A DNA stretch of 64,000 bases, taken from contig JANXYK010000031.1 of the NCBI GenBank assembly GCA_025350055.1, positions 1-64,000 on the forward strand. Reading direction: 5' to 3'. Positions 1 through 64,000 of the stretch are shown in pieces. A program made the position numbers and the translations under genes. The notes below the pieces were generated by a model. That model had not been told where the DNA came from, did no database searches, and was given only the letters and a program-made list of their open reading frames with translations. The first letter of the stretch is position 1. Each line of letters opens with the position of its first letter. The stretch is from Gammaproteobacteria bacterium. GTDB lineage: Bacteria; Pseudomonadota; Gammaproteobacteria; Steroidobacterales; Steroidobacteraceae.

Positions 1-99
1 GTAGGCAAATCGGAGGGTGCCGCGATCGTGGGCGAGCGTGCCGACGCGCGTACGCTCCTGGAAGTCGGCATCGAGCCAAACTTCCACCTCATCGCTCAT
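1..99 (-). CDS. hipA: HipA-family kinase toxin, N-terminal fragment (runs off window)
   Basis: Only the first 33 codons are present; the gene continues beyond base 1. The peptide opens MSDEVEVWLD and contains VGTLAHDRGTLRFAY, the typical first strands of HipA-family serine/threonine kinases (short edge domain with a G-x-L....G.L.F.Y pattern). Its ATG (97-99) overlaps the TGA of the upstream HTH gene by ATGA, the usual hipB-hipA coupling. In the family the toxin phosphorylates a translation component and is neutralised by HipB. The kinase domain is not visible, so activity cannot be judged. Confidence 0.75.
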   Translation of the reverse strand, partial: MSDEVEVWLDADFQERTRVGTLAHDRGTLRFAY

Positions 100-440
100 G
101 ACGTGCGCTCCCTGGGTTCCGGTGTCCGCGCACGCGCGGCCCGACGCCTGCGCTGCGGGAGCGCTTGGTCTTGCAGGAGCCTGCCGGCTTTGTCGTCGCG
201 CGCGAGCACGTCCAGATCGCTTTCGAGCCCCAGCACAGAGAGAATCCGCTGGAGTGTCCCGAGTGCGATGGCGGGGCTGCCAGCTTCCGCTCGAAAAAGG
301 GTCATCCGCGAGATGTTCGCGCGCTGACAGGCGATGTCGATCGAGAGTTTTCGACGCAAGCGCGCGAGTCTCAGGCGCTCTCCCAGCCCGATGAAAGCGC
401 GCTTTTGCGTCGGATATAAAAGGGGCGGCTTGGCTGGCAT
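96..440 (-). CDS. hipB: XRE-family HTH antitoxin/regulator, HipB-like
   Basis: 114 aa. Residues about 18-75 form an XRE helix-turn-helix (LGERLRLARLRRKLS, then the recognition helix around RANISRMTLFRAE), followed by an LQRILSVLGLE segment typical of HipB-like proteins; the C-terminal 30 residues are Arg-rich and probably disordered. It is followed with a 4-bp overlap by a HipA N-terminus, so the pair is read as a type II toxin-antitoxin module. No Shine-Dalgarno precedes the ATG; a -10 box lies so close that a leaderless mRNA is likely. Probably represses its own promoter. Confidence 0.75.
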   Translation of the reverse strand: MPAKPPLLYPTQKRAFIGLGERLRLARLRRKLSIDIACQRANISRMTLFRAEAGSPAIALGTLQRILSVLGLESDLDVLARDDKAGRLLQDQALPQRRRRAARARTPEPRERTS

Positions 441-447
441 ATATCAC

Positions 448-476
448 AATATAGACTAAAGCAGGCAAAACGTCTA
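448..476 (-). promoter_or_regulatory. Candidate sigma70 promoter of hipB, leaderless
   Basis: Read on the minus strand: -35 TAGACG (471-476), a 17-bp spacer, and -10 TATATT (448-453). The hipB ATG (438-440) begins 7 nt after the -10 box, so the transcript would start at or next to the A of the ATG. An imperfect inverted repeat (ATAGAC at 451-456 and GTCTAAT at 472-478) overlaps both boxes and could be the HipB operator. Prediction from sequence only. Confidence 0.45.
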
Positions 477-490
477 ATATGCGATACAAA

Positions 491-508
491 ATGAGATCTT
501 GATCTCAT
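491..508. promoter_or_regulatory. Perfect palindrome upstream of hipB
   Basis: ATGAGATC-TT-GATCTCAT: 8-bp arms around a 2-bp centre, about 15 bp upstream of the predicted hipB -35 box. Its size and place fit a dimeric regulator site, perhaps a distal HipB operator. No protein assignment is possible from sequence. Confidence 0.5.
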
Positions 509-821
509 AAACCATTGATTGAAAACGGTTCCTGAAGCCTCAATTGCTCCACGCAACCATGCCCTACCGTCGCCGCGCATGCGGGGCCTTGATGGGGGCC
601 TCGAGTGTCAACCGGCGCCAACGACTAGCCAGCTTTCGGCGTCCGACGTCGACCATCGCAACGAGCGATAACTGATGGATTCTCTGGCAAAAAGGTTGGC
701 GCGATCCTGGTCCACTTCGGAGCCGGTTCACAATCGAAGCGATTTGTTTGCGATTCGCCTCCAGGAAGTCGGGGCAGCGTGCGTACGAAACCAATCACGG
801 GCCTGCCAGGACTGGAGGGGA
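509..821. other. Intergenic, no gene recognised
   Basis: Between the doc stop and the hipB regulatory region. Short open frames exist on both strands, but none has a ribosome-binding site or a recognisable domain. No transposase remnant or tRNA was seen. Confidence 0.5.
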
Positions 822-1217
822 TTAGGAAGCTGCAGGATCGGGTGCGAGCGGCCGGACGAATTCCTGAAACCACGGCGCCAAGTGTTCCAGATCAAAAGTT
901 CGCGCATTGAAAAGGTCCATCATGAATTCGTAGACCGTCATCGAATCCGCGGTAATCGCATAACCGTTGATTCGCAAGAAAACATCAACCACAGCAAAAG
1001 CGACCCTCTTGTTGCCGTCCACAAAAGGGTGGTTTTGAACAAGGCTTTCAAAGAGCGCGGCCGCCTCATGAACGACCGAGTCGTAGTAGCCGGTCTGAGG
1101 TCGATGAAGAGCTGATTCGAGCGCGCCGGCATCGCGTACACCGGTAGCGCCGCCGTAGCGCTCGATCAGCTGTTTGTGGAAGAAGAGCGCGTCAGCGATC
1201 GTGACATACTCCGTCAT
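822..1217 (-). CDS. doc: Doc-type toxin (Fic/Doc, death-on-curing family)
   Basis: 131 aa, normal length for Doc. Residues 63-71 read HPFVDGNKR, the Doc version of the Fic motif (H-x-F-x-D/N-G/A-N-K-R); His63 is the catalytic residue and the NKR segment binds nucleotide. Doc toxins phosphorylate elongation factor Tu and stop translation until neutralised by the antitoxin. The N-terminal helix with YGGATGVRDAGALESAL is also typical of the family. The start overlaps the antitoxin stop by ATGA. All key residues are present, so the toxin looks functional. Confidence 0.9.
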   Translation of the reverse strand: MTEYVTIADALFFHKQLIERYGGATGVRDAGALESALHRPQTGYYDSVVHEAAALFESLVQNHPFVDGNKRVAFAVVDVFLRINGYAITADSMTVYEFMMDLFNARTFDLEHLAPWFQEFVRPLAPDPAAS

Positions 1218-1438
1218 CTCGCCAGCGACCGATACAACTCATCACGCTCTTTGAGGCTTTCCTGAAAGGCCTCAAGCACGTTTCGTCGCGGAGCTTGCTG
1301 TCGCCTTTGAGCCAGGTACTCACGCATCGCTTCCCCCAGCACAGCTTGGAACTGACGCCCCTCACGAGTTGCAATCTCCTGCAACCCTTCGAGCACCTCA
1401 GGATCCGCTTGAGATGAAAACTTGCGGAGAGCCTTCAT
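1214..1438 (-). CDS. Antitoxin of the Doc toxin, ribbon-helix-helix-like
   Basis: 74 aa. Residues 1-45 (KALRKFSSQADPEVLEGL, then a long basic helix) look like a DNA-binding ribbon-helix-helix domain with 'LxxLxxIAxxEGR' character; residues 46-74 form a charged helical tail (AFQESLKERDELYRSLAR), expected to clamp the toxin. It is not a Phd-fold antitoxin by eye, so a Doc toxin is paired with a different antitoxin class. The RBS AGGTG lies 8 nt before the ATG. Family assignment is inference; its role as antitoxin follows from the overlap with doc. Confidence 0.75.
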   Translation of the reverse strand: MKALRKFSSQADPEVLEGLQEIATREGRQFQAVLGEAMREYLAQRRQQAPRRNVLEAFQESLKERDELYRSLAR

Positions 1439-1449
1439 GGAAGCACCTA

Positions 1450-1484
1450 ATCATGATTTATCTTGATGCATCATGATATTTCAA
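1450..1484 (-). promoter_or_regulatory. Antitoxin-doc promoter with two ATCATGAT operator boxes
   Basis: On the minus strand: -35 TTGAAA (1479-1484), 16-bp spacer, -10 GATAAA (1457-1462). Two identical 8-bp palindromes ATCATGAT lie at 1450-1457 and 1470-1477, centres 20 bp (two helical turns) apart. One sits in the spacer and one just downstream of the -10, ideal for autorepression by two antitoxin dimers. Confidence 0.55.
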
Positions 1485-1967
1485 GACGACTGGAAGTCAA
1501 GCGCAGGAAACCACAATTTAAGACTGAGGCTGGCATTACCCTGGGCACTTGACTGGATTAAAAACAAAGACTTACGATCAAAAATAAGCAATTGCCTGCG
1601 GGCGAATTAGCAACTGCTTGACGACTTAACATATTAGCCTGCACTCCCAACTAAGTTTCGCAGCGTAGGCTCCCCAAACGCAGAGCGGCAAATTCGTGAA
1701 CTCCCCATCTCAGAACGGTCCCAGCCAACTCGCGAAAATGTGCCCAGCAATACTTGCATTGCCGAAACTCCGCTGCGTCGCTCCTCCCCGCAACCAGGTC
1801 TCTCACTATTCAGGCAATGGCACAGTTGTTGCTTCGGGGAACAGGCGGTCGTCGCAGGTGTCCGCGTGGCCTGGCTATCCCCCGATTCCGCCAGCAGCGT
1901 TCTACACCCGCGCCGGCCGTTGCGCCGCAAGGCGATGGCGTTCAGGCAAAACGAGAGGGAGGATGAC
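1485..1967. other. Intergenic, AT-richer than its surroundings, no gene recognised
   Basis: About 480 bp between the TA module and the cytochrome c gene. The stretch 1500-1640 is clearly AT-richer than the rest of the window. Open frames here have no recognisable domain. The last 20 bp hold the GGGAGG ribosome-binding site of the cytochrome gene. Confidence 0.45.
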
Positions 1968-2360
1968 ATGAAGATAATCAGGCTTGCGGCCGCGGGCAGC
2001 GTGCTGCTGTTGGCGACCGGCGTTACTCAGGCTGCGGTAAGTTCGGCCAACAATCCGGCGATGCTGGATCTGGCCAGGCAGAGCGGGTGCCTGACCTGCC
2101 ATGCGATCGAGGCGGTCGTCGCAAGGGATGGCGTTGCGAAGCCGATCGGCCCGGCCTGGCAGGATGTCGCAAAGAAATATCGTGGACAATCTGACGCCGC
2201 GAAGAAGTTGACTGCAACCGTCATGCGGGGTTCGAATCCGTACGCCAGCCACTGAAAGGGCAAAGTCACAGGCTTGGCGATGCCCCCCAACGCCGTGGCG
2301 ATTACACGAGCACAGGCACACGAGCTGGTGAACTGGATTCTGTCTTTGCCGCCAAAATAA
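1968..2360 (+). pseudogene. Class I c-type cytochrome with an in-frame TGA
   Basis: Encodes a small periplasmic monohaem cytochrome of the c551/c5 type: signal peptide (residues 1-23), haem site CLTCH (41-45), then helices up to RGSNPYASH. Codon 96 (2253-2255) is TGA. Past it the same frame continues KGKVTGLAMPPNAVAI and ends QAHELVNWILSLPPK at the TAA 2358-2360, which is the canonical C-terminus with the Met haem ligand (codon 105). Relatives usually have Trp at about codon 96, so the simplest change is TGG to TGA. The truncated 95-aa product lacks the axial Met. Start chosen for the GGGAGG RBS at 1956-1962. Readthrough cannot be excluded. Confidence 0.8.
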
Positions 2361-2368
2361 TTGGCGGC
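2348..2368 (+). terminator. Hairpin at the end of the cytochrome gene
   Basis: GCCGCCAA-AATAA-TTGGCGGC: perfect 8-bp stem overlapping the natural TAA of the cytochrome frame. There is no downstream T-run, so it may be a weak or Rho-assisted terminator or an mRNA-stabilising hairpin. Confidence 0.4.
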
Positions 2369-2492
2369 GCCGATTGCCCGCGGCGCGGGCGCTCAACCGG
2401 CGGCGCGGCTGGCACCCACTCGACGACACGACGGGCGTTGTACAGGTTACGCATCATGCGCGGGTCTTCGCCCGCCAGATCCTTGAGCGTCA

Positions 2493-2922
2493 TTGACAAG
2501 GGCGATTCCGGGAGCCGAGGCACCGACACGATGGTCCGCGAGGGTCCTGAACGGGCCGCGGCGGGCGGCGCTTGTGGTAGGCGACACGCTCTATATACTC
2601 GCGGGTCGCGATGCGGCGCGCGCGAACAGTGGCGACTTCAAAATGCGCACGTGGCAGATCTTCACCACGCAAGACCCTGCAAGCCATGCGTGGCAACTCT
2701 ATCCCAATGTAATCAAACCCCACGAAGTGTTCGCCTGGGCCGCCGACAGCGCAGCTTATGCCGGACAGATCGTTCAAGGCCCCGACCGCCGCTTCTACTT
2801 TTACGCGCCGGTGCTGGAGCGCGATTGCCACGCGCGCGACTGCTTCGCCATTGGCGTAGCCGCTGCGGACTCACCGCTCGGGCCCTGGCACGACGTTCAT
2901 CCGCAGGGTCCGATCCTCTCGC
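2493..2922 (+). pseudogene. GH43-family glycosidase remnant (arabinosidase/xylosidase type)
   Basis: The readable peptide contains AALVVGDTLYILAGRD, KMRTWQIFTTQD, FAWAADSAAYAGQIV, RFYFYAPV and AIGVAAADSPLGPW, which match successive blades of the GH43 five-bladed propeller. The N-terminus is cut just before the blade that normally carries the catalytic Asp (ADPAALV); here the text is RRAALV. The 3' part stops at GPILSQ near 2922, where sequence of a convergent gene begins. Only about a third of a GH43 enzyme is left, so it is a dead fragment. It indicates a former arabinan/arabinoxylan locus. Confidence 0.75.
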
Positions 2923-3951
2923 AGCAGGTACCACGTAGCCAGGGATGGCCACAGCCACCGGCCGTGCCTGCGCGGCGAGCGTAGTCTCAATTGCGCGGAT
3001 CGACGGCGCAGTCAGCAGGCGCACACCAAACGTGCGCGTGGCGCCAGCTGCGATCACTTCACTGCTGGATGCGTTCCATTCAGCGCCGGCAACGCCGCGC
3101 CATTCGCTCTCCAAATAACCCAGGCTACGCACTGTCCAGTCGTAGAAGCCCTCGGAAGTCTGGCTGCGTTCGCCGCCGTCGCGGAAGGCGGCAATAGGTG
3201 CTTCCTGCGTCGTGGGCAATGGCACACAGGCCTCGAGTGGCGTGTGCGTTTCCGGCAGCACCAGCAGCGCCGGGCCGCTCCCGTTCAATCGCGTGACCTG
3301 CACGTAGCCGGCATCGAGCGCGATCGACGGATCGGCGAAGCTCGCCTGCGCGTGGGCGCTGGCGAGGCTACGACCGGTCAGCAAGTTGTCGAACACCATC
3401 GGCATGCCGATGGCCCCAAGCTCGATCGGCGCATCGCCTGCATTGCGGATCTTGAAGCGCAGCACCGGCGCATCGCCCTCGGCGCTCCAGTGCCGTTCCA
3501 CCTGCAGCGCGCAGGCTGCGCCCAGTGCCGCAGATATATCGGCGGCCGCAACCTCACCGGCAGCGACGGCCAGCGGCTTCACCGCTCCCTGTGGAATCGA
3601 GGTCGAGCAGTCGACCCATGCGCCGGCCGTGGCGCGAATGGCGCGCACCCGCAGATGCAGATCGCCCACGTGGTTGTAGCCGGTCCCCGATCGCTTCGGC
3701 TCGAGCGCCGCCGGAGTGAAGCTGAAGTCGGGCTGGTCGGCCGGCGAGAGGCGTACGAGGGTTTGAGTATCGGCGCGCAACTGCACGCGCAAGGAACCGA
3801 CGCTATGACGCAAGAGAGACGCTGCCAGTTTGCCGCGCGTGTTTGTATTGCCTGCCGGAACCGCTGTTGCGCACAGCGCAGGTCCGAGTGCTGCGATGAG
3901 CAGCGCCGCAACGATCGCTTTGTTTGCCTTGATAGCGGGATCAGGAAGCAT
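2923..3951 (-). pseudogene. DUF5695-type protein, 3'-truncated
   Basis: About 343 codons of a secreted DUF5695 protein (a family of large six-hairpin-glycosidase-like proteins found in polysaccharide loci): signal peptide at residues 1-27, then beta-sandwich sequence ending TFGVRLLTAPSIRAIE and AIPGYVV. Full-length relatives are much longer and continue after this IPGYV motif; here the frame runs on for about 70 codons through antisense GH43 sequence to a chance stop at 2713. The gene is divergent from the GntR regulator. Identification of the family is from memory of motif pattern; truncation is clear. Confidence 0.65.
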
Positions 3952-3988
3952 GGCGGTTCATTTTCTGTATAGACTCCGTAGGAATCCC

Positions 3989-4744
3989 ATGATCCGAAGA
4001 ATGCTCAATTTGTCGACGCCTGATACTGGAGCCCTGATCCAGACGAGCAGCGGCAAACGCCTGCGCGGTTCGCTCGCGCAGCAGGTGGGCGTGCTGATCC
4101 TCTCGGGCGAGTTGCCCGAGGGCCATGTATTTCCGGGTGAGGTGCATTACGCCGCGCAGCTCGGGATCTCGCGCTCGGCGTTGCGCGAGGCCTTCCGTGT
4201 GCTCGCGGCCAAGGGGCTGGTCGACAGCCGGCCGAAAGCGGGCACGCGCGTGAGCCCGAAGCGACAGTGGAGCCTGCTCGATCCCGACCTGCTTGCATGG
4301 CAGTTCGAATCGGAGCCGAGCGAAAAATTCCTCAAGGACCTGTTCGAGCTGCGCATGCTGGTGGAGCCCGAGGCAGCTGCGCTCGCGGCGCAGCGACGCG
4401 ACGAGCAGCAGGTGGCGGCGATGCACAAGGCGCTGGAAGATATGGCGCGGCACACGTTGGCAACCGAGGCGGGGCGGATCGCCGACCAGCAGTTTCACAT
4501 GGTGTTGCTCAGCGCTACGCGCAACGATGCGATCGTCGCGCTCGCGAGTTCGATCATGGCAGCGATCGCCTGGACCACGATGTACAAGCAGCGCCATCGC
4601 GCGTTGCCACGCGACCCGATCCCTGATCATCGCGCGATCTTCGATGCGGTGGCTGCGGCCGATCCGCTGGCCGCGCGCGCGACGATGGCCGAGCTGATCC
4701 GCCTCGCGCTCGCGGACACGGAGATCTCGCGCCACGAGAAGTGA
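3989..4744 (+). CDS. FadR-subfamily GntR transcriptional regulator
   Basis: 251 aa. Residues about 25-90 form a GntR winged helix (LAQQVGVLILSGELPEG, then ISRSALREAFRVLAAKGLVDSRPKAGTRV); residues 105-240 form an FCD ligand domain with conserved DLFELRMLVEPEAAALAA and a metal-binding DQQFHM motif. Members sense sugar acids or similar ligands. Start at 3989 is favoured by TAGGAAT 4-10 nt upstream; an in-frame ATG follows at 4001. It lies between the DUF5695 remnant (divergent) and the epimerase (convergent, 6-bp gap), so it probably controls the arabinose/galactoside genes. Confidence 0.9.
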   Translation: MIRRMLNLSTPDTGALIQTSSGKRLRGSLAQQVGVLILSGELPEGHVFPGEVHYAAQLGISRSALREAFRVLAAKGLVDSRPKAGTRVSPKRQWSLLDPDLLAWQFESEPSEKFLKDLFELRMLVEPEAAALAAQRRDEQQVAAMHKALEDMARHTLATEAGRIADQQFHMVLLSATRNDAIVALASSIMAAIAWTTMYKQRHRALPRDPIPDHRAIFDAVAAADPLAARATMAELIRLALADTEISRHEK

Positions 4745-4750
4745 TCCGGG

Positions 4751-5944
4751 TCAGTGCGCCGTCGAGAGGCGGTAAGCCATGCGATGGTGATAGGGGTGTG
4801 CGACGTCGACGCGCGCGGAACCGAACGCCGGCTGATTGGGCGTATCCGGGAATTTCTGCGGCTCGAGTGCGAGGCCATCGCCCATGCGATACAGGTGACC
4901 GTGCTTGCCCACGAGCGTGCCATCCAGGAAATTGCCGGTGTAGATCTGCAGGCCGGGCTCCGTTGACCAGACTTCGAGCACGCGGCCTGAAACGGCATCG
5001 AGCAGGCGCGCGGCGAGTTTGGGCTCGGCGGTGAGGCCCGCGTCCAGCGCGTAGTTGTGATCGTAGCCGCGCCCGACGCGGACCTGCGCATCGCGTCCGT
5101 CGCGCACGGCATCACCGAGCACTCGCCCTTTGCTGAAGTCGAATACGCTGCCCGCAACTGCGCGCAGTTCGCCGGTCGGAATCAGCGTTGCATCCACTGG
5201 CGTGTAGCGGGCCGCGGGGATCGTGAGACGCTCGCCCAGCACGTCGCACACACCGCCTTCGCCAGCGAGATTGAAGAGCGCGTGGTTGGTCATGTTGACC
5301 ACGGTCGGTGCGTCGCTGGTAGCGCGAAACTCGATGCCCAGTTCGCCGGCCGCATCGAGCGAGTAAGTGACGGTGGTGTGCAGGTTGCCCGGATACCCCT
5401 GGTCTCCATCGGGGCTGTCGAGCGCGAGCGTCACGCTGGCCACCGCGCCGGATTTCACTTCGAGCACACGCCAGGCGTGTTTGTCGAAGCCGCGTGTTCC
5501 GCCGTGCAACGAGTTGGTTTTGTCGTTGAGCGTGAGCTGGTAGCTCTTGCCGTCGAGCGTGAATTTTCCGCCGGCAATGCGGTTGGCGTAACGGCCGACC
5601 GTCACGCCGAAGTAACTCGGGTGCTGCACGTAGCCAGCGAGATCATCGTAGCCGAGCACGACATCGGCGCTGTGGCCATGGCGATCGGATGACTCGAGCG
5701 ACTGCAGCGTGGCGCCATAGCTGATGATGCGTGCGCGCACGCCGTGCGTATTGGCGAGCGTGATGGCTTCGATCGCGGTGCCGTCGGGCAGTGCGCCCCA
5801 GGGTGCACGCTCGGCGGTGACAGCTCTTGCGGCGACAGCGTGTGCAGCGGCAGCGTGCCGGGCGGTGTGCGCAGCGCCGGTCATGACGGTCGCAGCGACA
5901 AGGGCGGACAGTGCGGCAATCTGGCCGCGCGAGCGGTTTGGCAT
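4751..5944 (-). CDS. galM: Aldose 1-epimerase, secreted
   Basis: 397 aa with an N-terminal signal peptide (hydrophobic segment about residues 9-25, Ala-rich to about 45), so it acts in the periplasm. It interconverts alpha and beta anomers of free sugars released by the neighbouring glycosidases. Mutarotase marks are all visible: GRYANRI, NSLHGG, the catalytic His in VNMTNHALFNL, the Asp of GYDHNYAL and the catalytic Glu in LALEPQKFPDTPN. Divergent from the transporter operon and convergent with the GntR gene. Intact. Confidence 0.93.
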   Translation of the reverse strand: MPNRSRGQIAALSALVAATVMTGAAHTARHAAAAHAVAARAVTAERAPWGALPDGTAIEAITLANTHGVRARIISYGATLQSLESSDRHGHSADVVLGYDDLAGYVQHPSYFGVTVGRYANRIAGGKFTLDGKSYQLTLNDKTNSLHGGTRGFDKHAWRVLEVKSGAVASVTLALDSPDGDQGYPGNLHTTVTYSLDAAGELGIEFRATSDAPTVVNMTNHALFNLAGEGGVCDVLGERLTIPAARYTPVDATLIPTGELRAVAGSVFDFSKGRVLGDAVRDGRDAQVRVGRGYDHNYALDAGLTAEPKLAARLLDAVSGRVLEVWSTEPGLQIYTGNFLDGTLVGKHGHLYRMGDGLALEPQKFPDTPNQPAFGSARVDVAHPYHHRMAYRLSTAH

Positions 5945-5995
5945 GGAGATTCCCCGGGCAAACTTGGGCAGTTGACCGTCGGGGAAGATAGTATA

Positions 5996-6006
5996 TAGTC
6001 GGACAA
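5996..6006. promoter_or_regulatory. Candidate FadR/GntR operator
   Basis: TAGTCGGACAA fits the FadR-subfamily half-site pattern T-n-G-T-n-n-n-A-C-n-A exactly. It lies between the divergent epimerase and sugar-transporter genes, where either of the two GntR proteins of this island could control both promoters. Confidence 0.45.
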
Positions 6007-6074
6007 GAAGTCAAAGCGCGCCCAGAAGCGCGGGCTTTTGCGCGCATATCTATATGAATAGCGAAGGGAATGAC

Positions 6075-7409
6075 ATGCCTAGTGTTCCAGGCGGCGCCGC
6101 AGGTTCGACAAGCGGCGCGGGCGTCACAAATGGCGCGAACGGCCAAAGCTACGCCCCGGCATTGCGGCTGCTGGCCAGCCTGTTCTTCATCTGGGGTTTC
6201 ATCACAGTCATCAACAACACGCTGCTGCCGCACCTGCGCAGTGTGTTCACGCTCGACTACACGCGCACCACGCTGATCGAGTCGGTGTGGTTCATCGCCT
6301 ACTTCGTCGCCTCAATTCCTTCGGCGAAGCTGATCGAGCGCATCGGCTATCAGCGCTCCATGGTGATCGGCCTGGAAGTGATGGCTGTTGGCGCGCTGTG
6401 CATGATTCCGGCCGCGCGTATTCCGTCCTACGAGATCACGCTGGCAGCGCTGTTCGTGATCGCGAGCGGCATCACGCTGCTGCAGGTTGCCGCGAATCCC
6501 TACGTGGCCGTGGTCGGCCCGCCAGAGACCGCGCCCGCGCGCTTGAACCTGGTGCAGGCCTTCAATTCGCTCGGCACCACGATGGCGCCGTTGTTCGGCG
6601 GCTATCTGATCCTGGGTCGCTCGACCTCGGGCACCGCGGCGGCCGGCACCGTGCTCACCGAGGCTGAGCGCCTGGCCGATGCGCGCGCCGTGCAGTTGCC
6701 CTATCTGATCGTCGCGGCGGTCTTGATCGTGCTGGCAGTGCTGATCGCGCGCTTCGATCTGCCAGACATGGGCGCCGAGACGCGGCGCGCGTCGGCGCAG
6801 GAGCGCCGCGGCCATTCGCTCTGGCGCCACCGCAACCTGGTCTGGGGCGTGCCGGCCATCTTCATCTACCTGATCGCCGAGATCGGTGTCGCGAATCTCT
6901 TCATCAACTTTGTCTCGCAGCCCGACGTCGCCAACCTCACGCACGAGCGCGCCTCGGACTACCTGTTCCTGCTGTGGGGCGGCATGATGGTCGGGCGCTT
7001 CGGCGGCAGCTTCCTGATGCGTAGGATTCCCGGTGAGCGCGTGCTCGCGTTCTTTGCAGTTGGCGCTTTTGTGACCATGCTGGTGACGACCATGGTTTCT
7101 GGCCCCTTGGCCATGTGGTCACTGATCCTCGTCGGGTTGTTTCACTCGATCATGTTCCCTACCATCTTCACGCTCGGCATCCGCGGACTGGGGCCGCTCA
7201 CCGAGGAGGGCGCGGGCCTGCTGATCATGGCGATTGCAGGCGGCGCACTGGTGATCGTGCAGGGCTGGCTCGCAGACCACTTCGGCCTGCAGCGCTCCTT
7301 CCTGCTGACGGCGGCTTGCGAGTTGTATGTGTTGTTCTACGCCTTGTGGGGCGCGACGCCTGTGGTGAGCGGCGGTGAACCGCCCGCGGCCGAGCGGCGC
7401 GTTTCGTGA
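6075..7409 (+). CDS. Sugar MFS transporter, FucP family
   Basis: 444 aa with 12 predicted membrane segments. The first reads [20 protein letters not shown], the FucP-family signature for proton symport of L-fucose, galactose, glucose or arabinose; [39 protein letters not shown] is the other diagnostic region. The start at 6075 is preferred because AAGGGA lies 5 nt before it; an in-frame ATG at 6054 has no such site. The stop overlaps the next gene by GTGA. Imports the monosaccharide set free by the glycosidases of this island. Confidence 0.92.
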
Positions 7410-8992
7410 GCGAGCACATCAACGGTGCGGTGTTGGTGGGTGCGCAGGAGTGTCGTCCGTCCGGCAGTTTTCACGCGATCGAAGCGGTGAGTGGGCAGGT
7501 GATGCAGCCCGCCTTTTGCGAGGCTGGCGCGAGCGAAGTGGATGCAGCCTGCGCGCTGGCCGCTGCGGCCTATCCGGTATTCAGCGAGCTTGCGCCCGAA
7601 GCGCGTGCCAAGTTTCTTGAGACAGCAGCGACTGCTGTCGAGAGTCTGGGCGACACACTCATCGTTCGCGCCATGGCCGAGAGCGGCTTGCCGCGCGCGC
7701 GGCTCGAAGGCGAGCTGGTGCGCACGGTGCGCCAGCTGCAGCTGTTTGCGCAGGTGGTGCGCACCGGCGAATGGATCGATGCGACCATTGACACGGCGCA
7801 ACCGCAGCGCACGCCATTGCCGCGCCCCGACCTGCGGCGACGCAATGTCGCGCTCGGCCCGGTGGTCGTGTTCGGTGCTTCCAATTTTCCGCTGGCATTC
7901 TCGGTCGCAGGTGGCGATACCGCCTCGGCGCTCGCGGCGGGTTGCCCTGTGGTGGTCAAGGGTCACCGTGCGCATCCGGGTACCGGTGAACTCGTCGCGC
8001 GTGCATTGCGCCGTGCGGTGGAATCCTGTGGTCTGCCACCGGGCGTGTTCTCCTATCTGCCCGGCACTACGCACGCGCTCGGTTCGGCGTTGGTCGCCGA
8101 TCCGCGCATCCACGCGGCTGGGTTCACGGGCTCGCGCGGCGGTGGCAAGGCGCTGATGGACGTTGCCGCGGCGCGGCCTGAGCCGATTCCCGTATACGCG
8201 GAGATGTCGGCGATCAATCCCGTGATCCTGTTGCCTGCGGCTGCGCGCGCGCGTGGCGCCGAGCTCGCGCGCGCCTATGCTGCTTCCCTTTCAATGGGGG
8301 CGGGGCAGTTCTGCACTAATCCTGGTTTGCTGATCGCGATCGATGGCCCGGATCTCGAGAACTTTCTCGGCGCGGCGGGTGCGGCCGTGCAGGCCATCGC
8401 ACCACAACCCATGTTGACCGATGGCATCCTGAAGTCCTATCGAAGCGGCGTGGCGGCGCTCGCGGCCAATCCCGCGGTCACGCGCGTGGGCCAGGGGCAA
8501 GGCGCGACGGAAGGGCGCCTCGCCAGTGCCGCGCTGTTTGCAACCCAGGCAGCCGCGTTCAAATCCGATCCGGCGCTCAGTGCCGAAGTGTTCGGCGCCA
8601 GCTCACTGGTGGTGCGTGCCCGCGATGACGCTGAACTCGAGCAGCTCATCAGCGGGCTAGAAGGTCAGCTCACCGCGACACTGTTGTTTGATGCCAAAGA
8701 TGAGCCCCTTGTCGCGCGCTTGCTACCGCTGCTCCAGCGCCGCGTCGGGCGTGTGCTCGCCAACGGCTGGCCGACTGGTGTCGAGGTCTGCCATGCGATG
8801 GTGCACGGTGGTCCGTTTCCGGCGACCAGCGATACGCGCACCACGTCGGTCGGCACGCTCGCGATCCAGCGCTTTTTGCGGCCAGTGTGTTACCAGAGCC
8901 TGCCGGACAGCCTGCTGCCGCCCGCGCTGCGCGCGGCGAATCCGTGGAAGCTGCCGCGGCGTGTGGATGGCGTACGGCAGAGTGCGCCCTGA
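7406..8992 (+). CDS. 2,5-dioxovalerate (alpha-ketoglutarate semialdehyde) dehydrogenase
   Basis: 528 aa ALDH-superfamily enzyme of the NADP+ KGSADH type, EC 1.2.1.26. It oxidises 2-oxoglutarate semialdehyde to 2-oxoglutarate, the last step of non-phosphorylative pentose and sugar-acid pathways. Visible: [24 protein letters not shown] (cofactor site), the general base Glu in [10 protein letters not shown], and the catalytic Cys in [13 protein letters not shown] start overlaps the transporter stop by 4 bp, so it is translationally coupled. Followed 33 bp later by AraD1. Intact. Confidence 0.9.
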
Positions 8993-9025
8993 GCAGCGAT
9001 GCGCGCGTAGAGCCGCAGCGCAAGC

Positions 9026-10003
9026 ATGAGTTTGTCACTACTGCAGTACTCTGACGCCGCCGGCCAGCGGGGCGTGGCGGCGCTGCGCGACGATGGCGTT
9101 GCGCGTGCAGTTCCCGGTGCGCGTAGCGTACTGGCGCTGGCACAGCGGGCACTGCGCGAAGGCTGCACGCTGGCGCAGCTTGCGAGCGATGCGCACACGC
9201 CCGTCGATCTGACGCGCGTCAGCGTGCTGGCACCCATCGATCATCCCGATCCTGCGCACCTGCTGCTGACCGGTACAGGACTCACTCACCTGGGTTCCGC
9301 CGCAGGGCGCGACAAGATGCATCGTGCCGAGGCCGCAGGTGAACAACTCACCGACTCGATGAAAATGTTCCTCATGGGCGTCAAGGAGGGCAAACCCGCC
9401 GTGCCCGGCAAGGGTGTGCAGCCGGAGTGGTTCTACAAGGGCGATGGGTCCTGTCTGGTCGCGCCCGGTGCCGAGCTGCCGTCTCCCGATTTCGCGCTGG
9501 ATGCCGGCGAAGAGCCGGAAATCGCTGGTATCTACCTGATCGCTGACGACGGCCAGCCGGTGCGCCTGGGCTACGCACTCGCCAACGAATTCTCGGACCA
9601 CGTGACCGAGCGTCACAACTACCTGTGGCTCGCGCACTCCAAGCTCCGGCCCGCGGCGCTCGGCCCGGAACTGCTGCTCGGCGAACTGACCGCGAAGGTG
9701 GAAGGCATGAGTCGCATGCTGCGCGACGGCCAGGTGATCTGGGAAAAGCCCTTCCACACAGGCGAGGGCAACATGTCGCACAGCCTGGCCAACCTCGAGC
9801 ACCACCACTTCAAGTACGCGCTGTTCCGCAGGCCCGGCGACCTGCATGTGCACTTCTTCGGCACGGCGACGCTGTCGTTCGTCGATGAAGTGCGTACCCG
9901 CGAGGGCGACGAGTTCGAGATCAGTGCCAAGCCTTTTCACCTGCCGTTGCGCAATCGCATCGGGCGCCGCACGAATACGGTGCCCGTTGTGCGTGCGCTC
10001 TGA
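9026..10003 (+). CDS. AraD1-family (FAH superfamily) 2-keto-3-deoxy sugar-acid enzyme
   Basis: 325 aa. The fumarylacetoacetate-hydrolase-like fold is seen from LLLTGTGLTHLGSAAGRDKM to the metal-binding region EEPEIAGIYLIADDGQPVRLGYALANEFSDH. Members of the AraD1 group act on 2-keto-3-deoxy-L-arabonate (dehydratase or related step) and are found next to KGSADH, as here. Together the two convert the deoxy-keto acid to 2-oxoglutarate. The exact reaction is inferred from neighbours. The pathway's first two enzymes (sugar dehydrogenase, aldonate dehydratase) are not in this island. Confidence 0.8.
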   Translation: MSLSLLQYSDAAGQRGVAALRDDGVARAVPGARSVLALAQRALREGCTLAQLASDAHTPVDLTRVSVLAPIDHPDPAHLLLTGTGLTHLGSAAGRDKMHRAEAAGEQLTDSMKMFLMGVKEGKPAVPGKGVQPEWFYKGDGSCLVAPGAELPSPDFALDAGEEPEIAGIYLIADDGQPVRLGYALANEFSDHVTERHNYLWLAHSKLRPAALGPELLLGELTAKVEGMSRMLRDGQVIWEKPFHTGEGNMSHSLANLEHHHFKYALFRRPGDLHVHFFGTATLSFVDEVRTREGDEFEISAKPFHLPLRNRIGRRTNTVPVVRAL

Positions 10004-10036
10004 GCCCGGTACCCATCGCTTGGTCGGAACATCATC

Positions 10037-12418
10037 ATGACCACACTGACCCCCGATCGCCGTCAGCTGCTGCTCGGTGGTATGGCGCTGGCCGCGGCCG
10101 GCAGCGCGACGCCGCTGTGCGCGTCGATTGCCCTGCGCAGTCCGGCCGTGGCGAGGCCGCTGCCGCTCACCGCCGTGCGCTTGCGCGCTTCCGACTATGC
10201 AAACGCGGTCGAAGTAAACCGCATGACCTTGCACCGGCTCGATCCCGATCGCCTGCTGCACACCTTTCGTGTCTACGCTGGTCTCGCGCCCAAGGCGCCT
10301 GCGTACGGTGGCTGGGAAGGCGACACGATCGCCGGGCACACGCTCGGCCACTACCTAACGGCTCTGGCGCTGTGCTTTCAGCAGACGGGCGATGAGGAAC
10401 TGCGCCGGCGCGCCGACTACATCGTCGGTGAGCTGGCGCTCATGCAGAAGCATCGCGGCACGGGCTATGTCGGTGCGCTCGGTCGCAAACGCGCCGATGG
10501 TACCGTGGTCGATGGCGAGGAGATCTTCGGCGAGATCGCGCGTGGCAAGATCCGCTCGGGTGGCTTCGACCTCAACGGCTCGTGGTCGCCGCTGTACACC
10601 GTGCACAAGCTGTTCGCGGGTCTGCTCGATGCGCACGCGATCTTCAATGACCGGCGCGCGCTGACTATCGCGGTGGGTCTCGCCGGCTATTTCGAGCGCG
10701 TGTTCGCACCGCTCACTCCGGCCCAGGTGCAGCAAGTGCTGGCCTGCGAGTACGGGGGACTCAACGAGAGCTACGCCGAGCTGTATGCGCGCACGGGCGA
10801 GCGGCGCTGGCTGCGCATAGCCGAGCTGCTGCACGACGAGCGCGTGCTCGGGCCGCTCGAGCGGCATGAAGACAAGCTGGCGGATATCCACGCCAATACC
10901 CAGGTGCCCAAGCTCATCGGGCTCGCGCGGTTGCACGAGTTGACCGGCAATGAAGCGGCGGGCACCGCCGCGCGCTTCTTCTGGCAGACCGTTACCACGC
11001 ACCACAGCTATGTGATCGGCGGCAATTCAGATCGCGAGTATTTCACCGAGACCGACACGCTCGCCACCCACATCACCGAGCAGACCTGCGAGCACTGCAA
11101 CACCTACAACATGCTCAAGCTTACGCGCCAGCTGTGGTCCTGGGCTCCGGATGGTGCGCTGTTCGACTACTACGAGCGCGCGCACCTGAATCACGTGATG
11201 GCGGCGCTCGATCCGCAGACTGGCGGCTACACCTACATGACGCCGTTGATGAGCGGCGCGGCGCGCGAGTTTTCGAGTGCGGACGACAACGAATTCTGGT
11301 GCTGCGTGGGCACGGGCATGGAGAGTCATGCGAAGCATGGCGATTCCATCTACTGGGAATGCGATGACGGCACGCTATACGTCAATCTGTACATCGCCTC
11401 CGAGGCGCGCTGGGTGGCGCGCGGCGTCCGCCTGGAGCTCGACACGCGTTATCCCTTCGGATCGGATATTCATCTCTCGTTGCCGGCAGTGCGCGACGGA
11501 CATTTCGCGTTGGCACTGCGCATTCCCGCCTGGGCTGGTGGCGCGGCTACAGTGAGCGTGAACGGCGCATCGTTCTCGCCGCGCATGCAGCGTGGCTACG
11601 CGATCCTGGAACGCAGCTGGAGCACAGGTGATACCGTGGTGCTGTCCTTGCCGCTGGCGCTGCGCACCGAGGCGACACCGGGCGATGCGCGCACCGTGGC
11701 AGTATTGCAGGGGCCCATGGTGCTGGCGGCCGACCTCGGTGGTCGCGAAGGGACCTGGGAGGGCGCCGATCCGGCCCTGGTGGGTGCATCGCTACTGGCA
11801 GGATTTTCGCCCACCGACGCCGCGCAAGCGCGCTATGCGGCGCGCGGTGTGGCACGGCCGGGCGACCTCGTGTTCGCGCCTTTCTACCGCCAGTACCAGC
11901 GGCGCAGTGCCGTCTATTTCCGCAGCTTCAGCGATGCCGCATGGACGCTCGAGGCCGCCGCGTGGCAGGCTCAACAGGCTCAGGAGCGCGACATTGCCGC
12001 GCGCGCCGTAGACACGATGCACCTGGGCGAGATGCAGCCGGAGCGCGATCACCAGTTGACGAGTGAACTGTCGTATCCCGTGGTCTATCGCGGCCGCCAC
12101 GGCCGTGACGCGCGTTCAGGCGGTTACATCGAGTTCACGCTGCGCAGCCGACCTGGCCCGCTCGTGTTGCAGGCCACTTACTGGGGCAGTGAACGGGCCC
12201 GCGACTTTGATCTGCTGATCGATGGCCAGCGCGTAGCCACGCAGCACCTCGACAACGACCGGCCCGGGCAGTTCTTTGCGGTGGACTATCCGCTCGATGC
12301 GGCGCTCACGACCGGCAAGGACAAGCTGCGTGTGCGGGTGGTAGCGCACGATCGCAGTACGGCGGGACCGGTCTTCGGCATGCGGGTCTATGCGGCCCGC
12401 GCGGATGCACAGCAATAG
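10037..12418 (+). CDS. GH127 beta-L-arabinofuranosidase, Tat-exported
   Basis: 793 aa. The N-terminus DRRQLLLGGMALAAAG is a twin-arginine signal peptide. The (alpha/alpha)6 barrel contains the zinc/catalytic residues of GH127: Glu352 and Cys354 in CEHCNTYN and the vicinal Cys422-Cys423 in FWCCVGTGMESHAKHG; in the family the first Cys of this pair is the nucleophile. A C-terminal beta domain follows (GRHGRDARSGGYIEF). Releases L-arabinose from beta-L-arabinofuranosides, which fits the downstream AraD1/KGSADH route. Tat export fits a protein that folds around its metal before export. Confidence 0.9.
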   Translation: MTTLTPDRRQLLLGGMALAAAGSATPLCASIALRSPAVARPLPLTAVRLRASDYANAVEVNRMTLHRLDPDRLLHTFRVYAGLAPKAPAYGGWEGDTIAGHTLGHYLTALALCFQQTGDEELRRRADYIVGELALMQKHRGTGYVGALGRKRADGTVVDGEEIFGEIARGKIRSGGFDLNGSWSPLYTVHKLFAGLLDAHAIFNDRRALTIAVGLAGYFERVFAPLTPAQVQQVLACEYGGLNESYAELYARTGERRWLRIAELLHDERVLGPLERHEDKLADIHANTQVPKLIGLARLHELTGNEAAGTAARFFWQTVTTHHSYVIGGNSDREYFTETDTLATHITEQTCEHCNTYNMLKLTRQLWSWAPDGALFDYYERAHLNHVMAALDPQTGGYTYMTPLMSGAAREFSSADDNEFWCCVGTGMESHAKHGDSIYWECDDGTLYVNLYIASEARWVARGVRLELDTRYPFGSDIHLSLPAVRDGHFALALRIPAWAGGAATVSVNGASFSPRMQRGYAILERSWSTGDTVVLSLPLALRTEATPGDARTVAVLQGPMVLAADLGGREGTWEGADPALVGASLLAGFSPTDAAQARYAARGVARPGDLVFAPFYRQYQRRSAVYFRSFSDAAWTLEAAAWQAQQAQERDIAARAVDTMHLGEMQPERDHQLTSELSYPVVYRGRHGRDARSGGYIEFTLRSRPGPLVLQATYWGSERARDFDLLIDGQRVATQHLDNDRPGQFFAVDYPLDAALTTGKDKLRVRVVAHDRSTAGPVFGMRVYAARADAQQ

Positions 12419-12439
12419 TGTGCGCATGAGGGGTCTGGC

Positions 12440-13090
12440 ATGAGCATCGTGATACGCACGCTCTCCGAGCGCGTCTTCGAGGTGCTGCGCGAGCGCATCG
12501 TCACTGGGAGCATCCAGGGCGAGCAGGCGATCCGCCAGGATGCGCTCGCGGCCGAACTCGGTGTCAGCAAGATTCCGCTGCGCGAGGCGCTTGCCCGGCT
12601 CGAACAGGACGGACTGCTCACCAGCCACGCCAACCGAGGCTATTTTGTGCAACCGATGTCGGCCAGCCAGGCGGACGAGATCTACGAGTTGCGGCTGCGC
12701 ATCGAACCGCGAGCCGCCGCGCAGGCCTGCGAGCGCGCCAGCGAGTCGGAGCAGGCCACGGCACGCAAGGCCTTCGAGCGGCTCGATGCGATTGCGGATG
12801 CCAACCTGGCTGAGTCGGCCCTGGGCAACCGTGTGTACCACGCTTCGCTGGTGCGCCCGTGCGGGCGTCTGCTCACCACCCAGCTCGTCGAGCGCCTGCT
12901 GATATTGTCCGAGCGCTACGTGATTGCGCACCTGCAGCCCGCGGGCCGAGGCTCACGAGCGCACAAGGAGCATCTGGAAATGCTCGAGGCCTGGCTCGCG
13001 CGCGATGCCAAGGCCGTGGAGCGCATGGTCGAGACGCACACGCGTGCCACGCACGATGATCTCATGCAGCAGCTGGACGGAGCGCAGTGA
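12440..13090 (+). CDS. FadR-subfamily GntR regulator
   Basis: 216 aa. Winged helix at residues about 8-72 (RTLSERVFEVLRERIVTGSIQ, LGVSKIPLREALARLEQDGLL), then an FCD domain (ELRLRIEPRAAAQAC, RPCGRLLTTQLVERL, HKEHLEMLEAWLARD with ligand-binding His residues). It is the second regulator of the sugar island and sits in the operon, so feedback control is likely. Its stop overlaps the GH27 start by GTGA. Confidence 0.88.
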   Translation: MSIVIRTLSERVFEVLRERIVTGSIQGEQAIRQDALAAELGVSKIPLREALARLEQDGLLTSHANRGYFVQPMSASQADEIYELRLRIEPRAAAQACERASESEQATARKAFERLDAIADANLAESALGNRVYHASLVRPCGRLLTTQLVERLLILSERYVIAHLQPAGRGSRAHKEHLEMLEAWLARDAKAVERMVETHTRATHDDLMQQLDGAQ

Positions 13091-14627
13091 GACTGCGTGT
13101 TGGCACGTTCGCGGTTGTACGGGCTGCGCGGATTGTGCCAGTGGTGCAGATTGTGTCGGTGGTGCTGATCATGCTGGTGATGCTGGCCGCTGCGCCGGCA
13201 GCGTGGGCGGCTTCGGCTGCGCCTGAAGCGCCTCGCGGCGCCTGGCTATTCGACGGCGGACCGGATTTCCCGGGCATCACGCTGATGACGCTGCGCGGCG
13301 CACGCGGTTCGCTCAACGGTGAGCTGACCAGCCACTGGTACGGCACGATGCCAATGTTCTCACCCCCCCCCATGGAGGGCGATGTGCTGGTGTTCGACCA
13401 GCGCAACCTCAATGACCGTGAGCATGCCGTGCGCCGCTGGACCGCGCATTTCAAGGGCCGCGCGGTGAGTCTCGCGGGCGATTTCTGGTATGCCCATGTG
13501 GAGCAGCAGGGCAGGCGCGCCCGCAGCGCCGAGGCGCGTGCGCGCGCGTTTCACCCGGGGCCACCGCTGCCTCCCGCTGGCAGCGTGCCGGCCGACGGGC
13601 CCGCGGCGACACCGCCGATGGGCTGGTCGAGCTGGAATGCCTTCGCGGAAAAGATCGACGATGCCACCGTGCGCGCCATCGCCGATGCGATGGTGAGTAC
13701 GGGCCTGCGCGATGCCGGCTACGTGTATGTGAACATTGACGACGGCTGGCAGGGCACGCGCGACGCGCAAGGCGAGCTGCGCTCCAACGCGAAGTTTCCG
13801 GACATGAAAGCGCTGGCGGACTATGTGCACGCGCGTGGCCTCAAACTGGGCCTGTACACCTCGCCCGGACCGCGCTCCTGCGCTGGCTACGAAGGCACTT
13901 ACGGGCATGTGCGCCAGGACGCGCAGCGCTTCGCGGACTGGGGCGTGGACTATCTCAAGTACGATCTGTGCTCGGGCGAGTGGTTCTACGCCGATGCCGA
14001 TACAGTGCAGCGCACCTATCTCGAGATGGGCGCAGCCCTGCGAGTGACGGGCCGGCCGATCGTGTACTCGCTGTGTGAATACGGCCGTTTCGATGTGGCC
14101 AGCTGGGGCCGCACGGTAGGTGGCCATCTGTGGCGCACCACCGGCGACATCAAGGATGAGTATGCGAGCATGGCGTCGATCGGCTTCGAGCGCCATCCGA
14201 AGTTCAAGCCGGGTGGGCCAGGCGGCTGGAATGATCCCGACATGCTCGAGATCGGCAACGGCGGCATGAGCGATGACGAGTACCGCACGCACATGAGCCT
14301 GTGGGTGCTGCAGTCCGCGCCGCTGATCATGAGTCACTATGTGCGCACGACCACGCCCTCTGCCGCGCAACTGCTGCTCAACCGCGAAGTGCTCGCCATC
14401 GACCAGGATGCGCGCGGCGCGCAGGGCAGGGCCGTGCGCGTCGAGGGCGGGCTGGAGGTCTGGCGCAAGCTGCTGCCATTGAGCTGCGGCCAGCCGATGC
14501 CGGCTTCGAATCGATTGCTCAATTGCGCGACCTGTGGCGTCAGGCGAGCGTGCCTGCCGATACCCGGTCCGTGGACGTGCCAGCGCACGGAGTCATACTG
14601 TTGCGCGTCAGCGCTATCGCTCAGTAG
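13087..14627 (+). pseudogene. GH27 alpha-galactosidase / beta-L-arabinopyranosidase with C-terminal frameshift
   Basis: Signal peptide to about residue 43, an extra N-terminal beta-rich domain (about 45-165), then the GH27 TIM barrel starting TPPMGWSSWNAF. The nucleophile Asp is in YLKYDLCSG, the acid/base Asp in WRTTGDIKDEY, and GGWNDPDMLEIGNGG is intact. After LEVWRK (14461) the frame is lost: the proper C-terminus (AQLRDLWRQASVPAD to ILLRVSAIAQ, stop at 14627) lies in the -1 frame from about 14502. The unshifted frame runs to 14682 with a nonsense Cys/Pro-rich tail. The catalytic barrel is complete, so partial activity is possible; only the C-terminal beta domain is spoiled. GTG start coupled to the GntR gene. 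Confidence 0.8.
13363..13371 (+). repeat. C9 homopolymer inside GH27
   Basis: Nine cytosines encode PPP in the N-terminal domain and are in frame here. Such a tract is prone to slippage in replication and in sequencing. Confidence 0.6.
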
Positions 14628-15763
14628 CCTGCCAGGTAACCCACCACCATCGCCGCTTGCACGGCCAGTGCGATCAGCGTGACGTCCACCGCCGGCACCG
14701 CGGCCCAGCGCCGCCCACGTTCAGTGCTGAGAATCCAGAACGGCATTGCCCAAAGCGAAGCCATGCCCCAATGGTTTTCGACGGCTGCACCGAGCACCAG
14801 CCCGATCACGACGATGCCTGCGATGGGGCCCCAGGCATGGATAAGCCAGAAGCGACGGGCAACTTCGAGGTGCGCACCTGCGTGGGTCGAGGTAGTGTGA
14901 TCTGGAGCGTTGGTGCGCGCCCGCCACACCAGTGCCGCCAGTAACACTGCCAGCGGCGCGATTCGGCCGAGCTGGTGCAGCAGAAAATAGAGCACGTCGC
15001 GTGCGCGGTCGGCAGGTCCAAGGTGCGCGGACAGTGTGACCGAAGCATAGTCAAAGGACGGGAAGTGGTTACGCACGAGCCAGAGCAGGTGTGGCGCCAG
15101 CACTGCTGCGGCCACGGCGCAGGCCAGCGCGAGCCCCTTCAACAGGCGTGCAGTTCCCTGCGCACGCACACTCCACAGGAACGCCACGTTGCAGCTGATC
15201 AGCAGGGCCATCTGGTACTTCGACAGCATGCCGATGCCCCAGCCCAGGCCGAGCAGCAGCCACCAGTGCATGCTTCGGGAGTTGATGGCGCGCCACAGCG
15301 CATAGAGCGAGGCGGCGTACGCAGTCATCAGCGCCGTGTTGTGATTGTAGTAGTGCATGCGGCTCGAGTAGTACGTGATGCATGCGACCATAAGCGGCGC
15401 GATCCACGTGGCGACGCCACGCAGCGAGTAACGCGCCAGCAACCATGCCATCCATAGCAGGAACGCCACCTGCAGTGCGCCAATGAAGTACGTCAGGCCC
15501 AGGCTGGGCGCGACTACGCGCTCGAAACACCACAAGATCCAGGTAGGGAAGGGCGGATGCTTGGCGTAACCCCAGGCCGGATGGTTTGCCCAGTCCAGTT
15601 GCTCCAGGTTGTCACTCGGAATTTCCGGATCGAATAGCAAGGGGAGCGCCAGCCACACGACGAACCACAACAGGGTCGCCACGGCCAGTATCAGCGCCCA
15701 GCGGCGTTGGATAACGCGCTGCATCGGCAGCAGCAGCGCGGCGGCTTCGGGTATCACGTTCAT
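14621..15763 (-). CDS. GT39-family (ArnT/PMT-like) membrane glycosyltransferase
   Basis: 380 aa with about 9-10 membrane segments. The first periplasmic loop carries an acidic motif (FDPEIPSDNLEQLDW) and AKHPPFPTWILW, typical of GT-C enzymes that use polyprenyl-phosphate sugars. It lacks the large soluble C-terminal domain of longer relatives. The ATG at 15761-15763 overlaps the deacetylase stop by ATGA; an upstream in-frame ATG at 15904 would lie wholly inside that gene and is rejected. In a Gtr-like system this would be the third, acceptor-specific enzyme that moves the sugar from lipid carrier to glycan. Ends overlap the GH27 end by 7 bp. Confidence 0.8.
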   Translation of the reverse strand: MNVIPEAAALLLPMQRVIQRRWALILAVATLLWFVVWLALPLLFDPEIPSDNLEQLDWANHPAWGYAKHPPFPTWILWCFERVVAPSLGLTYFIGALQVAFLLWMAWLLARYSLRGVATWIAPLMVACITYYSSRMHYYNHNTALMTAYAASLYALWRAINSRSMHWWLLLGLGWGIGMLSKYQMALLISCNVAFLWSVRAQGTARLLKGLALACAVAAAVLAPHLLWLVRNHFPSFDYASVTLSAHLGPADRARDVLYFLLHQLGRIAPLAVLLAALVWRARTNAPDHTTSTHAGAHLEVARRFWLIHAWGPIAGIVVIGLVLGAAVENHWGMASLWAMPFWILSTERGRRWAAVPAVDVTLIALAVQAAMVVGYLAGY

Positions 15764-16566
15764 GGCGGAAACGGACTTCCGAAGGGCACCAGCGCGATGC
15801 GCTGTTCGCGCCGCAGATTGTCCCAGGCGGGCGAAGACAGATAGGCGAATTCGGCTTCGCGGGCCGGAGAGGAAGCACCGGCAGCAGGCAATTGGGGATG
15901 GCACATGAGCAGGCCGTGATCGGCGAGATCATCGAGCCAACCCGCCATGCGCAGTGCATAGGAAATGCGCGTGCTGAAATCGTAGACTCCGGCGAAATCC
16001 CGGTTGGCAGCGATATTCCTGATGCGCAGTTCGCGCGCGAGCGCGCGTCCTCCGAGTGCGCTGATCAGCGCGGCCTTGGCGCCGCGCCATACCGCCGGCG
16101 TTGTCGCGCGCACGGCAACCCGAATGCAGTAGCGCAGGACGACTGCCGCCAGCAGGCAATCACGCACGCCGCGGAACTGGTGCACATGCTCGTGTCCGTC
16201 GATGAAATCGGGCGCCCTGCCGATGCGCTCTTCGAAGCGCGTGCATTGACGCTCGATCTCGGCCTGGAGCCAGCGCGTGTCGAGCGCGCCGGGCACGCTG
16301 GATTTCAGCAACCAGGAGACCAGCGAGCGCGCCGGCACTTCGCCGAGGGCCTCGGTGAGATTCAGATGCAGGCCGACCGATACCGCAGTGGGCAGGCGGC
16401 GCAACGCCAGGGTCGCTTCGCTCGTGGCGCCGCCATCCGCGAAGCTGGAAATCGCACTGATGGAACCACGCTGCGCGAGCTGCAGAATCGCAGCATCAAT
16501 GTGCGGTGCGGCGCCAAAGTCATCCGCGCACACCACCACGCAGCGCGTGCGCTGGCGGCCGCTCAC
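15760..16566 (-). CDS. ChbG/HpnK (YdjC) family carbohydrate deacetylase
   Basis: 268 aa. Family motifs: VVVCADDFGAAPHIDAAIL (metal-binding DD near the start), VSVGLHLNLTEA (His ligand), APDFIDGHEHVHQF (His ligands), LLMCHPQLP. The group removes N-acetyl groups from sugars, for example chito-oligosaccharides or hopanoid-linked GlcNAc. The GTG start (16564-16566) overlaps the GtrA stop by GTGA and places the catalytic DD at the usual distance from the N-terminus; the longer frame from 16680 lies inside gtrA. Its place in the operon suggests it deacetylates a lipid-linked amino sugar before transfer. Confidence 0.82.
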   Translation of the reverse strand: MSGRQRTRCVVVCADDFGAAPHIDAAILQLAQRGSISAISSFADGGATSEATLALRRLPTAVSVGLHLNLTEALGEVPARSLVSWLLKSSVPGALDTRWLQAEIERQCTRFEERIGRAPDFIDGHEHVHQFRGVRDCLLAAVVLRYCIRVAVRATTPAVWRGAKAALISALGGRALARELRIRNIAANRDFAGVYDFSTRISYALRMAGWLDDLADHGLLMCHPQLPAAGASSPAREAEFAYLSSPAWDNLRREQRIALVPFGSPFPP

Positions 16567-16946
16567 GCGTATCGCGTCCGCGTGTCGATAAATACCCAGC
16601 GGTGGAATGCCATCCAGGTCAGCAGTGCGACCGTGGCCAGTACCAGCAGGAGCGCCAGGCGATAGTCGAGCCCAGTCCAATGGAGCAGCGCCGCGTAGCC
16701 CAGTGTGTTGAGTGCAAGGCCTGAAAGCGAGGTCAGCAGGAAGCGCCGTGCCGCCCGGCCGTCACGCACAGCCCCTGCAAAGGTCAGGCGCGACTGCCCG
16801 AGCCAGCTCACGGCGAGAGCGCAGCAGTAACCGATCACATTGGCCGCAAGCGGCGGTAGCCGCAACCATTCCACTGCTGCAGTCGCGATCGAGAAGTGCA
16901 GCGCGGCGGCGAACGCTCCAACGACGCCAAAAGCGATCCAACGCAT
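16563..16946 (-). CDS. GtrA-family membrane protein (putative lipid-linked sugar flippase)
   Basis: 127 aa with four predicted membrane helices: FGVVGAFAAALHFSIAT, ANVIGYCCALAVSWLGQSRLTF, LLTSLSGLALNTLGYAALL and LALLLVLATVALLTWMAFHRWVF. This is the GtrA (PF04138-type) pattern including the conserved RLTF and F.RWVF ends. GtrA proteins are thought to move undecaprenyl-phosphate sugars across the inner membrane. It lies between the GT2 enzyme (3 bp gap) and the deacetylase (4-bp overlap). Confidence 0.88.
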   Translation of the reverse strand: MRWIAFGVVGAFAAALHFSIATAAVEWLRLPPLAANVIGYCCALAVSWLGQSRLTFAGAVRDGRAARRFLLTSLSGLALNTLGYAALLHWTGLDYRLALLLVLATVALLTWMAFHRWVFIDTRTRYA

Positions 16947-16949
16947 GGC

Positions 16950-17987
16950 TCAGGCGCGATTGCGTTCGTCAGCGGGCAGGTTCGAGACGCTGGCGGGCCG
17001 CGTACGCTGCGCGGTGTCGATTGTGCGTGCGGCGATGTACGAGGGTCGCCCCTTGACCTCATCGAAGATGCAGCCAACGTACTGGCCGACGATGCCAAGC
17101 GCCAGCAATTGAATACCTGAGAGCAGCGTGACACTCGCCGCCACGGTGGCGAAGCCGGGGATGGGCTGTTGCAGGAACAGCTTCTGGAACAGGATCCAGC
17201 CTCCAAAAGCGAAGGCCCCGAGGGAGATCAGCAAACCGGCGACGGATACGGCCCGCAGTGGCAATGAGGAGAAGGCCATGAGACCAGTGATGGCCAGGCG
17301 CGCGAGCTTGCGGCCAGAGAACTTGGTTTCGCCGCCGCGTCGCTGCGCGGGAACGAACGGAATCGCCTCGGAGCTGAAGCCGACCCAGGCATACAAGCCC
17401 TTCATGAAACGGGTGCGCTCAGGCAGCGCGCGCAGCACGTTGACCACCCGGCTGTCGATGAGCCGGAAGTCGCCGGCGTTGCGCGGTATGGTCGCGCCGG
17501 CTTCTAGTGACAATACGCGATAGAAGAGCGCACCGAGTGCGCGACGCACCCAGCCCTCGCCACGGCGATCGGCCTTGACCGCGTACACCATATCGATGCC
17601 GTGGATCCAGCGATCGACCATCGCGCCGATCAGGCGGATCGGATGCTGGAAGTCGGCGTCGATCACCACCACGCAGTCGCCGGAAGCAGCATCCAGCCCT
17701 GCCTGGATGGCGTGCTCCTTGCCAAAATTGCGCGACAGCTCGATGTAATGCAGCGGCAGGTGGCCGGCGCGCGCCAGCACCTCAGCCGCCGAGCCGTCGC
17801 TGCTGCCGTCGTTGACCACAACCAGCTCGATGTTGGGCGTGATTTCGCGCACGTAGGCATGCAGGGCCTCGAGAAAATCGCCCACCACGCCTACCTCGTT
17901 GTAGAGGGGTACCACGCAGCTGAGGCGGAAGCCGCGCGCCGAGCGGGCACGCGCAATATCGACTATGGGAAAAGCATGATCCTTCAT
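16950..17987 (-). CDS. GtrB-like glycosyltransferase, family 2
   Basis: 345 aa. The GT-A domain starts LSCVVPLYNEVGVVGDFL, has VVVNDGSSDGS, VVVIDADFQHP (the DxD-type site) and ELSRNFGKEHAIQAGLD; two C-terminal membrane helices (LRAVSVAGLLISLGAFAFGGW and VTLLSGIQLLALGIVGQYVG) anchor it. Members load a sugar from a nucleotide donor on to undecaprenyl phosphate. It is the first gene of the four-gene operon and is divergent from the sigma-factor gene. Confidence 0.9.
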   Translation of the reverse strand: MKDHAFPIVDIARARSARGFRLSCVVPLYNEVGVVGDFLEALHAYVREITPNIELVVVNDGSSDGSAAEVLARAGHLPLHYIELSRNFGKEHAIQAGLDAASGDCVVVIDADFQHPIRLIGAMVDRWIHGIDMVYAVKADRRGEGWVRRALGALFYRVLSLEAGATIPRNAGDFRLIDSRVVNVLRALPERTRFMKGLYAWVGFSSEAIPFVPAQRRGGETKFSGRKLARLAITGLMAFSSLPLRAVSVAGLLISLGAFAFGGWILFQKLFLQQPIPGFATVAASVTLLSGIQLLALGIVGQYVGCIFDEVKGRPSYIAARTIDTAQRTRPASVSNLPADERNRA

Positions 17988-18090
17988 TAAGTGTTCCTTG
18001 GCCTGCCGGTACGCACCACGTCCCTGGGTGCACGCGGAGTGAGACGTCGGCCACGGTATGGATCAATCGGTGGCTAGGAATATTTCTCGC

Positions 18091-18106
18091 TCGGGCCCTG
18101 GCCCGA
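18091..18106. promoter_or_regulatory. Palindrome between divergent gtrB-like and sigma genes
   Basis: TCGGGCC-CT-GGCCCGA, perfect 7-bp arms, 104 bp from the glycosyltransferase start and 52 bp from the sigma-factor start. No T-run follows. It may be an operator for either divergent promoter; unassigned. Confidence 0.35.
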
Positions 18107-18157
18107 TTGACTACCCTCAGTGCGGCCGTCTAAGTTGCCAACCAGAGAGGCTGCAAG

Positions 18158-18760
18158 GTGCGCTCTGGCGTGTTCAATGACGACCGGCAACTGGTCAGGA
18201 GCCTACTTCGTGGAGACGAACGGGCATTTCGCGCGTTCTTTGACCGCTATGCGCCGCTGCTGCTCGGCTTCGTGCTGCGGCGGAGCGCATTCGACCGTGC
18301 GGGCGCGGAAGACGTCGTGCAGAGCGCATTGCTGCGGGCCGTGCGCGGCCTGGCCGGCTTTCGCGGCGAGGCCAGCCTATACACCTGGCTCTGCCAGGTA
18401 TGCCGCAGCGAGCTGGCGGACCAGCGGCGGGCCAGCGCCCGTCGACCGGTCACCGTCAGCTTCGACCAGGATGCTGCGATCGCAGCGACGGTCGCGAGCC
18501 GCGCGGCCGCAGCCAGCGCAAGCCCCGACGATGCCACTGACATCGAGCCGGGAGAGTACGGCGAGCGCGTATCGCAGGTGCTCGCCGCGCTGCCAGAAAA
18601 TCACGCCGTGGTCCTGGAAATGAAGTACGCCAGGGAACTCTCCGTCGAAGAAATCGCCGGATGCCTGCGCATCACGACGACCGCCGCGCAATCGCTGTTG
18701 GCCCGGGCCAGGACGGCGTTCCGCGAACGCTGGCTGGCCAACGCTGGAGAGTCGACATGA
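18158..18760 (+). CDS. ECF sigma factor, FecI-like
   Basis: 200 aa. Sigma-70 region 2 spans about residues 10-80 (LLRGDERAFRAFFDRYAPLLLGF, GAEDVVQSALLRAVRGL) and region 4 about 140-190 (VSQVLAALPENHAVVLEMKYARELSVEEIAGCLRITTTAAQSLLARAR). It is followed by FecR (ATGA overlap) and a TonB receptor with an N-terminal signalling domain, the FecI-FecR-FecA arrangement. It therefore likely activates the receptor or nearby genes when the ligand binds outside the cell. Confidence 0.9.
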   Translation: MRSGVFNDDRQLVRSLLRGDERAFRAFFDRYAPLLLGFVLRRSAFDRAGAEDVVQSALLRAVRGLAGFRGEASLYTWLCQVCRSELADQRRASARRPVTVSFDQDAAIAATVASRAAAASASPDDATDIEPGEYGERVSQVLAALPENHAVVLEMKYARELSVEEIAGCLRITTTAAQSLLARARTAFRERWLANAGEST

Positions 18761-19698
18761 GCGCGCCGCGGGGCCCCGACGTACAGGACGATGAAGCGCT
18801 CGACCAGCTTCTCTCCGACTCTCTGCGGGGTGTGGCGATGGGCGAGCTGAGCCACGCTCGCATGCGCGCTACCGTGCAGGCCGAATGGCGCCAGAGTGTG
18901 GTCGCAACCCGGCGCTCACATTGGCAGCGCTGGTTGCCCGCGGCCGCCGCGATCCTGGCTGTCGCCATGGCATGGACCGGTTGGCTCGTGCTGCGACCCG
19001 CAGAGGTGTTCGGCGATCTGCAGGCATCCATGGGCGATCCGCGCTTGCGGGTGGGCCAGCACTTCGAAGTGCAGTCCAACCTCCTGGTCGCGTTGCGCGG
19101 TGGCGGGCAGCTGCGCGCCAGGCAAGGCAGTACACTCGAGCTCGTCGCCCAGGGCACCGTGCGCCTGGTCAGCGGTGTTGTGTATATCGACGCCCAGGGC
19201 CGGCCATCCACGGATCCGCTGCGCGTCCTCACACCTCAGGGCCTTGTGCAGCATGTAGGCACGCAATTCGAAGTGGCTATCATGACCGATGGCGTGCGGG
19301 TGCGGGTCCGTGAAGGTAGCGTACGACTGCGCGATGCGCTGCGCGTCGATGCGGGTGAACAGGTAATACTTACTTCAGATGGCACGACGCAACGCGCGAG
19401 CTTCGCGCCCTACGACAATGAGTGGCGCTGGTTGGCGACACCCGTCGCCGATGTTGCCGTGGATGGTCGAAACCTTTCCTATCTGCTGCGATGGGTAGCG
19501 CGCGAGACCGGTCGACGACTAGAATTTGCAGATGAACGCAGCTCGGCACTCGCGGATACCACGATCCTGCATGGCTCAGTCGCCGGGCTCGAGCCAGACC
19601 TGGCTCTGCGCGCGATGCTCGCCACTACAACGCTGCAGGCCGACGTGCTGGTCGATCGCATCGTGGTGCACTCGCGCGACGTGGCGACTCGCAGCTAG
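18757..19698 (+). CDS. FecR-family anti-sigma/sigma regulator
   Basis: 313 aa. A cytoplasmic N-terminal region (1-50) binds the sigma factor; one membrane helix lies at about 61-79 (WLPAAAAILAVAMAWTGWLV); the periplasmic FecR domain follows (GTQFEVAIMTDGVRVRVREGSVRL). Its C-terminal 80 residues (VAVDGRNLSYLLRWVARETGRRLEF) look like an STN-type domain, fitting contact with the receptor. The ATG overlaps the sigma stop; its end overlaps the beginning of the receptor. Confidence 0.88.
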   Translation: MSAPRGPDVQDDEALDQLLSDSLRGVAMGELSHARMRATVQAEWRQSVVATRRSHWQRWLPAAAAILAVAMAWTGWLVLRPAEVFGDLQASMGDPRLRVGQHFEVQSNLLVALRGGGQLRARQGSTLELVAQGTVRLVSGVVYIDAQGRPSTDPLRVLTPQGLVQHVGTQFEVAIMTDGVRVRVREGSVRLRDALRVDAGEQVILTSDGTTQRASFAPYDNEWRWLATPVADVAVDGRNLSYLLRWVARETGRRLEFADERSSALADTTILHGSVAGLEPDLALRAMLATTTLQADVLVDRIVVHSRDVATRS

Positions 19699-21997
19699 CC
19701 TGTTGCTGGGCGCGTGCCTGCACGCGCAAGCTGCGCTCGCGGCAGTGCCGTCGGCCGCCACACACTGGGCAGGCAGGCCACTCACTGAATTGCTCGCGGC
19801 GCTGACGCGCTCGGGCGCTGAAGTCGTCTACAGCAGCGAACTCGTGCCGGCGCAGCTGCGCGTCGAGGCTGAGCCGCACGCCACTACCCTCGTCGGGCTG
19901 GTGGAGGAGAGCTTGGCCGCCAAGGGCTTGCAGCTGCTCGAAATCGCGCCAGGCCACTACGCTGTGACGAGCAGCGCTGCGCCCGTGCCACTGGTCGCGA
20001 CGAAGACCGCTGCCGAGGACGAAGCGAATATCGCGCAGGCGCGCGTTGAGATCGTCGTCTACGGCAGTCGTTACTCCCTTGACGCCCATGGTCTCGCATT
20101 GCCGAATACGGTCTCGCGCGAGCAGGCCGAGCAATCGACCGGAACCAACAATGACGTATTGCGCGCGGCGCAGACGCTGCCCGGCGTGGCGACGGCAGCC
20201 TCCTCGCTGCCCTATGTGCGCGGTTCCTTGCCCGAGGATGTACTGGTCAGTTTCGATCATGTGGCGATCACCGACCCGTTTCACCTGCAGGGCTTCCAGC
20301 GACTGATCAGCGTGTTCGATTCATCGGCCATCCGCCAGGTGGACATCTATACGGGTGCGTTCCCCGTGCGCTATGGCACGCGCGCGGGCGGCGTCATCGA
20401 GATCACGCCGCGCACGCTTGCCCAGGGCACGGAGCTCGGCGTCAACGTGGGGACACAGGCCATCGGCGCCTCCGCAGTCGGTCATGAGGATGGCGCGCGA
20501 CTCGACTGGCTGCTGAGCCTGCGCGACAACTCGATCGACCTCGGGAGCCGCGCTATCCGCAGCAGTGCGCGCCAGTCGCACCTGTTCGATTTCATCGGTC
20601 GCGTACGCTGGCAGCAGACAGACGCAGTGTCATGGACCGCGGGCGCACTTACTCTCAACGATCACATTCACCTGCGCTCCCGCTGGGGCAGCCAGAGTGC
20701 GACTGGTGATTCGCACGCCACGCATTTCTGGCTGACGCGCGAGCAGGCGCTGGCCAATGACTGGCAGTCGGTCGTGGTGCTCGACAGTGCGCGCGAGGAG
20801 TTCCTGCAGTCGGCACTCGAAGGCTACGACACGCAGGTGGGTACGCTGCTCCAGGCGCGGCATTTCGATACCTGGTCGCTCAACGCACGCTGGTTCGATG
20901 CTGCGCCCGACCGCAGTGGTTGGGATCTGGGCGCGGGCGCCTTCCTCACGGATGGCGACGACTACTACAGCAGCGTACTGGCGCCGCGACCGCCGTGGCG
21001 GCCGCCGGCTGCGACGCTCGTTCCCATCGTGGCCGCGAACGATTCGCGCCAGCTCGGCACCACAGCGTACGGCTCTTATCGTACTCGCTGGCGAGCTGGA
21101 CTCGTGTCGGAGCTCGGATTGAGATTCGATGCCCAGAATGACTTCGGTCAGGGTACGCAGATGCAATGGAGTCCGCGGCTCAATGTGCAATGGCAGGCGC
21201 TGCCCCGACTGACAGTGAATGCTTCAATGGGAAGATTCTCGCAGGCGCAGCGGCCCGATGAGTGGCGGCTGGAAGCGGGCCAAGTGCGCGCGGATCCCGC
21301 CCAACTGGTCAATGAGGCAGTGATCGGCGCGGCGTGGACCAGCGCGCGTCAGTGGCAATGGCGGTTCGAGACCTACCGCAAGCGCTGGCTGAGGAGCAGC
21401 CCGTATTTCGACAATCTCTTCAACCCGCAGGGCCTGACGCCCGGTCTGTCTCCAGACCGTATCCGGATTTCGCCGGACTCTTCATCATCTGGTGGCGTAG
21501 AGCTCAGTGTGCAGCGCGATGTCGGTCAGCACTTGCGGCTCTGGGGTAACGGATCATCGTCCAAGGTCAGTGATGAGTTTGGTGACCAGCAGGTGCTACG
21601 CAGCTGGGACCAACGCTGGAGCGCCAATCTCGGACTCAACTGGAGCGGACCGCGCTTCAATCTGGCTGCCGTGCTGCGCACCCATCAGGGCTGGCCGCGC
21701 ACCCCCTTGCTGGCCGTGCCCAGCCTTACACCTGGTGCTGTGTCGTACGTTCCGGGGTCACGCAATTCCTCACGCTGGGGCACTTATGCTTCGGCCGACG
21801 TTCGTGCCTCCTGGCTGCTGCCATTTCGCAGCAATTCGCTCGAGTTGTGGGCCGAGGTCACCAACCTGGCCAATCGCGGCAATCCCTGCTGCATGCGCAT
21901 TCGCCCCGGCCCCGGTGGGCTAGCTTTTCCGGGCAGCACCATCACGTGGCAGCAGCGCGAGATCGACGTCGGCCTGTCCTGGCGGGCGAAGCGGTAG
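19679..21997 (+). CDS. TonB-dependent receptor with STN signalling domain (FecA-like)
   Basis: About 772 aa if begun at the ACG of 19679-19681. Signal peptide WRLAASLLLGACLHAQAALAA, STN domain (about 30-95: LTELLAALTRSGAEVVYSSELV, ATTLVGLVEESLAAKGLQLLE), TonB-box region (ARVEIVVYGSRY), plug (TNNDVLRAAQTLPGV, VRGSLPEDVLVSFDHV, DIYTGAFPVRYGTRAGGVIEI), then the beta-barrel ending REIDVGLSWRAKR. No ATG, GTG or TTG lies in frame at the head of the signal peptide; the ACG is the best start and overlaps FecR by 20 bp. The nearest in-frame ATG (19571) would add 36 residues antisense to nothing known and spoil the signal peptide. The ligand is unknown. Confidence 0.8.
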   Translation, partial: TWRLAASLLLGACLHAQAALAAVPSAATHWAGRPLTELLAALTRSGAEVVYSSELVPAQLRVEAEPHATTLVGLVEESLAAKGLQLLEIAPGHYAVTSSAAPVPLVATKTAAEDEANIAQARVEIVVYGSRYSLDAHGLALPNTVSREQAEQSTGTNNDVLRAAQTLPGVATAASSLPYVRGSLPEDVLVSFDHVAITDPFHLQGFQRLISVFDSSAIRQVDIYTGAFPVRYGTRAGGVIEITPRTLAQGTELGVNVGTQAIGASAVGHEDGARLDWLLSLRDNSIDLGSRAIRSSARQSHLFDFIGRVRWQQTDAVSWTAGALTLNDHIHLRSRWGSQSATGDSHATHFWLTREQALANDWQSVVVLDSAREEFLQSALEGYDTQVGTLLQARHFDTWSLNARWFDAAPDRSGWDLGAGAFLTDGDDYYSSVLAPRPPWRPPAATLVPIVAANDSRQLGTTAYGSYRTRWRAGLVSELGLRFDAQNDFGQGTQMQWSPRLNVQWQALPRLTVNASMGRFSQAQRPDEWRLEAGQVRADPAQLVNEAVIGAAWTSARQWQWRFETYRKRWLRSSPYFDNLFNPQGLTPGLSPDRIRISPDSSSSGGVELSVQRDVGQHLRLWGNGSSSKVSDEFGDQQVLRSWDQRWSANLGLNWSGPRFNLAAVLRTHQGWPRTPLLAVPSLTPGAVSYVPGSRNSSRWGTYASADVRASWLLPFRSNSLELWAEVTNLANRGNPCCMRIRPGPGGLAFPGSTITWQQREIDVGLSWRAKR

Positions 21998-22008
21998 CGG
22001 TGTCAGAT

Positions 22009-22629
22009 TTAGCTGCGCGACAACGCAGTCGCCGTGCCCGCGGCGAGCATCGCGCCACCGCCGGCACGCTTCATCCAGATTTCGGCTTCGGGTTTGCGCA
22101 ACAGCTGCGACGCACTAGTGGCCGCAAGCGCATAGGCGCTGTCAGTCAAGCCGACAATGATCGTGAAGGTGGCTATCAACAGCACGGACTGGATGGCGTA
22201 GCTGCCGTGCGAGTCGATGAACTGCGGCACGAAGGCGACGAAAAACACGATGGTCTTGGGATGGAATGTGCCCAGCGCCACATTGCTCGCAAACGCAGCG
22301 CGCGGTGAGATCGGCACGCGCGCCGCCAGCTCGCCAGTCACGCGGCGGCTGCGCACCAGCGTTAGGATGCCGAGGCCAATCAGGTACGCAGCGCCACACC
22401 ACTTGAGCACGCTGAATGCGAGCGCTGAAGCGGCCAGCAGCGCGCCAACACCGCCGAGCGACAGGCTCATCGCAATGACATTGCCGACCGACATACCCGC
22501 AACGGAGGCCAGCGCAGTCCTGCGCCCGGAGCTGAGCGCGTAACCCACGATGCTGGTCACGCCCGGGCCAGGTAGCAGGCCAATCAGCGCGGACGTTGCG
22601 ACAAACGCCAGCCACAGGTGCCAGGTCAT
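22009..22629 (-). CDS. LysE/RhtB-family amino-acid exporter
   Basis: 206 aa with about six membrane helices. The N-terminus WLAFVATSALIGLLPGPGVTSIVGYALSSGRR has the family GPG motif with the following SGRR turn, and GAAYLIGLGILTLVRSRR is the usual third helix. Members export amino acids such as threonine, homoserine or lysine. Single gene, convergent with the TonB receptor (11-bp gap). Confidence 0.88.
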   Translation of the reverse strand: MTWHLWLAFVATSALIGLLPGPGVTSIVGYALSSGRRTALASVAGMSVGNVIAMSLSLGGVGALLAASALAFSVLKWCGAAYLIGLGILTLVRSRRVTGELAARVPISPRAAFASNVALGTFHPKTIVFFVAFVPQFIDSHGSYAIQSVLLIATFTIIVGLTDSAYALAATSASQLLRKPEAEIWMKRAGGGAMLAAGTATALSRS

Positions 22630-22735
22630 TGCGAAGCTCCAGTGATTGATCGATCCCCAAGGGCACTATAGCCGACCAGGAACCTGGGGTGGCGCGCAGC
22701 GTACAATTCGGCGCCAACTGGCTTAGGATTGCACA

Positions 22736-24021
22736 ATGCCTGCAAATAGCCTGCAAACGCGAGCGGTGACCCATCGCGTGTTATTGGCCAGCCTCGTAGG
22801 CAGCGCCATCGAATGGTTCGATTTTTTCCTGTACGGCACCGCTACGGGAATCATCTTCAACAAGCTGCATTTCCCGGCCGCCGATCCATTGGTATCGCTG
22901 TTGCTCGCCTACGCCTCGTTTGCGTTGCCGTTCCTCATCCGGCCCATCGGTGGCCTGGTGTTCGCCCACATTGGCGATCGCATCGGGCGCAAGAAAACGC
23001 TGATCGTGACACTGCTCTTGATGGGTGCTGGTACCACGCTGATCGGCTTGCTGCCGGGCTATGACAGCATCGGCATTGCGGCTCCCATATTGCTGGTTAC
23101 GTTGCGCCTGGTGCAGGGCATCGGCCTCGGTGGCGAGTGGGGTGGGGCAGTGTTGCTGGCCTTCGAATTTGCCCCAGCCCATCGCAAGGGCTTCTTTGGC
23201 AGCATTCCCCTGGCGGGAGTGCCCTTCGGCATGCTGCTGTCGGCGCTGTGCCTGGGCGCAGCTTCGCTGCTGCCAGAATCCGCGTTCATGCAGTGGGGCT
23301 GGCGGATACCGTTCATTGCCAGCGCTGTGCTGGTGGCGGTGGGGCTGTGGATCAGGAACGGCATAGACGAGACCCCGGAATTCGAGGCGACCAGAATGTC
23401 GGGCAACTGGTCCGTTGTCCGGCGCTGGAGCTGCTTAGGCGATCCTGGAGCAAAGTCCTGATGGCCATTCTGTTGAAGTTTGGCGAGACAGCTTCGTTCT
23501 ACACGTTCGCGGTTTTACTGGTCAGCTATGCAACCGCGCAGCTGGGATACAGCCGAACCCTGACTCTTGCGGCCGTCGCCGCGGGCGCCGGTGCGGCGAC
23601 AGCGGTGATTCCAATCTGCGGCGCGCTCGCCGATCGCTATGGTCGACGCACGCTGTTCCTGGTGGGCTCGTTGGGCATGGTGCTGTTCGCGGCCACCGTC
23701 ATTGCAATAGGTATAGTCTGGCCGCCAATCACCGCAACGCTGAGTTCGCTGTTGGCTGATGCCTTTCCAGCTGCCTTGCGCTACACGGGCATCACCTTTG
23801 GCTACCAGATCGGCGCCGCGCTGGTGGGCGGCACGGCGCCCCTGATTGCCACCCTGTTGATATCAGCCAACCATGGCCGCTGGCATTGGGTTGCGGCCTA
23901 CGTGGCCTTGCTATCAGCCACCTCGATTGCTGCGTTGTGTGCATTTCGTCCGGCAGGTGCCGGTAGCGGTGCCGGGCAACAGCAAGCGCCACGGTTTCAC
24001 CCGATCAAAGGACATTCCTGA
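22736..24021 (+). pseudogene. MFS transporter (metabolite:H+ symporter, ProP/ShiA type), frameshifted
   Basis: The first half (to FEATRM near 23395) is typical: SLVGSAIEWFDFFLYGTAT, FLIRPIGGLVFAHIGDRIGRKKTL, RLVQGIGLGGEWGGAVLLAFE. The second half continues in another frame from about 23420 (SWSKVLMAILLKFGETASFY) to FRPAGAG and the stop at 24021. A second lesion is likely: FLVGSLGMVLFAAT joins directly to VIAIGIVWPPITATL, so about 20 residues of a helix seen in relatives seem to be missing. Two separate defects make function unlikely. The stop is joined TGATG to the methyltransferase start. Confidence 0.78.
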
Positions 24022-24866
24022 TGAGCCAGCCATCCGGCCGCGACTATGTGTTGGGCACCACCGAGTGGGAGCACGATCGCCTGATCAGGCAGGCCGCACG
24101 CCTCGGGTTCGCAACGGAGCAACTGCTGCGTGATGCGGGCATCAAGCCAGGCCATCGGGTACTGGATATCGGGTCGGGACTCGGCGATGTCGCGTTCATC
24201 GCTGCAAGATTCGTGGGTCAGAAAGGCGAGGTCGTAGGCATAGACCAGGATGCCGCGGCGCTGGCCAAGGCTCGCCGACGCGCCACAAGCCTGCGCCTGC
24301 GCAATGTCTCATTCGTCGATGGAGACATTGACAGCCTGCCGCGAGGCAAGTTGTTTGACGCCATTATCGGCCGCCTCATTGTGCAGTTTCTTCCCCAACC
24401 CACGCAGACGCTGCGGCGCCTGGCGGAGCATCTGCGCACGGGCGGAGTCATGGCGTTCCAGGAGTCCAACTGGGAGGCAATGTTGTCGCAGGTGGCTCAC
24501 CTGCCGCTGCGCGCCAGATGTTGCGAGCTGATTTATGAAACGTTCAGGCATGCCGGCGCCAACATGCAAACGGGCCGTTCCCTTTTGCAGGCGTTCAAAG
24601 CACTCAAGTTTTCGGAGCCCCAGATGTCACTGGCCGTGCCCGTCGGCGTGGACGCGGGAACCCGCCGCTGGCTGCACGATCTGGTGTGCAGCCTGCAGCC
24701 GAGATTCGCGCAGTTCGGACTCGCGGATGGCGCACTGGGCGACACGTCTTCGCTCGCCGATCGCCTTGATGCCGAGTTGACCGCGAGCGGATCCTTCGCT
24801 GTGTGCATTGCGCTGACGGGCGTGTGGTCCCGCAAGAAGTCTGCTACGCGCAAGCGCCGCTCATGA
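24021..24866 (+). CDS. Class I SAM-dependent methyltransferase
   Basis: 281 aa. Motif I is VLDIGSGLGDVAF (about residues 48-60), the acidic adenosine-binding residue is in GEVVGIDQD, motif II region SFVDGDIDSLP and post-motif FDAIIGRLIVQFLPQP; TLRRLAEHLRTGGVMAFQE is typical of UbiE/type-11 enzymes. The substrate is unknown. Coupled at both ends (1-bp overlap with the MFS remnant, ATGA with the next MFS gene). Confidence 0.85.
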   Translation: MSQPSGRDYVLGTTEWEHDRLIRQAARLGFATEQLLRDAGIKPGHRVLDIGSGLGDVAFIAARFVGQKGEVVGIDQDAAALAKARRRATSLRLRNVSFVDGDIDSLPRGKLFDAIIGRLIVQFLPQPTQTLRRLAEHLRTGGVMAFQESNWEAMLSQVAHLPLRARCCELIYETFRHAGANMQTGRSLLQAFKALKFSEPQMSLAVPVGVDAGTRRWLHDLVCSLQPRFAQFGLADGALGDTSSLADRLDAELTASGSFAVCIALTGVWSRKKSATRKRRS

Positions 24867-26128
24867 GAGCCGCTGACATCTCCGGTCCCCGGCCCTCGTC
24901 CGCGCCTGAAAACCACTATCGATGGGTCGTTGTTGCCGCCGGGGCCATTCTTGGCTGCGTGGCGCTCGGCGCGCTGTTCTCGCTGCCAGTGCTCGTAGGG
25001 CCGATCACCCGCGACACAGGTTGGTCAACCGCTGAGGTTTCCAGTGCCATGACGATCAGCTTCCTGACAATGGCGGTAGGCAGTGTCGTGTGGGGCACAT
25101 TGAGCGATCGGTTCGGAGCACACTGGATCTGCGTTGCCGGCTCGGTGCTGATGGCGGTCGGGTTGATGCTCGCCTCGGGCACGCACTCCGTGCACGGCTT
25201 TCAGCTGACTTTCGGTCTGATTCTGGGCGCAGCTACTTCGGCCATTTTCGCACCCGTCATGGCTTGCGTCACCGGCTGGTTCCAGACGCGTCGTAGCCTC
25301 GCGGTATCGCTGGTTTCGGCGGGCTTCGGCGTCGCGCCTCTGACCATGTCGCCCTGGGTAGCGTGGTTGGCTGGCCATCACGACTGGCGCGCGGTGATGC
25401 AGACACTCGCCGTATTCGTGCCGGCAGTGATGATCTCGGTGTCGCTGCTGATCCGCAGACCTCCGACTGACGCCACGGCGATGCACTCCGACACCGTCGT
25501 TGATTCAGGCCCCAGTCCTGATGTGCCGATGACCATCAGGCATGTGCTGCGATCGCCCAGGTTCATCGCACTGGCGGCGACCAACTTCTTCTGCTGTGCG
25601 ACTCACTCTGGCCCGATCTTCCACACGGTGAACTATGCCGTGATGTGCGGCATCTCGCTGGCCGCCGCGGTGAGCATCTACAGCGTCGAAGGGCTGGCGG
25701 GCCTGGGCGGGCGCATTGCCTTTGGTTTCGCTGGCGACTACTTCGGTGCGCGCCGCACACTGGTGGTCGGGCTGCTGCTGCAGGCGATCTTCGCGGCCTC
25801 ATACATGTTTGCCACCCGGCTCGAGACCTTTTATGTGGTCGCCACGTTGTTCGGTTTCACCTACGGCGGCGTGATGCCCTTGTATGCGGTGCTGGCGCGC
25901 GAGAGTTTCCCGCCGGCACTGATGGGCACGGTGATCGGCGGCACGGCGACCGCGGGCAGTCTCGGGATGGCCACTGGCCCGCTGCTGGGAGGGTGGCTGT
26001 TCGACACGCTGGGCAGCTACCTGTGGCTCTATCTGGCCGCCTGCGGGTTCGGCCTGGTCGCTGTGGCCATGGCAGCCACCTACAGGGTCATGAGTTCGAG
26101 GGCGGGGGTGGCTGTCGCTGCCACTTAA
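24863..26128 (+). CDS. MFS transporter, monocarboxylate/oxalate-formate type
   Basis: 421 aa, 12 membrane helices. Starts NHYRWVVVAAGAILGCVALGALFSLPVL; carries WGTLSDRFGAHW and GRIAFGFAGDYFGARRTLV, the paired loop motifs of MFS, and TYGGVMPLYAVLARESFP in the second half, typical of the monocarboxylate/oxalate:formate branch. ATG chosen for the ATGA overlap with the methyltransferase. Substrate unknown. Confidence 0.85.
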   Translation: MRAADISGPRPSSAPENHYRWVVVAAGAILGCVALGALFSLPVLVGPITRDTGWSTAEVSSAMTISFLTMAVGSVVWGTLSDRFGAHWICVAGSVLMAVGLMLASGTHSVHGFQLTFGLILGAATSAIFAPVMACVTGWFQTRRSLAVSLVSAGFGVAPLTMSPWVAWLAGHHDWRAVMQTLAVFVPAVMISVSLLIRRPPTDATAMHSDTVVDSGPSPDVPMTIRHVLRSPRFIALAATNFFCCATHSGPIFHTVNYAVMCGISLAAAVSIYSVEGLAGLGGRIAFGFAGDYFGARRTLVVGLLLQAIFAASYMFATRLETFYVVATLFGFTYGGVMPLYAVLARESFPPALMGTVIGGTATAGSLGMATGPLLGGWLFDTLGSYLWLYLAACGFGLVAVAMAATYRVMSSRAGVAVAAT

Positions 26129-26340
26129 GCCCGCAGTGTCATGCGTGAGGCGGCGCTGCAATCCTGGAAGAGGTGGTGATCGATGAACTGAATCACTCGG
26201 ATCGGTTGGATCGTTTCGCCGCTGGTCGTCAATGCCTACTGCTTCGCGGCCGCGACACCCCAGGACGCGGGCTATGCGGCTTACGTTCCAGCTCTACGAA
26301 GGCCGGATCAAGGCTCTGAGCAAGGACTACGCCGCTGCAA

Positions 26341-26609
26341 CTGAAGCCCCACCACATCACTGGACAGGTCAGGGATCTGGCACGTGCCATCCATTGGTAC
26401 GAGAGCATCCTGGGATTCACTTTGGTCGAGTGCGGCACTCGGGGCGGAGACGCCATGAGTTACGCCGAAATGCCGATCTCGCCTACCACGAGGTCATGGA
26501 GCGCGTTGGCAAACCATTCCTCTACCCGGGGCAACCCTCTCAGTCGGCGACTGGTTTGTTGGTTACCGACAGCGAAGGCAACGAGATCGAGATCCTCGGT
26601 GTAAAGTAG
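26341..26609 (+). pseudogene. VOC-superfamily (glyoxalase-like) protein, frameshifted
   Basis: Frame 1 (from 26341) reads LKPHHITGQVRDLARAIHWYESILGFTLVECG, the first beta-alpha-beta module of a VOC protein; from about 26495 another frame reads VGKPFLYPGQPSQSATGLLVTDSEGNEIEILGVK, its last module with the metal-binding Glu. No single frame covers both, and no convincing start was found. A remnant about 90 codons long. Confidence 0.7.
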
Positions 26610-26653
26610 GCAGCAGCGTGCCATGACCAGCCATGCTGACCATCAGGAGTTCA

Positions 26654-27313
26654 ATGGGCAATCTGCTGCTGACTTTCGGAGCGCTGTTCTCGATCGTCAA
26701 TCCGCTCAGCGGCGCCTTCATCTTCTTCGGCGCGACGCGCGAGCTCAGCCCGCAATTGCGCGCGCTGCTTTCGCGCTGGGTGGCAATCTACGCCTTCTGC
26801 CTGATTGCAGCTTCGCTGTATGTGGGCGCCTATGTGCTCGAGTTCTTCGGCATTTCGATCCCGGTGCTGCGCGTTGCCGGCGGCATCATCATCGCGATGT
26901 CGGCCTGGCGGATGCTGAACCAGCCCGACACGACCGAACAACGCCGCAGTGAAACGCCGGAGCACAAGAGCATTGATGTCGCGCCCAAGCGGCTGGCGTT
27001 CTATCCGCTGACCATGCCGCTGACCACGGGCCCCGGGACGATTGCGGTGGCGATCTCGCTGGGAACCAGCCGTCCGAGCGGTCTGCATGCCGCCACCGTG
27101 GCCTTCGTGATTGAAACCCTGTGCGCAGTCGCTGGGGTCGCGCTGCTGGTGTACATCATGTATCGCAACGCGAGCCGGCTCGCGCACCTGCTTGGCGCCA
27201 CGGGTACCAGCATCGTGATGCGCCTCTCGGCTTTTCTGCTGTTCTGCATCGGCATCCAGATTTTCTGGAATGGCGCCGCAGAGTTGCTGATCTCACTGCC
27301 CAGGGCGAGCTGA
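26654..27313 (+). CDS. MarC/UPF0056-family membrane protein
   Basis: 219 aa with six membrane helices. MGNLLLTFGALFSIVNPLSGAFIF is the family start (IVNP motif) and FYPLTMPLTTGPGTIAVAISLG the second conserved loop. The function is unproven in any organism. Start at 26654 is preferred to 26633 because CAGGAG precedes it by 5 nt. The 3' end overlaps the Rieske oxygenase end by 21 bp (convergent). Confidence 0.88.
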   Translation: MGNLLLTFGALFSIVNPLSGAFIFFGATRELSPQLRALLSRWVAIYAFCLIAASLYVGAYVLEFFGISIPVLRVAGGIIIAMSAWRMLNQPDTTEQRRSETPEHKSIDVAPKRLAFYPLTMPLTTGPGTIAVAISLGTSRPSGLHAATVAFVIETLCAVAGVALLVYIMYRNASRLAHLLGATGTSIVMRLSAFLLFCIGIQIFWNGAAELLISLPRAS

Positions 27314-28393
27314 AGCGTTCACCTGGCCCTGTTCAGCAGCAATTAGCTTGGTCAGCGTGCGGCGAAAATGCGTCAGCGGCGCATCGGCGCGAATCGCCAG
27401 CATCGGAAAGTCCGGGTCGGTTTCCAGATCGCGTTGCTGCGCCTCGATCAGCGCTTTGTCTTCCATGAATCCTTCGATCAGGCTGGCCAGCAGCGAATGC
27501 GAAATCGTGCTGTCGTCGCCTTCGAAATCATTCAGGTAAGTCCAGAAGAAATGCGTGGTGCGCTCGGTCTCCGGCGTCATGAACTGGCAGTTGCGATACT
27601 GGCGCACGCCGCGATCTAGGCCTTCGGTGAGGCCGCTGCCGGCAGGCGAGAACAGCGTCTTCATCAGGAAGATGCCGGGAATATGCATCTCGAATGAGTT
27701 GCGCCGGTCGAGCTTGCCGGTCTTGTCAGGGATGACGCGGCGGTGAAAGGGTGGCGGCTCGGCATCATGGTGCCAACGCTCCATGCCAAAGCCGCGCTCC
27801 AGTTTCTCGATATTCATGGGCTTGGTGACGTAGGCGTACTCTTCCGAACCGCCGAGCGTGTTGGTGTGCACGAAGGCCAGGTGTGAAAAGTCGCTGAGGT
27901 TGTCGACGATCAGCAGGTAGTTGGCCTGGTAGTGCATGTAGGAAGGCAGACCCTTCCAGGCCGGATCGCTCAGGTACGGGAAGTCGATGATCAGCGCGGG
28001 ATCAGCGCCGGCCGGGTCACCCATCCAGATCCACACCACATGGCCTTTGACGACCACCGGGTAACTGCGCGCGCGCATCGCCGCGGGCAGCATGTCCTGG
28101 CCCGGAATCTGGATGCACTTGCCGGTCGCATCGAACTTCAGGCCGTGATACATGCAGCGCACGCAGTCGCCTTCGAGCCGGCCCATGGAGAGCGGCACGC
28201 CGCGATGGCAGCAGCGATCGGCCAGCGCGACCGTGCGGCCGCTCTCGCCACGGTACAGCAGCACATGTTCGCCGAGCAGCGTGCGACGCAGCAGCTTGCC
28301 GTCGATCAGTTCATGATCCCAGGCCGCCACGTACCAGCAGTTCCTCAGGAACACGTTGCCCTTGCCTGCCTGCGTTTCCGCGTTGGCGCTCAC
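27293..28393 (-). CDS. Rieske aromatic-ring oxygenase alpha subunit, VanA-like
   Basis: 366 aa. The Rieske [2Fe-2S] site is CCHRGVPLSMGRLEGD to CMYHG (C-x-H ... C-x2-H); the mononuclear iron site is NLSDFSHLAFVH (D/N..H....H) with a conserved Asp bridging to the Rieske centre of the next subunit. VanA-like enzymes O-demethylate or hydroxylate methoxylated aromatic acids and need a separate reductase, which is not next door. It sits 6 bp downstream of the TonB receptor remnant, which may have imported its substrate. Confidence 0.9.
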   Translation of the reverse strand: MSANAETQAGKGNVFLRNCWYVAAWDHELIDGKLLRRTLLGEHVLLYRGESGRTVALADRCCHRGVPLSMGRLEGDCVRCMYHGLKFDATGKCIQIPGQDMLPAAMRARSYPVVVKGHVVWIWMGDPAGADPALIIDFPYLSDPAWKGLPSYMHYQANYLLIVDNLSDFSHLAFVHTNTLGGSEEYAYVTKPMNIEKLERGFGMERWHHDAEPPPFHRRVIPDKTGKLDRRNSFEMHIPGIFLMKTLFSPAGSGLTEGLDRGVRQYRNCQFMTPETERTTHFFWTYLNDFEGDDSTISHSLLASLIEGFMEDKALIEAQQRDLETDPDFPMLAIRADAPLTHFRRTLTKLIAAEQGQVNASARPGQ

Positions 28394-28399
28394 AATCTG

Positions 28400-30484
28400 T
28401 TACTTTCCCCAGCGGTAGGCGAACTCGACGCCGTAGGTGCGCGGCGGCGCATACACGCCCTGGTTGAAGCCGATCGAGGAAAGATCGAGTTTATAGACCT
28501 TGTAGCGCTGGTCGGTGAGGTTGCGGACACAGGCCGCCAGGTCCCAGGCGCCAGAGCCGGAGTTGTACGCGAAGCGTGCGTTGCTCACGGTATACGAGGT
28601 CTGCAGGTCGACCGGGGCGTTGACGAGTTCCAGGTACTGGCTGTCGTTCCACTTGGCGTCGATACCCGCAGAAAGCTTGCCTGACATGGCTGGCCACTCG
28701 TAACGGATCGCCGCATTGAGACCCAGTTTCGGCGCCTGGGGCAGGTCGCGATCGAGCTTGATCCCGCTGGGCAGCGGCACCTGGTCTGCCTTGGTGTCGA
28801 GCGTCGATGCGCCCAGATCGATGTTCAGGCCGCTGACGGGGACGACCGCGAATTCGACTTCGGCACCCTTGATCTTCGCGTTCAAGTTGGCCACCACCTG
28901 GGTCAGGCCCTGCAACACGAAGCCTTGGTGGTTTTTGTAGTCGTAGTAGAACACAGCGGCATTCAGGCGCGCGCTGCGATTCCAGAACTCGGACTTCCAG
29001 CCCAGTTCGTAGCTGGTGAGGTTTTCAGGTTCGAAACGCAGTACCGAGGTGTCGATGAAGCCAGTGCTGGGTGCGGAATAGCCGCCGCCCTTGGCGCCGC
29101 GATTAATGGACCCGTAGGCCATGGTCGATTCGCTGAATTGTCGGTCGAGCTCCAGCTTCGCGGACACGGTGCCCCAGCTGTGCGTATCGACGTAGGGGAA
29201 GGTGCCGGCGCCAAGCGGATCGGACTCGATGAAGTCGTAGGTCTTGGAGTCGTTGGTGTAGCGGGCGCCGCCGATGAAGGTCCAGCGTTTGTCGGCGAAA
29301 TCCTGCTCGATCTGGCCGAAGACCGACCAGGTGCGATTGCTCAGCGTGAAGTGCGCACCGCCGAGACCGGCGCCAATGCCCCTGAAGTCAGTGATCTCGT
29401 CGTTGACCGTGGTGTAGTCCAGAAAGTACGTCCCAGCGATCCAGCGCATGTTGCCCACGTCACCGTTCAGGCGCAGCTCCTGTGAAAACTGGTGGTACTT
29501 CTGGATCGTGTCGTAGTTGAAAATCGGGTCAGGTGAAATGTCCGAGTCTTCACCGTAGCGCTTGTTCATGTGCAGGTAATCGGTCACCGAGGTGAACTGG
29601 AAGGCATTGAACTTCCAGTTCACGTGGGCGGTCAGCCCCCAGACCGTGCGGTTGAAGAGGCCGATGCGATCTTCAGTCTGGGTGTACGGGTCGGCCGGAT
29701 CGTTAGGTCCCAGGAAATGACCAAGCCCCGTGTCCGGATCAGCCGCCGAGGCCTGAAACGAGTAGATGCCCGACACTTCGTGATCGTTGTTCAGTCCATG
29801 CAGGCTGAGCAGTATTTCTCCGGCATCACTGGGCTTGATCAGCAGCTGCGCACGGCCGGCGTACTGCTTCTGGTTGCCGATCTTCGGTCCCATGGTGTTG
29901 CGGATGTAGCCATCGTGACTGTCGGTGGCAAAGGAGTAGTGGCCGTAGACATTGTTCGACAGGCTGCCATTGACGGCGCCCTCGCTGCTCAGCGCGCCAA
30001 AGTTTTCGCCGCTGACCTGCACATAGCCGCTGGTCTCAGCGCTGGGTTTGCGGCTGAGGTAGTGGATCAAGCCACCGGTGGCATTGCGGCCGAACAGCGT
30101 GCCCTGCGGCCCGCGCAGGATCTCCACCCGATCGACGTCGTACATCGAGCCGGCGAGGGCGCCCATGCTGGCGACGTAGGCATCGTCGACGTACACCGCG
30201 ACCGGCGCTTCCTGGTGATCGCTGAAGTCGTTCTGCGAAACACCGCGCAGGTTGTAGACCGTGATGGTCGGGCTGTATTGGTTGAACTGCAGACCCGGGG
30301 TCATGGTGGCGATATCAGTCGCGTCTTTCATGCCGCGCTCGGTGAGGGCGGCCCCGTCCATCGCGGTGATCGAGGTACCTACGGTCTGCAGGTTCTGTTC
30401 ACGCTTCTGCGCGGTGACGATGATCTCTTCGAGACCACCGCTGGAGGCTGCCTGCCTGGTGCCGATCGGACTGCGCGCGCCTCA
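28400..30484 (-). pseudogene. TonB-dependent receptor lacking its 5' end (in-frame TGA)
   Basis: A nearly complete receptor: plug with YNLRGVSQNDF, AVYVDDAYVAS, VEILRGPQGTLFGRNATGGLIHYLS, then the barrel to the final YGVEFAYRWGK. The TonB-box region GGLEEIIVTAQKREQ is in frame upstream, but a TGA at 30482-30484 cuts the frame before any signal peptide, and no start codon lies between the TGA and this motif. Starting at the first Met (30361) would lose the TonB box and signal peptide, so no exported receptor can be made. Cognate to the downstream oxygenase by position. Confidence 0.8.
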
Positions 30485-30563
30485 ATCGATGTTGATGCGG
30501 GAGCTGCTCGCGCGTGAATGGGAGTGGTCCGCGGCTGGCATATTGTCAGTGGAATTGAAGGAC

Positions 30564-30583
30564 GAGGGAGCAGCGGCTCCCTC
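30564..30583 (-). terminator. Strong hairpin between small membrane gene and TonB receptor
   Basis: GAGGGAGC-AGCG-GCTCCCTC, perfect 8-bp GC-rich stem with a 4-nt loop, 57 bp after the stop of the small membrane gene on the minus strand. The following minus-strand bases (GTCCTTCAATT) are only weakly T-rich, so it is a possible terminator rather than a certain one. Confidence 0.45.
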
Positions 30584-30639
30584 TCCTCGACGCGGCATCG
30601 CCAGTTACCGTGCGATGCCCATTTACCTGCCAGACAGCC

Positions 30640-30948
30640 TCAGGGTTTGAAGCGCCGATAGATGTTGCAGAGAACGATCGTGATGGCGGCGCCTGCGGCC
30701 ATCAGGCCGAGGTTGGCGACAATTCCGCCAAGGTAGTGACCAATCTCCGGAATGTTGCCGAGCACGCTGGCCAGGGCGGTAAGCGCCAGCGCCGAGACGA
30801 TCACTCGCACATGATCTTCTGCCGCAATGCTCGCTCCGCCAATCAATCCCAACACCACCAGAATGGCTGCGAGGTATGGAATGGTGACGAATGCGCCGAC
30901 GATTGCCAACAGAACGGAAACAATGCCCAGAATCTTGATGAAACTCAT
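30640..30948 (-). CDS. Small hypothetical membrane protein
   Basis: 102 aa, about three to four membrane helices (FIKILGIVSVLLAIVGAFVTIPYLAAILVV split over two, then VSALALTALASVLG and MAAGAAITIVLCNIYRRF). It ends with basic residues (NIYRRFKP), so the C-terminus is probably cytoplasmic. Not recognised as a known family. The clean hydrophobic pattern and a strong flanking hairpin support a real gene. Confidence 0.6.
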   Translation of the reverse strand: MSFIKILGIVSVLLAIVGAFVTIPYLAAILVVLGLIGGASIAAEDHVRVIVSALALTALASVLGNIPEIGHYLGGIVANLGLMAAGAAITIVLCNIYRRFKP

Positions 30949-31212
30949 TGCTGTCGCCTCATTATGAATTGGAGTTTTAAAGGCCTGTCGCCAGTGTTTC
31001 CTGGCGTACTACGAAGATATATCAATGGATTGGATCGGAGTCCACTGTTGCGCGAGCTGCGCCTCGCCAGGACGCAGTGCCGATCTGGACGGGCCGCTGT
31101 GGCAAGAATCGAACGGCACTGTAATTACCCCTTGGAACCGCGGTTTCAGCTGATGCAAGGGCGCTACAGGCAGGGGCTGACCGCGCCGCTCAGGGCGGGG
31201 TAGGCGACGACC

Positions 31213-32250
31213 TTAGGCCGCGATACTCACGGTCATCGTGGCTACATAACCGCTGGTGTTGTCGCCGGTCACGCTCAGCATTTCCAGGCTGACGCCGTCG
31301 CTGAAGACGTTGTCTGCGCTGTTGGTCGGCACCGAAGTGTTCGGTCCCTTGGCATAGGTGGCATACACCGCGCTCGTGATCGCCTCGGGAAAGGCCAGCT
31401 GCGTGGTTGCCTGCGCAGTCACGTTGAGGGCATCGTTGAGGTACACCTGCAGATGGATATGCATGACGCGCCCGGCTTACCAGCCGGGATAGAGGGTCGT
31501 GAAGCACGCCTGTCCGGCGGCATCGGTCAGCTGCACGCCGCGCAGGAAAGTCTCGCCGACGTGATTGCCGTTGCCAGAGCCCGAATAGCCGGAGTACTCG
31601 CCCGCACTGTTACAGTGCCAGATATAGACTGCAGCGTTGGTGATGGGAACGAAGGCGTTGTTGGTGTTTAGCAGCGTGACATCGAGTCGTAGGGGCATGC
31701 CAGTCTCTGACTCGCGGATGTCGGTGCGGACCACGGCGCTGTTGCTGAGTATCGCGAGTAGCGGGAAGGGCCCCTGCGTTTCCTCCGGTATCAGCGTGCA
31801 ATTGCCGGCAGTGGCGGCGGCACGCGTGACGGTCACTGTGTAAGTGCGCATGGTCGTGCCATCGGCTGCAGTAATAACGATGCTCAAGGCATTGCTGTCC
31901 ACCATCAGCGTGATCGCGGCCGAAGTGCTGCCGCTGGTAACAGTGCTGCCATGCACGCTGATTGAGCTGCCAGTGGCGGTAGCGCTCGCAGTGACGGTAG
32001 TCGTCGTCACGCTGTTGTCCGCGGCGACGGCGTAGTTGGTAGTGGCGGAGCTGAAGGCCGGGCTCACGCTGCCCGCGGACAGCGACAGTGCGCTCAGCGA
32101 TGCATCGGCGTTGCCCGTGCCAGAGGTTGCAGTAGCGGTATCGGTGCTGCCGCCGCCGCAGCCAGCCACCGTCAATGCGCCCAGCGCGCCCAACGCGGCC
32201 CGACGGTTCAATAGAGCAGGTGTCACAAGTGTCATAGGCGCCAGCTTCAT
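31213..32250 (-). pseudogene. Lipoprotein intradiol ring-cleavage dioxygenase with Cadherin-like domain, in-frame TAA
   Basis: Starts with a twin-arginine/lipoprotein signal (LNRRAALGALGALTVAGC, lipobox VAGC). Residues about 45-150 are a Ser/Thr/Val-rich Cadherin-like beta-sandwich (LSALSLSAGSVSPAFSS to RTYTVTVTR). Then comes the dioxygenase: TLIPEETQGPFP, YIWHCNSAGEYSGYS (first Tyr iron ligand) and LYPGW, followed by TAA at 31477-31479 and, in the same frame, AGRVMHIHLQVYLND (the two His ligands) to the natural end. Relatives read GWY at the stop, and this Tyr is the second iron ligand, so TAC/TAT to TAA removes ligand and C-terminus together. Confidence 0.8.
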
Positions 32251-32723
32251 CGACAGCACTCCGTATCCAGGGGCTGCAAATGGAGCGGCGATGATCCGCG
32301 TTAGTTCCGCGCGGCGCCGGCTGTGGTGAAAATAAGTCGGCGGCGGTCGCGCACTGGCGACAGCGGCGGAGTGTGCCGCAACAGCCCTCGCCGGGCCATT
32401 GGTGTTGCCGGACACCGGCGTCGGCCTGCGGCGGGACCGCGGGTTCTGCCGAGATGTGGCGCTGACCGGCGATCGGTGCGAGGAAGGCTTCATAGCTGGA
32501 AGCGCGGCGGCCGCGCGTTGCGTCCGCGCCGGGGTCACGACAGGTCTCGAGTGAGTGGAAAGGGCGCATGTACTCGCGCGCCAACGGCATCGAGGCGGTA
32601 CAGAAGCATCACGCGCTGAGCCGCCGGATCCTGGCGCGTTACAACTGAGCGTCTGACAGGCGGAATGCCGTTCGGCGCAAGATCCGGAATCCGGTGCGCC
32701 GGCACCCCGCTATAGTGGGCGCG
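32251..32723. other. Intergenic, possible end of a lost gene
   Basis: No complete gene recognised. On the plus strand one frame ends SEWKGRMYSRANGIEAV and HHALSRRILARYN at a TGA at 32646-32648. It has the look of a protein C-terminus but has no upstream body, so it may be the tail of a deleted gene. Confidence 0.3.
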
Positions 32724-33404
32724 ATGAGCCGCCGCCCCGCCAGCTCAATGGATCTGTTTGCCGAGCTTGCGCGCGAGCCCAGTGTCGTGCCCATCGATGA
32801 CGGAGCAGTGCTGCTCGCGGCACATCTGCAGCATCGTGATCGGGCGCTGCTGGATGCGGCGTTGGCGGTGCTGAGCTCAGCACCTGCGCGGCATATGCCT
32901 ACCCGCAGCGGCGGACGGATCTCCGTGGCGATGAGCAATTGCGGCACCGTGGGCTGGGTCAGCGATCGCCAGGGCTACCGCTACGACGCCATCGACCCCG
33001 ATTCAGGACGCCCCTGGCCAGCCATGCCGGATTGCTTCCTGTCACTGGCGCGCGAGGCGGCGCAGATCGCGGGCTATCCGAGCTTTGAACCCGATGTCTG
33101 CCTGATCAATCGCTACGAGCCCGGCAACCGGCTCGGGCTGCATCAGGACCTGGACGAGGGTGAACTCGAAAGCCCCATTGTCTCGGTGTCATTGGGGCTG
33201 GGCGCGTTGTTCCTGTGGGGAGGAAAACTGCGCCGTGACACGGCGCGCCGCATTCCGCTGGCGCATGGCGATGTGATGGTCTGGGGTGGGTCGACGCGCC
33301 TGAATTTTCATGGCGTGCACTCGATCGCCGCAGGTCATCACGCCTTGACCGGTGCGTGTCGCTACAACCTCACGTTCCGGCACTGCGGTACTCGCGCGGC
33401 GTGA
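32724..33404 (+). CDS. alkB: AlkB-like 2-oxoglutarate/iron dioxygenase (DNA/RNA demethylase)
   Basis: 226 aa. The Fe(II) site is HQD in RLGLHQDLDE and the His in NFHGVHSI; the 2-oxoglutarate-binding Arg is in RYNLTFR. NRYEPGNRLGLHQD and HGDVMVWGG are AlkB signatures, and MSNCGTVGWVSDRQGYRY is the substrate-binding lid. Repairs 1-methyladenine and 3-methylcytosine by oxidative demethylation. Start at 32724 (alternative Met at 32748). Intact. Its end overlaps the AraC gene by 35 bp (convergent). Confidence 0.93.
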   Translation: MSRRPASSMDLFAELAREPSVVPIDDGAVLLAAHLQHRDRALLDAALAVLSSAPARHMPTRSGGRISVAMSNCGTVGWVSDRQGYRYDAIDPDSGRPWPAMPDCFLSLAREAAQIAGYPSFEPDVCLINRYEPGNRLGLHQDLDEGELESPIVSVSLGLGALFLWGGKLRRDTARRIPLAHGDVMVWGGSTRLNFHGVHSIAAGHHALTGACRYNLTFRHCGTRAA

Positions 33405-34308
33405 GCCCGTAGCGACGCTTGAACGCGTAGCCGAAATGCGTGGCGTTGTTGAAGCCACAGCGGAAGGCAATCTCGGTGATGGAATGCGTACGCCAGCGGG
33501 TATCGCGCAGCAATTGCGCGCAGCGCTCCACGCGCCGGCGCAACAGGTAAGTAGAGAAGGACTCGCCGCCCTCGGCCAGCAGCGCGCGCAGGCGGCGCGT
33601 GGAAATGCCCGCGGCGTGCGCTACATCATCGGGCCCGAGCTGCGGGTCGTTGAGGCGCGCATCGATACAGCCGAGCAAGGCCTGATGACGGGCAGCGGCA
33701 GCCGGCGTCGAATCCTCGCTGTCGCAGTAGGCGGCGGCCACAAACTGCAGCAGACATTGCGCCAGCGTGGGCGCGAACTGCGGTTGCGCGCCCGGCGCAA
33801 GCTCGGTGCCCAGGCCCTGCATCAGCGCGGCCAGCAGGCGCGACAGGCAGGAGTCGCCGCCCATGATGCGACCGATGCTCAGCGCGGCTTGCGGCAATAG
33901 CCCGTCGAGTGTGGCGCGCGGAATATCGACGCACAGCACACGCACCCCATCGCCATGCTGCAGTTCATAGGGCAGCGCATGATCGAGCAGGCAGAACTCA
34001 CCGCTGGCCACGCGGTGCGCGGCCTGCCGGTCGACGCGCAGTTCGAAGCCGCCGCGCAGTGGCGTGAGCAGCAAGTAGGAAGGATTGGCGACCCGCGTCA
34101 CGTGCGAGCGCGTATGCCGGATTTGCACCGCATCGGAGTGCACATCGATCAGGGTCAGTGCACCGATCGGTTCGCGTCGCAACTCGCCATCGAAACGGCT
34201 GATGTTGCGCGGTGTGATCTCCATGGCCGCGAAGGCATCGCTGCTCAACGCATTCCAGTAGGCTGCTTTGAGCGGCGGCGGCAGGCCGCGCGTAGTGAAT
34301 GTTTCCAT
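33370..34308 (-). CDS. AraC-family regulator (AraC-binding-like N-domain)
   Basis: 312 aa. Residues 1-190 form the ligand/dimerisation domain (LTLIDVHSDAVQIRHTRSHV, YLLLTPLRGGFELRVDRQ); residues 205-310 are the double helix-turn-helix ending SITEIAFRCGFNNATHFGYAFKRRYGLTPREYR, an almost perfect AraC signature. The N-domain type is found in regulators of aromatic and amine catabolism. It is divergent from the cresol-hydroxylase-like operon and is its likely activator. Confidence 0.9.
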   Translation of the reverse strand: METFTTRGLPPPLKAAYWNALSSDAFAAMEITPRNISRFDGELRREPIGALTLIDVHSDAVQIRHTRSHVTRVANPSYLLLTPLRGGFELRVDRQAAHRVASGEFCLLDHALPYELQHGDGVRVLCVDIPRATLDGLLPQAALSIGRIMGGDSCLSRLLAALMQGLGTELAPGAQPQFAPTLAQCLLQFVAAAYCDSEDSTPAAAARHQALLGCIDARLNDPQLGPDDVAHAAGISTRRLRALLAEGGESFSTYLLRRRVERCAQLLRDTRWRTHSITEIAFRCGFNNATHFGYAFKRRYGLTPREYRSAGT

Positions 34309-34378
34309 CTGCTGCCCCCTTGGCCGGCTGCCTGGTCGGCCGCCCCAGTGGAATTAGCCTACCGCGACAGTGGAGAGG

Positions 34379-34395
34379 GCGCCAGCTGGTGGCGC
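34379..34395. promoter_or_regulatory. Inverted repeat in the AraC / Tat-protein divergent region
   Basis: GCGCCA-GCTGG-TGGCGC, 6-bp arms, 34 bp before the Tat-protein start and 71 bp from the AraC start. Possible operator or 5' hairpin; AraC proteins more often bind direct repeats, so the assignment is open. Confidence 0.3.
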
Positions 34396-34429
34396 TAGCC
34401 TTAAGCTCGCAAGCGCACAGGGGGTGGGC

Positions 34430-34819
34430 ATGGGCAGCAAGGCACTGAGCCGTCGGCAATTCATCGGCGCGAGCGCGGAGGCTGCACTGCTGTGCACGCT
34501 CGCCGCGACACTCAAGCCGCTGACGGCATTCGCCGTGGACGAGGGAGCGATCACCACGCTCTATGACCCGCGCTTTCCAGAAGCCCGATCGCGCGCGCTC
34601 GAGCTGGCGGGAGCAGGGCGCCTGTGCCCTACGGGTGGTGATCCCACTGAGCTGGTGTTGCAGGCCTTGCAGGATCGGCCCGCGAATGCGCGGCGCCTGC
34701 AGGGTGTGACCACCGAGTCGGTACCGTTCTGCCTGCGCCTGTTCGCGCCGCACGCACAACTCAAGCAGCGACGCATCGATCGTGATCTGTTCGAGTGGAG
34801 CCTCGAGGCGAGGATCTGA
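34430..34819 (+). CDS. Tat-exported hypothetical protein
   Basis: 129 aa. The N-terminus SRRQFIGASAEAALL is a textbook twin-arginine motif, cleavage expected after residue about 36. The remaining 90 residues (TLYDPRFPEARSRALELAGAG, FCLRLFAPHAQLKQRRIDRDLFEWSLEARI) do not match a family I know; there is no CxxCH. It ends 2 bp before the flavoprotein gene, so it is probably an export or maturation partner of that enzyme. Start ATG at 34430, preceded by GGGGGTG. Confidence 0.65.
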   Translation: MGSKALSRRQFIGASAEAALLCTLAATLKPLTAFAVDEGAITTLYDPRFPEARSRALELAGAGRLCPTGGDPTELVLQALQDRPANARRLQGVTTESVPFCLRLFAPHAQLKQRRIDRDLFEWSLEARI

Positions 34820-34821
34820 GC

Positions 34822-36390
34822 ATGGACAACCCGATACTTCCTCCCGGCCTTTCCGCCAGCGATTTCGCCGCTGCGCTCGAGGCCTTCCGCCGCATCGTCG
34901 GCAAGGATCAGGTGTATACGGGCGAGGCACTGTCCTCCTACGTCGATCCTTACTCGATCGCGGCCGATGCCAATGCCCATGCGACGCGCGCGGCCGTCGC
35001 ACCAGATTCGACCGAGCAGGTGCAGGCGGTGCTCAAGGTCGCCAATCAATACAAAGTGCCGTTGTGGCCGATCTCCTGCGGCAAGAATCATGGCTACGGC
35101 GGCGCAGCTCCGCGCATGCCGGGTACCGTGGTGCTTGACCTGAAGCGCATGAACCGCATTCTTGAGGTCAATGTCGAGTCGGGCTATGCGTTGGTCGAGC
35201 CCGGCGTGAGCTACTTCGACCTGTATGCCTACCTGCAGGAAAAGGGCATCAAGCTGTGGCTCGACGTGCCTGATCCCGGCTGGGGCAGCGTGCTCGGCAA
35301 CGCGCTCGAGCGCGGCGTGGGCTACACGCCCTACGGCGATCACTTCATGATGCAGTGTGGCATGGAAGTCGTGCTGCCCAGCGGCGAGCTGATGCGCACC
35401 GGCATGGGCGCGATGCCGGGCTCGAACACCTGGCAGCTGTTCAAGTACGGATATGGCCCGTACGTGGATGGCATGTTCACGCAGTCGAATTTCGGTGTGG
35501 TCACGAAGATGGGTATCTGGCTGATGCCCGAGCCGCCGGGCTACCGGCCCTACATGATCTCCTTCCAGCGTGAGGAGGATGTCGAGCAGGTGGTGGAGAT
35601 CCTGCGGCCGCTGAAGGTGGGCAGCGTGATCTAGAATGCGGCGACACTGCGCAGCCTGCTGCTGGTGGCCGGCATCAACGCCACCAAGAGCCAGTATTTC
35701 AAGGGTCCGGGCCCGATCCCGGACAGTGCCGCGAAGCAGATCATGGCCGACCAGGAAATCGGCATGTGGAACTTCTACGGTGCGCTGTATGGTCCGCCGC
35801 CGGGGATGGATACGCTCTGGTCGGTGATCCGCGATGCCTTCACGCGCGTGCCGGGCGCCAAGTTCTATTTCCCCGAGGATCGCAAGCAGGACAACGACGT
35901 GCTCAAACATCGCGCGCAGACCATGCGCGGCGTGCCGCGGCTCACCGAGTACGGTTTCGTGAACTGGGTCGGTGGTGGCGGCCACATCGGCTTCTCGCCG
36001 GTCTCACCGATCAAGGGAAGCGAGGCGATGAAGCAGTACACGATGGTGCGCGATCGCATGCACGAGTACGGCTTCGACTACATGAGCGTGTTCGCGATCG
36101 GCTGGCGCGAGATGCATCACGTGGTCGAACTGATCTTCGACCGCCATGATGCCGCGACACGCAGTCGGGCCCATGAGCTGTTCGGCATCCTGGTGCGCGA
36201 GGCCGCGGCCGCGGGCTACGGCGAGTACCGCACCCATATCTCATTCATGGACCAGATCGCCAAGACCTATGGCTGGAATGATGGCGCGACCATGAAGTTC
36301 AACAACCTGCTCAAGGACGCCATAGATCCGAACGGCATTCTGGCGCCCGGCAAGCAGGGCATCTGGCCGCGCCGCTTCCGGGGAGCCTGA
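34822..36390 (+). pseudogene. p-Cresol methylhydroxylase / vanillyl-alcohol-oxidase-type flavoprotein with in-frame TAG
   Basis: 523 codons. FAD-binding PCMH-type domain (ATRAAVAPDSTEQVQAVLKVA, PISCGKNHGYGGAAPRMPGTVVLDLKRMNRI), then the cap domain (GMWNFYGALYGPPPGMDTLW) and the C-terminal NGILAPGKQGIWP. Codon 271 (35632-35634) is TAG between LKVGSVI and NAATLRSLLL; relatives have Gln there, so CAG to TAG is the simplest change. The frame is otherwise perfect. The family oxidises the methyl or alcohol group of 4-alkylphenols with covalently bound FAD, passing electrons to the cytochrome encoded next door. Confidence 0.85.
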
Positions 36391-36391
36391 T

Positions 36392-36763
36392 ATGAGAGTC
36401 AGCAGTTACCTGACCGGCACAGTGGCTTCGATCGTGGTGGGCGCGATGCTCGCCAGTGCACTCGCCGCCATGGCAATCGCCGCTGAACCACCTACTGGCA
36501 AGCAGCTATTCGAGCGCTACTGCGCGCAATGCCACGCGCCGGGCTACGGCCATCCGGGCACCATGCAGCTCGCGCGCGTGCGTGGCAAGGCACTGGCTGT
36601 GCTCGAGGAGCGCAAGGATCTGCTGCCGGCCTACATCACTGCCGTGGTGCGCAACGGGTTGGTGGAGATGCCGCCATACCGGCCCACGGAAATCGATGAC
36701 GCAGCGCTGAGCCTGCTGGTCAACTACCTGGCGCCACCCAAGGTGGCACGCAAGCGACGCTAG
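36392..36763 (+). CDS. c-type cytochrome, electron acceptor of the PCMH-like flavoprotein
   Basis: 123 aa. Signal peptide (1-31), haem site CAQCH (44-48), axial Met in VRNGLVEMPPYRPTEI. It starts 1 bp after the flavoprotein stop, the pchF-pchC arrangement. PchC-type cytochromes form a flavocytochrome complex in the periplasm and pass electrons to the respiratory chain or azurin. Intact although its partner is broken. Confidence 0.88.
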   Translation: MRVSSYLTGTVASIVVGAMLASALAAMAIAAEPPTGKQLFERYCAQCHAPGYGHPGTMQLARVRGKALAVLEERKDLLPAYITAVVRNGLVEMPPYRPTEIDDAALSLLVNYLAPPKVARKRR

Positions 36764-36795
36764 CCGATCGCGCGCACGGCGAGCGCCCCGGCATG

Positions 36796-36823
36796 CAGCC
36801 TGGAGCAGCCGCGCGTCAGGCTG
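36796..36823. terminator. Hairpin between convergent cytochrome and GH1 genes
   Basis: CAGCCTG (36796-36802) and CAGGCTG (36817-36823) form a 7-bp stem with a 14-nt loop in the gap between two convergent genes. It could serve both directions; no T-run on either side. Confidence 0.3.
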
Positions 36824-38166
36824 GCAGCGCGTTGTGTCGCGCGATATGGCCGAGCACCGCAGCGCTGGCTTTCGCGGTGCGCTTGAAGGTCACGGGGTCC
36901 AAGGAGTGCAGGCCGACCTTCACCTTGTAGCCGAAGATCCATTCGAAATTGTCCAGCAACGACCAGTGGGTGTAGTTGATTACCGGTATGCCCTCATCGA
37001 TCGCCTTCTTCAGCTCGGCAAGCGCCGCCGGAATGAACTGCGCGCGGATGCTGTCGTCCGGCGTGCCTACACCATGCTCGGTGACGAAAATGGGCACGCC
37101 GGTGGCAGCGTGCGCGTATCGCACGGCTCCGGCGAGCGAAGGCGCATACACTTCTGAGTCCATGTAGTTCATGGGCACGCCGGCCGGCGTCGGCAGCCTG
37201 CCGGTTTCTGTCCAGACCTGGCGCTCGTAGTTCTGCACGCCAAGGAAGTCATCTCCACGTACCGCCTCCAGCCAGGCGCCATAAAGCTTCGTGCGCATGG
37301 CATCGCGCTGCGAGTTCGGCCCGGCCGCCTGGTCGTCGAACATCGCGAGGCTCACGCCAACCGGCAGCCTGGGATGGCTCGCCTTGATCGCCGCGCGCCC
37401 GGCCTTGTGGCCGGCGATCAGGTGGGCGGTCGAGACGTCGATGTCGTCGAGGTCGATGGCATTGGCAGCGGCGAACTTCGCAGTGCCGCTGGCCTTCGCG
37501 GCAGCCTCGAGCATCGCGCGCTGCGCGGCGACCACGGGTGGAGGCAGCACCACGCGCAGGATGTTCATGATATTGGGTTCGTTGAGCGTGGTGGCGTAGC
37601 CGATGCCCGCACCCAAGTGGCGTGCGGCGCGATCGCAGAAGCGTGCGAACCATTCGGGTGAACGCGGATTGACCCAGCCGACCGCGGCAGCAAACCAGCG
37701 CGGCGCGGTGTAGTGATTGAAGGTCACTACCGGCGTCAGCCCGCGCTGGCGGCACCCATCAATGATGGCTTTGTAGTGATCGAGCATGGCGATCGAAAAC
37801 TGGCCCTCTTCGGGCTCGATGCGCGGCCATTCGAGGCTGAAGCGGTAGGCATTCAGGCCCATGGCCTTCGCCAGCTCGAGGTCGGTCTGCCACAGCTCAA
37901 AACTGTTGGCGGCATCGCGCGAGGGCTCGGCGAAGATCGTCGGCTTGATGTTCTCCAGGAACCAGCAATCGCTGTTGGTGTTGTTGCCCTCGACCTGGTG
38001 ACCGGCCGTAGCCGCTCCCCACAGGAAACCGTGCGGAAAGCTGCGCGCAGACGCACGCGCCGCGGCGCGCCGCTTGCGGGCTGGCTCCCGAACGCGCGCC
38101 GGCCAGTGAGAGGGTGGACAGCAGGGCTCCGGCGCCCGTCAGTAGGGCACGACGATTGATGGTCAT
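36816..38166 (-). pseudogene. GH1-family glycosidase (beta-glucosidase-like), 5' frameshift
   Basis: Start MTINRRALLTGAGALLSTLSLAG is a Tat-type signal peptide. The enzyme body, in another frame from about 38040, reads SFPHGFLWGAATAGHQVEG, LNAYRFSLEWPRIEP, TLNEPNIM (acid/base Glu) and FVTEHGVGTPDD (nucleophile Glu) through WSLLDNFEWIFGYKVKVGL. The frame changes between SLAG (about 38100) and SFPHG. From an internal start (37862) the first two barrel strands would be lost. Divergent from a TetR gene whose paired operator sits beside this start. A start at 38178 is also possible. Confidence 0.8.
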
Positions 38167-38170
38167 ACTG

Positions 38171-38207
38171 TGTCCCATAAGGACAGTAAAAGTGTCCTGA
38201 CGGGACA
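38171..38207. promoter_or_regulatory. Paired TetR operator: two TGTCC-N5-GGACA palindromes
   Basis: TGTCC-CATAA-GGACA at 38171-38185 and TGTCC-TGACG-GGACA at 38193-38207: two perfect inverted repeats with centres 22 bp apart, on the same face of the helix. They lie 5-41 bp upstream of the GH1 start and within the divergent region to the TetR gene, so the TetR protein most likely binds here and represses both. Confidence 0.7.
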
Positions 38208-38288
38208 GAATATGCGCGGGCAAGGCCCGGCGCAAGCCGGAAAAAGGAAGCCCGGGAAGTCGAGCGCAACGGCGGGCAGGGCAGTATC

Positions 38289-38945
38289 ATGCGACCCATG
38301 CCAGCCAACCGCCGCCTCCCACCACGAGCTACACTCAGCGCCCATCGCGGCGCCGAGGCGCAGGCGCGGGTGCAACGTATCATCGCAGCGGCGCAGCAGC
38401 TGTTCATCCGGCGTGGCTATCACCAGACCAGCCTCGATGCGATCCTGGCGCGATCGGGTGGCTCGAAGGCGACGCTGCGCAAGTATTTTGGCAACAAGGC
38501 CGGGTTGCTGGGCGCGATGCTGAGCGACGAGGCCGCGCGTTGCGTGGCGCGTGCCGATCGTGCAGCCGGTGATGGCTCCGTGGGCAGCGCATTGCGCGCC
38601 TTTGCGCGCGTGGTGTTGGAGTTCTACTGCCGGCACGACTCGCTGCTGATCTATCGCGCGGTGATCGCCGAGACTGCCATACAACCGGAGGTTGGCCAGA
38701 GCTTTCGCAGCAGCGGGCACCTGACCTTTGTCGAGGCCCTGGCCGCCCACCTGCGACAATGGCAGCGGCGCGGCGCACTCAAGCTCATTGATGCCACTGC
38801 CGATGCCGACCGCTTCCTGCACCTGCTGCGCGCCGGACCGCACGATCGCGCCTTGCTGGGCGCCACAGGCAGCGTCTCGCCGGCGGCGATCCGCGGGCAC
38901 GTCGACGCCTGCGTGCGCATCTTTCTCAAGGGTCTTGCGGCCTGA
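38289..38945 (+). CDS. TetR/AcrR-family regulator
   Basis: 218 aa. The helix-turn-helix is at about residues 24-68 (RVQRIIAAAQQLFIRRGYHQTSLDAILARSGGSKATLRKYFGNKAGLL); the C-domain (LRAFARVVLEFYCRHDSLLIYRAVIAE) is of the AefR-like type. Ligand unknown. It faces the GH1 gene across the paired TGTCC/GGACA operator and is followed by the luciferase-like monooxygenase, which may also be under its control. Confidence 0.9.
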   Translation: MRPMPANRRLPPRATLSAHRGAEAQARVQRIIAAAQQLFIRRGYHQTSLDAILARSGGSKATLRKYFGNKAGLLGAMLSDEAARCVARADRAAGDGSVGSALRAFARVVLEFYCRHDSLLIYRAVIAETAIQPEVGQSFRSSGHLTFVEALAAHLRQWQRRGALKLIDATADADRFLHLLRAGPHDRALLGATGSVSPAAIRGHVDACVRIFLKGLAA

Positions 38946-39002
38946 GGGCCCAAGCGTCCCCAGACCGACGCCACCTCACCAGCTGCTGAAGGAGAGGAAA
39001 TC

Positions 39003-40025
39003 ATGGAAGCCGGAATTGCCGCGACGATACGCCAGCTGCCGAGTCGGCCGCGCCCGTTGGCCGAAGTCTACCGTGAGCAGATAGAAGGTTACGTGCTGGC
39101 CGACAAGCTGGGTTTCAAGCATCTGTGGCTGGCCGAACATCACTTCGCCGATGACGCGCACAACTGCTCGGCGATGCCGGTCCTGGCGGCGGTGGCCGCG
39201 CAGACGCAGCGCATCCGCGTCGGCACCTACATCATCCTGCTGGCCTTCCACAATCCGATCCTGGTGGCCGAAGATGCCGCCACCCTTGATCTGATCTCCA
39301 ATGGCCGCTTCGATCTCGCGGTTGGTGCCGGCCCGATGCCCGCCGAATGTGAAGTGTTCGGTGTGCCGAGCAGTGAGACTTTCGCCCGCACCTATGAGGG
39401 CCTCGAAGTGATCCAGAAGTGCTGGACCGAGGAAGTGTTCAGCCATCACGGCAAGTATTTCCAATTCGACAACGTGCGCATGACCACCAAGCCCGTGCAG
39501 CGCCCGCATCCGCCGATCTGGATGGCGGCGGCGGGTCCGCAGAGCGCCACCAAGGCTGCGCAGCGTGGCTACAACCTCGCCATGGGCATGGGCCCAGGGC
39601 ACGCCACCTATGTAGAGGGCTTGCGCGCCGCAGGGCGCGATCCGGCGCAGCAGCAGTTCTGCTCCGGCCCGATCGGAATCCATATCGCCGACACCGCCGA
39701 GCAGGCCTGGGATGAAGCCGAGGAACCGCTGCAGGCCTGGCTGGCGTTCTATCAGCGGCGCGGCGCACCCTTTGTCAGGAACGTGCCGCCGCTGGGCGAG
39801 TTCCGGCGCACGCCGAATATCGGTTTCGTGGGCATGCCCTTCATGGTGGGGACGGTCGCGGACGTGGGCGAGCGACTGCGCGCGCTGCTGTACAAGGCGC
39901 CGCTCGATGAGATGGGCCTGTACTTCCACGCGCCGGGTATCCCGATCGAGAGCGTCAAGAAATCGATGACGCTGTTCTCGAAGCACATCCTGCCAGACAT
40001 CAAGGATTGGGGCGGCCCGAAGTAG
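39003..40025 (+). CDS. LLM-class flavin-dependent oxidoreductase (luciferase-like)
   Basis: 340 aa TIM-barrel of the bacterial luciferase family. Visible: EGYVLADKLGFKHLWLAEHHF (family marker AEHHF), PVLAAVAAQTQRIRVGTYIILL, NGRFDLAVGAG, RPHPPIWMAAAGPQSATKAA. Uses reduced flavin (FMNH2 or F420-like) to oxygenate an unknown substrate. A strong RBS (GGAGAGGAAATC) precedes the ATG. Intact. Confidence 0.9.
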   Translation: MEAGIAATIRQLPSRPRPLAEVYREQIEGYVLADKLGFKHLWLAEHHFADDAHNCSAMPVLAAVAAQTQRIRVGTYIILLAFHNPILVAEDAATLDLISNGRFDLAVGAGPMPAECEVFGVPSSETFARTYEGLEVIQKCWTEEVFSHHGKYFQFDNVRMTTKPVQRPHPPIWMAAAGPQSATKAAQRGYNLAMGMGPGHATYVEGLRAAGRDPAQQQFCSGPIGIHIADTAEQAWDEAEEPLQAWLAFYQRRGAPFVRNVPPLGEFRRTPNIGFVGMPFMVGTVADVGERLRALLYKAPLDEMGLYFHAPGIPIESVKKSMTLFSKHILPDIKDWGGPK

Positions 40026-40122
40026 CAGGAATGCGCTGCTTGGCCAGCGCTGTGCGCTGGCCAATCCTCGAAGCAGTGGCGTACGATGAGACCTCACTCT
40101 GCCAGTGAGGCGTACCCCGATC

Positions 40123-42699
40123 ATGCGTACCCGTTCATTGCGTTTCGTGGCAGCGCTGAGCTGCCTTGGTGTTTCGCTGGCCTGGGCCGCGCGCGTGCCG
40201 GTTACCGGGCAGATCGACCTGCCGCATCCTTACTATTACCGCGAGATGTTCCTGCCGCAGCTCACGAGCGGCCCCTCGGCCCTGAGCTGGTCACCGGATT
40301 CACAGGAAGTCATCTACGCCATGGCCGGTTCGCTGTGGCGGCAGAAACTGGGGAGCGATGAGGCCAGTCAGCTGACCACGGGCCCGGGCTACGACTATCA
40401 GCCCGACTGGTCGCCCGATGGGCGCAGCGTGGTCTACAGCGACTACAACGGCAACAGCATGGAATTGCGCCTGCTCGATCTTGCGACCGGCAAGTCGCGA
40501 TCGCTGACCAGCGACGGCGCGATCAACCTCGAGCCCAGGTTCTCGCCCGATGGCAAGCGCCTGGTGTTCGTCTCGACTTCGTTCAACCGTCGCTTCCATG
40601 TCTACACCGGCGACCTGCAGGATGGCAGGCTCGCGAATGTCACGCGCGTCACCGGCGAGAATCGCAGTCCGCTGCCGCGCTATTACTACAGCCCCTTCGA
40701 TCACGAGATCAGTCCGTTGTGGAGCCGCGATGGCCGCGAGATCATCTATGTGTCGAATCGCGATCACATCTATGGCACCGGCGGCATCTGGCGGGCCGCC
40801 GCAAGCGCCGGCGCAGCAGCGCGCGAGATCCACTACGAGGAGACCAACTGGAAAGCGCGCCCGGATATTTCGCCGGACGGTTCACGCCTGGTGTTCAGCT
40901 CCTACACCGGCCGCTCATGGAACAACCTCTGGGTGATGCCAGCGCAGGGCGGTGACCCGCTACCACTCGGTTTCGGCGAGTATGACCAGACCAGCCCGCG
41001 CTGGTCGCCCGATGGCCAACAGATCGCCTTCATCAGCAATCGCAACGGCAATACCGAGCTGTGCACGATGGCGGTGCCGGGTGGCAAGCCCAGTTGCCTC
41101 AGTACCGTCAGGCGGCACTACCTGCAGCCGATGGCGCGGCTGCACCTGCAGTTGCGCAATTCCGCCACTGGCGCGGCCGCGAGCGGCGCGGCGGCAGCTG
41201 CTGCCGCGGCGCGCATCAGCGTCACCGATGGCGCCGGCCGCTTCCATGCGCCGGCTGCCGCGTGGATCCATGGCGACGATGGCGTCGATCACGACCAGCG
41301 GCAATTCGAGGCGCACTATTTTCATGTGCTCGACGAAGCCACGCTCGATGTTCCGGCTGGCACGATCCAGGTCGAGATCATGCACGGCTTCGAGCGCCGG
41401 TTGGAGACACGCGAAGTCACGACTAGCGCCGGTGAAACCACTGAGCTTGAGATCGACCTGAGTGCAGGAGCCTGGAGCGTGCCCGACCCCGGCCGCTGGT
41501 TGAGTGCCGACCTGCATGTGCACATGAACTACGGTGGCGCCTATCGCAACACTCCGAAGCACTTGGTAGTGCAGGCGCAGGCCGAGAACCTTGGGCTGGT
41601 GAACGCGCTCATCGTGAACAAGGAGCAGCGCTATCCGGACATTGCCTACAACGGCGCGCACATCGATGCCGCCTCGGCGCCCGATACGCTGATCGCGCAC
41701 GGCCAGGAGTACCACACCAGTTATTGGGGGCACCTCGGTCTGCTCGACATCGATGGCATGATCCTGCCCGGTTACGCGGGCTACCCCAACAGTGCGGCCT
41801 CGAGCCTCTATCCGATGAATGCCGACATTGCCGACATCGCGCACGCGCGCGGCGCATTGGTGGGCTACGTGCATCCTTTTGACGAACAGCCGCAACCCAT
41901 ACTCAAGCCCACTGAAGCGCTGTCGAATGAACTGCCGGTCGATGTCGCACTCGGCAAGGTCGACTACATGGAGATCACCGGCTTCAGCGATCATCGCTCC
42001 ACCGCTGCAGTGTGGTACCGGCTGCTGAACCTGGGCTTTCACCTGCCGGCCGGTGCGGGCACCGATGCGATGGCCAACTACGCCTCGCTCCGTGGCCCGG
42101 TCGGCATGAACCGCGTGTACGTGCGTATGCCGGAAGACAGCGGCACGCGCGATGATCGGCTCAAGCTCAGCCAGTGGCTCGATGGCCTGAAGCAGGGGCG
42201 CAGCTTCGCGACCAATGGCCCGCTGCTGGGTTTCACACTGGGCACTGCCGGCATCGGCGATACGCTGAGCCTCAGCAAGGCGGCCCGCGGACTGAAGTAT
42301 TCGGTGCGCCTGCAATCGATCGTGCCGGTGGACCGGCTCGAACTGATCTGCAATGGTCAGGTAGTGAAATCCTTCGCGGGCAGCAAGCCGCTGTCACAGG
42401 GCAAGTTCACGGGCAGCATCGACCTTGCCAACAGCGGCTGGTGCCTGGCGCGCGCTTCGAGCAACGCTGCGCGCCATCCGGTGCTGGACAACTATGTCTA
42501 TGCCACCACCAGCCCGGTTTATGTCAGCGTTGCCGGCAAGCGCGCGAGCTCAGTGCAGGATGCCGCGTACTTCATCGCCTGGATCGATCGCGTGATCGAG
42601 TCGACGAGTGCTTATCCGGACTGGAACAACGCGGATGAAAAGACCTTGGTGCTCGCGCGGCTGCACGAGGCGCGGGCGATGTACGCAGCGATGCACTGA
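40123..42699 (+). CDS. Secreted TolB-propeller / CehA-McbA PHP-type metallohydrolase fusion
   Basis: 858 aa. Signal peptide (1-22), a six-bladed TolB-like propeller with repeated SPDG blades (LSWSPDSQEVIY, PDWSPDGRSVVYS, PRFSPDGKRLVFVS, PDISPDGSRLVFSS, PRWSPDGQQIAFIS) to about residue 325, a linker domain, then a PHP-like metallohydrolase from WLSADLHVHMNYGG, with AHGQEYH, LVGYVHPF and GAGTDAMANYASLRG as further metal motifs. The CehA group includes carbaryl hydrolases, but the natural substrate of such fusions is unknown. Start 40123; an in-frame ATG at 40105 is possible. Confidence 0.82.
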   Translation: MRTRSLRFVAALSCLGVSLAWAARVPVTGQIDLPHPYYYREMFLPQLTSGPSALSWSPDSQEVIYAMAGSLWRQKLGSDEASQLTTGPGYDYQPDWSPDGRSVVYSDYNGNSMELRLLDLATGKSRSLTSDGAINLEPRFSPDGKRLVFVSTSFNRRFHVYTGDLQDGRLANVTRVTGENRSPLPRYYYSPFDHEISPLWSRDGREIIYVSNRDHIYGTGGIWRAAASAGAAAREIHYEETNWKARPDISPDGSRLVFSSYTGRSWNNLWVMPAQGGDPLPLGFGEYDQTSPRWSPDGQQIAFISNRNGNTELCTMAVPGGKPSCLSTVRRHYLQPMARLHLQLRNSATGAAASGAAAAAAAARISVTDGAGRFHAPAAAWIHGDDGVDHDQRQFEAHYFHVLDEATLDVPAGTIQVEIMHGFERRLETREVTTSAGETTELEIDLSAGAWSVPDPGRWLSADLHVHMNYGGAYRNTPKHLVVQAQAENLGLVNALIVNKEQRYPDIAYNGAHIDAASAPDTLIAHGQEYHTSYWGHLGLLDIDGMILPGYAGYPNSAASSLYPMNADIADIAHARGALVGYVHPFDEQPQPILKPTEALSNELPVDVALGKVDYMEITGFSDHRSTAAVWYRLLNLGFHLPAGAGTDAMANYASLRGPVGMNRVYVRMPEDSGTRDDRLKLSQWLDGLKQGRSFATNGPLLGFTLGTAGIGDTLSLSKAARGLKYSVRLQSIVPVDRLELICNGQVVKSFAGSKPLSQGKFTGSIDLANSGWCLARASSNAARHPVLDNYVYATTSPVYVSVAGKRASSVQDAAYFIAWIDRVIESTSAYPDWNNADEKTLVLARLHEARAMYAAMH

Positions 42700-42744
42700 G
42701 CTGCGAGGCGGGCTGCGCTGTGCGGCTCGGCGCCACGCGACCCG

Positions 42745-44349
42745 TCAGGCTTCCAGCCCTTGCTTGGCCAGGTACTCGTCGTAGCTGCCGCGGAAATCGC
42801 TGAACTGGCCGTCGGGAAGCAGCTCGATCACGCGGTTGGCGAGACTGCCCACGAATTCACGATCGTGTGACACGAAGATCAGCGTGCCCGGATATTTCTC
42901 CAGCGCGATCTGCAGCGACTCGATGGTTTCCATGTCCATGTGGTTGGTGGGCTCGTCCATGATCATCACATTGGGCTTGGTGAGGATCAGCTTGCCGTAG
43001 ATCATGCGGCCCTTCTCGCCGCCGGAGAGCACGGTCACGGGCTTCTTCACTTCATCGCCCGAGAACAGCAGGCGGCCGAGTGTGCTGCGCACCAGTTGGT
43101 CGTCATCGGCCTTGCCGGTCCAGTTCGACATCCAGCTGAACAGATCGATGCGCTCGGCGAATTCGGCCTGCGGATCCTGAGGCATGTAGCCGGGCTGTGC
43201 GTTTTCCACCCAGGCGATGCGGCCCTGCGTGGGGTGCAGTTCGCCTGCCAGGCAGCGCATCAAGGTGGTCTTGCCGATGCCGTTAGGGCCGATGATGGCC
43301 ACGCGCTGTTCGGCTTCGATGGTGAAGCTGAGCTTCGAGAACACATCGGCATCCGCGCCCGGATAGCGAAATGCGAGATTCTCCACGGTCACGGCCGAGC
43401 GGTGCAGCTTGCTGCGCTGTTCGAAGCGGATGTACGGATTCTGTCGTGAGGAAGGGCGCACCTCCTCGATCTTGATCTTCTCGAGCTGGCGCTTGCGCGA
43501 GGTCGCCTGGCGCGCCTTGGAGGCGTTGGCGGAGAAGCGCCGCACGAACTCCTGCAGGTCGGAGATCTTGTCCTTGGCCTTGGCATTGGCCGCTTCGACC
43601 CGCGCGCGCGCCTGCACCGAGGCCAGCATGAAATCGTCGTAGTTGCCCGGATAGACTCTGAGCTGCTGAAAATCCAGATCGGCGATGTGCGTGCACACCT
43701 GGTTCAGGAAATGGCGATCGTGGCTGATGATCACCATGGTCGCATCGTAGTTGTTCAGGATGCGTTCGAGCCAGCCGATCGAGTGGATGTCGAGGTTGTT
43801 GGTGGGCTCGTCGAGCAGCAGCACATCGGGAGTAGAAAACAGCGCCTGCGCTAGCAGCACGCGCAGCTTCAGGCCGGGCGGCACTTCGCGCATCGGTCCG
43901 TCGTGCTGCGCGGCCTCGATGCCTGCATCCAGCAGGATGCTGGCGGCACGCGCCTCGGCGGTGTAGCCGCCGTACTCGGCGTACTTGCCCTCGAGCTCGG
44001 CCGCCTTCATGTAGTCAGTGTCACTGGCTTCCGCGTCGGCGTAGATCTGATCGCGCTGCTGCAGCGCCTGCCACATCTCGCGATGGCCCTGCATCACCAC
44101 ATCGAGCACGCGCTGGTCTTCATAGGCAAACTGGTTCTGGTTCAACTTGCCAAGCCGCAGGCCCGGCTGCAAAACGACTTCTCCGGCGCTAGGCTCGAGC
44201 TCGCCGCCCAGGATCTTCATCAACGTGGATTTGCCGCAGCCATTGGCGCCGATCAGGCCGTAGCGGTTGCCATCGGCGAACTTGACCGTGACATTTTCGA
44301 ACAGCGGCTTGGCGTCGAATTGAATGGTGAGATTGACAGTCGAAAGCAT
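42745..44349 (-). CDS. ybiT: ABC-F family ATPase YbiT
   Basis: 534 aa, the length of E. coli YbiT. Two ABC domains: Walker [10 protein letters not shown] and GPNGIGKTT, signatures [15 protein letters not shown] and LSGGEKGRM, Walker [14 protein letters not shown] and [13 protein letters not shown]. The linker contains [26 protein letters not shown], typical of YbiT. ABC-F proteins bind the ribosomal E site and modulate translation. Start at 44349 matches the family ([11 protein letters not shown]). A conserved core gene with no lesion. Confidence 0.95.
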
Positions 44350-44515
44350 GGGCGTCCGGGCATTGGCTCCCGAACACGGGAACACGAGCATTGGTGATGA
44401 AGCGTTTGGCCGCGGCGGCAGGCTCTGCGCCGCTGGCAATCGCCTAGTATGCGCGAGTTTCGGCCGCCGGGTAACCCCGCTGCCCTCGCAGGCCTGTTTT
44501 GAGCGGGAAAACAGC

Positions 44516-44935
44516 CTAGTAAGTGACCGAGCGACCCAGGATCAGATCGCGGGAACGCGCCTCGTCTGCCGCCGCGGCAGCCCCCTCGACCGGATGGACA
44601 TAGAGCGTGCGCAAGGACAGGTCGGTACCGCTATCGAACTTCGCCAGGAAGTGATCTGCGCTGGCCTCGTGTTCCAGCACTGGCAGCGGCAGTCGCGTCC
44701 AGCCGAAGCGGGTGGGTACGCCCTGGCCGCCGACCTGATCGCGCTCCAGCCAGAAGTAGTAGCGGCCGCTGATGGGAATCACCAGGTGTCGCACGCCAGG
44801 ACGGCCAGGAGGAAACGGGGCGTCATTGACATGCTCTGCATGGCTGTCTCCTTGACTCTTGGCATTATGTGCCCAGCCTGGGCTACCGGCAAATCCCCAT
44901 AAAACGTAAGGGATTTCGAAGCTTGCAAGGCACAA
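44516..44935 (-). CDS. Hypothetical protein
   Basis: Up to 139 aa; the N-terminal 35 residues may not be coding and an internal start is possible. The segment [34 protein letters not shown] looks folded (alternating strands); no family recognised. Supported only by length and plausible composition, with the ORF ending cleanly before YbiT upstream sequence. Confidence 0.4.
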
Positions 44936-44981
44936 GGAATCGTACCATCCTCATGTTGCCAGGGCCGCCGCGAGGTTTCAG

Positions 44982-45503
44982 ATGAACAGTTTCCTGCTCA
45001 AATCGCCGACCGAGAGCGATCTGCCGATACCCGGTGCGGAACCCTGGCACGCCAAGCCCGAAGACCCGGCGCTCACTGTCATGACCGATTTTCGTGAGCG
45101 CAGTTCAGTCACCACTGCCGACTCAGCGACCATCGATGCCGCGCTGGAGCACATGAAGCACGCCGGCGTGCGCTGTGCCTTTGCGACCAATGGCGCGCGG
45201 CGCGTGATCGGCCTGATTACGGCTTACGACATCATGGGCGAGAAGCCGATGCGCTATCTGCGTGCGGTGCCCGGGCAGCGCCACGAAGTGCTGGTGCGCG
45301 ACATCATGCTCAAACTCGGCGACTGGCGCGTCGCCGACGTCAAGGATCTGGAGCGTTCCACCGTGGCAACCGTGAGCCGCCATTTCGACGAGACGCTGCT
45401 GACGCACATTCCGGTGATGGAATTCAACCCGGATGGCAAGCGTCAGCTGCGTGGCCTGCTCTCGGCCGCCAAGGTGAAGCGCCTGCTCGCGATACAGGGC
45501 TGA
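44982..45503 (+). CDS. CBS-domain protein
   Basis: 173 aa. Two CBS motifs: MTDFRERSSVTTADSATIDAALEHMKHAGVRCAFATNGARRVIGLITAYDIMG and, after VRDIML, a second VATVSRHFDETLLTHIPVME to LRGLLSAAKVKRLL (each quoted region is continuous in the protein but shortened here by position: residues about 25-75 and 110-170). A pair of CBS motifs binds adenine nucleotides and usually senses energy state. No catalytic domain attached. Confidence 0.85.
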   Translation: MNSFLLKSPTESDLPIPGAEPWHAKPEDPALTVMTDFRERSSVTTADSATIDAALEHMKHAGVRCAFATNGARRVIGLITAYDIMGEKPMRYLRAVPGQRHEVLVRDIMLKLGDWRVADVKDLERSTVATVSRHFDETLLTHIPVMEFNPDGKRQLRGLLSAAKVKRLLAIQG

Positions 45504-45514
45504 GCACGCCGAGC

Positions 45515-46114
45515 TCAGCGGCCGTAGTGCGCTGTGAACACGGCCTTGCCCAGCAGTGAATCCTGCGCTGTCGATACGATCATCGCGCCGCTGGCCTCCG
45601 CGTCTACCGGCAGGTGCGCCACCTTCAACGCGTAGAGCGTGAATTCATAGCGATGCGGCGGATCGCCCTTGGCAGGGCAGGGGCCGTGATATTCCGCTGT
45701 GCCCAGATCGGTGCGCCCCTGCAGCGTGCCGTGCGGCAGCGCCGGGCTGTGCGCCGCGCCCGCGCCTTGCGCGAGGTGATGGGTGTCAGGCGGCAGATCG
45801 TAAGCGGCCCAGTGCCACCAGCCCGAGGGCGTGCTGCGCTCATCGCGATCAAACAGCACCAGTACGAAGCTCTTGGTGCCGGCCGGCGCATTGCGCCAGG
45901 CGAGTGCGGGCGAGGTATTGCCGCCGCTGCACCCGAAGGCTTTCGCCGTGTAGATGAGTGGCATGCCGGTGAGCAGTTTCGCATCGCCCGGATAGAGCTC
46001 GAAGGCCGCGGCTTTCAGCGCCGCTGGCGCATCGGCCGCGCAGACCTGGAACGCGCACAGCGACAGCGCAGTGATCAGACTCGCGCGCCGGCAGACATCC
46101 GCTCTCATATGCAC
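45515..46114 (-). CDS. YbhB/YbcL-type Raf-kinase-inhibitor-like (PEBP) protein, secreted
   Basis: 199 aa with a signal peptide (about residues 1-26, ending CAADAP). PEBP marks: SGGNTSPALAWRNAPAGTKSFVLVLFDRD and GWWHWAAYDLPPDTHHLAQGAG, then GPCPAKGDPPHRYEFTLYAL. The bacterial function is not known; it is proposed to bind phosphorylated or acyl ligands. Convergent with the CBS gene (11-bp gap). An alternative start is 46108. Confidence 0.88.
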   Translation of the reverse strand: MHMRADVCRRASLITALSLCAFQVCAADAPAALKAAAFELYPGDAKLLTGMPLIYTAKAFGCSGGNTSPALAWRNAPAGTKSFVLVLFDRDERSTPSGWWHWAAYDLPPDTHHLAQGAGAAHSPALPHGTLQGRTDLGTAEYHGPCPAKGDPPHRYEFTLYALKVAHLPVDAEASGAMIVSTAQDSLLGKAVFTAHYGR

Positions 46115-46255
46115 TCCCTACACTGTTTTGCCTGTGTTGACGATGCTCTTTTTACTCCAGCGCTGGGGATTTGACGAACAGTTTCGTGGCACTTACGATC
46201 CGAGCGCCAACGGGGCGCAGCCGCCACCGGGGCACAGCTAAGGGGGTTCAGGGCC

Positions 46256-48475
46256 GTGCCAGCCACTACCAATAAAGGGACGATCATCGCGGTCGTCATT
46301 GCCTTGGGTTTGCTCGGCATCTTCTGGGTACGCAAGTCGCAGCAGCCGGCGCCAGCCGCGCCGCCGCCACCCGCGCAAGTCGACCAGCAGCGCCTGTCGG
46401 CCGCGAACTCCGAGCCTGGCAACTGGTACACCGGCGGCCGCGACCAGGACGGCACTTATTACTCGCCGCTCAACAAGATCGATGCCAGCAACGTCACACG
46501 GCTCGGCTATGCCTGGAGCTATGAGCTCGGCACCAAGCGCGGACAGGAAGCCACGCCGATCGTCGTCGATGGCGTGATGTATACCGCGGGTTACTGGGGC
46601 TTTGTGTACGCGGTCGATGCCGCCAGCGGCAAGGAATTGTGGCGCTACGATCCGATGGCGAACTTTCCCGCCGCGCGTCATCCCTGCTGCGACATGGTCA
46701 ATCGCGGTGTCGCGGTCTGGAAAGGGCGCGTCTATGTCGCCTCGGTCGATGGCCGCTTGCACGCCATCGATGCCAGCAATGGCCACAAGATCTGGGAAGT
46801 GGACACGATCACCGATCACGCCTTGCCCTATTCAAGCAGTGGCGCCCCACAGGTGGCCGGCAACGTCGTCGTGATCGGCAACAGCGGCGGCGACATGGGT
46901 CATGTGGCCGTGCGCGGCTACGTCTCGGCCTATGACCTCGCGAGCGGTGCGCTCAAGTGGCGCTTCTATACCGTGCCGCCGGCGCGCGGCCAGCCCTACG
47001 AGAATCCGGAACTCGAAGCGGCCGACAAGACCTGGGATCCGGCCCGCCCGCCCCAATACCTGGGTGGTGGCACGGTCTGGGATGGCTTTGCCTATGACCC
47101 GGCGCTCAACCTGGTGTACTTCGGCACTGGCAATGCTGCGCCCTATGATCAGCGCCAGCTCGGGCCTTCGCGACTCGATGAACTCTACACCTCGAGCATC
47201 GTGGCGTTGCACGCGGACAGCGGCCGTCTCGCCTGGCACTACCAGACCACGCCGCACGACAGCTGGGATTTCGACGCCGACCAAAAAGTGGTGCTCGCCG
47301 AATTGCCATTCAACGGCAAGCCACGCCCGGTGCTGATGCAGGCTTCCAAGAACGGTTACTACTACATACTCGATCGCAGCAGCGGCGAATTGCTGTCAGC
47401 GCACAATTACACCTATGTGAACTGGTCCTCGGGCGTCGATCCGAAGACCGGCCGGCCCATGCTCACGCCGCAGGCCAACTGGTACACCAGCCCCAAGAAC
47501 ATCTATCCCTCGTGGGCCGGTGGCCACACCTGGCATCCGATGTCCTACAGCCTGGCCACGCACCTGGTCTACATCCCGGTGATCGACGTGCCGAACATCT
47601 GGGTGGACATGGCCCACAACGGCGGTGCGGTGAAATACTTCAACGGCTTCTTCACCGCCAACGGCATCATGCCAGACGACAACTACGACGCCGCCGGGTT
47701 GCGGCGCCTGTTCGGCCCGTTGCCGGATCTGAAAACCATGCAGGCGGAGCGCAAGGAAAAGCTGGTGCGCGAGGTGCTGCGGGCCTGGGATCCACAGAAG
47801 CAGCAGCTGGTCTGGGAACATGAGACCTCCAGCGGCGTGCGCGGCTACGATGGCGGCGTGCTCAGCACGGCCGGGAATCTTGTGATCCAGGGTCGCGGAA
47901 CCGGTGAGCTGTGGGTCTATGCGGCCGACACGGGCGCCGTGCTCAAGGTGCTCCAGACCGGCAGCCACATCATGGCGGCGCCGATGACCTATGCCGTCAA
48001 CGGTGTGCAGTACGTGGCGGTGCAGACCGGCTATGGCGGTGCCGCCATCACGGTCGGCACGATTCCGCCGGGCAGTGCGGCCGCAAAGTACCTGAACAAC
48101 AATCGCATCATCGCCTTCAAGCTCGACGGTGGCGCCGTGCCGACCCCGGATGCGCGACCCGACGAACCCTTCGTCGCGCCGCCCGCGCAGACCGTCAGCG
48201 CCGCGCAGGTGAGCAAGGGCGAAGTGCTGTTCATCCAGGAATGCTCGCGCTGCCACACCTTCGGCCCCAGCGTCACGCCCGACCTGCGCAAGATCGATAT
48301 CGGCATGCACAAGATTTTCCACGACATCGTGCTGCATGGGGCCGTGGCGCCCAGCGGCATGGAGAGCTTTGCCGACCTGCTGTCGGAGCCTGAAGTCGAT
48401 GCCATCCACGCCTACCTGCTCGACGAGGCCTGGAAGGGCTATCGTGCGCAGCAGGCCAAACCTGCACATCCCTGA
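46256..48475 (+). CDS. PQQ-dependent quinohaemoprotein alcohol dehydrogenase
   Basis: 739 aa. An uncleaved or signal-anchor helix at about 9-25 (GTIIAVVIALGLLGIFWV), then the eight-bladed PQQ propeller with tryptophan-docking blades, the vicinal disulphide CC in HPCCDMVNRG, the calcium/catalytic Asp in HDSWDFDADQ and YDGGVLSTAGNLVIQG. A C-terminal cytochrome c domain has CSRCH (663-667) and a Met ligand in APSGMESF. Oxidises alcohols in the periplasm and passes electrons through its own haem. GTG start; divergent from the PEBP gene. Intact. Confidence 0.9.
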   Translation: MPATTNKGTIIAVVIALGLLGIFWVRKSQQPAPAAPPPPAQVDQQRLSAANSEPGNWYTGGRDQDGTYYSPLNKIDASNVTRLGYAWSYELGTKRGQEATPIVVDGVMYTAGYWGFVYAVDAASGKELWRYDPMANFPAARHPCCDMVNRGVAVWKGRVYVASVDGRLHAIDASNGHKIWEVDTITDHALPYSSSGAPQVAGNVVVIGNSGGDMGHVAVRGYVSAYDLASGALKWRFYTVPPARGQPYENPELEAADKTWDPARPPQYLGGGTVWDGFAYDPALNLVYFGTGNAAPYDQRQLGPSRLDELYTSSIVALHADSGRLAWHYQTTPHDSWDFDADQKVVLAELPFNGKPRPVLMQASKNGYYYILDRSSGELLSAHNYTYVNWSSGVDPKTGRPMLTPQANWYTSPKNIYPSWAGGHTWHPMSYSLATHLVYIPVIDVPNIWVDMAHNGGAVKYFNGFFTANGIMPDDNYDAAGLRRLFGPLPDLKTMQAERKEKLVREVLRAWDPQKQQLVWEHETSSGVRGYDGGVLSTAGNLVIQGRGTGELWVYAADTGAVLKVLQTGSHIMAAPMTYAVNGVQYVAVQTGYGGAAITVGTIPPGSAAAKYLNNNRIIAFKLDGGAVPTPDARPDEPFVAPPAQTVSAAQVSKGEVLFIQECSRCHTFGPSVTPDLRKIDIGMHKIFHDIVLHGAVAPSGMESFADLLSEPEVDAIHAYLLDEAWKGYRAQQAKPAHP

Positions 48476-48504
48476 CCGCGCTTACCACCCGGAGCATTCA
48501 TTGC

Positions 48505-49893
48505 ATGAACTCTGACGTCGCGACCGCGAGCGCTGATAGCCACTCATTGAGTCGCTCGCTGCGACCACGCCATATCACCATGATCACGATCGGCGGCATC
48601 ATCGGTGCCGGCCTGTTCGTGTTCAGCAGCAACGCGATCGCCGCAGTCGGGCCTGCGGTCGTGATCACCTACGCGCTGACCGGTACACTGGTGTTGCTGG
48701 TGATGCGCATGCTGGGCGAGATGGCGGTGGCGATGCCCGAGGTGCGATCCTTTACCGAGTTCGCACGCGCGGGCCTGGGCGACTGGGCCGGCTTCTCCAT
48801 AGGTTGGTTGTACTGGTTCTTCTGGGCCATCGTGATACCGGCCGAGGCCATCGCCGGTGCATTGATCATCCAGCAATGGTTGCCGCAGTTTTCCATGCTG
48901 CAGATCGGCACTGTATTGATGGCCGTGATGACCGGCGTCAACCTGATGTCGGCGCGCGCCTATGGCGAGTTCGAGTTCTGGTTTTCGCTGGTCAAGGTGA
49001 TCGCAATTGTGGCTTTCATCGTCGGCGCCGGCGCGTATGCCTTCGGCCTGACCGGTCCCAAGGTCGCGACCTTCGCCAACCTGACTGCGCACGGCGGCTT
49101 CATGCCCTTTGGTCCGGTGCCCATTTTGGCGACCGTGACCACGGTGTTCTTCTCGATGATGGGTGCCGAGATCGTCACGATTGCGGCCGCCGAGTCGCCG
49201 GAACCGGCGCGAGCCGTGGCGCGCATGGTCTCGACCGTGGTGTGGCGCATCGTCGGCTTCTATATCGTCTCCGTGTTCCTGATTGTGACCGTGATTCCCT
49301 GGAACACGATCAAGCCCGGCTTTTCGCCCTTCGCCGCGACACTCGATGCGATGCACGTGCCGCTGACCAGCCTCATCATGCAGGTGATCATCCTGACGGC
49401 GGTGCTCTCCTGCCTCAACTCCTCCTATTACATCTGCTCACGTGTGCTGTTCGTGCTCGCCGGCCGCGGCGATGCGCCGCGCTGGCTGGTCACCACCAAC
49501 GCACGGCACGTGCCGGCACGCTCGGTGCTGCTCGGCACCCTGGCTGGCTTTGCGGGCATTGTCGCCCACGTCTACTCACCCGAGCTCGTCTACAAGTTCC
49601 TGGTCAACGCTTCGGGCGCGCTGATCGTGTTCATCTATATTGCGATTGCGGTCTCGCAGATCCGCACGCGGCGCCAGCGCGAGCGTAGCGGTGTGGCGGA
49701 CGCGGGGCTGCGCATGTGGTTTTTCCCGTGGGCGAGTTACCTTGCCATCGGGGCCATGATCGCGGTGCTGATTGCCATGGGCGCGAGCCCGGCGCTGCGC
49801 AGCCAGTTGTGGGCGAGCGTGCTGTCCGTAGCGGTGGCGTTGCTGGCCTATCTGGTGTTGCGCCAGCGGCGTAGGAAGCAAACTGCCGGGTAG
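48505..49893 (+). CDS. Amino-acid permease, AAT (GabP/ProY/AnsP-like) family
   Basis: 462 aa with 12 membrane helices. RHITMITIGGIIGAGLFVFSS is the family first-helix motif (GGxIGxGLF); MRMLGEMAVAMPEVRSFTEFA and NSSYYICSRVLFVLAGRGDAP are further AAT signatures. Proton-coupled uptake of an amino acid or GABA. It starts 29 bp after the PQQ dehydrogenase stop. Confidence 0.9.
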   Translation: MNSDVATASADSHSLSRSLRPRHITMITIGGIIGAGLFVFSSNAIAAVGPAVVITYALTGTLVLLVMRMLGEMAVAMPEVRSFTEFARAGLGDWAGFSIGWLYWFFWAIVIPAEAIAGALIIQQWLPQFSMLQIGTVLMAVMTGVNLMSARAYGEFEFWFSLVKVIAIVAFIVGAGAYAFGLTGPKVATFANLTAHGGFMPFGPVPILATVTTVFFSMMGAEIVTIAAAESPEPARAVARMVSTVVWRIVGFYIVSVFLIVTVIPWNTIKPGFSPFAATLDAMHVPLTSLIMQVIILTAVLSCLNSSYYICSRVLFVLAGRGDAPRWLVTTNARHVPARSVLLGTLAGFAGIVAHVYSPELVYKFLVNASGALIVFIYIAIAVSQIRTRRQRERSGVADAGLRMWFFPWASYLAIGAMIAVLIAMGASPALRSQLWASVLSVAVALLAYLVLRQRRRKQTAG

Positions 49894-49919
49894 TTGCGGC
49901 GCGCGCCGCCCGCAAGTTC

Positions 49920-50846
49920 ATGAGCTCGGCCGCATTCACGGACTTCGCACCGCCCACTGAACGGTTGCGGTTGCGCAGTGCAGCCCTGGAACTCGAGTTG
50001 TGGCCAGCACTCGGCGGCTCGATCGCAGCCTTCGCCTGGCACGCAGCCGATGGCAGGCGCATACCGCTGTTCCGCGATGCCGGATTGCGCGAGCGTTATA
50101 CACCGGTGGACCATCTTTCCAGTTGGCCGCTGCTGCCCTACTCGAATCGCATCCGTGCCGGCAGCTTCAGGCATCGCGGCAGGCAGCATCAACTGCCCGT
50201 GAATTACGCCGGTTTTGAGCACCCATTGCATGGCGTGGGCTGGCTGTCTGACTGGCGCCCACTGGCCTCGAACGGGCAGCAGTGTACGTTGGAACTCGTG
50301 CACCGGGGCAACGAACACTGGCCCTACGACTTCAACGCACAGCAGGAGCTGGTGCTCCAGGATCTCACGCTGCATTCCACACTCAGCCTGCGCAACGACA
50401 GCAGCTCCGCAATGCCCTGTGGTTTGGGTCAGCATCCCTTTATCTGCTGCCCCAGCGGCACGCGCATCAAGGCGCAGGTAAGCGGCGTGTGGCTCAGCGA
50501 CGATGAGGTACTGCCGCGTGAGTACCAGCCATTGCCGCCGCAATGGAACCTGCCGGCCGGTTGCCTGCTGGACGGTGTGTTCGTCGACAACTGCTTCGAC
50601 GGCCTGGTGGGCGCGATTGAAGTGCAGTGGCTTGATGGCAGTGTGTTGATTCTGGAGAGCTCGGCGAACCTGCGTTTCGTGGTGGTCTATCACCCGCTGG
50701 CAGGGGACTTCGTCTGCATCGAACCAGTCTCACACATGCCCAATGCCTTCAATCAGGCGGCATCCGCTGATGCCACCGGCAATTCGACACTGGAACCGGG
50801 CGCCACGCTGTGCGTGACGCACCGCTATACCTATCGCCCGGCGTGA
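49920..50846 (+). CDS. Aldose 1-epimerase family protein, cytoplasmic
   Basis: 308 aa, no signal peptide, so unlike the secreted GalM of this window. Motifs: YSNRIRAGSF, HPLHGVGW, the His of GLGQHPFICCP, and IEPVSHMPNAFNQ with the general-base Glu. This is the shorter YphB/ybbD-like epimerase branch. Convergent with the SDR gene (38-bp gap). Confidence 0.87.
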   Translation: MSSAAFTDFAPPTERLRLRSAALELELWPALGGSIAAFAWHAADGRRIPLFRDAGLRERYTPVDHLSSWPLLPYSNRIRAGSFRHRGRQHQLPVNYAGFEHPLHGVGWLSDWRPLASNGQQCTLELVHRGNEHWPYDFNAQQELVLQDLTLHSTLSLRNDSSSAMPCGLGQHPFICCPSGTRIKAQVSGVWLSDDEVLPREYQPLPPQWNLPAGCLLDGVFVDNCFDGLVGAIEVQWLDGSVLILESSANLRFVVVYHPLAGDFVCIEPVSHMPNAFNQAASADATGNSTLEPGATLCVTHRYTYRPA

Positions 50847-50884
50847 GCTACCGATAGTGGTGCGCGGCCCGCCGAGTATGGCAA

Positions 50885-51631
50885 TCAGCGCCAGCCCGCA
50901 TCGATCCAGTATTCATGCCCCGTGCAGCAGCGGCCGTCGTCCGAGGCCAGGAACAGCACCAGCGCGGCCACGTGTTCGGGCTCAAGCCGCACCTTCAGGC
51001 ATTGCTGCGCAACGATTTCCGCTTCGCCCTCGGGCGTGTACCACTGTTGCTGGCGCGGCGTGCGCACATTTCCCGGCACCACGCAGGTGACGCGGATGCC
51101 GTCCGGGCCCAGCTCGCGGGCCAGCGCGCGCGTCATGCCTTCGATGCCGGCTTTGGCGGTTTCGTAGAGCACCAGGTTCGTGAGTCCGAGGTGCCAGGAA
51201 ATCGAGCCCAGGTTGATGATGGCGCCGCCGCCGCGCTCGCGCATGCCCGGCGTCACGGCCTGGGCGCAGAACAGCAGGTGCCGCAGGTTCAGCGCCATGC
51301 GCCCGTCCCAGTACTCGGGTGTAATGGCTGCCAGCGTGTGCCGGTCGTCGCTGGCGGCATTGTTCACCAGTACATCGACTGCGCCGATTCACGCCAGCGT
51401 GCCTTTGACCGCAGCAAGATCCGCCAGGTCGCACTCATGGAATACCGGCGCCACGGCGGCCTCGGCGAGCGCGGTGACCAGTGCGCGCGAGGGGGCGACC
51501 GCGACATCGATGAACTGCACCGCGGCACCCTGGGTCGCAAAAGCCCTAACGATACCGGCGCCTATGCCAGAGCCACCGCCGGTGACGATGACACGTTTGC
51601 CTTTGAGACTGGAGTAAACCGTTGTAGTCAT
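50885..51631 (-). pseudogene. Short-chain dehydrogenase/reductase with in-frame TGA
   Basis: 248 codons of a classical SDR: cofactor motif IVTGGGSGIGAG (about 16-27), VDVLVNNAAS (NNAG-type motif), catalytic Ser in INLGSISWH and Tyr-x3-Lys in LYETAKAG, and the family C-terminus TGHEYWIDAGWR. Codon 81 (51389-51391) is TGA between VKGTLA and IGAVDVLVNN, in perfect frame; the lost residue is most simply Gly or Arg. The last gene of the catabolic operon. Re-initiation at GTG 51367 would lack the cofactor domain. Confidence 0.85.
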
Positions 51632-51652
51632 GATCGCCTGCGAGGAGGGCGC

Positions 51653-52812
51653 TCAGAGCAATCCGCGTGCAGCCAGATTCTGCATCAGGGCACCGACACC
51701 GAACTGCCATGGCGGCGCGGCATCGCAATGCGCGACCAGATTTTCCAGCGTGCCGAGGCGCGGCGTGCTCACGCGCACGCGATCGCCGACATGGTGAGTG
51801 AAGCCCTGGCCCGCAGCATCGCGACCTTTCACGGGCGCGAACATGGTGCCGAGGAACAGCGCGAAGCCGTCGGGATATTGGTGATGCGCGCTGCGCGTCT
51901 GGCGTGCCAGCTCGAGCGGATGGCGGCTGATCAGCTGCATCGAACTCGTGCCCTACAGGCTGAAGCCGTCGCTGCCCGTGACTTCCAGCCGGATCTCGGC
52001 GCCGCAGACATCATCGATGCCGAAGTGATCGTCGAACAGGCGGATGAACGGCCCGAGCGCGCAGGAGGCGTTGCTGTCCTTGGCCTTGCCGAGCAGCAGT
52101 GCCGAGCGGCCTTCGAAATCGCGCAGATTGACATCATTGCCGAGCGTAGCACCGCGCGCATTGCCGGCCGCATCGCAGACCAGCACGATCTCTGGCTCCG
52201 GATTGTTCCACTGGCTGTCGGCGCGCACGCCCACGTGTTCGCCCCAGCCGACCGCGGCGAGGATCGGCGCCTTGGTGAACACTTCGGCATCGGGACCGAT
52301 CGCCACCTCAAGGTATTGCGACCACAGTCCTTCGGCGATCAGCGCCTGCTTGAGTCTTGCGGCAGCCTCAGAACCAGGCTGCGCACTGCGCAGGTCGGTG
52401 CCGATGCGAGTGGAAAGCTTGCCGCGAATCAGCTGTGCCTGGCTCAGGTCGCCGTGCGCACGCTCCTCGATCACGCGCTCGAGCGTGGAAGCCGCGAAGG
52501 TTACCCCCGCCGCCTTGATACATTGCAGATCGAGTGGTGCCAGCAGTTTTGCAGCCGTGCCGCGCTGCGCTGACATCCATACCGCCTGCAATGCAAAAGA
52601 TTCCAGTGCGCCCCCCCCGCAGCGCCAGCGGGAATGCGCAGGTTGTCGCGATGGCGTTCGAGCAGCTGGGAGGTGGTGGGTGCGATGCGGGAGAGATCTT
52701 CGAGCTTGCCATTGCGGACCAGCACTGGCATAGGGCCCTGGCCCAGATCCATACGACCGAGCAGTAACGCGCGCTGCCAATCCTCGGCCAACCACGGCTG
52801 AATGCCGGTCAC
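51653..52812 (-). pseudogene. FAH-family hydrolase (GguC-like), one in-frame TAG and one frameshift
   Basis: GTG start overlaps the permease stop. N-terminus TGIQPWLAEDWQRALLLGRMD to NLRIPAGAAGG; after a G8 run on the coding strand (52611-52618) the frame is lost and resumes as ALESFALQAVWMSAQRG. Nine (or six) Gs restore it. The body (PEPEIVLVCDAAGNARG, FEGRSALLLGKAKDSNAS with the metal-site Glu and Asp) is intact to GSDGFSL; then TAG (51953-51955), then GTSSMQLISRHPLELARQT in frame to the natural end AARGLL. Relatives have an acidic residue at the stop, so GAG to TAG is likely. Two lesions. Confidence 0.85.
52611..52618 (-). repeat. G8 homopolymer at the frameshift of the FAH gene
   Basis: Eight Gs on the coding strand, within GCTGC-G8-CGC. 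The downstream frame needs nine or six. A typical slippage site, either biological (phase variation) or technical. Confidence 0.6.
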
Positions 52813-54155
52813 TGCCTAGCCCGCCTCGACCACAGGTACACCGGTATGCCCATGGCCCCAAGGCCCAGTGCCCACAGCAGGGATTGCAGCCCGATGCCGA
52901 TGGAGACGAAAGCGCAATAGATGAAGGCCAACAAAGCAAACAGCGCCCAGGACAGCGCCCGCCGGTCCAGCTGGCCGATTTCTCCGCGCCGCCACAGTAC
53001 AAAAGCGCCGAGCGAGCAGGTGAAGTAGATCGGCAGATTGGCGGCGGTGACCACCACGCTCAGGAAGGCAAAGCCGCTGGCCATCGACTCGTTGTAGTTC
53101 ATCATCATCATGATGCTGGCCACGAGACCCGTGAGCAGGAAGGCTCGCACGGGTGCTGCGTGGCGGTTGACCTTGCCGAGTCCGGCCGGAAAGTTGCCGT
53201 GCCGGGCGAAACTCTGCGTCACCTCGCCGACGATCAGCGTCCAGCCGTTGAGCGCACCCAGGCCGCTCACTACCACGAAGGCCGCCAGCACCTTGCCGTA
53301 GCCTGAACCTACGTAGCGGGCGATCAGGTCAGCGAAGGGAGCGTTGGAGGCGGCGAGCTCTGCCTGCGGAATCAGCAGCATCGGCACGATCGATATGCAG
53401 ACGCAGATCGAGGCCGCGATCAGCGTGCCCACGATCGTGGCGCGCGGAATGGTGTGCGCCGGATCGTGCACCAGGCCAGCCGGTATCGCGGCGCACTCGA
53501 CGCCCAGCATCGCGAACAGGGCGATCGTCGAGGCACCAATCACCGCGTGCAAGGAAGCCGGCGTGGTGGGCAGGTGCGCGACATAGGCGGCCGGTTGGTT
53601 GAAGAGTATCCACAGGCCGAGCACGATGATCGCGGCCTGCGGCACCAGCTTCAGCAGCGTGGTGGAAAGCTGCATCCAACCCGCGCCGCGCGCGCCGAAG
53701 ACATTGACCACCACGAAGAACCACAGGAAGGCCAGTGCCGTGAGCGGCTTCAGCCAGGGTTCGGCGTTCAACGCCGGCACGAAGATCGACACGTAACCGA
53801 CCAGGCCGATCGCAATCACCGCGTTCGTGACCCAGGTGGAAACCCAGTAGCACCACATGGCGATGAACGCGGTGCCTTCGCCGAAGGCGCGACGCGTATA
53901 GGCGTAGGGGCCATCATCATGGGGATAGCTGCGCGCCAGGTTGGCGAAGGTCAGCGCCAGGAACAGGCAGCCGACCACCGTGATCGCCCAGGCTGTGATT
54001 GCATTGAGCCCGAAAGGAGCCAGTGCGGCCGGCATCACGAAGATGCCGATGCCGATGATGTTGCCCACGACCAGTGCCGTGCACATCCAGAAGCCCAGCA
54101 CGCGCGCCTGGGGCGTCGCAGCGGGTGCCGCCGTCTGCGAGGCCTCGGTGTTCAA
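52809..54155 (-). CDS. APC-superfamily amino-acid/polyamine permease
   Basis: 448 aa, 12 membrane helices. FWMCTALVVGNIIGIGIFVMPAAL is the APC first-helix signature; FAMLGVECAAIPAGLVHDPAHTIPRA follows helix 6, in the AdiC/PotE branch. Likely imports the amine or amino acid metabolised by the two aminotransferases of the operon. Start overlaps the GabT stop by ATGA, end overlaps the FAH start by GTGA. Confidence 0.88.
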   Translation of the reverse strand: MNTEASQTAAPAATPQARVLGFWMCTALVVGNIIGIGIFVMPAALAPFGLNAITAWAITVVGCLFLALTFANLARSYPHDDGPYAYTRRAFGEGTAFIAMWCYWVSTWVTNAVIAIGLVGYVSIFVPALNAEPWLKPLTALAFLWFFVVVNVFGARGAGWMQLSTTLLKLVPQAAIIVLGLWILFNQPAAYVAHLPTTPASLHAVIGASTIALFAMLGVECAAIPAGLVHDPAHTIPRATIVGTLIAASICVCISIVPMLLIPQAELAASNAPFADLIARYVGSGYGKVLAAFVVVSGLGALNGWTLIVGEVTQSFARHGNFPAGLGKVNRHAAPVRAFLLTGLVASIMMMMNYNESMASGFAFLSVVVTAANLPIYFTCSLGAFVLWRRGEIGQLDRRALSWALFALLAFIYCAFVSIGIGLQSLLWALGLGAMGIPVYLWSRRARQ

Positions 54156-55477
54156 GTCGCGGCCAGCGCTTCTTTCAGCGCCACTTCGAGCATGCCCATG
54201 GCCTCATCGACATGTGCACGCGTGATCATCAAGGGCGGAATAAAGCGCACGGTGCTCTGGCCGCAGGAAAGCAGCAGCAATCCGTTGTGATAGGCGCAGG
54301 TCAGCACGGCATCGCATAGCGCCTTGGCAGGTTTGCGGCTCGCACGGTCGCTGATCAGTTCCATGCCGATCATCAGCCCCTTGCCGCGCACGTCACCCAC
54401 GCACTCGTAGCGCTGCTGCAGCTGGCGCAGCGCGTGGATGAAATACTGGCCGACGCTGTCGGCGTTGGCGGTGTATTCGCTTTCCACCAGATCGAGCGTG
54501 GCAAGCGCCGCCGCGCAGCACAGCGGATTGCCGCCGAAGGTGTTGCCGTGTGCACCACGCTGCCACTTTGCCATGTGGCGCCGGCGCGCGACCATCAGGC
54601 CGATCGGCATGCCCGAGGCGAGGCCCTTCGCAAGCGTCATGATGTCGGGCGTCACGCCCCAGTGCTGGCTCGCGAACATCTTGCCGGTGCGGCCGATGCC
54701 CGATTGCACTTCGTCGAAGATCAGCAGGATGCCGTGCCGGTCGCACAGCTCGCGCAGCCCTTTGAGGAAGCCGTCGGGGGGCACGAGATACCCGCCTTCG
54801 CCCTGGATAGGTTCGATCAGGATCGCAGCGACATCCTGTGCCGGTACATTGCACTGGAAAAGCACGTTCTCGATGTAGTCGAGCACGGCCTTGCCCTGGT
54901 CGGGGCCGTTGAACAGCGGCCGGTACATATTGGGGTAGGGCACATGCGTCACACCGGGCATGGTCGGGAAGAAGCCGGCCTGCTGGGTGTACTTGCTGGC
55001 GGTGAAGGCCAGCGAGCCCATCGTGCGGCCATGGAAGCCGCCCAGGAAGCCGATGAAGCGCGGGCGACCGGTGACATAGCGCGCCAGCTTGAGCGCCGCC
55101 TCGACGGTTTCGGTGCCACTCTGGCAGGGGAAGACCATCGCCGGCTCGCCCACCGGGTTCAGCGCATTGATCCTCTCGGCCAGGCGCGTCAGGCGCTCGT
55201 GCCAGTAGTCGCTCGAGATGTGGATGAAGTCATCTGCGGCATCCTTGATGGCCTTGACCACTGCGGGGTGCGCATGGCCGGTGCTGCACACGGCGATGCC
55301 GGCAGCGAAGTCCAGAAACCGATTGCCATCGACATCCCAGACCTCGACGCCGCGACCCTTTTCGATCACGAATGGGTAGTCGCGCGGTAGCGATGGCGTG
55401 GTGACGGCGACGTCACGCTCGAGCAGGGCCTTGGCTTTCGGGCCCGGCAGCGCAGTACGGATATGCGGATTTGACAT
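54152..55477 (-). CDS. gabT: Class III aminotransferase, GABA transaminase type
   Basis: 441 aa. PLP enzyme: SGTETVEAALKLARYVTGR, GGFHGRTMGSLAFTASK, LIEPIQGEGGY, FDEVQSGIGRTGKMFA (Asp to the pyridine N), the Schiff-base Lys in MTLAKGLASGMPIG, and HGNTFGGNPLCCAAA. Full length. Converts 4-aminobutyrate (or a related omega-amine) to the semialdehyde. 70 bp downstream of the ALDH gene, which can oxidise the product. Confidence 0.9.
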   Translation of the reverse strand: MSNPHIRTALPGPKAKALLERDVAVTTPSLPRDYPFVIEKGRGVEVWDVDGNRFLDFAAGIAVCSTGHAHPAVVKAIKDAADDFIHISSDYWHERLTRLAERINALNPVGEPAMVFPCQSGTETVEAALKLARYVTGRPRFIGFLGGFHGRTMGSLAFTASKYTQQAGFFPTMPGVTHVPYPNMYRPLFNGPDQGKAVLDYIENVLFQCNVPAQDVAAILIEPIQGEGGYLVPPDGFLKGLRELCDRHGILLIFDEVQSGIGRTGKMFASQHWGVTPDIMTLAKGLASGMPIGLMVARRRHMAKWQRGAHGNTFGGNPLCCAAALATLDLVESEYTANADSVGQYFIHALRQLQQRYECVGDVRGKGLMIGMELISDRASRKPAKALCDAVLTCAYHNGLLLLSCGQSTVRFIPPLMITRAHVDEAMGMLEVALKEALAAT

Positions 55478-55547
55478 GATGACCCCCTGAATTCACTCCG
55501 CAGGCTAACGGAGAGGAGTCCGCAAAAGCAATCTCCGGCCAGTGCGG

Positions 55548-57116
55548 TCAGTCGACCACCGTCTGCGACTGCTCGCGCAGGTATTGTGGCAAGTAGTAGA
55601 ACGAGCCAATCGCCTTGCCCGTATTGCCCGAACCCTTCCAGCCGGCGAAGGCCTGGTAGCCGGGCCAGGCGCCAGTCGTGGCGCCCTGCGGCCGATTGGC
55701 GTAGGTCACGCCGGCCTCGATGTTGTCGTGGAACCAGGCGATCTCATCGGCAGCGCCATAGAAGCCGGCGGTCAATCCCAGTGGCGTGGCGTTGGCGAAC
55801 CGCATCGCCTCCTCATTGGAAGACACGCGCACCGACATGAGTATTGGCAGGAACAGCTCCACCTGACAGAGCGGGTGATCGCTCGGCGACTCGGCCAGCG
55901 TGGGGCGCACGAACAGGCCATCGGCGTATTCACCCTCGCGCAGCTGCGTGGCGCCGCTCAGCACACGTGCGCCCTGTGTCGACAACTGCGCGGCGTAACG
56001 CGCATAGTCGTCGTAGCCGCCCTGCGTAGTCACCGGTCCCAGCGAGGTTTCCTGCAGGGCAGGGTTGCCGATGCGCAGCGCTGCGATCCGCTGCAGCAGT
56101 TTTTCGTGCAGCGCGTCGGCGACTTCGCGATGCACATACAGGCGCGAGAGCGCCGAGCACTTCTGGCCGCCCATGCCGAATGCCGAGCGGGCGATGCCGG
56201 TCGCGGCGCGCTCGAGATCAGCAGCAGCGGTGACGATGCAGGCGTTCTTGCCGCCCATCTCGGTGATGCAGGGTCGCGGAAATCCACCGCTCTGCAAGGT
56301 GCGCAGGATGCCCATGCCGACAGCATGTGAGCCCGTGAATGTGGCGCCTGCCGTCAGGGGATGATCGATCAGTGCCGCACCGATCGCACCGCTGGAACCA
56401 CTGAGGTAGTTGAATACGCCGGGCGGCAGCTGCGCATCGCGGATGCAATCGGCGAGCAGACGACCGGCCCAGGGCGTGGCGCTCGCGCCTTTCAGTACCA
56501 CGGTGTTGCCGGTCACCAGCGCGGCTGCGACCGGCCCGCCAGCAAGTGCCAGCGGAAAATTGAACGGCGCGATCACGACCCAGGGGCCATAGGGCTTCAT
56601 CACGCTGCGATTGCGCGAACTGACGCCAACGATCGGATCGTTGGGCAGCGGATGATCGTAGCCACCATTGCGTTCGAAGTCGGCGCTGTAGCCGCTGAAG
56701 AAATCGGCGCTCTCCTGCGCCTCGCCCAGTGCCTCGAGTCGATTCTTGCCGGTCTCGAGTGTCAGCGCAGCGGCGATGTCGTAGACGCGCTCTTCGATCA
56801 ATTGCCCGGCGCGACGCAGCAGCTGTACGCGCGTCGCCAGCGGCGTGCGTCGCCAGGCGGGCCAGGCGCGCTGTGCTGCCTGCAGTGCCGCGTCGGCATC
56901 CGCCGCGCTCGCGAGCGCAAAGTGGCCCAGCTGTTGACTGCGCTTGGCCGGGTTGAAGGTAGCCGCTGAGGCGCCCGCACTCTGGTCCACGCCATTGATG
57001 TGCAGCGGATGCGTGCCACCCAGCTTCGCCAGCAGGCGCGTCATGGCGGCCTGGTAGCTCGCGTGCATCGATGGCGGCGGATCGAACATGGTCGAATAGG
57101 TCAGTTTGAAACTCAT
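55548..57116 (-). CDS. Aldehyde dehydrogenase, P5C/glutamate-semialdehyde-type
   Basis: 522 aa. NAD-binding IAPFNFPLALAGGPVAAALVTGNTVVLK, general base Glu in CITEMGGKNACIV, nucleophile Cys in FGMGGQKCSALSRLYVH, and the last-domain motif PQGATTGAWPGYQAFAGWKGSG. Closest by pattern to the 1-pyrroline-5-carboxylate/glutamate-semialdehyde branch (RocA/PutA domain). Would oxidise the semialdehyde made by the transaminases. Starts 2 bp after the aminotransferase stop. Confidence 0.88.
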   Translation of the reverse strand: MSFKLTYSTMFDPPPSMHASYQAAMTRLLAKLGGTHPLHINGVDQSAGASAATFNPAKRSQQLGHFALASAADADAALQAAQRAWPAWRRTPLATRVQLLRRAGQLIEERVYDIAAALTLETGKNRLEALGEAQESADFFSGYSADFERNGGYDHPLPNDPIVGVSSRNRSVMKPYGPWVVIAPFNFPLALAGGPVAAALVTGNTVVLKGASATPWAGRLLADCIRDAQLPPGVFNYLSGSSGAIGAALIDHPLTAGATFTGSHAVGMGILRTLQSGGFPRPCITEMGGKNACIVTAAADLERAATGIARSAFGMGGQKCSALSRLYVHREVADALHEKLLQRIAALRIGNPALQETSLGPVTTQGGYDDYARYAAQLSTQGARVLSGATQLREGEYADGLFVRPTLAESPSDHPLCQVELFLPILMSVRVSSNEEAMRFANATPLGLTAGFYGAADEIAWFHDNIEAGVTYANRPQGATTGAWPGYQAFAGWKGSGNTGKAIGSFYYLPQYLREQSQTVVD

Positions 57117-57118
57117 GT

Positions 57119-58453
57119 TCAGGCCCGCGTCGGAGTGGTGATCGCAACAGTGAGTTCGCCCAGCAGGCGCTCGAGCAGATCGAGCGCATCGGCCAGATCC
57201 TTTTCATCGATCACCAGCGGCGGGGCGAGCAGCAGCAGGTTGCCACGCGCCGCAAACGATACGCCAGCTTCCAGCGCAGCGCGCAGCAGACCCTTCAGGG
57301 CTACGTGCAGGTCGGGCCACGGCGAGAGCGGTTCACGACTGGTGCGATCGCGCACCAATTCAATCACTGCGAACAATCCATGGCCGCCGCGCACCTCGCC
57401 AATCAGCGGCTGGCGTTGCTGCATCTGCTGCAGGCGCGAGTACATCGCGGCACCGAGGCGCCGTGAACGCTCGATGAGATTTTCAGCCTGGTAGCTTTCA
57501 ATCGCGGCCACACCCGCGGCGCAGGACAAGGGATGGCCGCAGTAGGTGAGGCCGGTGTACAGCATCTGCGGCTCGAGCACGCGCGCGAGCGCGCCCGAGA
57601 GCACGACGGCGCCGAGCGGCAAGTGTGCACCTGTGAGGCCCTTGGCCAGGGTCATCAGGTCCGGCCGTCCTTCCTCACCATGGCGTTGCCACGCAAACCA
57701 TTCGCCGCAGCGACCGAAGCCGCTCATCACTTCATCGGCGATCAGGTACACGCCGCACTCGCGTGTGTGCTGGCGCAATGCCGGCCAGTAATTGTCGGGC
57801 GCGACGATGCCATTGGTGCCGGCATTCGCTTCCATCAGCACTGCAGCTACGTTCGCGGCACCGCGTGTGTCGATGAGCTCCGCGACATTCGCGGCGGCGG
57901 CAGTGCCGCAGGCGCTGGCGCTCGTGGTGCCATTGGGGCAGCGGTAGGCATAGGGCGGCGGCACATGAGCAACGCGCAGGCTGGCCGGATCGATCTGCGT
58001 CGCGGTGCGGCTGTCACCCGAGAGCGCCATGGTCGCATAGCTGGCGCCGTGATAGGAGCGATCGCGGGTAATGACCCAGCCCTGCGGTTTGCCGCTGGCC
58101 TGGCGCGTGAATTTCACGGCGTGTTCGTTGGCGTCGGCGCCGCCCAGCGTGAAATACACGCGACCGTCGCTGAAGCCTGATTTCTCCAGCAGCAATTCGG
58201 CCAGCCGCGCGCGCGGCTGTGCACCCCAGGCGTTGGTGACGAAGCACAGTTGTTGCGCCTGCGCCCTGATCGCCTCGATGACGCGCGGATGCTGGTGACC
58301 GAGATTGCTGCACTCGGCCAGGCTACTGAAATCGAGTATCGATTGTCCTGCATCCGTTTGCAGGTGGGCACCGGCGCCCCCAACAATAGTTGGTGCGTTC
58401 CACTCGGTCTGTCGGCACCAGCTGTGCAGTACGGTTTCTTGCTCGGCGCGCAT
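57119..58453 (-). CDS. Class III aminotransferase (omega-amino acid type)
   Basis: 444 aa. First gene of the minus-strand operon. FTLGGADANEHAVKFTRQASGK, RSYHGASYATMALSGD, DEVMSGFGRCGEWFAW, Schiff-base Lys in MTLAKGLTGAHLPLGAV, and YTGLTYCGHPLSCAAGVAAI are all present. Acts on a different amine from GabT, probably an omega-amine or taurine/beta-alanine-like donor. Start at 58453 chosen; a longer frame to 58531 overlaps the divergent gene. Confidence 0.88.
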   Translation of the reverse strand: MRAEQETVLHSWCRQTEWNAPTIVGGAGAHLQTDAGQSILDFSSLAECSNLGHQHPRVIEAIRAQAQQLCFVTNAWGAQPRARLAELLLEKSGFSDGRVYFTLGGADANEHAVKFTRQASGKPQGWVITRDRSYHGASYATMALSGDSRTATQIDPASLRVAHVPPPYAYRCPNGTTSASACGTAAAANVAELIDTRGAANVAAVLMEANAGTNGIVAPDNYWPALRQHTRECGVYLIADEVMSGFGRCGEWFAWQRHGEEGRPDLMTLAKGLTGAHLPLGAVVLSGALARVLEPQMLYTGLTYCGHPLSCAAGVAAIESYQAENLIERSRRLGAAMYSRLQQMQQRQPLIGEVRGGHGLFAVIELVRDRTSREPLSPWPDLHVALKGLLRAALEAGVSFAARGNLLLLAPPLVIDEKDLADALDLLERLLGELTVAITTPTRA

Positions 58454-58521
58454 GGCAATTCCAATGATTGCATACGGCGTCGTGTATTGCGAAACGGCAG
58501 CGATGCCTCTAGGCTCATTTG

Positions 58522-58743
58522 ATGAAAGCATTGCTCGCCGCGACGCTGTTGCAGGTGGAATCCAACTTGCTGTATTCGGCCCGCTATACCTACACGAGCC
58601 TGGAGTTTCCCGGGCTCACTGAAGCTGTGGAGGATTCAGACTGGCCGTTGCCAACCGACCAGGCGCAACGCCTGGAAGCGGCATTACAGAAAAACACGCA
58701 GTGGTTGCGTAGTGCGCTGACTGACTGGCGGGGCAGGACTTGA
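58522..58743 (+). CDS. Small protein coupled to the DMGDH-like gene
   Basis: 73 aa, ATG at 58522 (TTG at 58519 possible). Sequence features: an amphipathic start ([20 protein letters not shown]), an acidic middle ([14 protein letters not shown]) and a helical end ([20 protein letters not shown]). No family recognised. Its TGA overlaps the TTG start of the following enzyme (TTGA), so it is translationally coupled to it and may be an assembly factor or small subunit. It faces the aminotransferase operon, sharing a 68-bp promoter region. Confidence 0.6.
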
Positions 58744-61207
58744 CCCGTATTGCCTTACCCTCCCAGGCCCGCGTGGTGGTCGTCGGTGGCGGCGTGATCG
58801 GTACTTCGGTGGCCTATCACCTGGGCTTGCTGGGCTGGCAGGACATCGTGCTGCTCGAGCGCGACCGGCTCACCTCCGGCACGCCGCCGGCCTGATGGTC
58901 ACTTACGGCTCGACCTCCGAGACCTCGACCGAGATCCGTAAATACACACGCGATCTTTACCAGCGGCTCGAGGCGGAGACCGGGCAGGCCACGGGCTTTG
59001 CGCCCATCGGCTTCATCGAAGTGGCTGACGACCAGGACCGACTCGAGGAGTTTCGCCGCGTGGCGGCCTTCAATCGCTACTGCGGCGTGGACGTGCAGGA
59101 ACTCTCGGCAAGCGAAGTGGCCAAGCTGTTCCCGCTGGCGCGCGTCGATGACATCCAGGCCGGCTTCTACGTGGCGAGCGATGGTCGCGTGAATCCCGTG
59201 GACGTCACGATGGCGCTGGCCAAGGGTGCGCGCAAGCGCGGCGTGAAGGTCTTTGAAGGTGTCGCCGCACTCGGCGTGATGAAAGACCGTCAGCGCGTTA
59301 CTGGCGTGCGCACCAGTCACGGTGACATCCAATGCGACTACGTCGTGAACTGCGCCGGCATGTGGGCGCGGCAGTTCGGCGCGCTCGCCGGTGTGAATGT
59401 GCCGAACCAGGCCGCCGAGCACTACTACCTGATCACCGAGCCCATCAAGGATCTGCCGCCGAACATGCCGGTGCTCGAAGATCCTTCGGCCTACGGCTAT
59501 TACCGCGAAGAGGGCGGCGGTCTCATGGTCGGCCTGTTCGAACCGGTGTGCGCGCCCTGGAAGATCGAGGGCATACCGGAAGATGCATCGTTCACCGAGC
59601 TGGCGCCCGACTGGGAGCGCATGACGCCCTTTCTCGAGCGCGCCATGTCGCGCGTGCCGATCACCAGCGAAGTGGGCATCCGCAAGTTCTTCTGCGGGCC
59701 GGAGAGTTTCACGCCCGACCTGCGGCCCATCATTGGCGAGGCACCGGAGCTGCGCAACTACTTCGTGGCCGCAGGACTCAATTCGGTCGGCATCCTGACA
59801 GGCGGTGGCCTGGGTCGCGTGATGGCGCAGTGGATCACTACCGGCACGCCCGATGTGGATGTCACGGGCTTCAATATCGATCGTCTGCATCTTTACCAGG
59901 CGAACCCCGAGTACCGACGCAGGCGCACGGTCGAGGCGCTGGGCATGGTTTACAAATGCCACTACCCGACCATGGCGATGCAGACCGCGCGCGATGCGCG
60001 CCGCTCGCCTTTTCACGAGCGGCTCGCGGCCGCAGGTGCGCATTTCATGGAGGTGAGCGGTTGGGAAAGTCCGCAGTGGTACGGGGAGCCGGGCAGCAAG
60101 CCCGATCCCGGTCCGCTCTCCTGGGGGCGTCAGCAATGGTTTCCCCGCTGGCAGGCCGAGCATCGCGCCGCGCGTGAAGGCGTGATCGCGATGGATATGT
60201 CCTTCATGGGCAAATTCCTGGTACAGGGACGCGATGCGGCGCGCTGCCTCAACCGGATTTCTGCCAACGACGTGGCGGGCCCGGTGGGCACCATTGTCTA
60301 TACGCAGTGGTTGAATGAGCTCGGCAAACTGGAAGCCGATCTCACCGTGACGAGGCTCGGCGAGGAGCAGTTCCTGGTGGTGGTCACCGATACGATGGTG
60401 CGCCATGCCGAGACCTGGATGAAGCGTCACATTCCGGATGACGCGCACGCCTTCGTCACCGAGGTCACGGGCGCTTACGGACAGCTCAATGTGCAGGGAC
60501 CGCGCTCGCGCGAGTTGCTGCAGCAGGTGACCAGTGCCGACCTGTCCGATGCCGCCTGGCCTTTCCGCGCCGTGCGCGAGATCGACATCGGCTTTGCGCG
60601 CGCGCTGTGCGTGCGAATCACTTACGTCGGCGAGCTGGGCTACGAGCTGTATGTGCCTGCCGAGCAGGCCACGCATGTTTACGATCGCATCATCGAGGCC
60701 GGAGGTCCGCTGGGTCTCAGGCACGCGGTCCTCAAGGCGCTGGGGAGCCTGCGCATGGAAAAGGCCTATCGCGACTACGGTCACGATATCGACAACACCG
60801 ACGATCCCTATGAGACGGGGCTTGGCTTCGCCATCGACCTGAACAAGCCTGAGGGATTCATCGGCAAGGAAGCCTTGTTGGCCCGCAAGGCACAGGGTCC
60901 ATTGCAACGGCGACTGGTACAGGTGCTGGTGAAAGATGCCGGGCCGCTGATGTTCCACGCCGAGATCGTGCGACGCGATGGCATGCCGGTAGGCTATGTG
61001 CGCGCCGCCTCGTACGGGCACACGCTGGGCGGAGCAGTGGGGCTGGCGATGATCGAACCGAAGCTGCCGGCGGGGTCGAAGCAGCCTGTCGATGCTGCGT
61101 GGCTGGCCGAGGGCCGTTGGGAAGTCGAGATCGCGGGGAAGTGCTATCCCGCCGTGGTTTCGCTGAAGCCGATGTACGATTCGGCCAACGCGCGCATCAA
61201 GGCGTAG
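58740..61207 (+). pseudogene. Dimethylglycine/sarcosine-dehydrogenase-like FAD + GcvT enzyme, 5' frameshift
   Basis: TTG start. FAD motif [21 protein letters not shown], then TSGTPPA and TGA. In the +1-shifted frame from AAGLMVTYG (58889-58915) the rest is intact: DAO domain (EDPSAYGYYREEGGGLMVG), central FAO-type domain, and C-terminal GcvT folate domain (HTLGGAVGLAMIEPKLPAGS) to 61207, about 820 codons. Relatives read TSGTTWHAAG; a 10-bp loss between two GGCACG repeats (one left, 58878-58883) explains the shift and deletes the Trp-His where FAD is covalently bound in DMGDH. Converts N-methylated glycines, one-carbon units going to folate. Confidence 0.85.
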
Positions 61208-62258
61208 CGGCAGGCGGCGCAGCGCCATCGACTGTACTGACAGCGAACGCGCCATCGCTGGCAGTGACCACGCTGCGGAAGGCGGGCCTGGTGACTGTGT
61301 GGTGTTTGAGATCCAGTACGCTGTCGGGACCAATGCCGGTGATGGGCACGTCCTTGAACAGCAGCGGTTCGCCAGCCTCGATCACATCGGCCTGGCGCTG
61401 CGGCCGCAGCAGCCAGGCGTAGCCACCAGTGTTGCTGTACTCGCGGCCCAAGCCTTGTGCATCGATGCACAGTGCGGCCTGCTCATCGATGCCGAGGCCC
61501 ATGATGGCTGGGTTGTGCTCTTCGTGCGCCAGTCGCGCCACGAACACTACCAGACGACCGAGCCGGCCACGGATCATGAAATGGCTGTCGGTGATCACAT
61601 CCTGCAGATAGGGCAGATGCAAGAAATCACGCACCAGCGTCACGCCCGGGCCCAGCGGATCGCGCAGCGCTTTTGCCGACTGCAGGCTGTCGCCATCGAG
61701 CGCGCCGTAACTGTAGGCGCCGAGGATCGCAAGCCCCGCGCTGGTACCGCCGATAGGTTTACCCGCGCGCACGTGCGCATCGAGCGCCGCATTCAGCGGT
61801 GTGCCTTGCCAATAGTGCACGTAGTTGGACTGATCGCCACCGCCCAGGAAAATGCCGTCCGCGTGACGCACGACGGCCAGCACCCGGGGATCGCTCGCCG
61901 CCTCGCGGCTGTGGAACACGATGGTCTCGACGGAGAGAACGGCACCTGCCGTGTCGGTGAAATCCTGCGCCAGCTCGCCTTCGCCATAGGCGCGCAGTAT
62001 CACGATGTGGCCGCGGCCCGCCTGCTCGGCAAACCAGCGGAACGCCGGTGCCACCCAATCGCCACCGCCCATCAGCAGCAGACCCGGTGTGGTTGTGGTG
62101 GCGTGCCCGGCCTGCACATCGCCTGCAGAGTAGTAGTCGTAACTGGTCGCTGGGGTGCCGGCATCCGCCGCCGAGGCAGGCGCGACGGCACTCGCGACCA
62201 AGGCCAGGGCGGCAAGCGTGGCCAGCGCCAGCGGTGAATTGCGGAACAGTGTTCGCAT
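61197..62258 (-). CDS. Secreted cyanophycinase-like peptidase S51
   Basis: 353 aa. Signal peptide (about 1-31). S51 core: LLLMGGGDWVAPAF, GIFLGGGDQSNYV and the nucleophile Ser173 in GGTSAGLAILG; DSHFMIRGRLGRLVVFVARL holds further active-site residues. Cyanophycinases cleave beta-Asp-Arg dipeptides from cyanophycin; secreted relatives may use environmental cyanophycin or beta-aspartyl peptides. Its 3' end overlaps the DMGDH-like gene by 11 bp (convergent). Confidence 0.85.
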   Translation of the reverse strand: MRTLFRNSPLALATLAALALVASAVAPASAADAGTPATSYDYYSAGDVQAGHATTTTPGLLLMGGGDWVAPAFRWFAEQAGRGHIVILRAYGEGELAQDFTDTAGAVLSVETIVFHSREAASDPRVLAVVRHADGIFLGGGDQSNYVHYWQGTPLNAALDAHVRAGKPIGGTSAGLAILGAYSYGALDGDSLQSAKALRDPLGPGVTLVRDFLHLPYLQDVITDSHFMIRGRLGRLVVFVARLAHEEHNPAIMGLGIDEQAALCIDAQGLGREYSNTGGYAWLLRPQRQADVIEAGEPLLFKDVPITGIGPDSVLDLKHHTVTRPAFRSVVTASDGAFAVSTVDGAAPPAATP

Positions 62259-62269
62259 GATGTTCTGGC

Positions 62270-62752
62270 TCAGTCGCGGAAATTCTCGAACTGCAGCGGC
62301 AGTTCAAATTCCATTTTCTTCAGCAAGGTGATCGCTGTCTGCAGGTCGTCGCGCTTCTTTCCGGAGACGCGCAGCTTGTCGCCGTTGATCTGCGCCTCGA
62401 CTTTCAGTTTTGATTCCTTGATCTTCGCGACCAGTTTCTTCGCGGCGAGCTGCTCGATGCCCTGCCTGATCGTCAACGTGCGGCGCGTCTCGGCGAGATT
62501 GCTTTCGACCTGGCCGAGATCAAGGCAACGCGGGTCGATGCCGCGGGCGCTGAGGCGCAGGCGCAGGATGTCGAGCAGCTGGTCGAGCTGGTACTCGCTG
62601 GCGGCAAACTGCTTGACGATATAGCCCTCGAGTTCGAAGCGGGCGTTGGTGCCGCGGAAATCGTAGCGCTTCTCGAGCTCGCGCCGGGCCTGGTCCACGG
62701 CGTTCTTGAGTTCGTGCGAATCCACTGTCGAAACGACATCGAATGAGGGCAT
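62270..62752 (-). CDS. yajQ: YajQ-family cyclic-di-GMP-binding protein
   Basis: 160 aa, the normal length. MPSFDVVSTVDSHELKNAVDQARRELEKRYDF is the family start, and RQGIEQLAAKKLVAKIKESKLKVEAQINGDKLRVSGKKRDDLQ is the second ferredoxin-like domain. YajQ binds cyclic di-GMP and works with a transcription factor in some gammaproteobacteria. The start at 62752 is chosen from this conserved beginning; a frame to 62785 would add 11 residues. Core gene, intact. Confidence 0.95.
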   Translation of the reverse strand: MPSFDVVSTVDSHELKNAVDQARRELEKRYDFRGTNARFELEGYIVKQFAASEYQLDQLLDILRLRLSARGIDPRCLDLGQVESNLAETRRTLTIRQGIEQLAAKKLVAKIKESKLKVEAQINGDKLRVSGKKRDDLQTAITLLKKMEFELPLQFENFRD

Positions 62753-62913
62753 GGGAAGCGGACCGTAAGGGCTGGATATCGCCATTATGCACCGCTCTGC
62801 GCGGCGATGGGTTATGTCAATTGCATGTACAGACCGAAACTTCCAACCGAGTCACGGGCCGCGGCGGGCCGCAGGACTACGATGCCTCGTCATCCACCTT
62901 GAGCGCTTCAGCC

Positions 62914-63276
62914 ATGACCGCAAAACTTCAGAAGCTGCTGGTTTTTAGCTGCCTCGCCACACTCCCTTTGCTGGCCTGCGCACCGCGCGAACAGGTGGAT
63001 GCCAAACCCGCACCAGCGGCGAATGCGGCGACCATCGCGGTCGCGCAGCGCATCAGCCTCGATGGCGCCTCCGAGTTGGCAAGCGCCGTTCCGCCGGTGC
63101 TGAACAACACACCCGAGGCGCTGGCCGCGCGCGCCGCCGATGAAGTGCGCCTGCCCGATGGCACTGTGGGCGTGCGTGTCGACAAGCGCTACTACCACAC
63201 AATCGTCGTGTGCCGTCAGGCGAATGGCAGCTTCAGCACCGACTGCCCGGCGAATGCGGCAGGTGGCCAGCGATGA
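62914..63276 (+). CDS. Small lipoprotein
   Basis: 120 aa. Signal peptide ending in lipobox LLAC (Cys22 lipidated). Mature part is Ala-rich (EQVDAKPAPAANAATIAVAQ) and then RLPDGTVGVRVDKRYYHTIVVCRQANGSFSTDCP with two Cys that may form a disulphide. No family recognised. Its stop overlaps the next gene by ATGA, so the two are coupled. A longer frame from 62743 has no support. Confidence 0.7.
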   Translation: MTAKLQKLLVFSCLATLPLLACAPREQVDAKPAPAANAATIAVAQRISLDGASELASAVPPVLNNTPEALAARAADEVRLPDGTVGVRVDKRYYHTIVVCRQANGSFSTDCPANAAGGQR

Positions 63277-64000
63277 AAAGATCCAGCCTTTGGACGGGCC
63301 TGGTGGCGCTCAGCCTGGCAGCAACCGCGCAAGGCGCGACCATTACGATTCATGTGACCGACGGCGCGGGCGTCGGCTTCAATGATCCGACGCCCTTCAC
63401 GCCGATGGGAGGCAACAGTGCGACCACTCTGGGTCGTGCGCGCCTGAACGTCTTCAACGAGGCCGCACGGCTGTGGGGCTTGTTGATCAACAGCAACGTG
63501 CCCATCGTCGTGGATGCAAGCTTCGCCCCACTGACCTGCAGCGCCTCCAGCGGGGTGCTGGGTTCAGCCGGGCCGACCTGGGTGTTCCGCAATTTCGGCG
63601 GCGCGCCGCAGCAGAACGTGTTCTATCCCGCAGCGCTCGCCGATGCGCTGCACGGCACTGAGCTGTCTGGCACCACCGGTTCAGCCAACGCGGGTACCGA
63701 TATCTCGGCGCAGTTCAACAGCTCGATCAACGGTGACCCGACCTGCCTTGGTGGCAGCAAGTTCTATTACGGATTCGACCACCAGCTCGCAGCGCACAGC
63801 GCGCAGGGTCCGTTTGTCGCCGATCTGCTGGGTGTGGTGCTGCACGAGTTGGGCCACGGCCTCGGCTTCGTGTCGATTGTCGATCAGTCTGGCGCCGGCC
63901 TGCAGGACACGGGCGGCAGTCCGCTGCTGGGCATCTACGACCAGTTCATCTATGACGAAAGCTCGGGACATTTTTGGTCACAGATGACTGATGCGCAGCG
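63273..64000 (+). CDS. Secreted zinc metallopeptidase-like protein, partial (runs off window)
   Basis: Signal peptide (about 1-22, TAQGA), then a beta-rich region (ATITIHVTDGAGVGFND, GRARLNVFNEAARLWGLLI) and the zinc motif HELGHGLGF (about residues 191-199). The pattern of a secreted enzyme with an upstream PA/sandwich-like domain and HExxH resembles M10/M43-like proteases in PEP-CTERM-type proteins. The 3' end lies outside the window, so a C-terminal anchor cannot be seen. Coupled to the lipoprotein. Confidence 0.75.
   Translation, partial: MKRSSLWTGLVALSLAATAQGATITIHVTDGAGVGFNDPTPFTPMGGNSATTLGRARLNVFNEAARLWGLLINSNVPIVVDASFAPLTCSASSGVLGSAGPTWVFRNFGGAPQQNVFYPAALADALHGTELSGTTGSANAGTDISAQFNSSINGDPTCLGGSKFYYGFDHQLAAHSAQGPFVADLLGVVLHELGHGLGFVSIVDQSGAGLQDTGGSPLLGIYDQFIYDESSGHFWSQMTDAQ

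Follow-up and report, generated by a model that had tools for sequence, protein, structure and literature searches.

Ordinary bacterial pseudogenes, as far as the available parts of two papers describe them (PMC522871, PMC2916853), show the same lesion types as those found here; their decay-prone families include SDR and MFS sugar transporters, which are also among the families broken here, and the young ones carry few lesions each, as is again the case here. In the accessible text of PMC522871, pseudogenes amount to at least 1 to 5% of gene-like sequences, as compared with 13 of 55 hand-delimited genes in the 64-kb window, that is, the whole stretch of DNA analysed in this work. Spurious pseudogenes of assembly origin (PMC11017572) likewise appear as frame breaks in conserved genes of a draft assembly. 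Set against the excerpt of that paper, the lesions of the window are local and include larger deletions, and six of the seven frame-lesion intervals lack a homopolymer of at least 5 bases, the exact break points being uncertain for several. Early genome reduction in host-associated bacteria, for example, Sodalis, yields single-lesion genes amid intact surroundings in the portion of PMC7067036 at hand, as observed here. In contrast, the sampled control stretches of the present genome have a coding density of ~0.90-0.93 and few accepted lesions. Our literature search found no paper joining pseudogene with Steroidobacteraceae, a result that speaks for that search and not for everything in print.

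The source of the window is a metagenome bin in 76 contigs that is 96% complete. Positions 20000-24000 of the window, used as query in a plasmid search, gave no match. Twelve of the 55 genes were broken and a thirteenth, a TonB-dependent receptor, looked 5'-truncated. About 12 of these genes are sugar- or aromatic-degrading, and each carries one or two disabling mutations, which were confirmed by all-frame translation combined with searches or alignments. We propose, with a rough probability of 80%, that gene decay, recent and still under way, is focused on one accessory catabolic region in the genome of a soil gammaproteobacterium. It is ordinary biology at high local density. In 10 of the 13 genes, the family resumes beyond the stop or frameshift (judged partly by eye for the glyoxalase), unlike the GH43/DUF5695 pair and the TonB receptor, which are truncations.

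Table 1. Broken genes of the window, with intact genes for contrast
Feature	Position	Strand	Lesion or remark
Cytochrome c-551/552-like gene	1968..2362	+	In-frame TGA at 2253; frame resumes beyond
GH43 fragment	2574..2985	+	3' part absent at junction near 2922
DUF5695 gene	2931..3951	-	C-terminal part absent at junction near 2922
Arabinose-type cluster (GluP-type MFS, aldehyde dehydrogenase, AraD1, GH127, GntR)	6054..13090	+	Intact
GH27-type alpha-galactosidase	13087..14621	+	Frame-shifting deletion of ~52 bases at ~14472
MHS-type MFS transporter	22736..24021	+	Frameshift ~23395; TIGR00883
Glyoxalase/VOC-like gene	26232..26609	+	Two frameshifts at 26.3-26.5 kb, by eye
TonB-dependent receptor	28400..30481	-	Probably 5'-truncated; TGA 30482 upstream
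Intradiol dioxygenase with cadherin-like domain	31216..32259	-	TAA at 31477
FAD-linked oxidase	34822..36390	+	Nonsense TAG at 35632
GH1 beta-glucosidase	36816..38190	-	Frameshift ~38050, between signal sequence and catalytic domain; TIGR03356
YbiT-type ABC-F ATPase	42745..44439	-	Intact; NF011646
D-xylose 1-dehydrogenase-like SDR (XylB-type)	50888..51631	-	TGA at 51389
FAH-type dehydratase	51653..52812	-	TAG at 51953 and frameshift between ~52540 and ~52620
Dimethylglycine/sarcosine-dehydrogenase-like (DMGDH-like) gene	58719..61207	+	10-base deletion ~58884

A preliminary description had reported in-frame stops and frame lesions in about a dozen catabolic genes, and this observation stands at most sites. 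The stops TGA 2253, TAA 31477, TAG 35632, TGA 51389, and TAG 51953 were confirmed by translation and by searches or alignments, and so were the frameshifts or deletions at ~14472, ~23395, ~38050, ~52540-52620, and 58884. Three details had to be amended. The presumed in-frame stop at 30482 interrupts no recognisable protein: positions 30482-30640 lack coding signal, and no signal peptide lies in frame with the TonB receptor. What abut at the junction near 2922, head to head and on opposite strands, are a truncated GH43 and a truncated DUF5695 gene. Lastly, the frame lesion placed at 26460-26495 corresponds, by eye, to two glyoxalase frameshifts.

The GH43 fragment matched positions 26-111 of the 288-position PF04616 profile with 30 bits, below the curated cut-off of 32.2, and the DUF5695 gene matched positions 1-246 of 857 of PF18951 (E 4e-72). 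In the alpha-galactosidase, Melibiase_2 and Melibiase_C were matched in two different frames; the ~52-base deletion was measured against one relative (G128, 63%, open frame 511). For the MFS transporter, whose flanking pieces match one family, alignment left a gap of ~13-17 residues beyond the frameshift, and this gap may represent either a second lesion or variation within the family. For the GH1 gene, the search gave one uninterrupted relative (44%). Oxidation of D-xylose by the Weimberg-type pathway employs XylB and XylX, and L-arabinose oxidation employs AraD1. In the window, the XylB-type dehydrogenase adjoins the FAH-type dehydratase, which is XylX-like by our reading, and the same arrangement occurs in another genome (G071). 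In contrast to the pathway, both genes are broken here, whereas the arabinose-type cluster is intact. The SDR pieces on either side of the TGA match SDR families, the downstream piece reaching 324.6 bits for NF053674, whose cut-off of 400 applies to a whole protein. Alignment with G071 (61%) shows a 4-residue gap at the site of the stop, which may belong to the lesion or reflect variation within the family. The FAH-type gene carries two lesions. Its pieces around the TAG had no Pfam match on either side, but alignment with a relative of the same genus (G001) passes through the stop, and 17 matches in other genomes have open frames of at least 380 residues.

Turning to the aromatic, amine, and other genes, a solved-structure match to cytochrome c-552 (E 6e-12) extends across TGA 2253, and PF00903 was matched by the middle-frame piece of the glyoxalase only. 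The intradiol dioxygenase contains PF12733 as well as PF00775, whose match breaks off at the TAA, with a Pfam match only upstream. One 27% match (L089) extends over this stop. The preliminary description had called for alignment with relatives; unbroken ones were available for several genes, and for the dioxygenase none fell within the limit set in 120 genomes of the family. The FAD-linked oxidase, which we take to be vanillyl-alcohol-oxidase/p-cresol-methylhydroxylase-like, shows PF01565 before the TAG and PF02913 after it, that is, different domains of one enzyme, and it was aligned with two stop-free relatives (G134, 83%; G050, 69%). In the DMGDH-like gene, DAO was matched in two frames and 10 bases are absent as compared with four relatives; unbroken relatives at 80% occur in four genomes, which belong to three genera. 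Both flanking pieces match one family in the FAD oxidase, SDR, alpha-galactosidase, MFS, and DMGDH-like genes, whereas in other genes an alignment crosses the break. The FAD oxidase, DMGDH-like, alpha-galactosidase, FAH-type, MFS, GH1, and SDR genes have uninterrupted relatives.

The density of lesions had been singled out as the most unusual property of the window. A frame-lesion scan yielded 8 accepted lesions in the 64 kb versus 15 in control stretches sampled from the same genome, 979 kb or ~30% of it (binomial P 4e-5), that is, ~8 times the control density. On leaving aside the 2922 junction and the TonB 5' end, 6 lesions remained (~6 times; P 0.001). This comparison was made post hoc, in a window chosen for its lesions and with candidates judged by eye, unblinded. 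Such judgment was used because a strict gene-structure model interpreted in-frame stops mostly as borders between neighbouring genes. Under the strict setting, 6 of the 14 listed sites escaped the scan, which hence undercounts, presumably in the controls as well; a looser penalty gained true window sites together with many ordinary gene borders and was left out of the counts. The remaining 66 kb of the contig gave zero accepted lesions by the same scan, as judged by eye. Six of the 15 control lesions fall in one 20-kb stretch, and a second lesion cluster was found at C13:80-100 kb.

A possibility was that most lesions are assembly or sequencing errors, due, for example, to low local coverage or a mixed-strain consensus. 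The origin of the sequence in a fragmented metagenome bin would fit, spurious stops and frameshifts are known to arise from low coverage in the part of PMC11017572 available, and one of the seven frame-lesion intervals, that of the FAH-type gene, contains a homopolymer of at least 5 bases, a C8 run at 52611-52618. However, lesions are not raised across the assembly, the sampled control stretches having about one-eighth of the accepted density and the other part of the contig none, and deletions of 10 and ~52 bases argue against such errors, as does an excess of amino-acid change in two of the three testable broken genes. We therefore regard error as quite unlikely to account for most sites. 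Decay is favoured over general assembly error because of the clustering, the two deletions, and the scarcity of homopolymers, and further because the FAH-type gene and, by eye, the glyoxalase each have two lesions. The choice between decay and error that the preliminary description left standing thus tilts toward decay.

The suggested count of synonymous and nonsynonymous changes gave mixed results. The branch comparison covered three broken genes, the alpha-galactosidase having no outgroup. Amino-acid changes on the window branch were in excess for the FAH-type gene (20 versus 9, with synonymous changes at 18 versus 15) and for the DMGDH-like gene (59-72 versus 39-53, in 12 overlapping comparisons), and there was no excess for the FAD oxidase (24 versus 25). 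Conservation of the broken genes still appears to be good.

Another explanation would be the ongoing decay of a catabolic island acquired from a foreign source. Bacterial pseudogenes commonly stem from failed transfer, according to the available part of PMC522871. In addition, at the limits set, the FAD oxidase and the GH1 gene had zero same-genus matches among the 120 genomes searched, and the 70-80% relatives of the DMGDH-like gene belong to other genera, with zero same-genus genomes. Yet the tetranucleotide composition of six 10-kb window blocks was ordinary, 18 to 81 of 90 control blocks lying further from the genome mean (two all-N loci were dropped), and a Pfam scan of 60 pieces matched no transposase or integrase. 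Moreover, broken and intact genes are interleaved, and a genome of the same genus contains a 74% match to the FAH-type gene. An arriving island thus seems unlikely, though failed transfer could be one route to the decay and is compatible with it.

The genes might also be effectively intact, the stops being read through or the frames recoded. Bacterial in-frame stops under purifying selection are on record (PMC7918605, in the section available). Elsewhere in this genome, four TAG codons stand in frame in a glycogen-phosphorylase-like gene in which no further lesion was seen, and of the 11 in-frame stops collected in the genome, 8 are TAG. However, a TAG share of 57-62% is expected from codon usage alone, which makes 8 of 11 not unusual (P 0.22-0.34), and TAG ends 132 of 507 long ORFs. 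No stop-reading anticodon was present in the 42 Rfam-matched tRNAs of a bin whose completeness leaves room for a missing one; within the window itself, scans for tRNAs and against Rfam (gathering level) gave no matches. As the preliminary description had argued, all three stops are involved, in addition to several frame lesions, and the tRNA set and the use of TAG as a common terminator add support. We hold recoding to be extremely improbable.

That core genes are intact, as had been put forward, is correct for the genes named. As evidence it does not carry far: the 9 genes of core or regulatory function account for 12.6% of the coding length, 13 random hits would spare them all with P ~0.12, and many intact window genes are catabolic too. 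The spared-core pattern is not significant.

Decay of this kind would proceed as follows. Genes for hemicellulose sugars (GH43, GH27, GH1, D-xylose dehydrogenase, and the XylX-like dehydratase) would no longer have paid their way, and those for aromatics (FAD-linked oxidase, intradiol dioxygenase) and methylated amines would likewise have ceased to be useful. A nonsense substitution or a small deletion may have been the first disabling hit in each gene, some genes would then have received a second, and the broken genes would still be present, their deletion yet to come. Loss of selection, the order of these events, and read support for the lesions are what we infer. More tentatively, a free-living soil lineage may be losing whole catabolic modules region by region, in an order (xylose before arabinose) readable from genes with one or two lesions. 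In that reading, the window and C13:80-100 kb would be separate decay clusters in an otherwise tightly coding genome.

If raw reads disagree with the lesions, the region is a locally poor assembly, unfit for gene-presence calls. If they agree, gene-presence calls overstate the xylose, beta-glucoside, and aromatic metabolism of this bin, and the window shows cleanly how pathway loss begins in a probably free-living bacterium.

Each site named in the preliminary description was translated in all frames, and the pieces on either side were searched separately where feasible. Broken genes made up 13 of the 55 window genes delimited by hand (24%), a few small ORFs near the window start being left out of the 55. 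For the FAD-linked oxidase, the XylB-type SDR, the alpha-galactosidase, the MFS transporter and the dimethylglycine-dehydrogenase-like (DMGDH-like) gene, both sides of the break matched one family or two domains of one enzyme. The breaks in the cytochrome c, FAH-type (dehydratase) and GH1 genes were recognised from alignments with solved structures or relatives, a Pfam search of the FAH-type pieces giving no match. The dioxygenase domain ended abruptly at its stop (Pfam), and one distant match, L089 (27%), ran across it; the glyoxalase was spread over several frames (by eye and one Pfam match). The statement that the same protein resumes past every lesion held for five genes by family matches and for others by alignment, but not for the GH43 and DUF5695 genes, which are cut short against each other, nor for one claimed in-frame TGA, which turned out to lie upstream of any recognisable protein. 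The TonB receptor had no in-frame signal peptide and is probably truncated.

Coordinates of the features discussed
Feature	Sequence	Position	Strand	Observation
Fic/DOC-family gene	window	822-1438	minus	small partner upstream; perhaps a toxin-antitoxin pair (pairing by eye)
GH43/DUF5695 junction	window	near 2922	opposite strands	head to head; switch call at 3012
Arabinose-type genes	window	6-13 kb
TonB receptor	window	28400-30481
Claimed TGA	window	30482
CehA/McbA-type hydrolase	window	40105-42699
FAH-type homopolymer	window	52611		eight C
Aminotransferase/aldehyde dehydrogenase genes	window	52809-58531
Glycogen-phosphorylase-like gene	L210 (contig C23)	15174-17711	minus	TAG at 15483, 16185, 16473, 16851
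Accepted control switches	L016; L026; L116; L196	773; 10644; 8050; 11222
Frame-lesion cluster	L117 (contig C13)	80-100 kb		six accepted switches
TonB plug domain	C50 and C56	3398-3730 on both		frames of 316 and 560 residues

The best reading of the window is that ordinary gene decay has reached an unusually high density locally, and the main rival is assembly error behind the lesions. A long homopolymer was present in one of the seven frame-lesion intervals, that of the FAH-type gene, several break points being inexact. This gene carried two lesions, one frameshift and one stop, and the glyoxalase two frameshifts (by eye). Ten bases were missing from the DMGDH-like gene relative to four relatives, and about 52 from the alpha-galactosidase relative to one. 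In addition, alignments showed a further ~13-17 residues missing downstream of the MFS frameshift (32% identity) and 4 missing at the SDR stop (61% identity), gaps that may be family variation.

The five nonsense sites were TGA, TAA, TAG, TGA and TAG, and frame lesions numbered seven. Recoding of one codon, which the preliminary description had rejected, is very unlikely to be the cause: all three stops are used, TAG terminates 132 of 507 long ORFs, and the 42 Rfam-matched tRNAs and other ARAGORN tRNAs in the sampled stretches are all sense, with no stop-reading anticodon. TAG accounted for 8 of 11 collected in-frame stops (window five, L123 one, L210 four, TonB Plug search one), which is not unusual, since from the codon usage 57-62% of one-step nonsense changes are expected to create TAG. 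The L210 gene had four TAG and no other lesion seen (chance of four out of four ~0.10-0.14); among the listed matches from other genomes, a TGA was seen in G015 and none in the others.

Density was evaluated with a codon-pair model trained on the genome, which was used to scan the window together with 60 other stretches (two consisting of N only). In the window, 4 of 6 in-frame-stop candidates were judged real, compared with 5, in two genes (L123 and L210), of 48 (23 + 25 from two scans) in 979 kb of controls from the same genome. At the strict setting, all four frame-switch calls in the window were accepted, the junction region and the TonB 5' end included, versus 10 of 23 in the controls (15 + 8, the latter with a retrained model, which called L117:16455 at a looser setting only). 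Two control calls of missing-gene-end type (L015, L117) were excluded. Accepted lesions thus numbered 8 over the window's 64 kb and 15 over the 979 kb of controls (P 4e-5), as judged by eye by a single unblinded judge and in a window picked for its lesions; with 6 in the window P was 0.001, and for 6 versus 20 it was 0.004. Elsewhere on the contig (66 kb) there were two in-frame-stop candidates and a single switch call, none of which was accepted. Before judging, the number of calls per 100 kb was ~16 for the window, compared with ~4.5 for the remainder of the contig, ~6 for other stretches of this genome (first scan only), and ~6 and ~2 for the relatives G001 and G016. PMC522871 gives pseudogenes a share of at least 1 to 5% among gene-like sequences, as against 24% of delimited genes here.

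The L117 cluster involved amidohydrolase-, AraC-, thiamine-diphosphate-decarboxylase- and quinone-oxidoreductase-like genes, together with what looks like a fusion to an MFS gene (names by eye). A genome-wide TonB plug search gave 33 matches, of which five had open frames of at most 395 residues (one with a TAG, one at a contig end); decay of receptor genes may therefore extend beyond the window. The plug domain with identical coordinates on two contigs is possibly a duplicated or split contig. The window's contig (C69, 130,447 bases, of which the window is 1-64000) belongs to a 3.29 Mb, 76-contig metagenome bin of estimated 96.3% completeness and 0.1% contamination, and the window's GC content and tetranucleotide use were ordinary for the genome.

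Relatives were sought in 120 family genomes at set E-value limits, and the proposed alignment with close relatives proved feasible for part of the genes. The FAD oxidase had stop-free relatives in G134 (83%) and G050 (69%) and no same-genus match; three of its other listed matches have one in-frame TGA. For the FAH-type gene, other genomes yielded 17 matches whose open frames were at least 380 residues long. Neither gene had a second copy in its own genome at these limits. The DMGDH-like gene had 70-80% relatives in several other genera, with no stops listed, and an intact paralogue (48%) in its own genome; GH1 had a single family relative (44%), and the dioxygenase none at its limit.

Three-taxon counts of changes per branch, the suggested comparison of synonymous and nonsynonymous changes, gave a mixed answer. 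Amino-acid changes on the window branch were in excess for the FAH-type gene (20 vs 9; synonymous 18 vs 15) and the DMGDH-like gene (59-72 vs 39-53 in 12 of 12 overlapping comparisons; synonymous counts mixed), but not for the FAD oxidase (24 vs 25; synonymous 54 vs 41). These counts hint at relaxed selection on the first two, not the third, and would fit, without proving, losses of differing, mostly recent age.

Nothing seen in the window requires a new mechanism. The downstream SDR piece scored 324.6 bits against a D-xylose 1-dehydrogenase model (whole-protein cut-off 400), and we read the FAH-type gene beside it as XylX-like, its piece having no NCBIfam match; the two genes adjoin in the relative G071 as well. 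In G016 and G001 the CehA/McbA-type hydrolase gene stands close to the aminotransferase/aldehyde dehydrogenase genes; in the window ~11 kb separate them, and the xylose pair lies within that interval. Because this pair is broken and the arabinose-type genes are unbroken, we infer that, other xylose routes aside, D-xylose oxidation is on its way out in this organism while arabinose use is retained.
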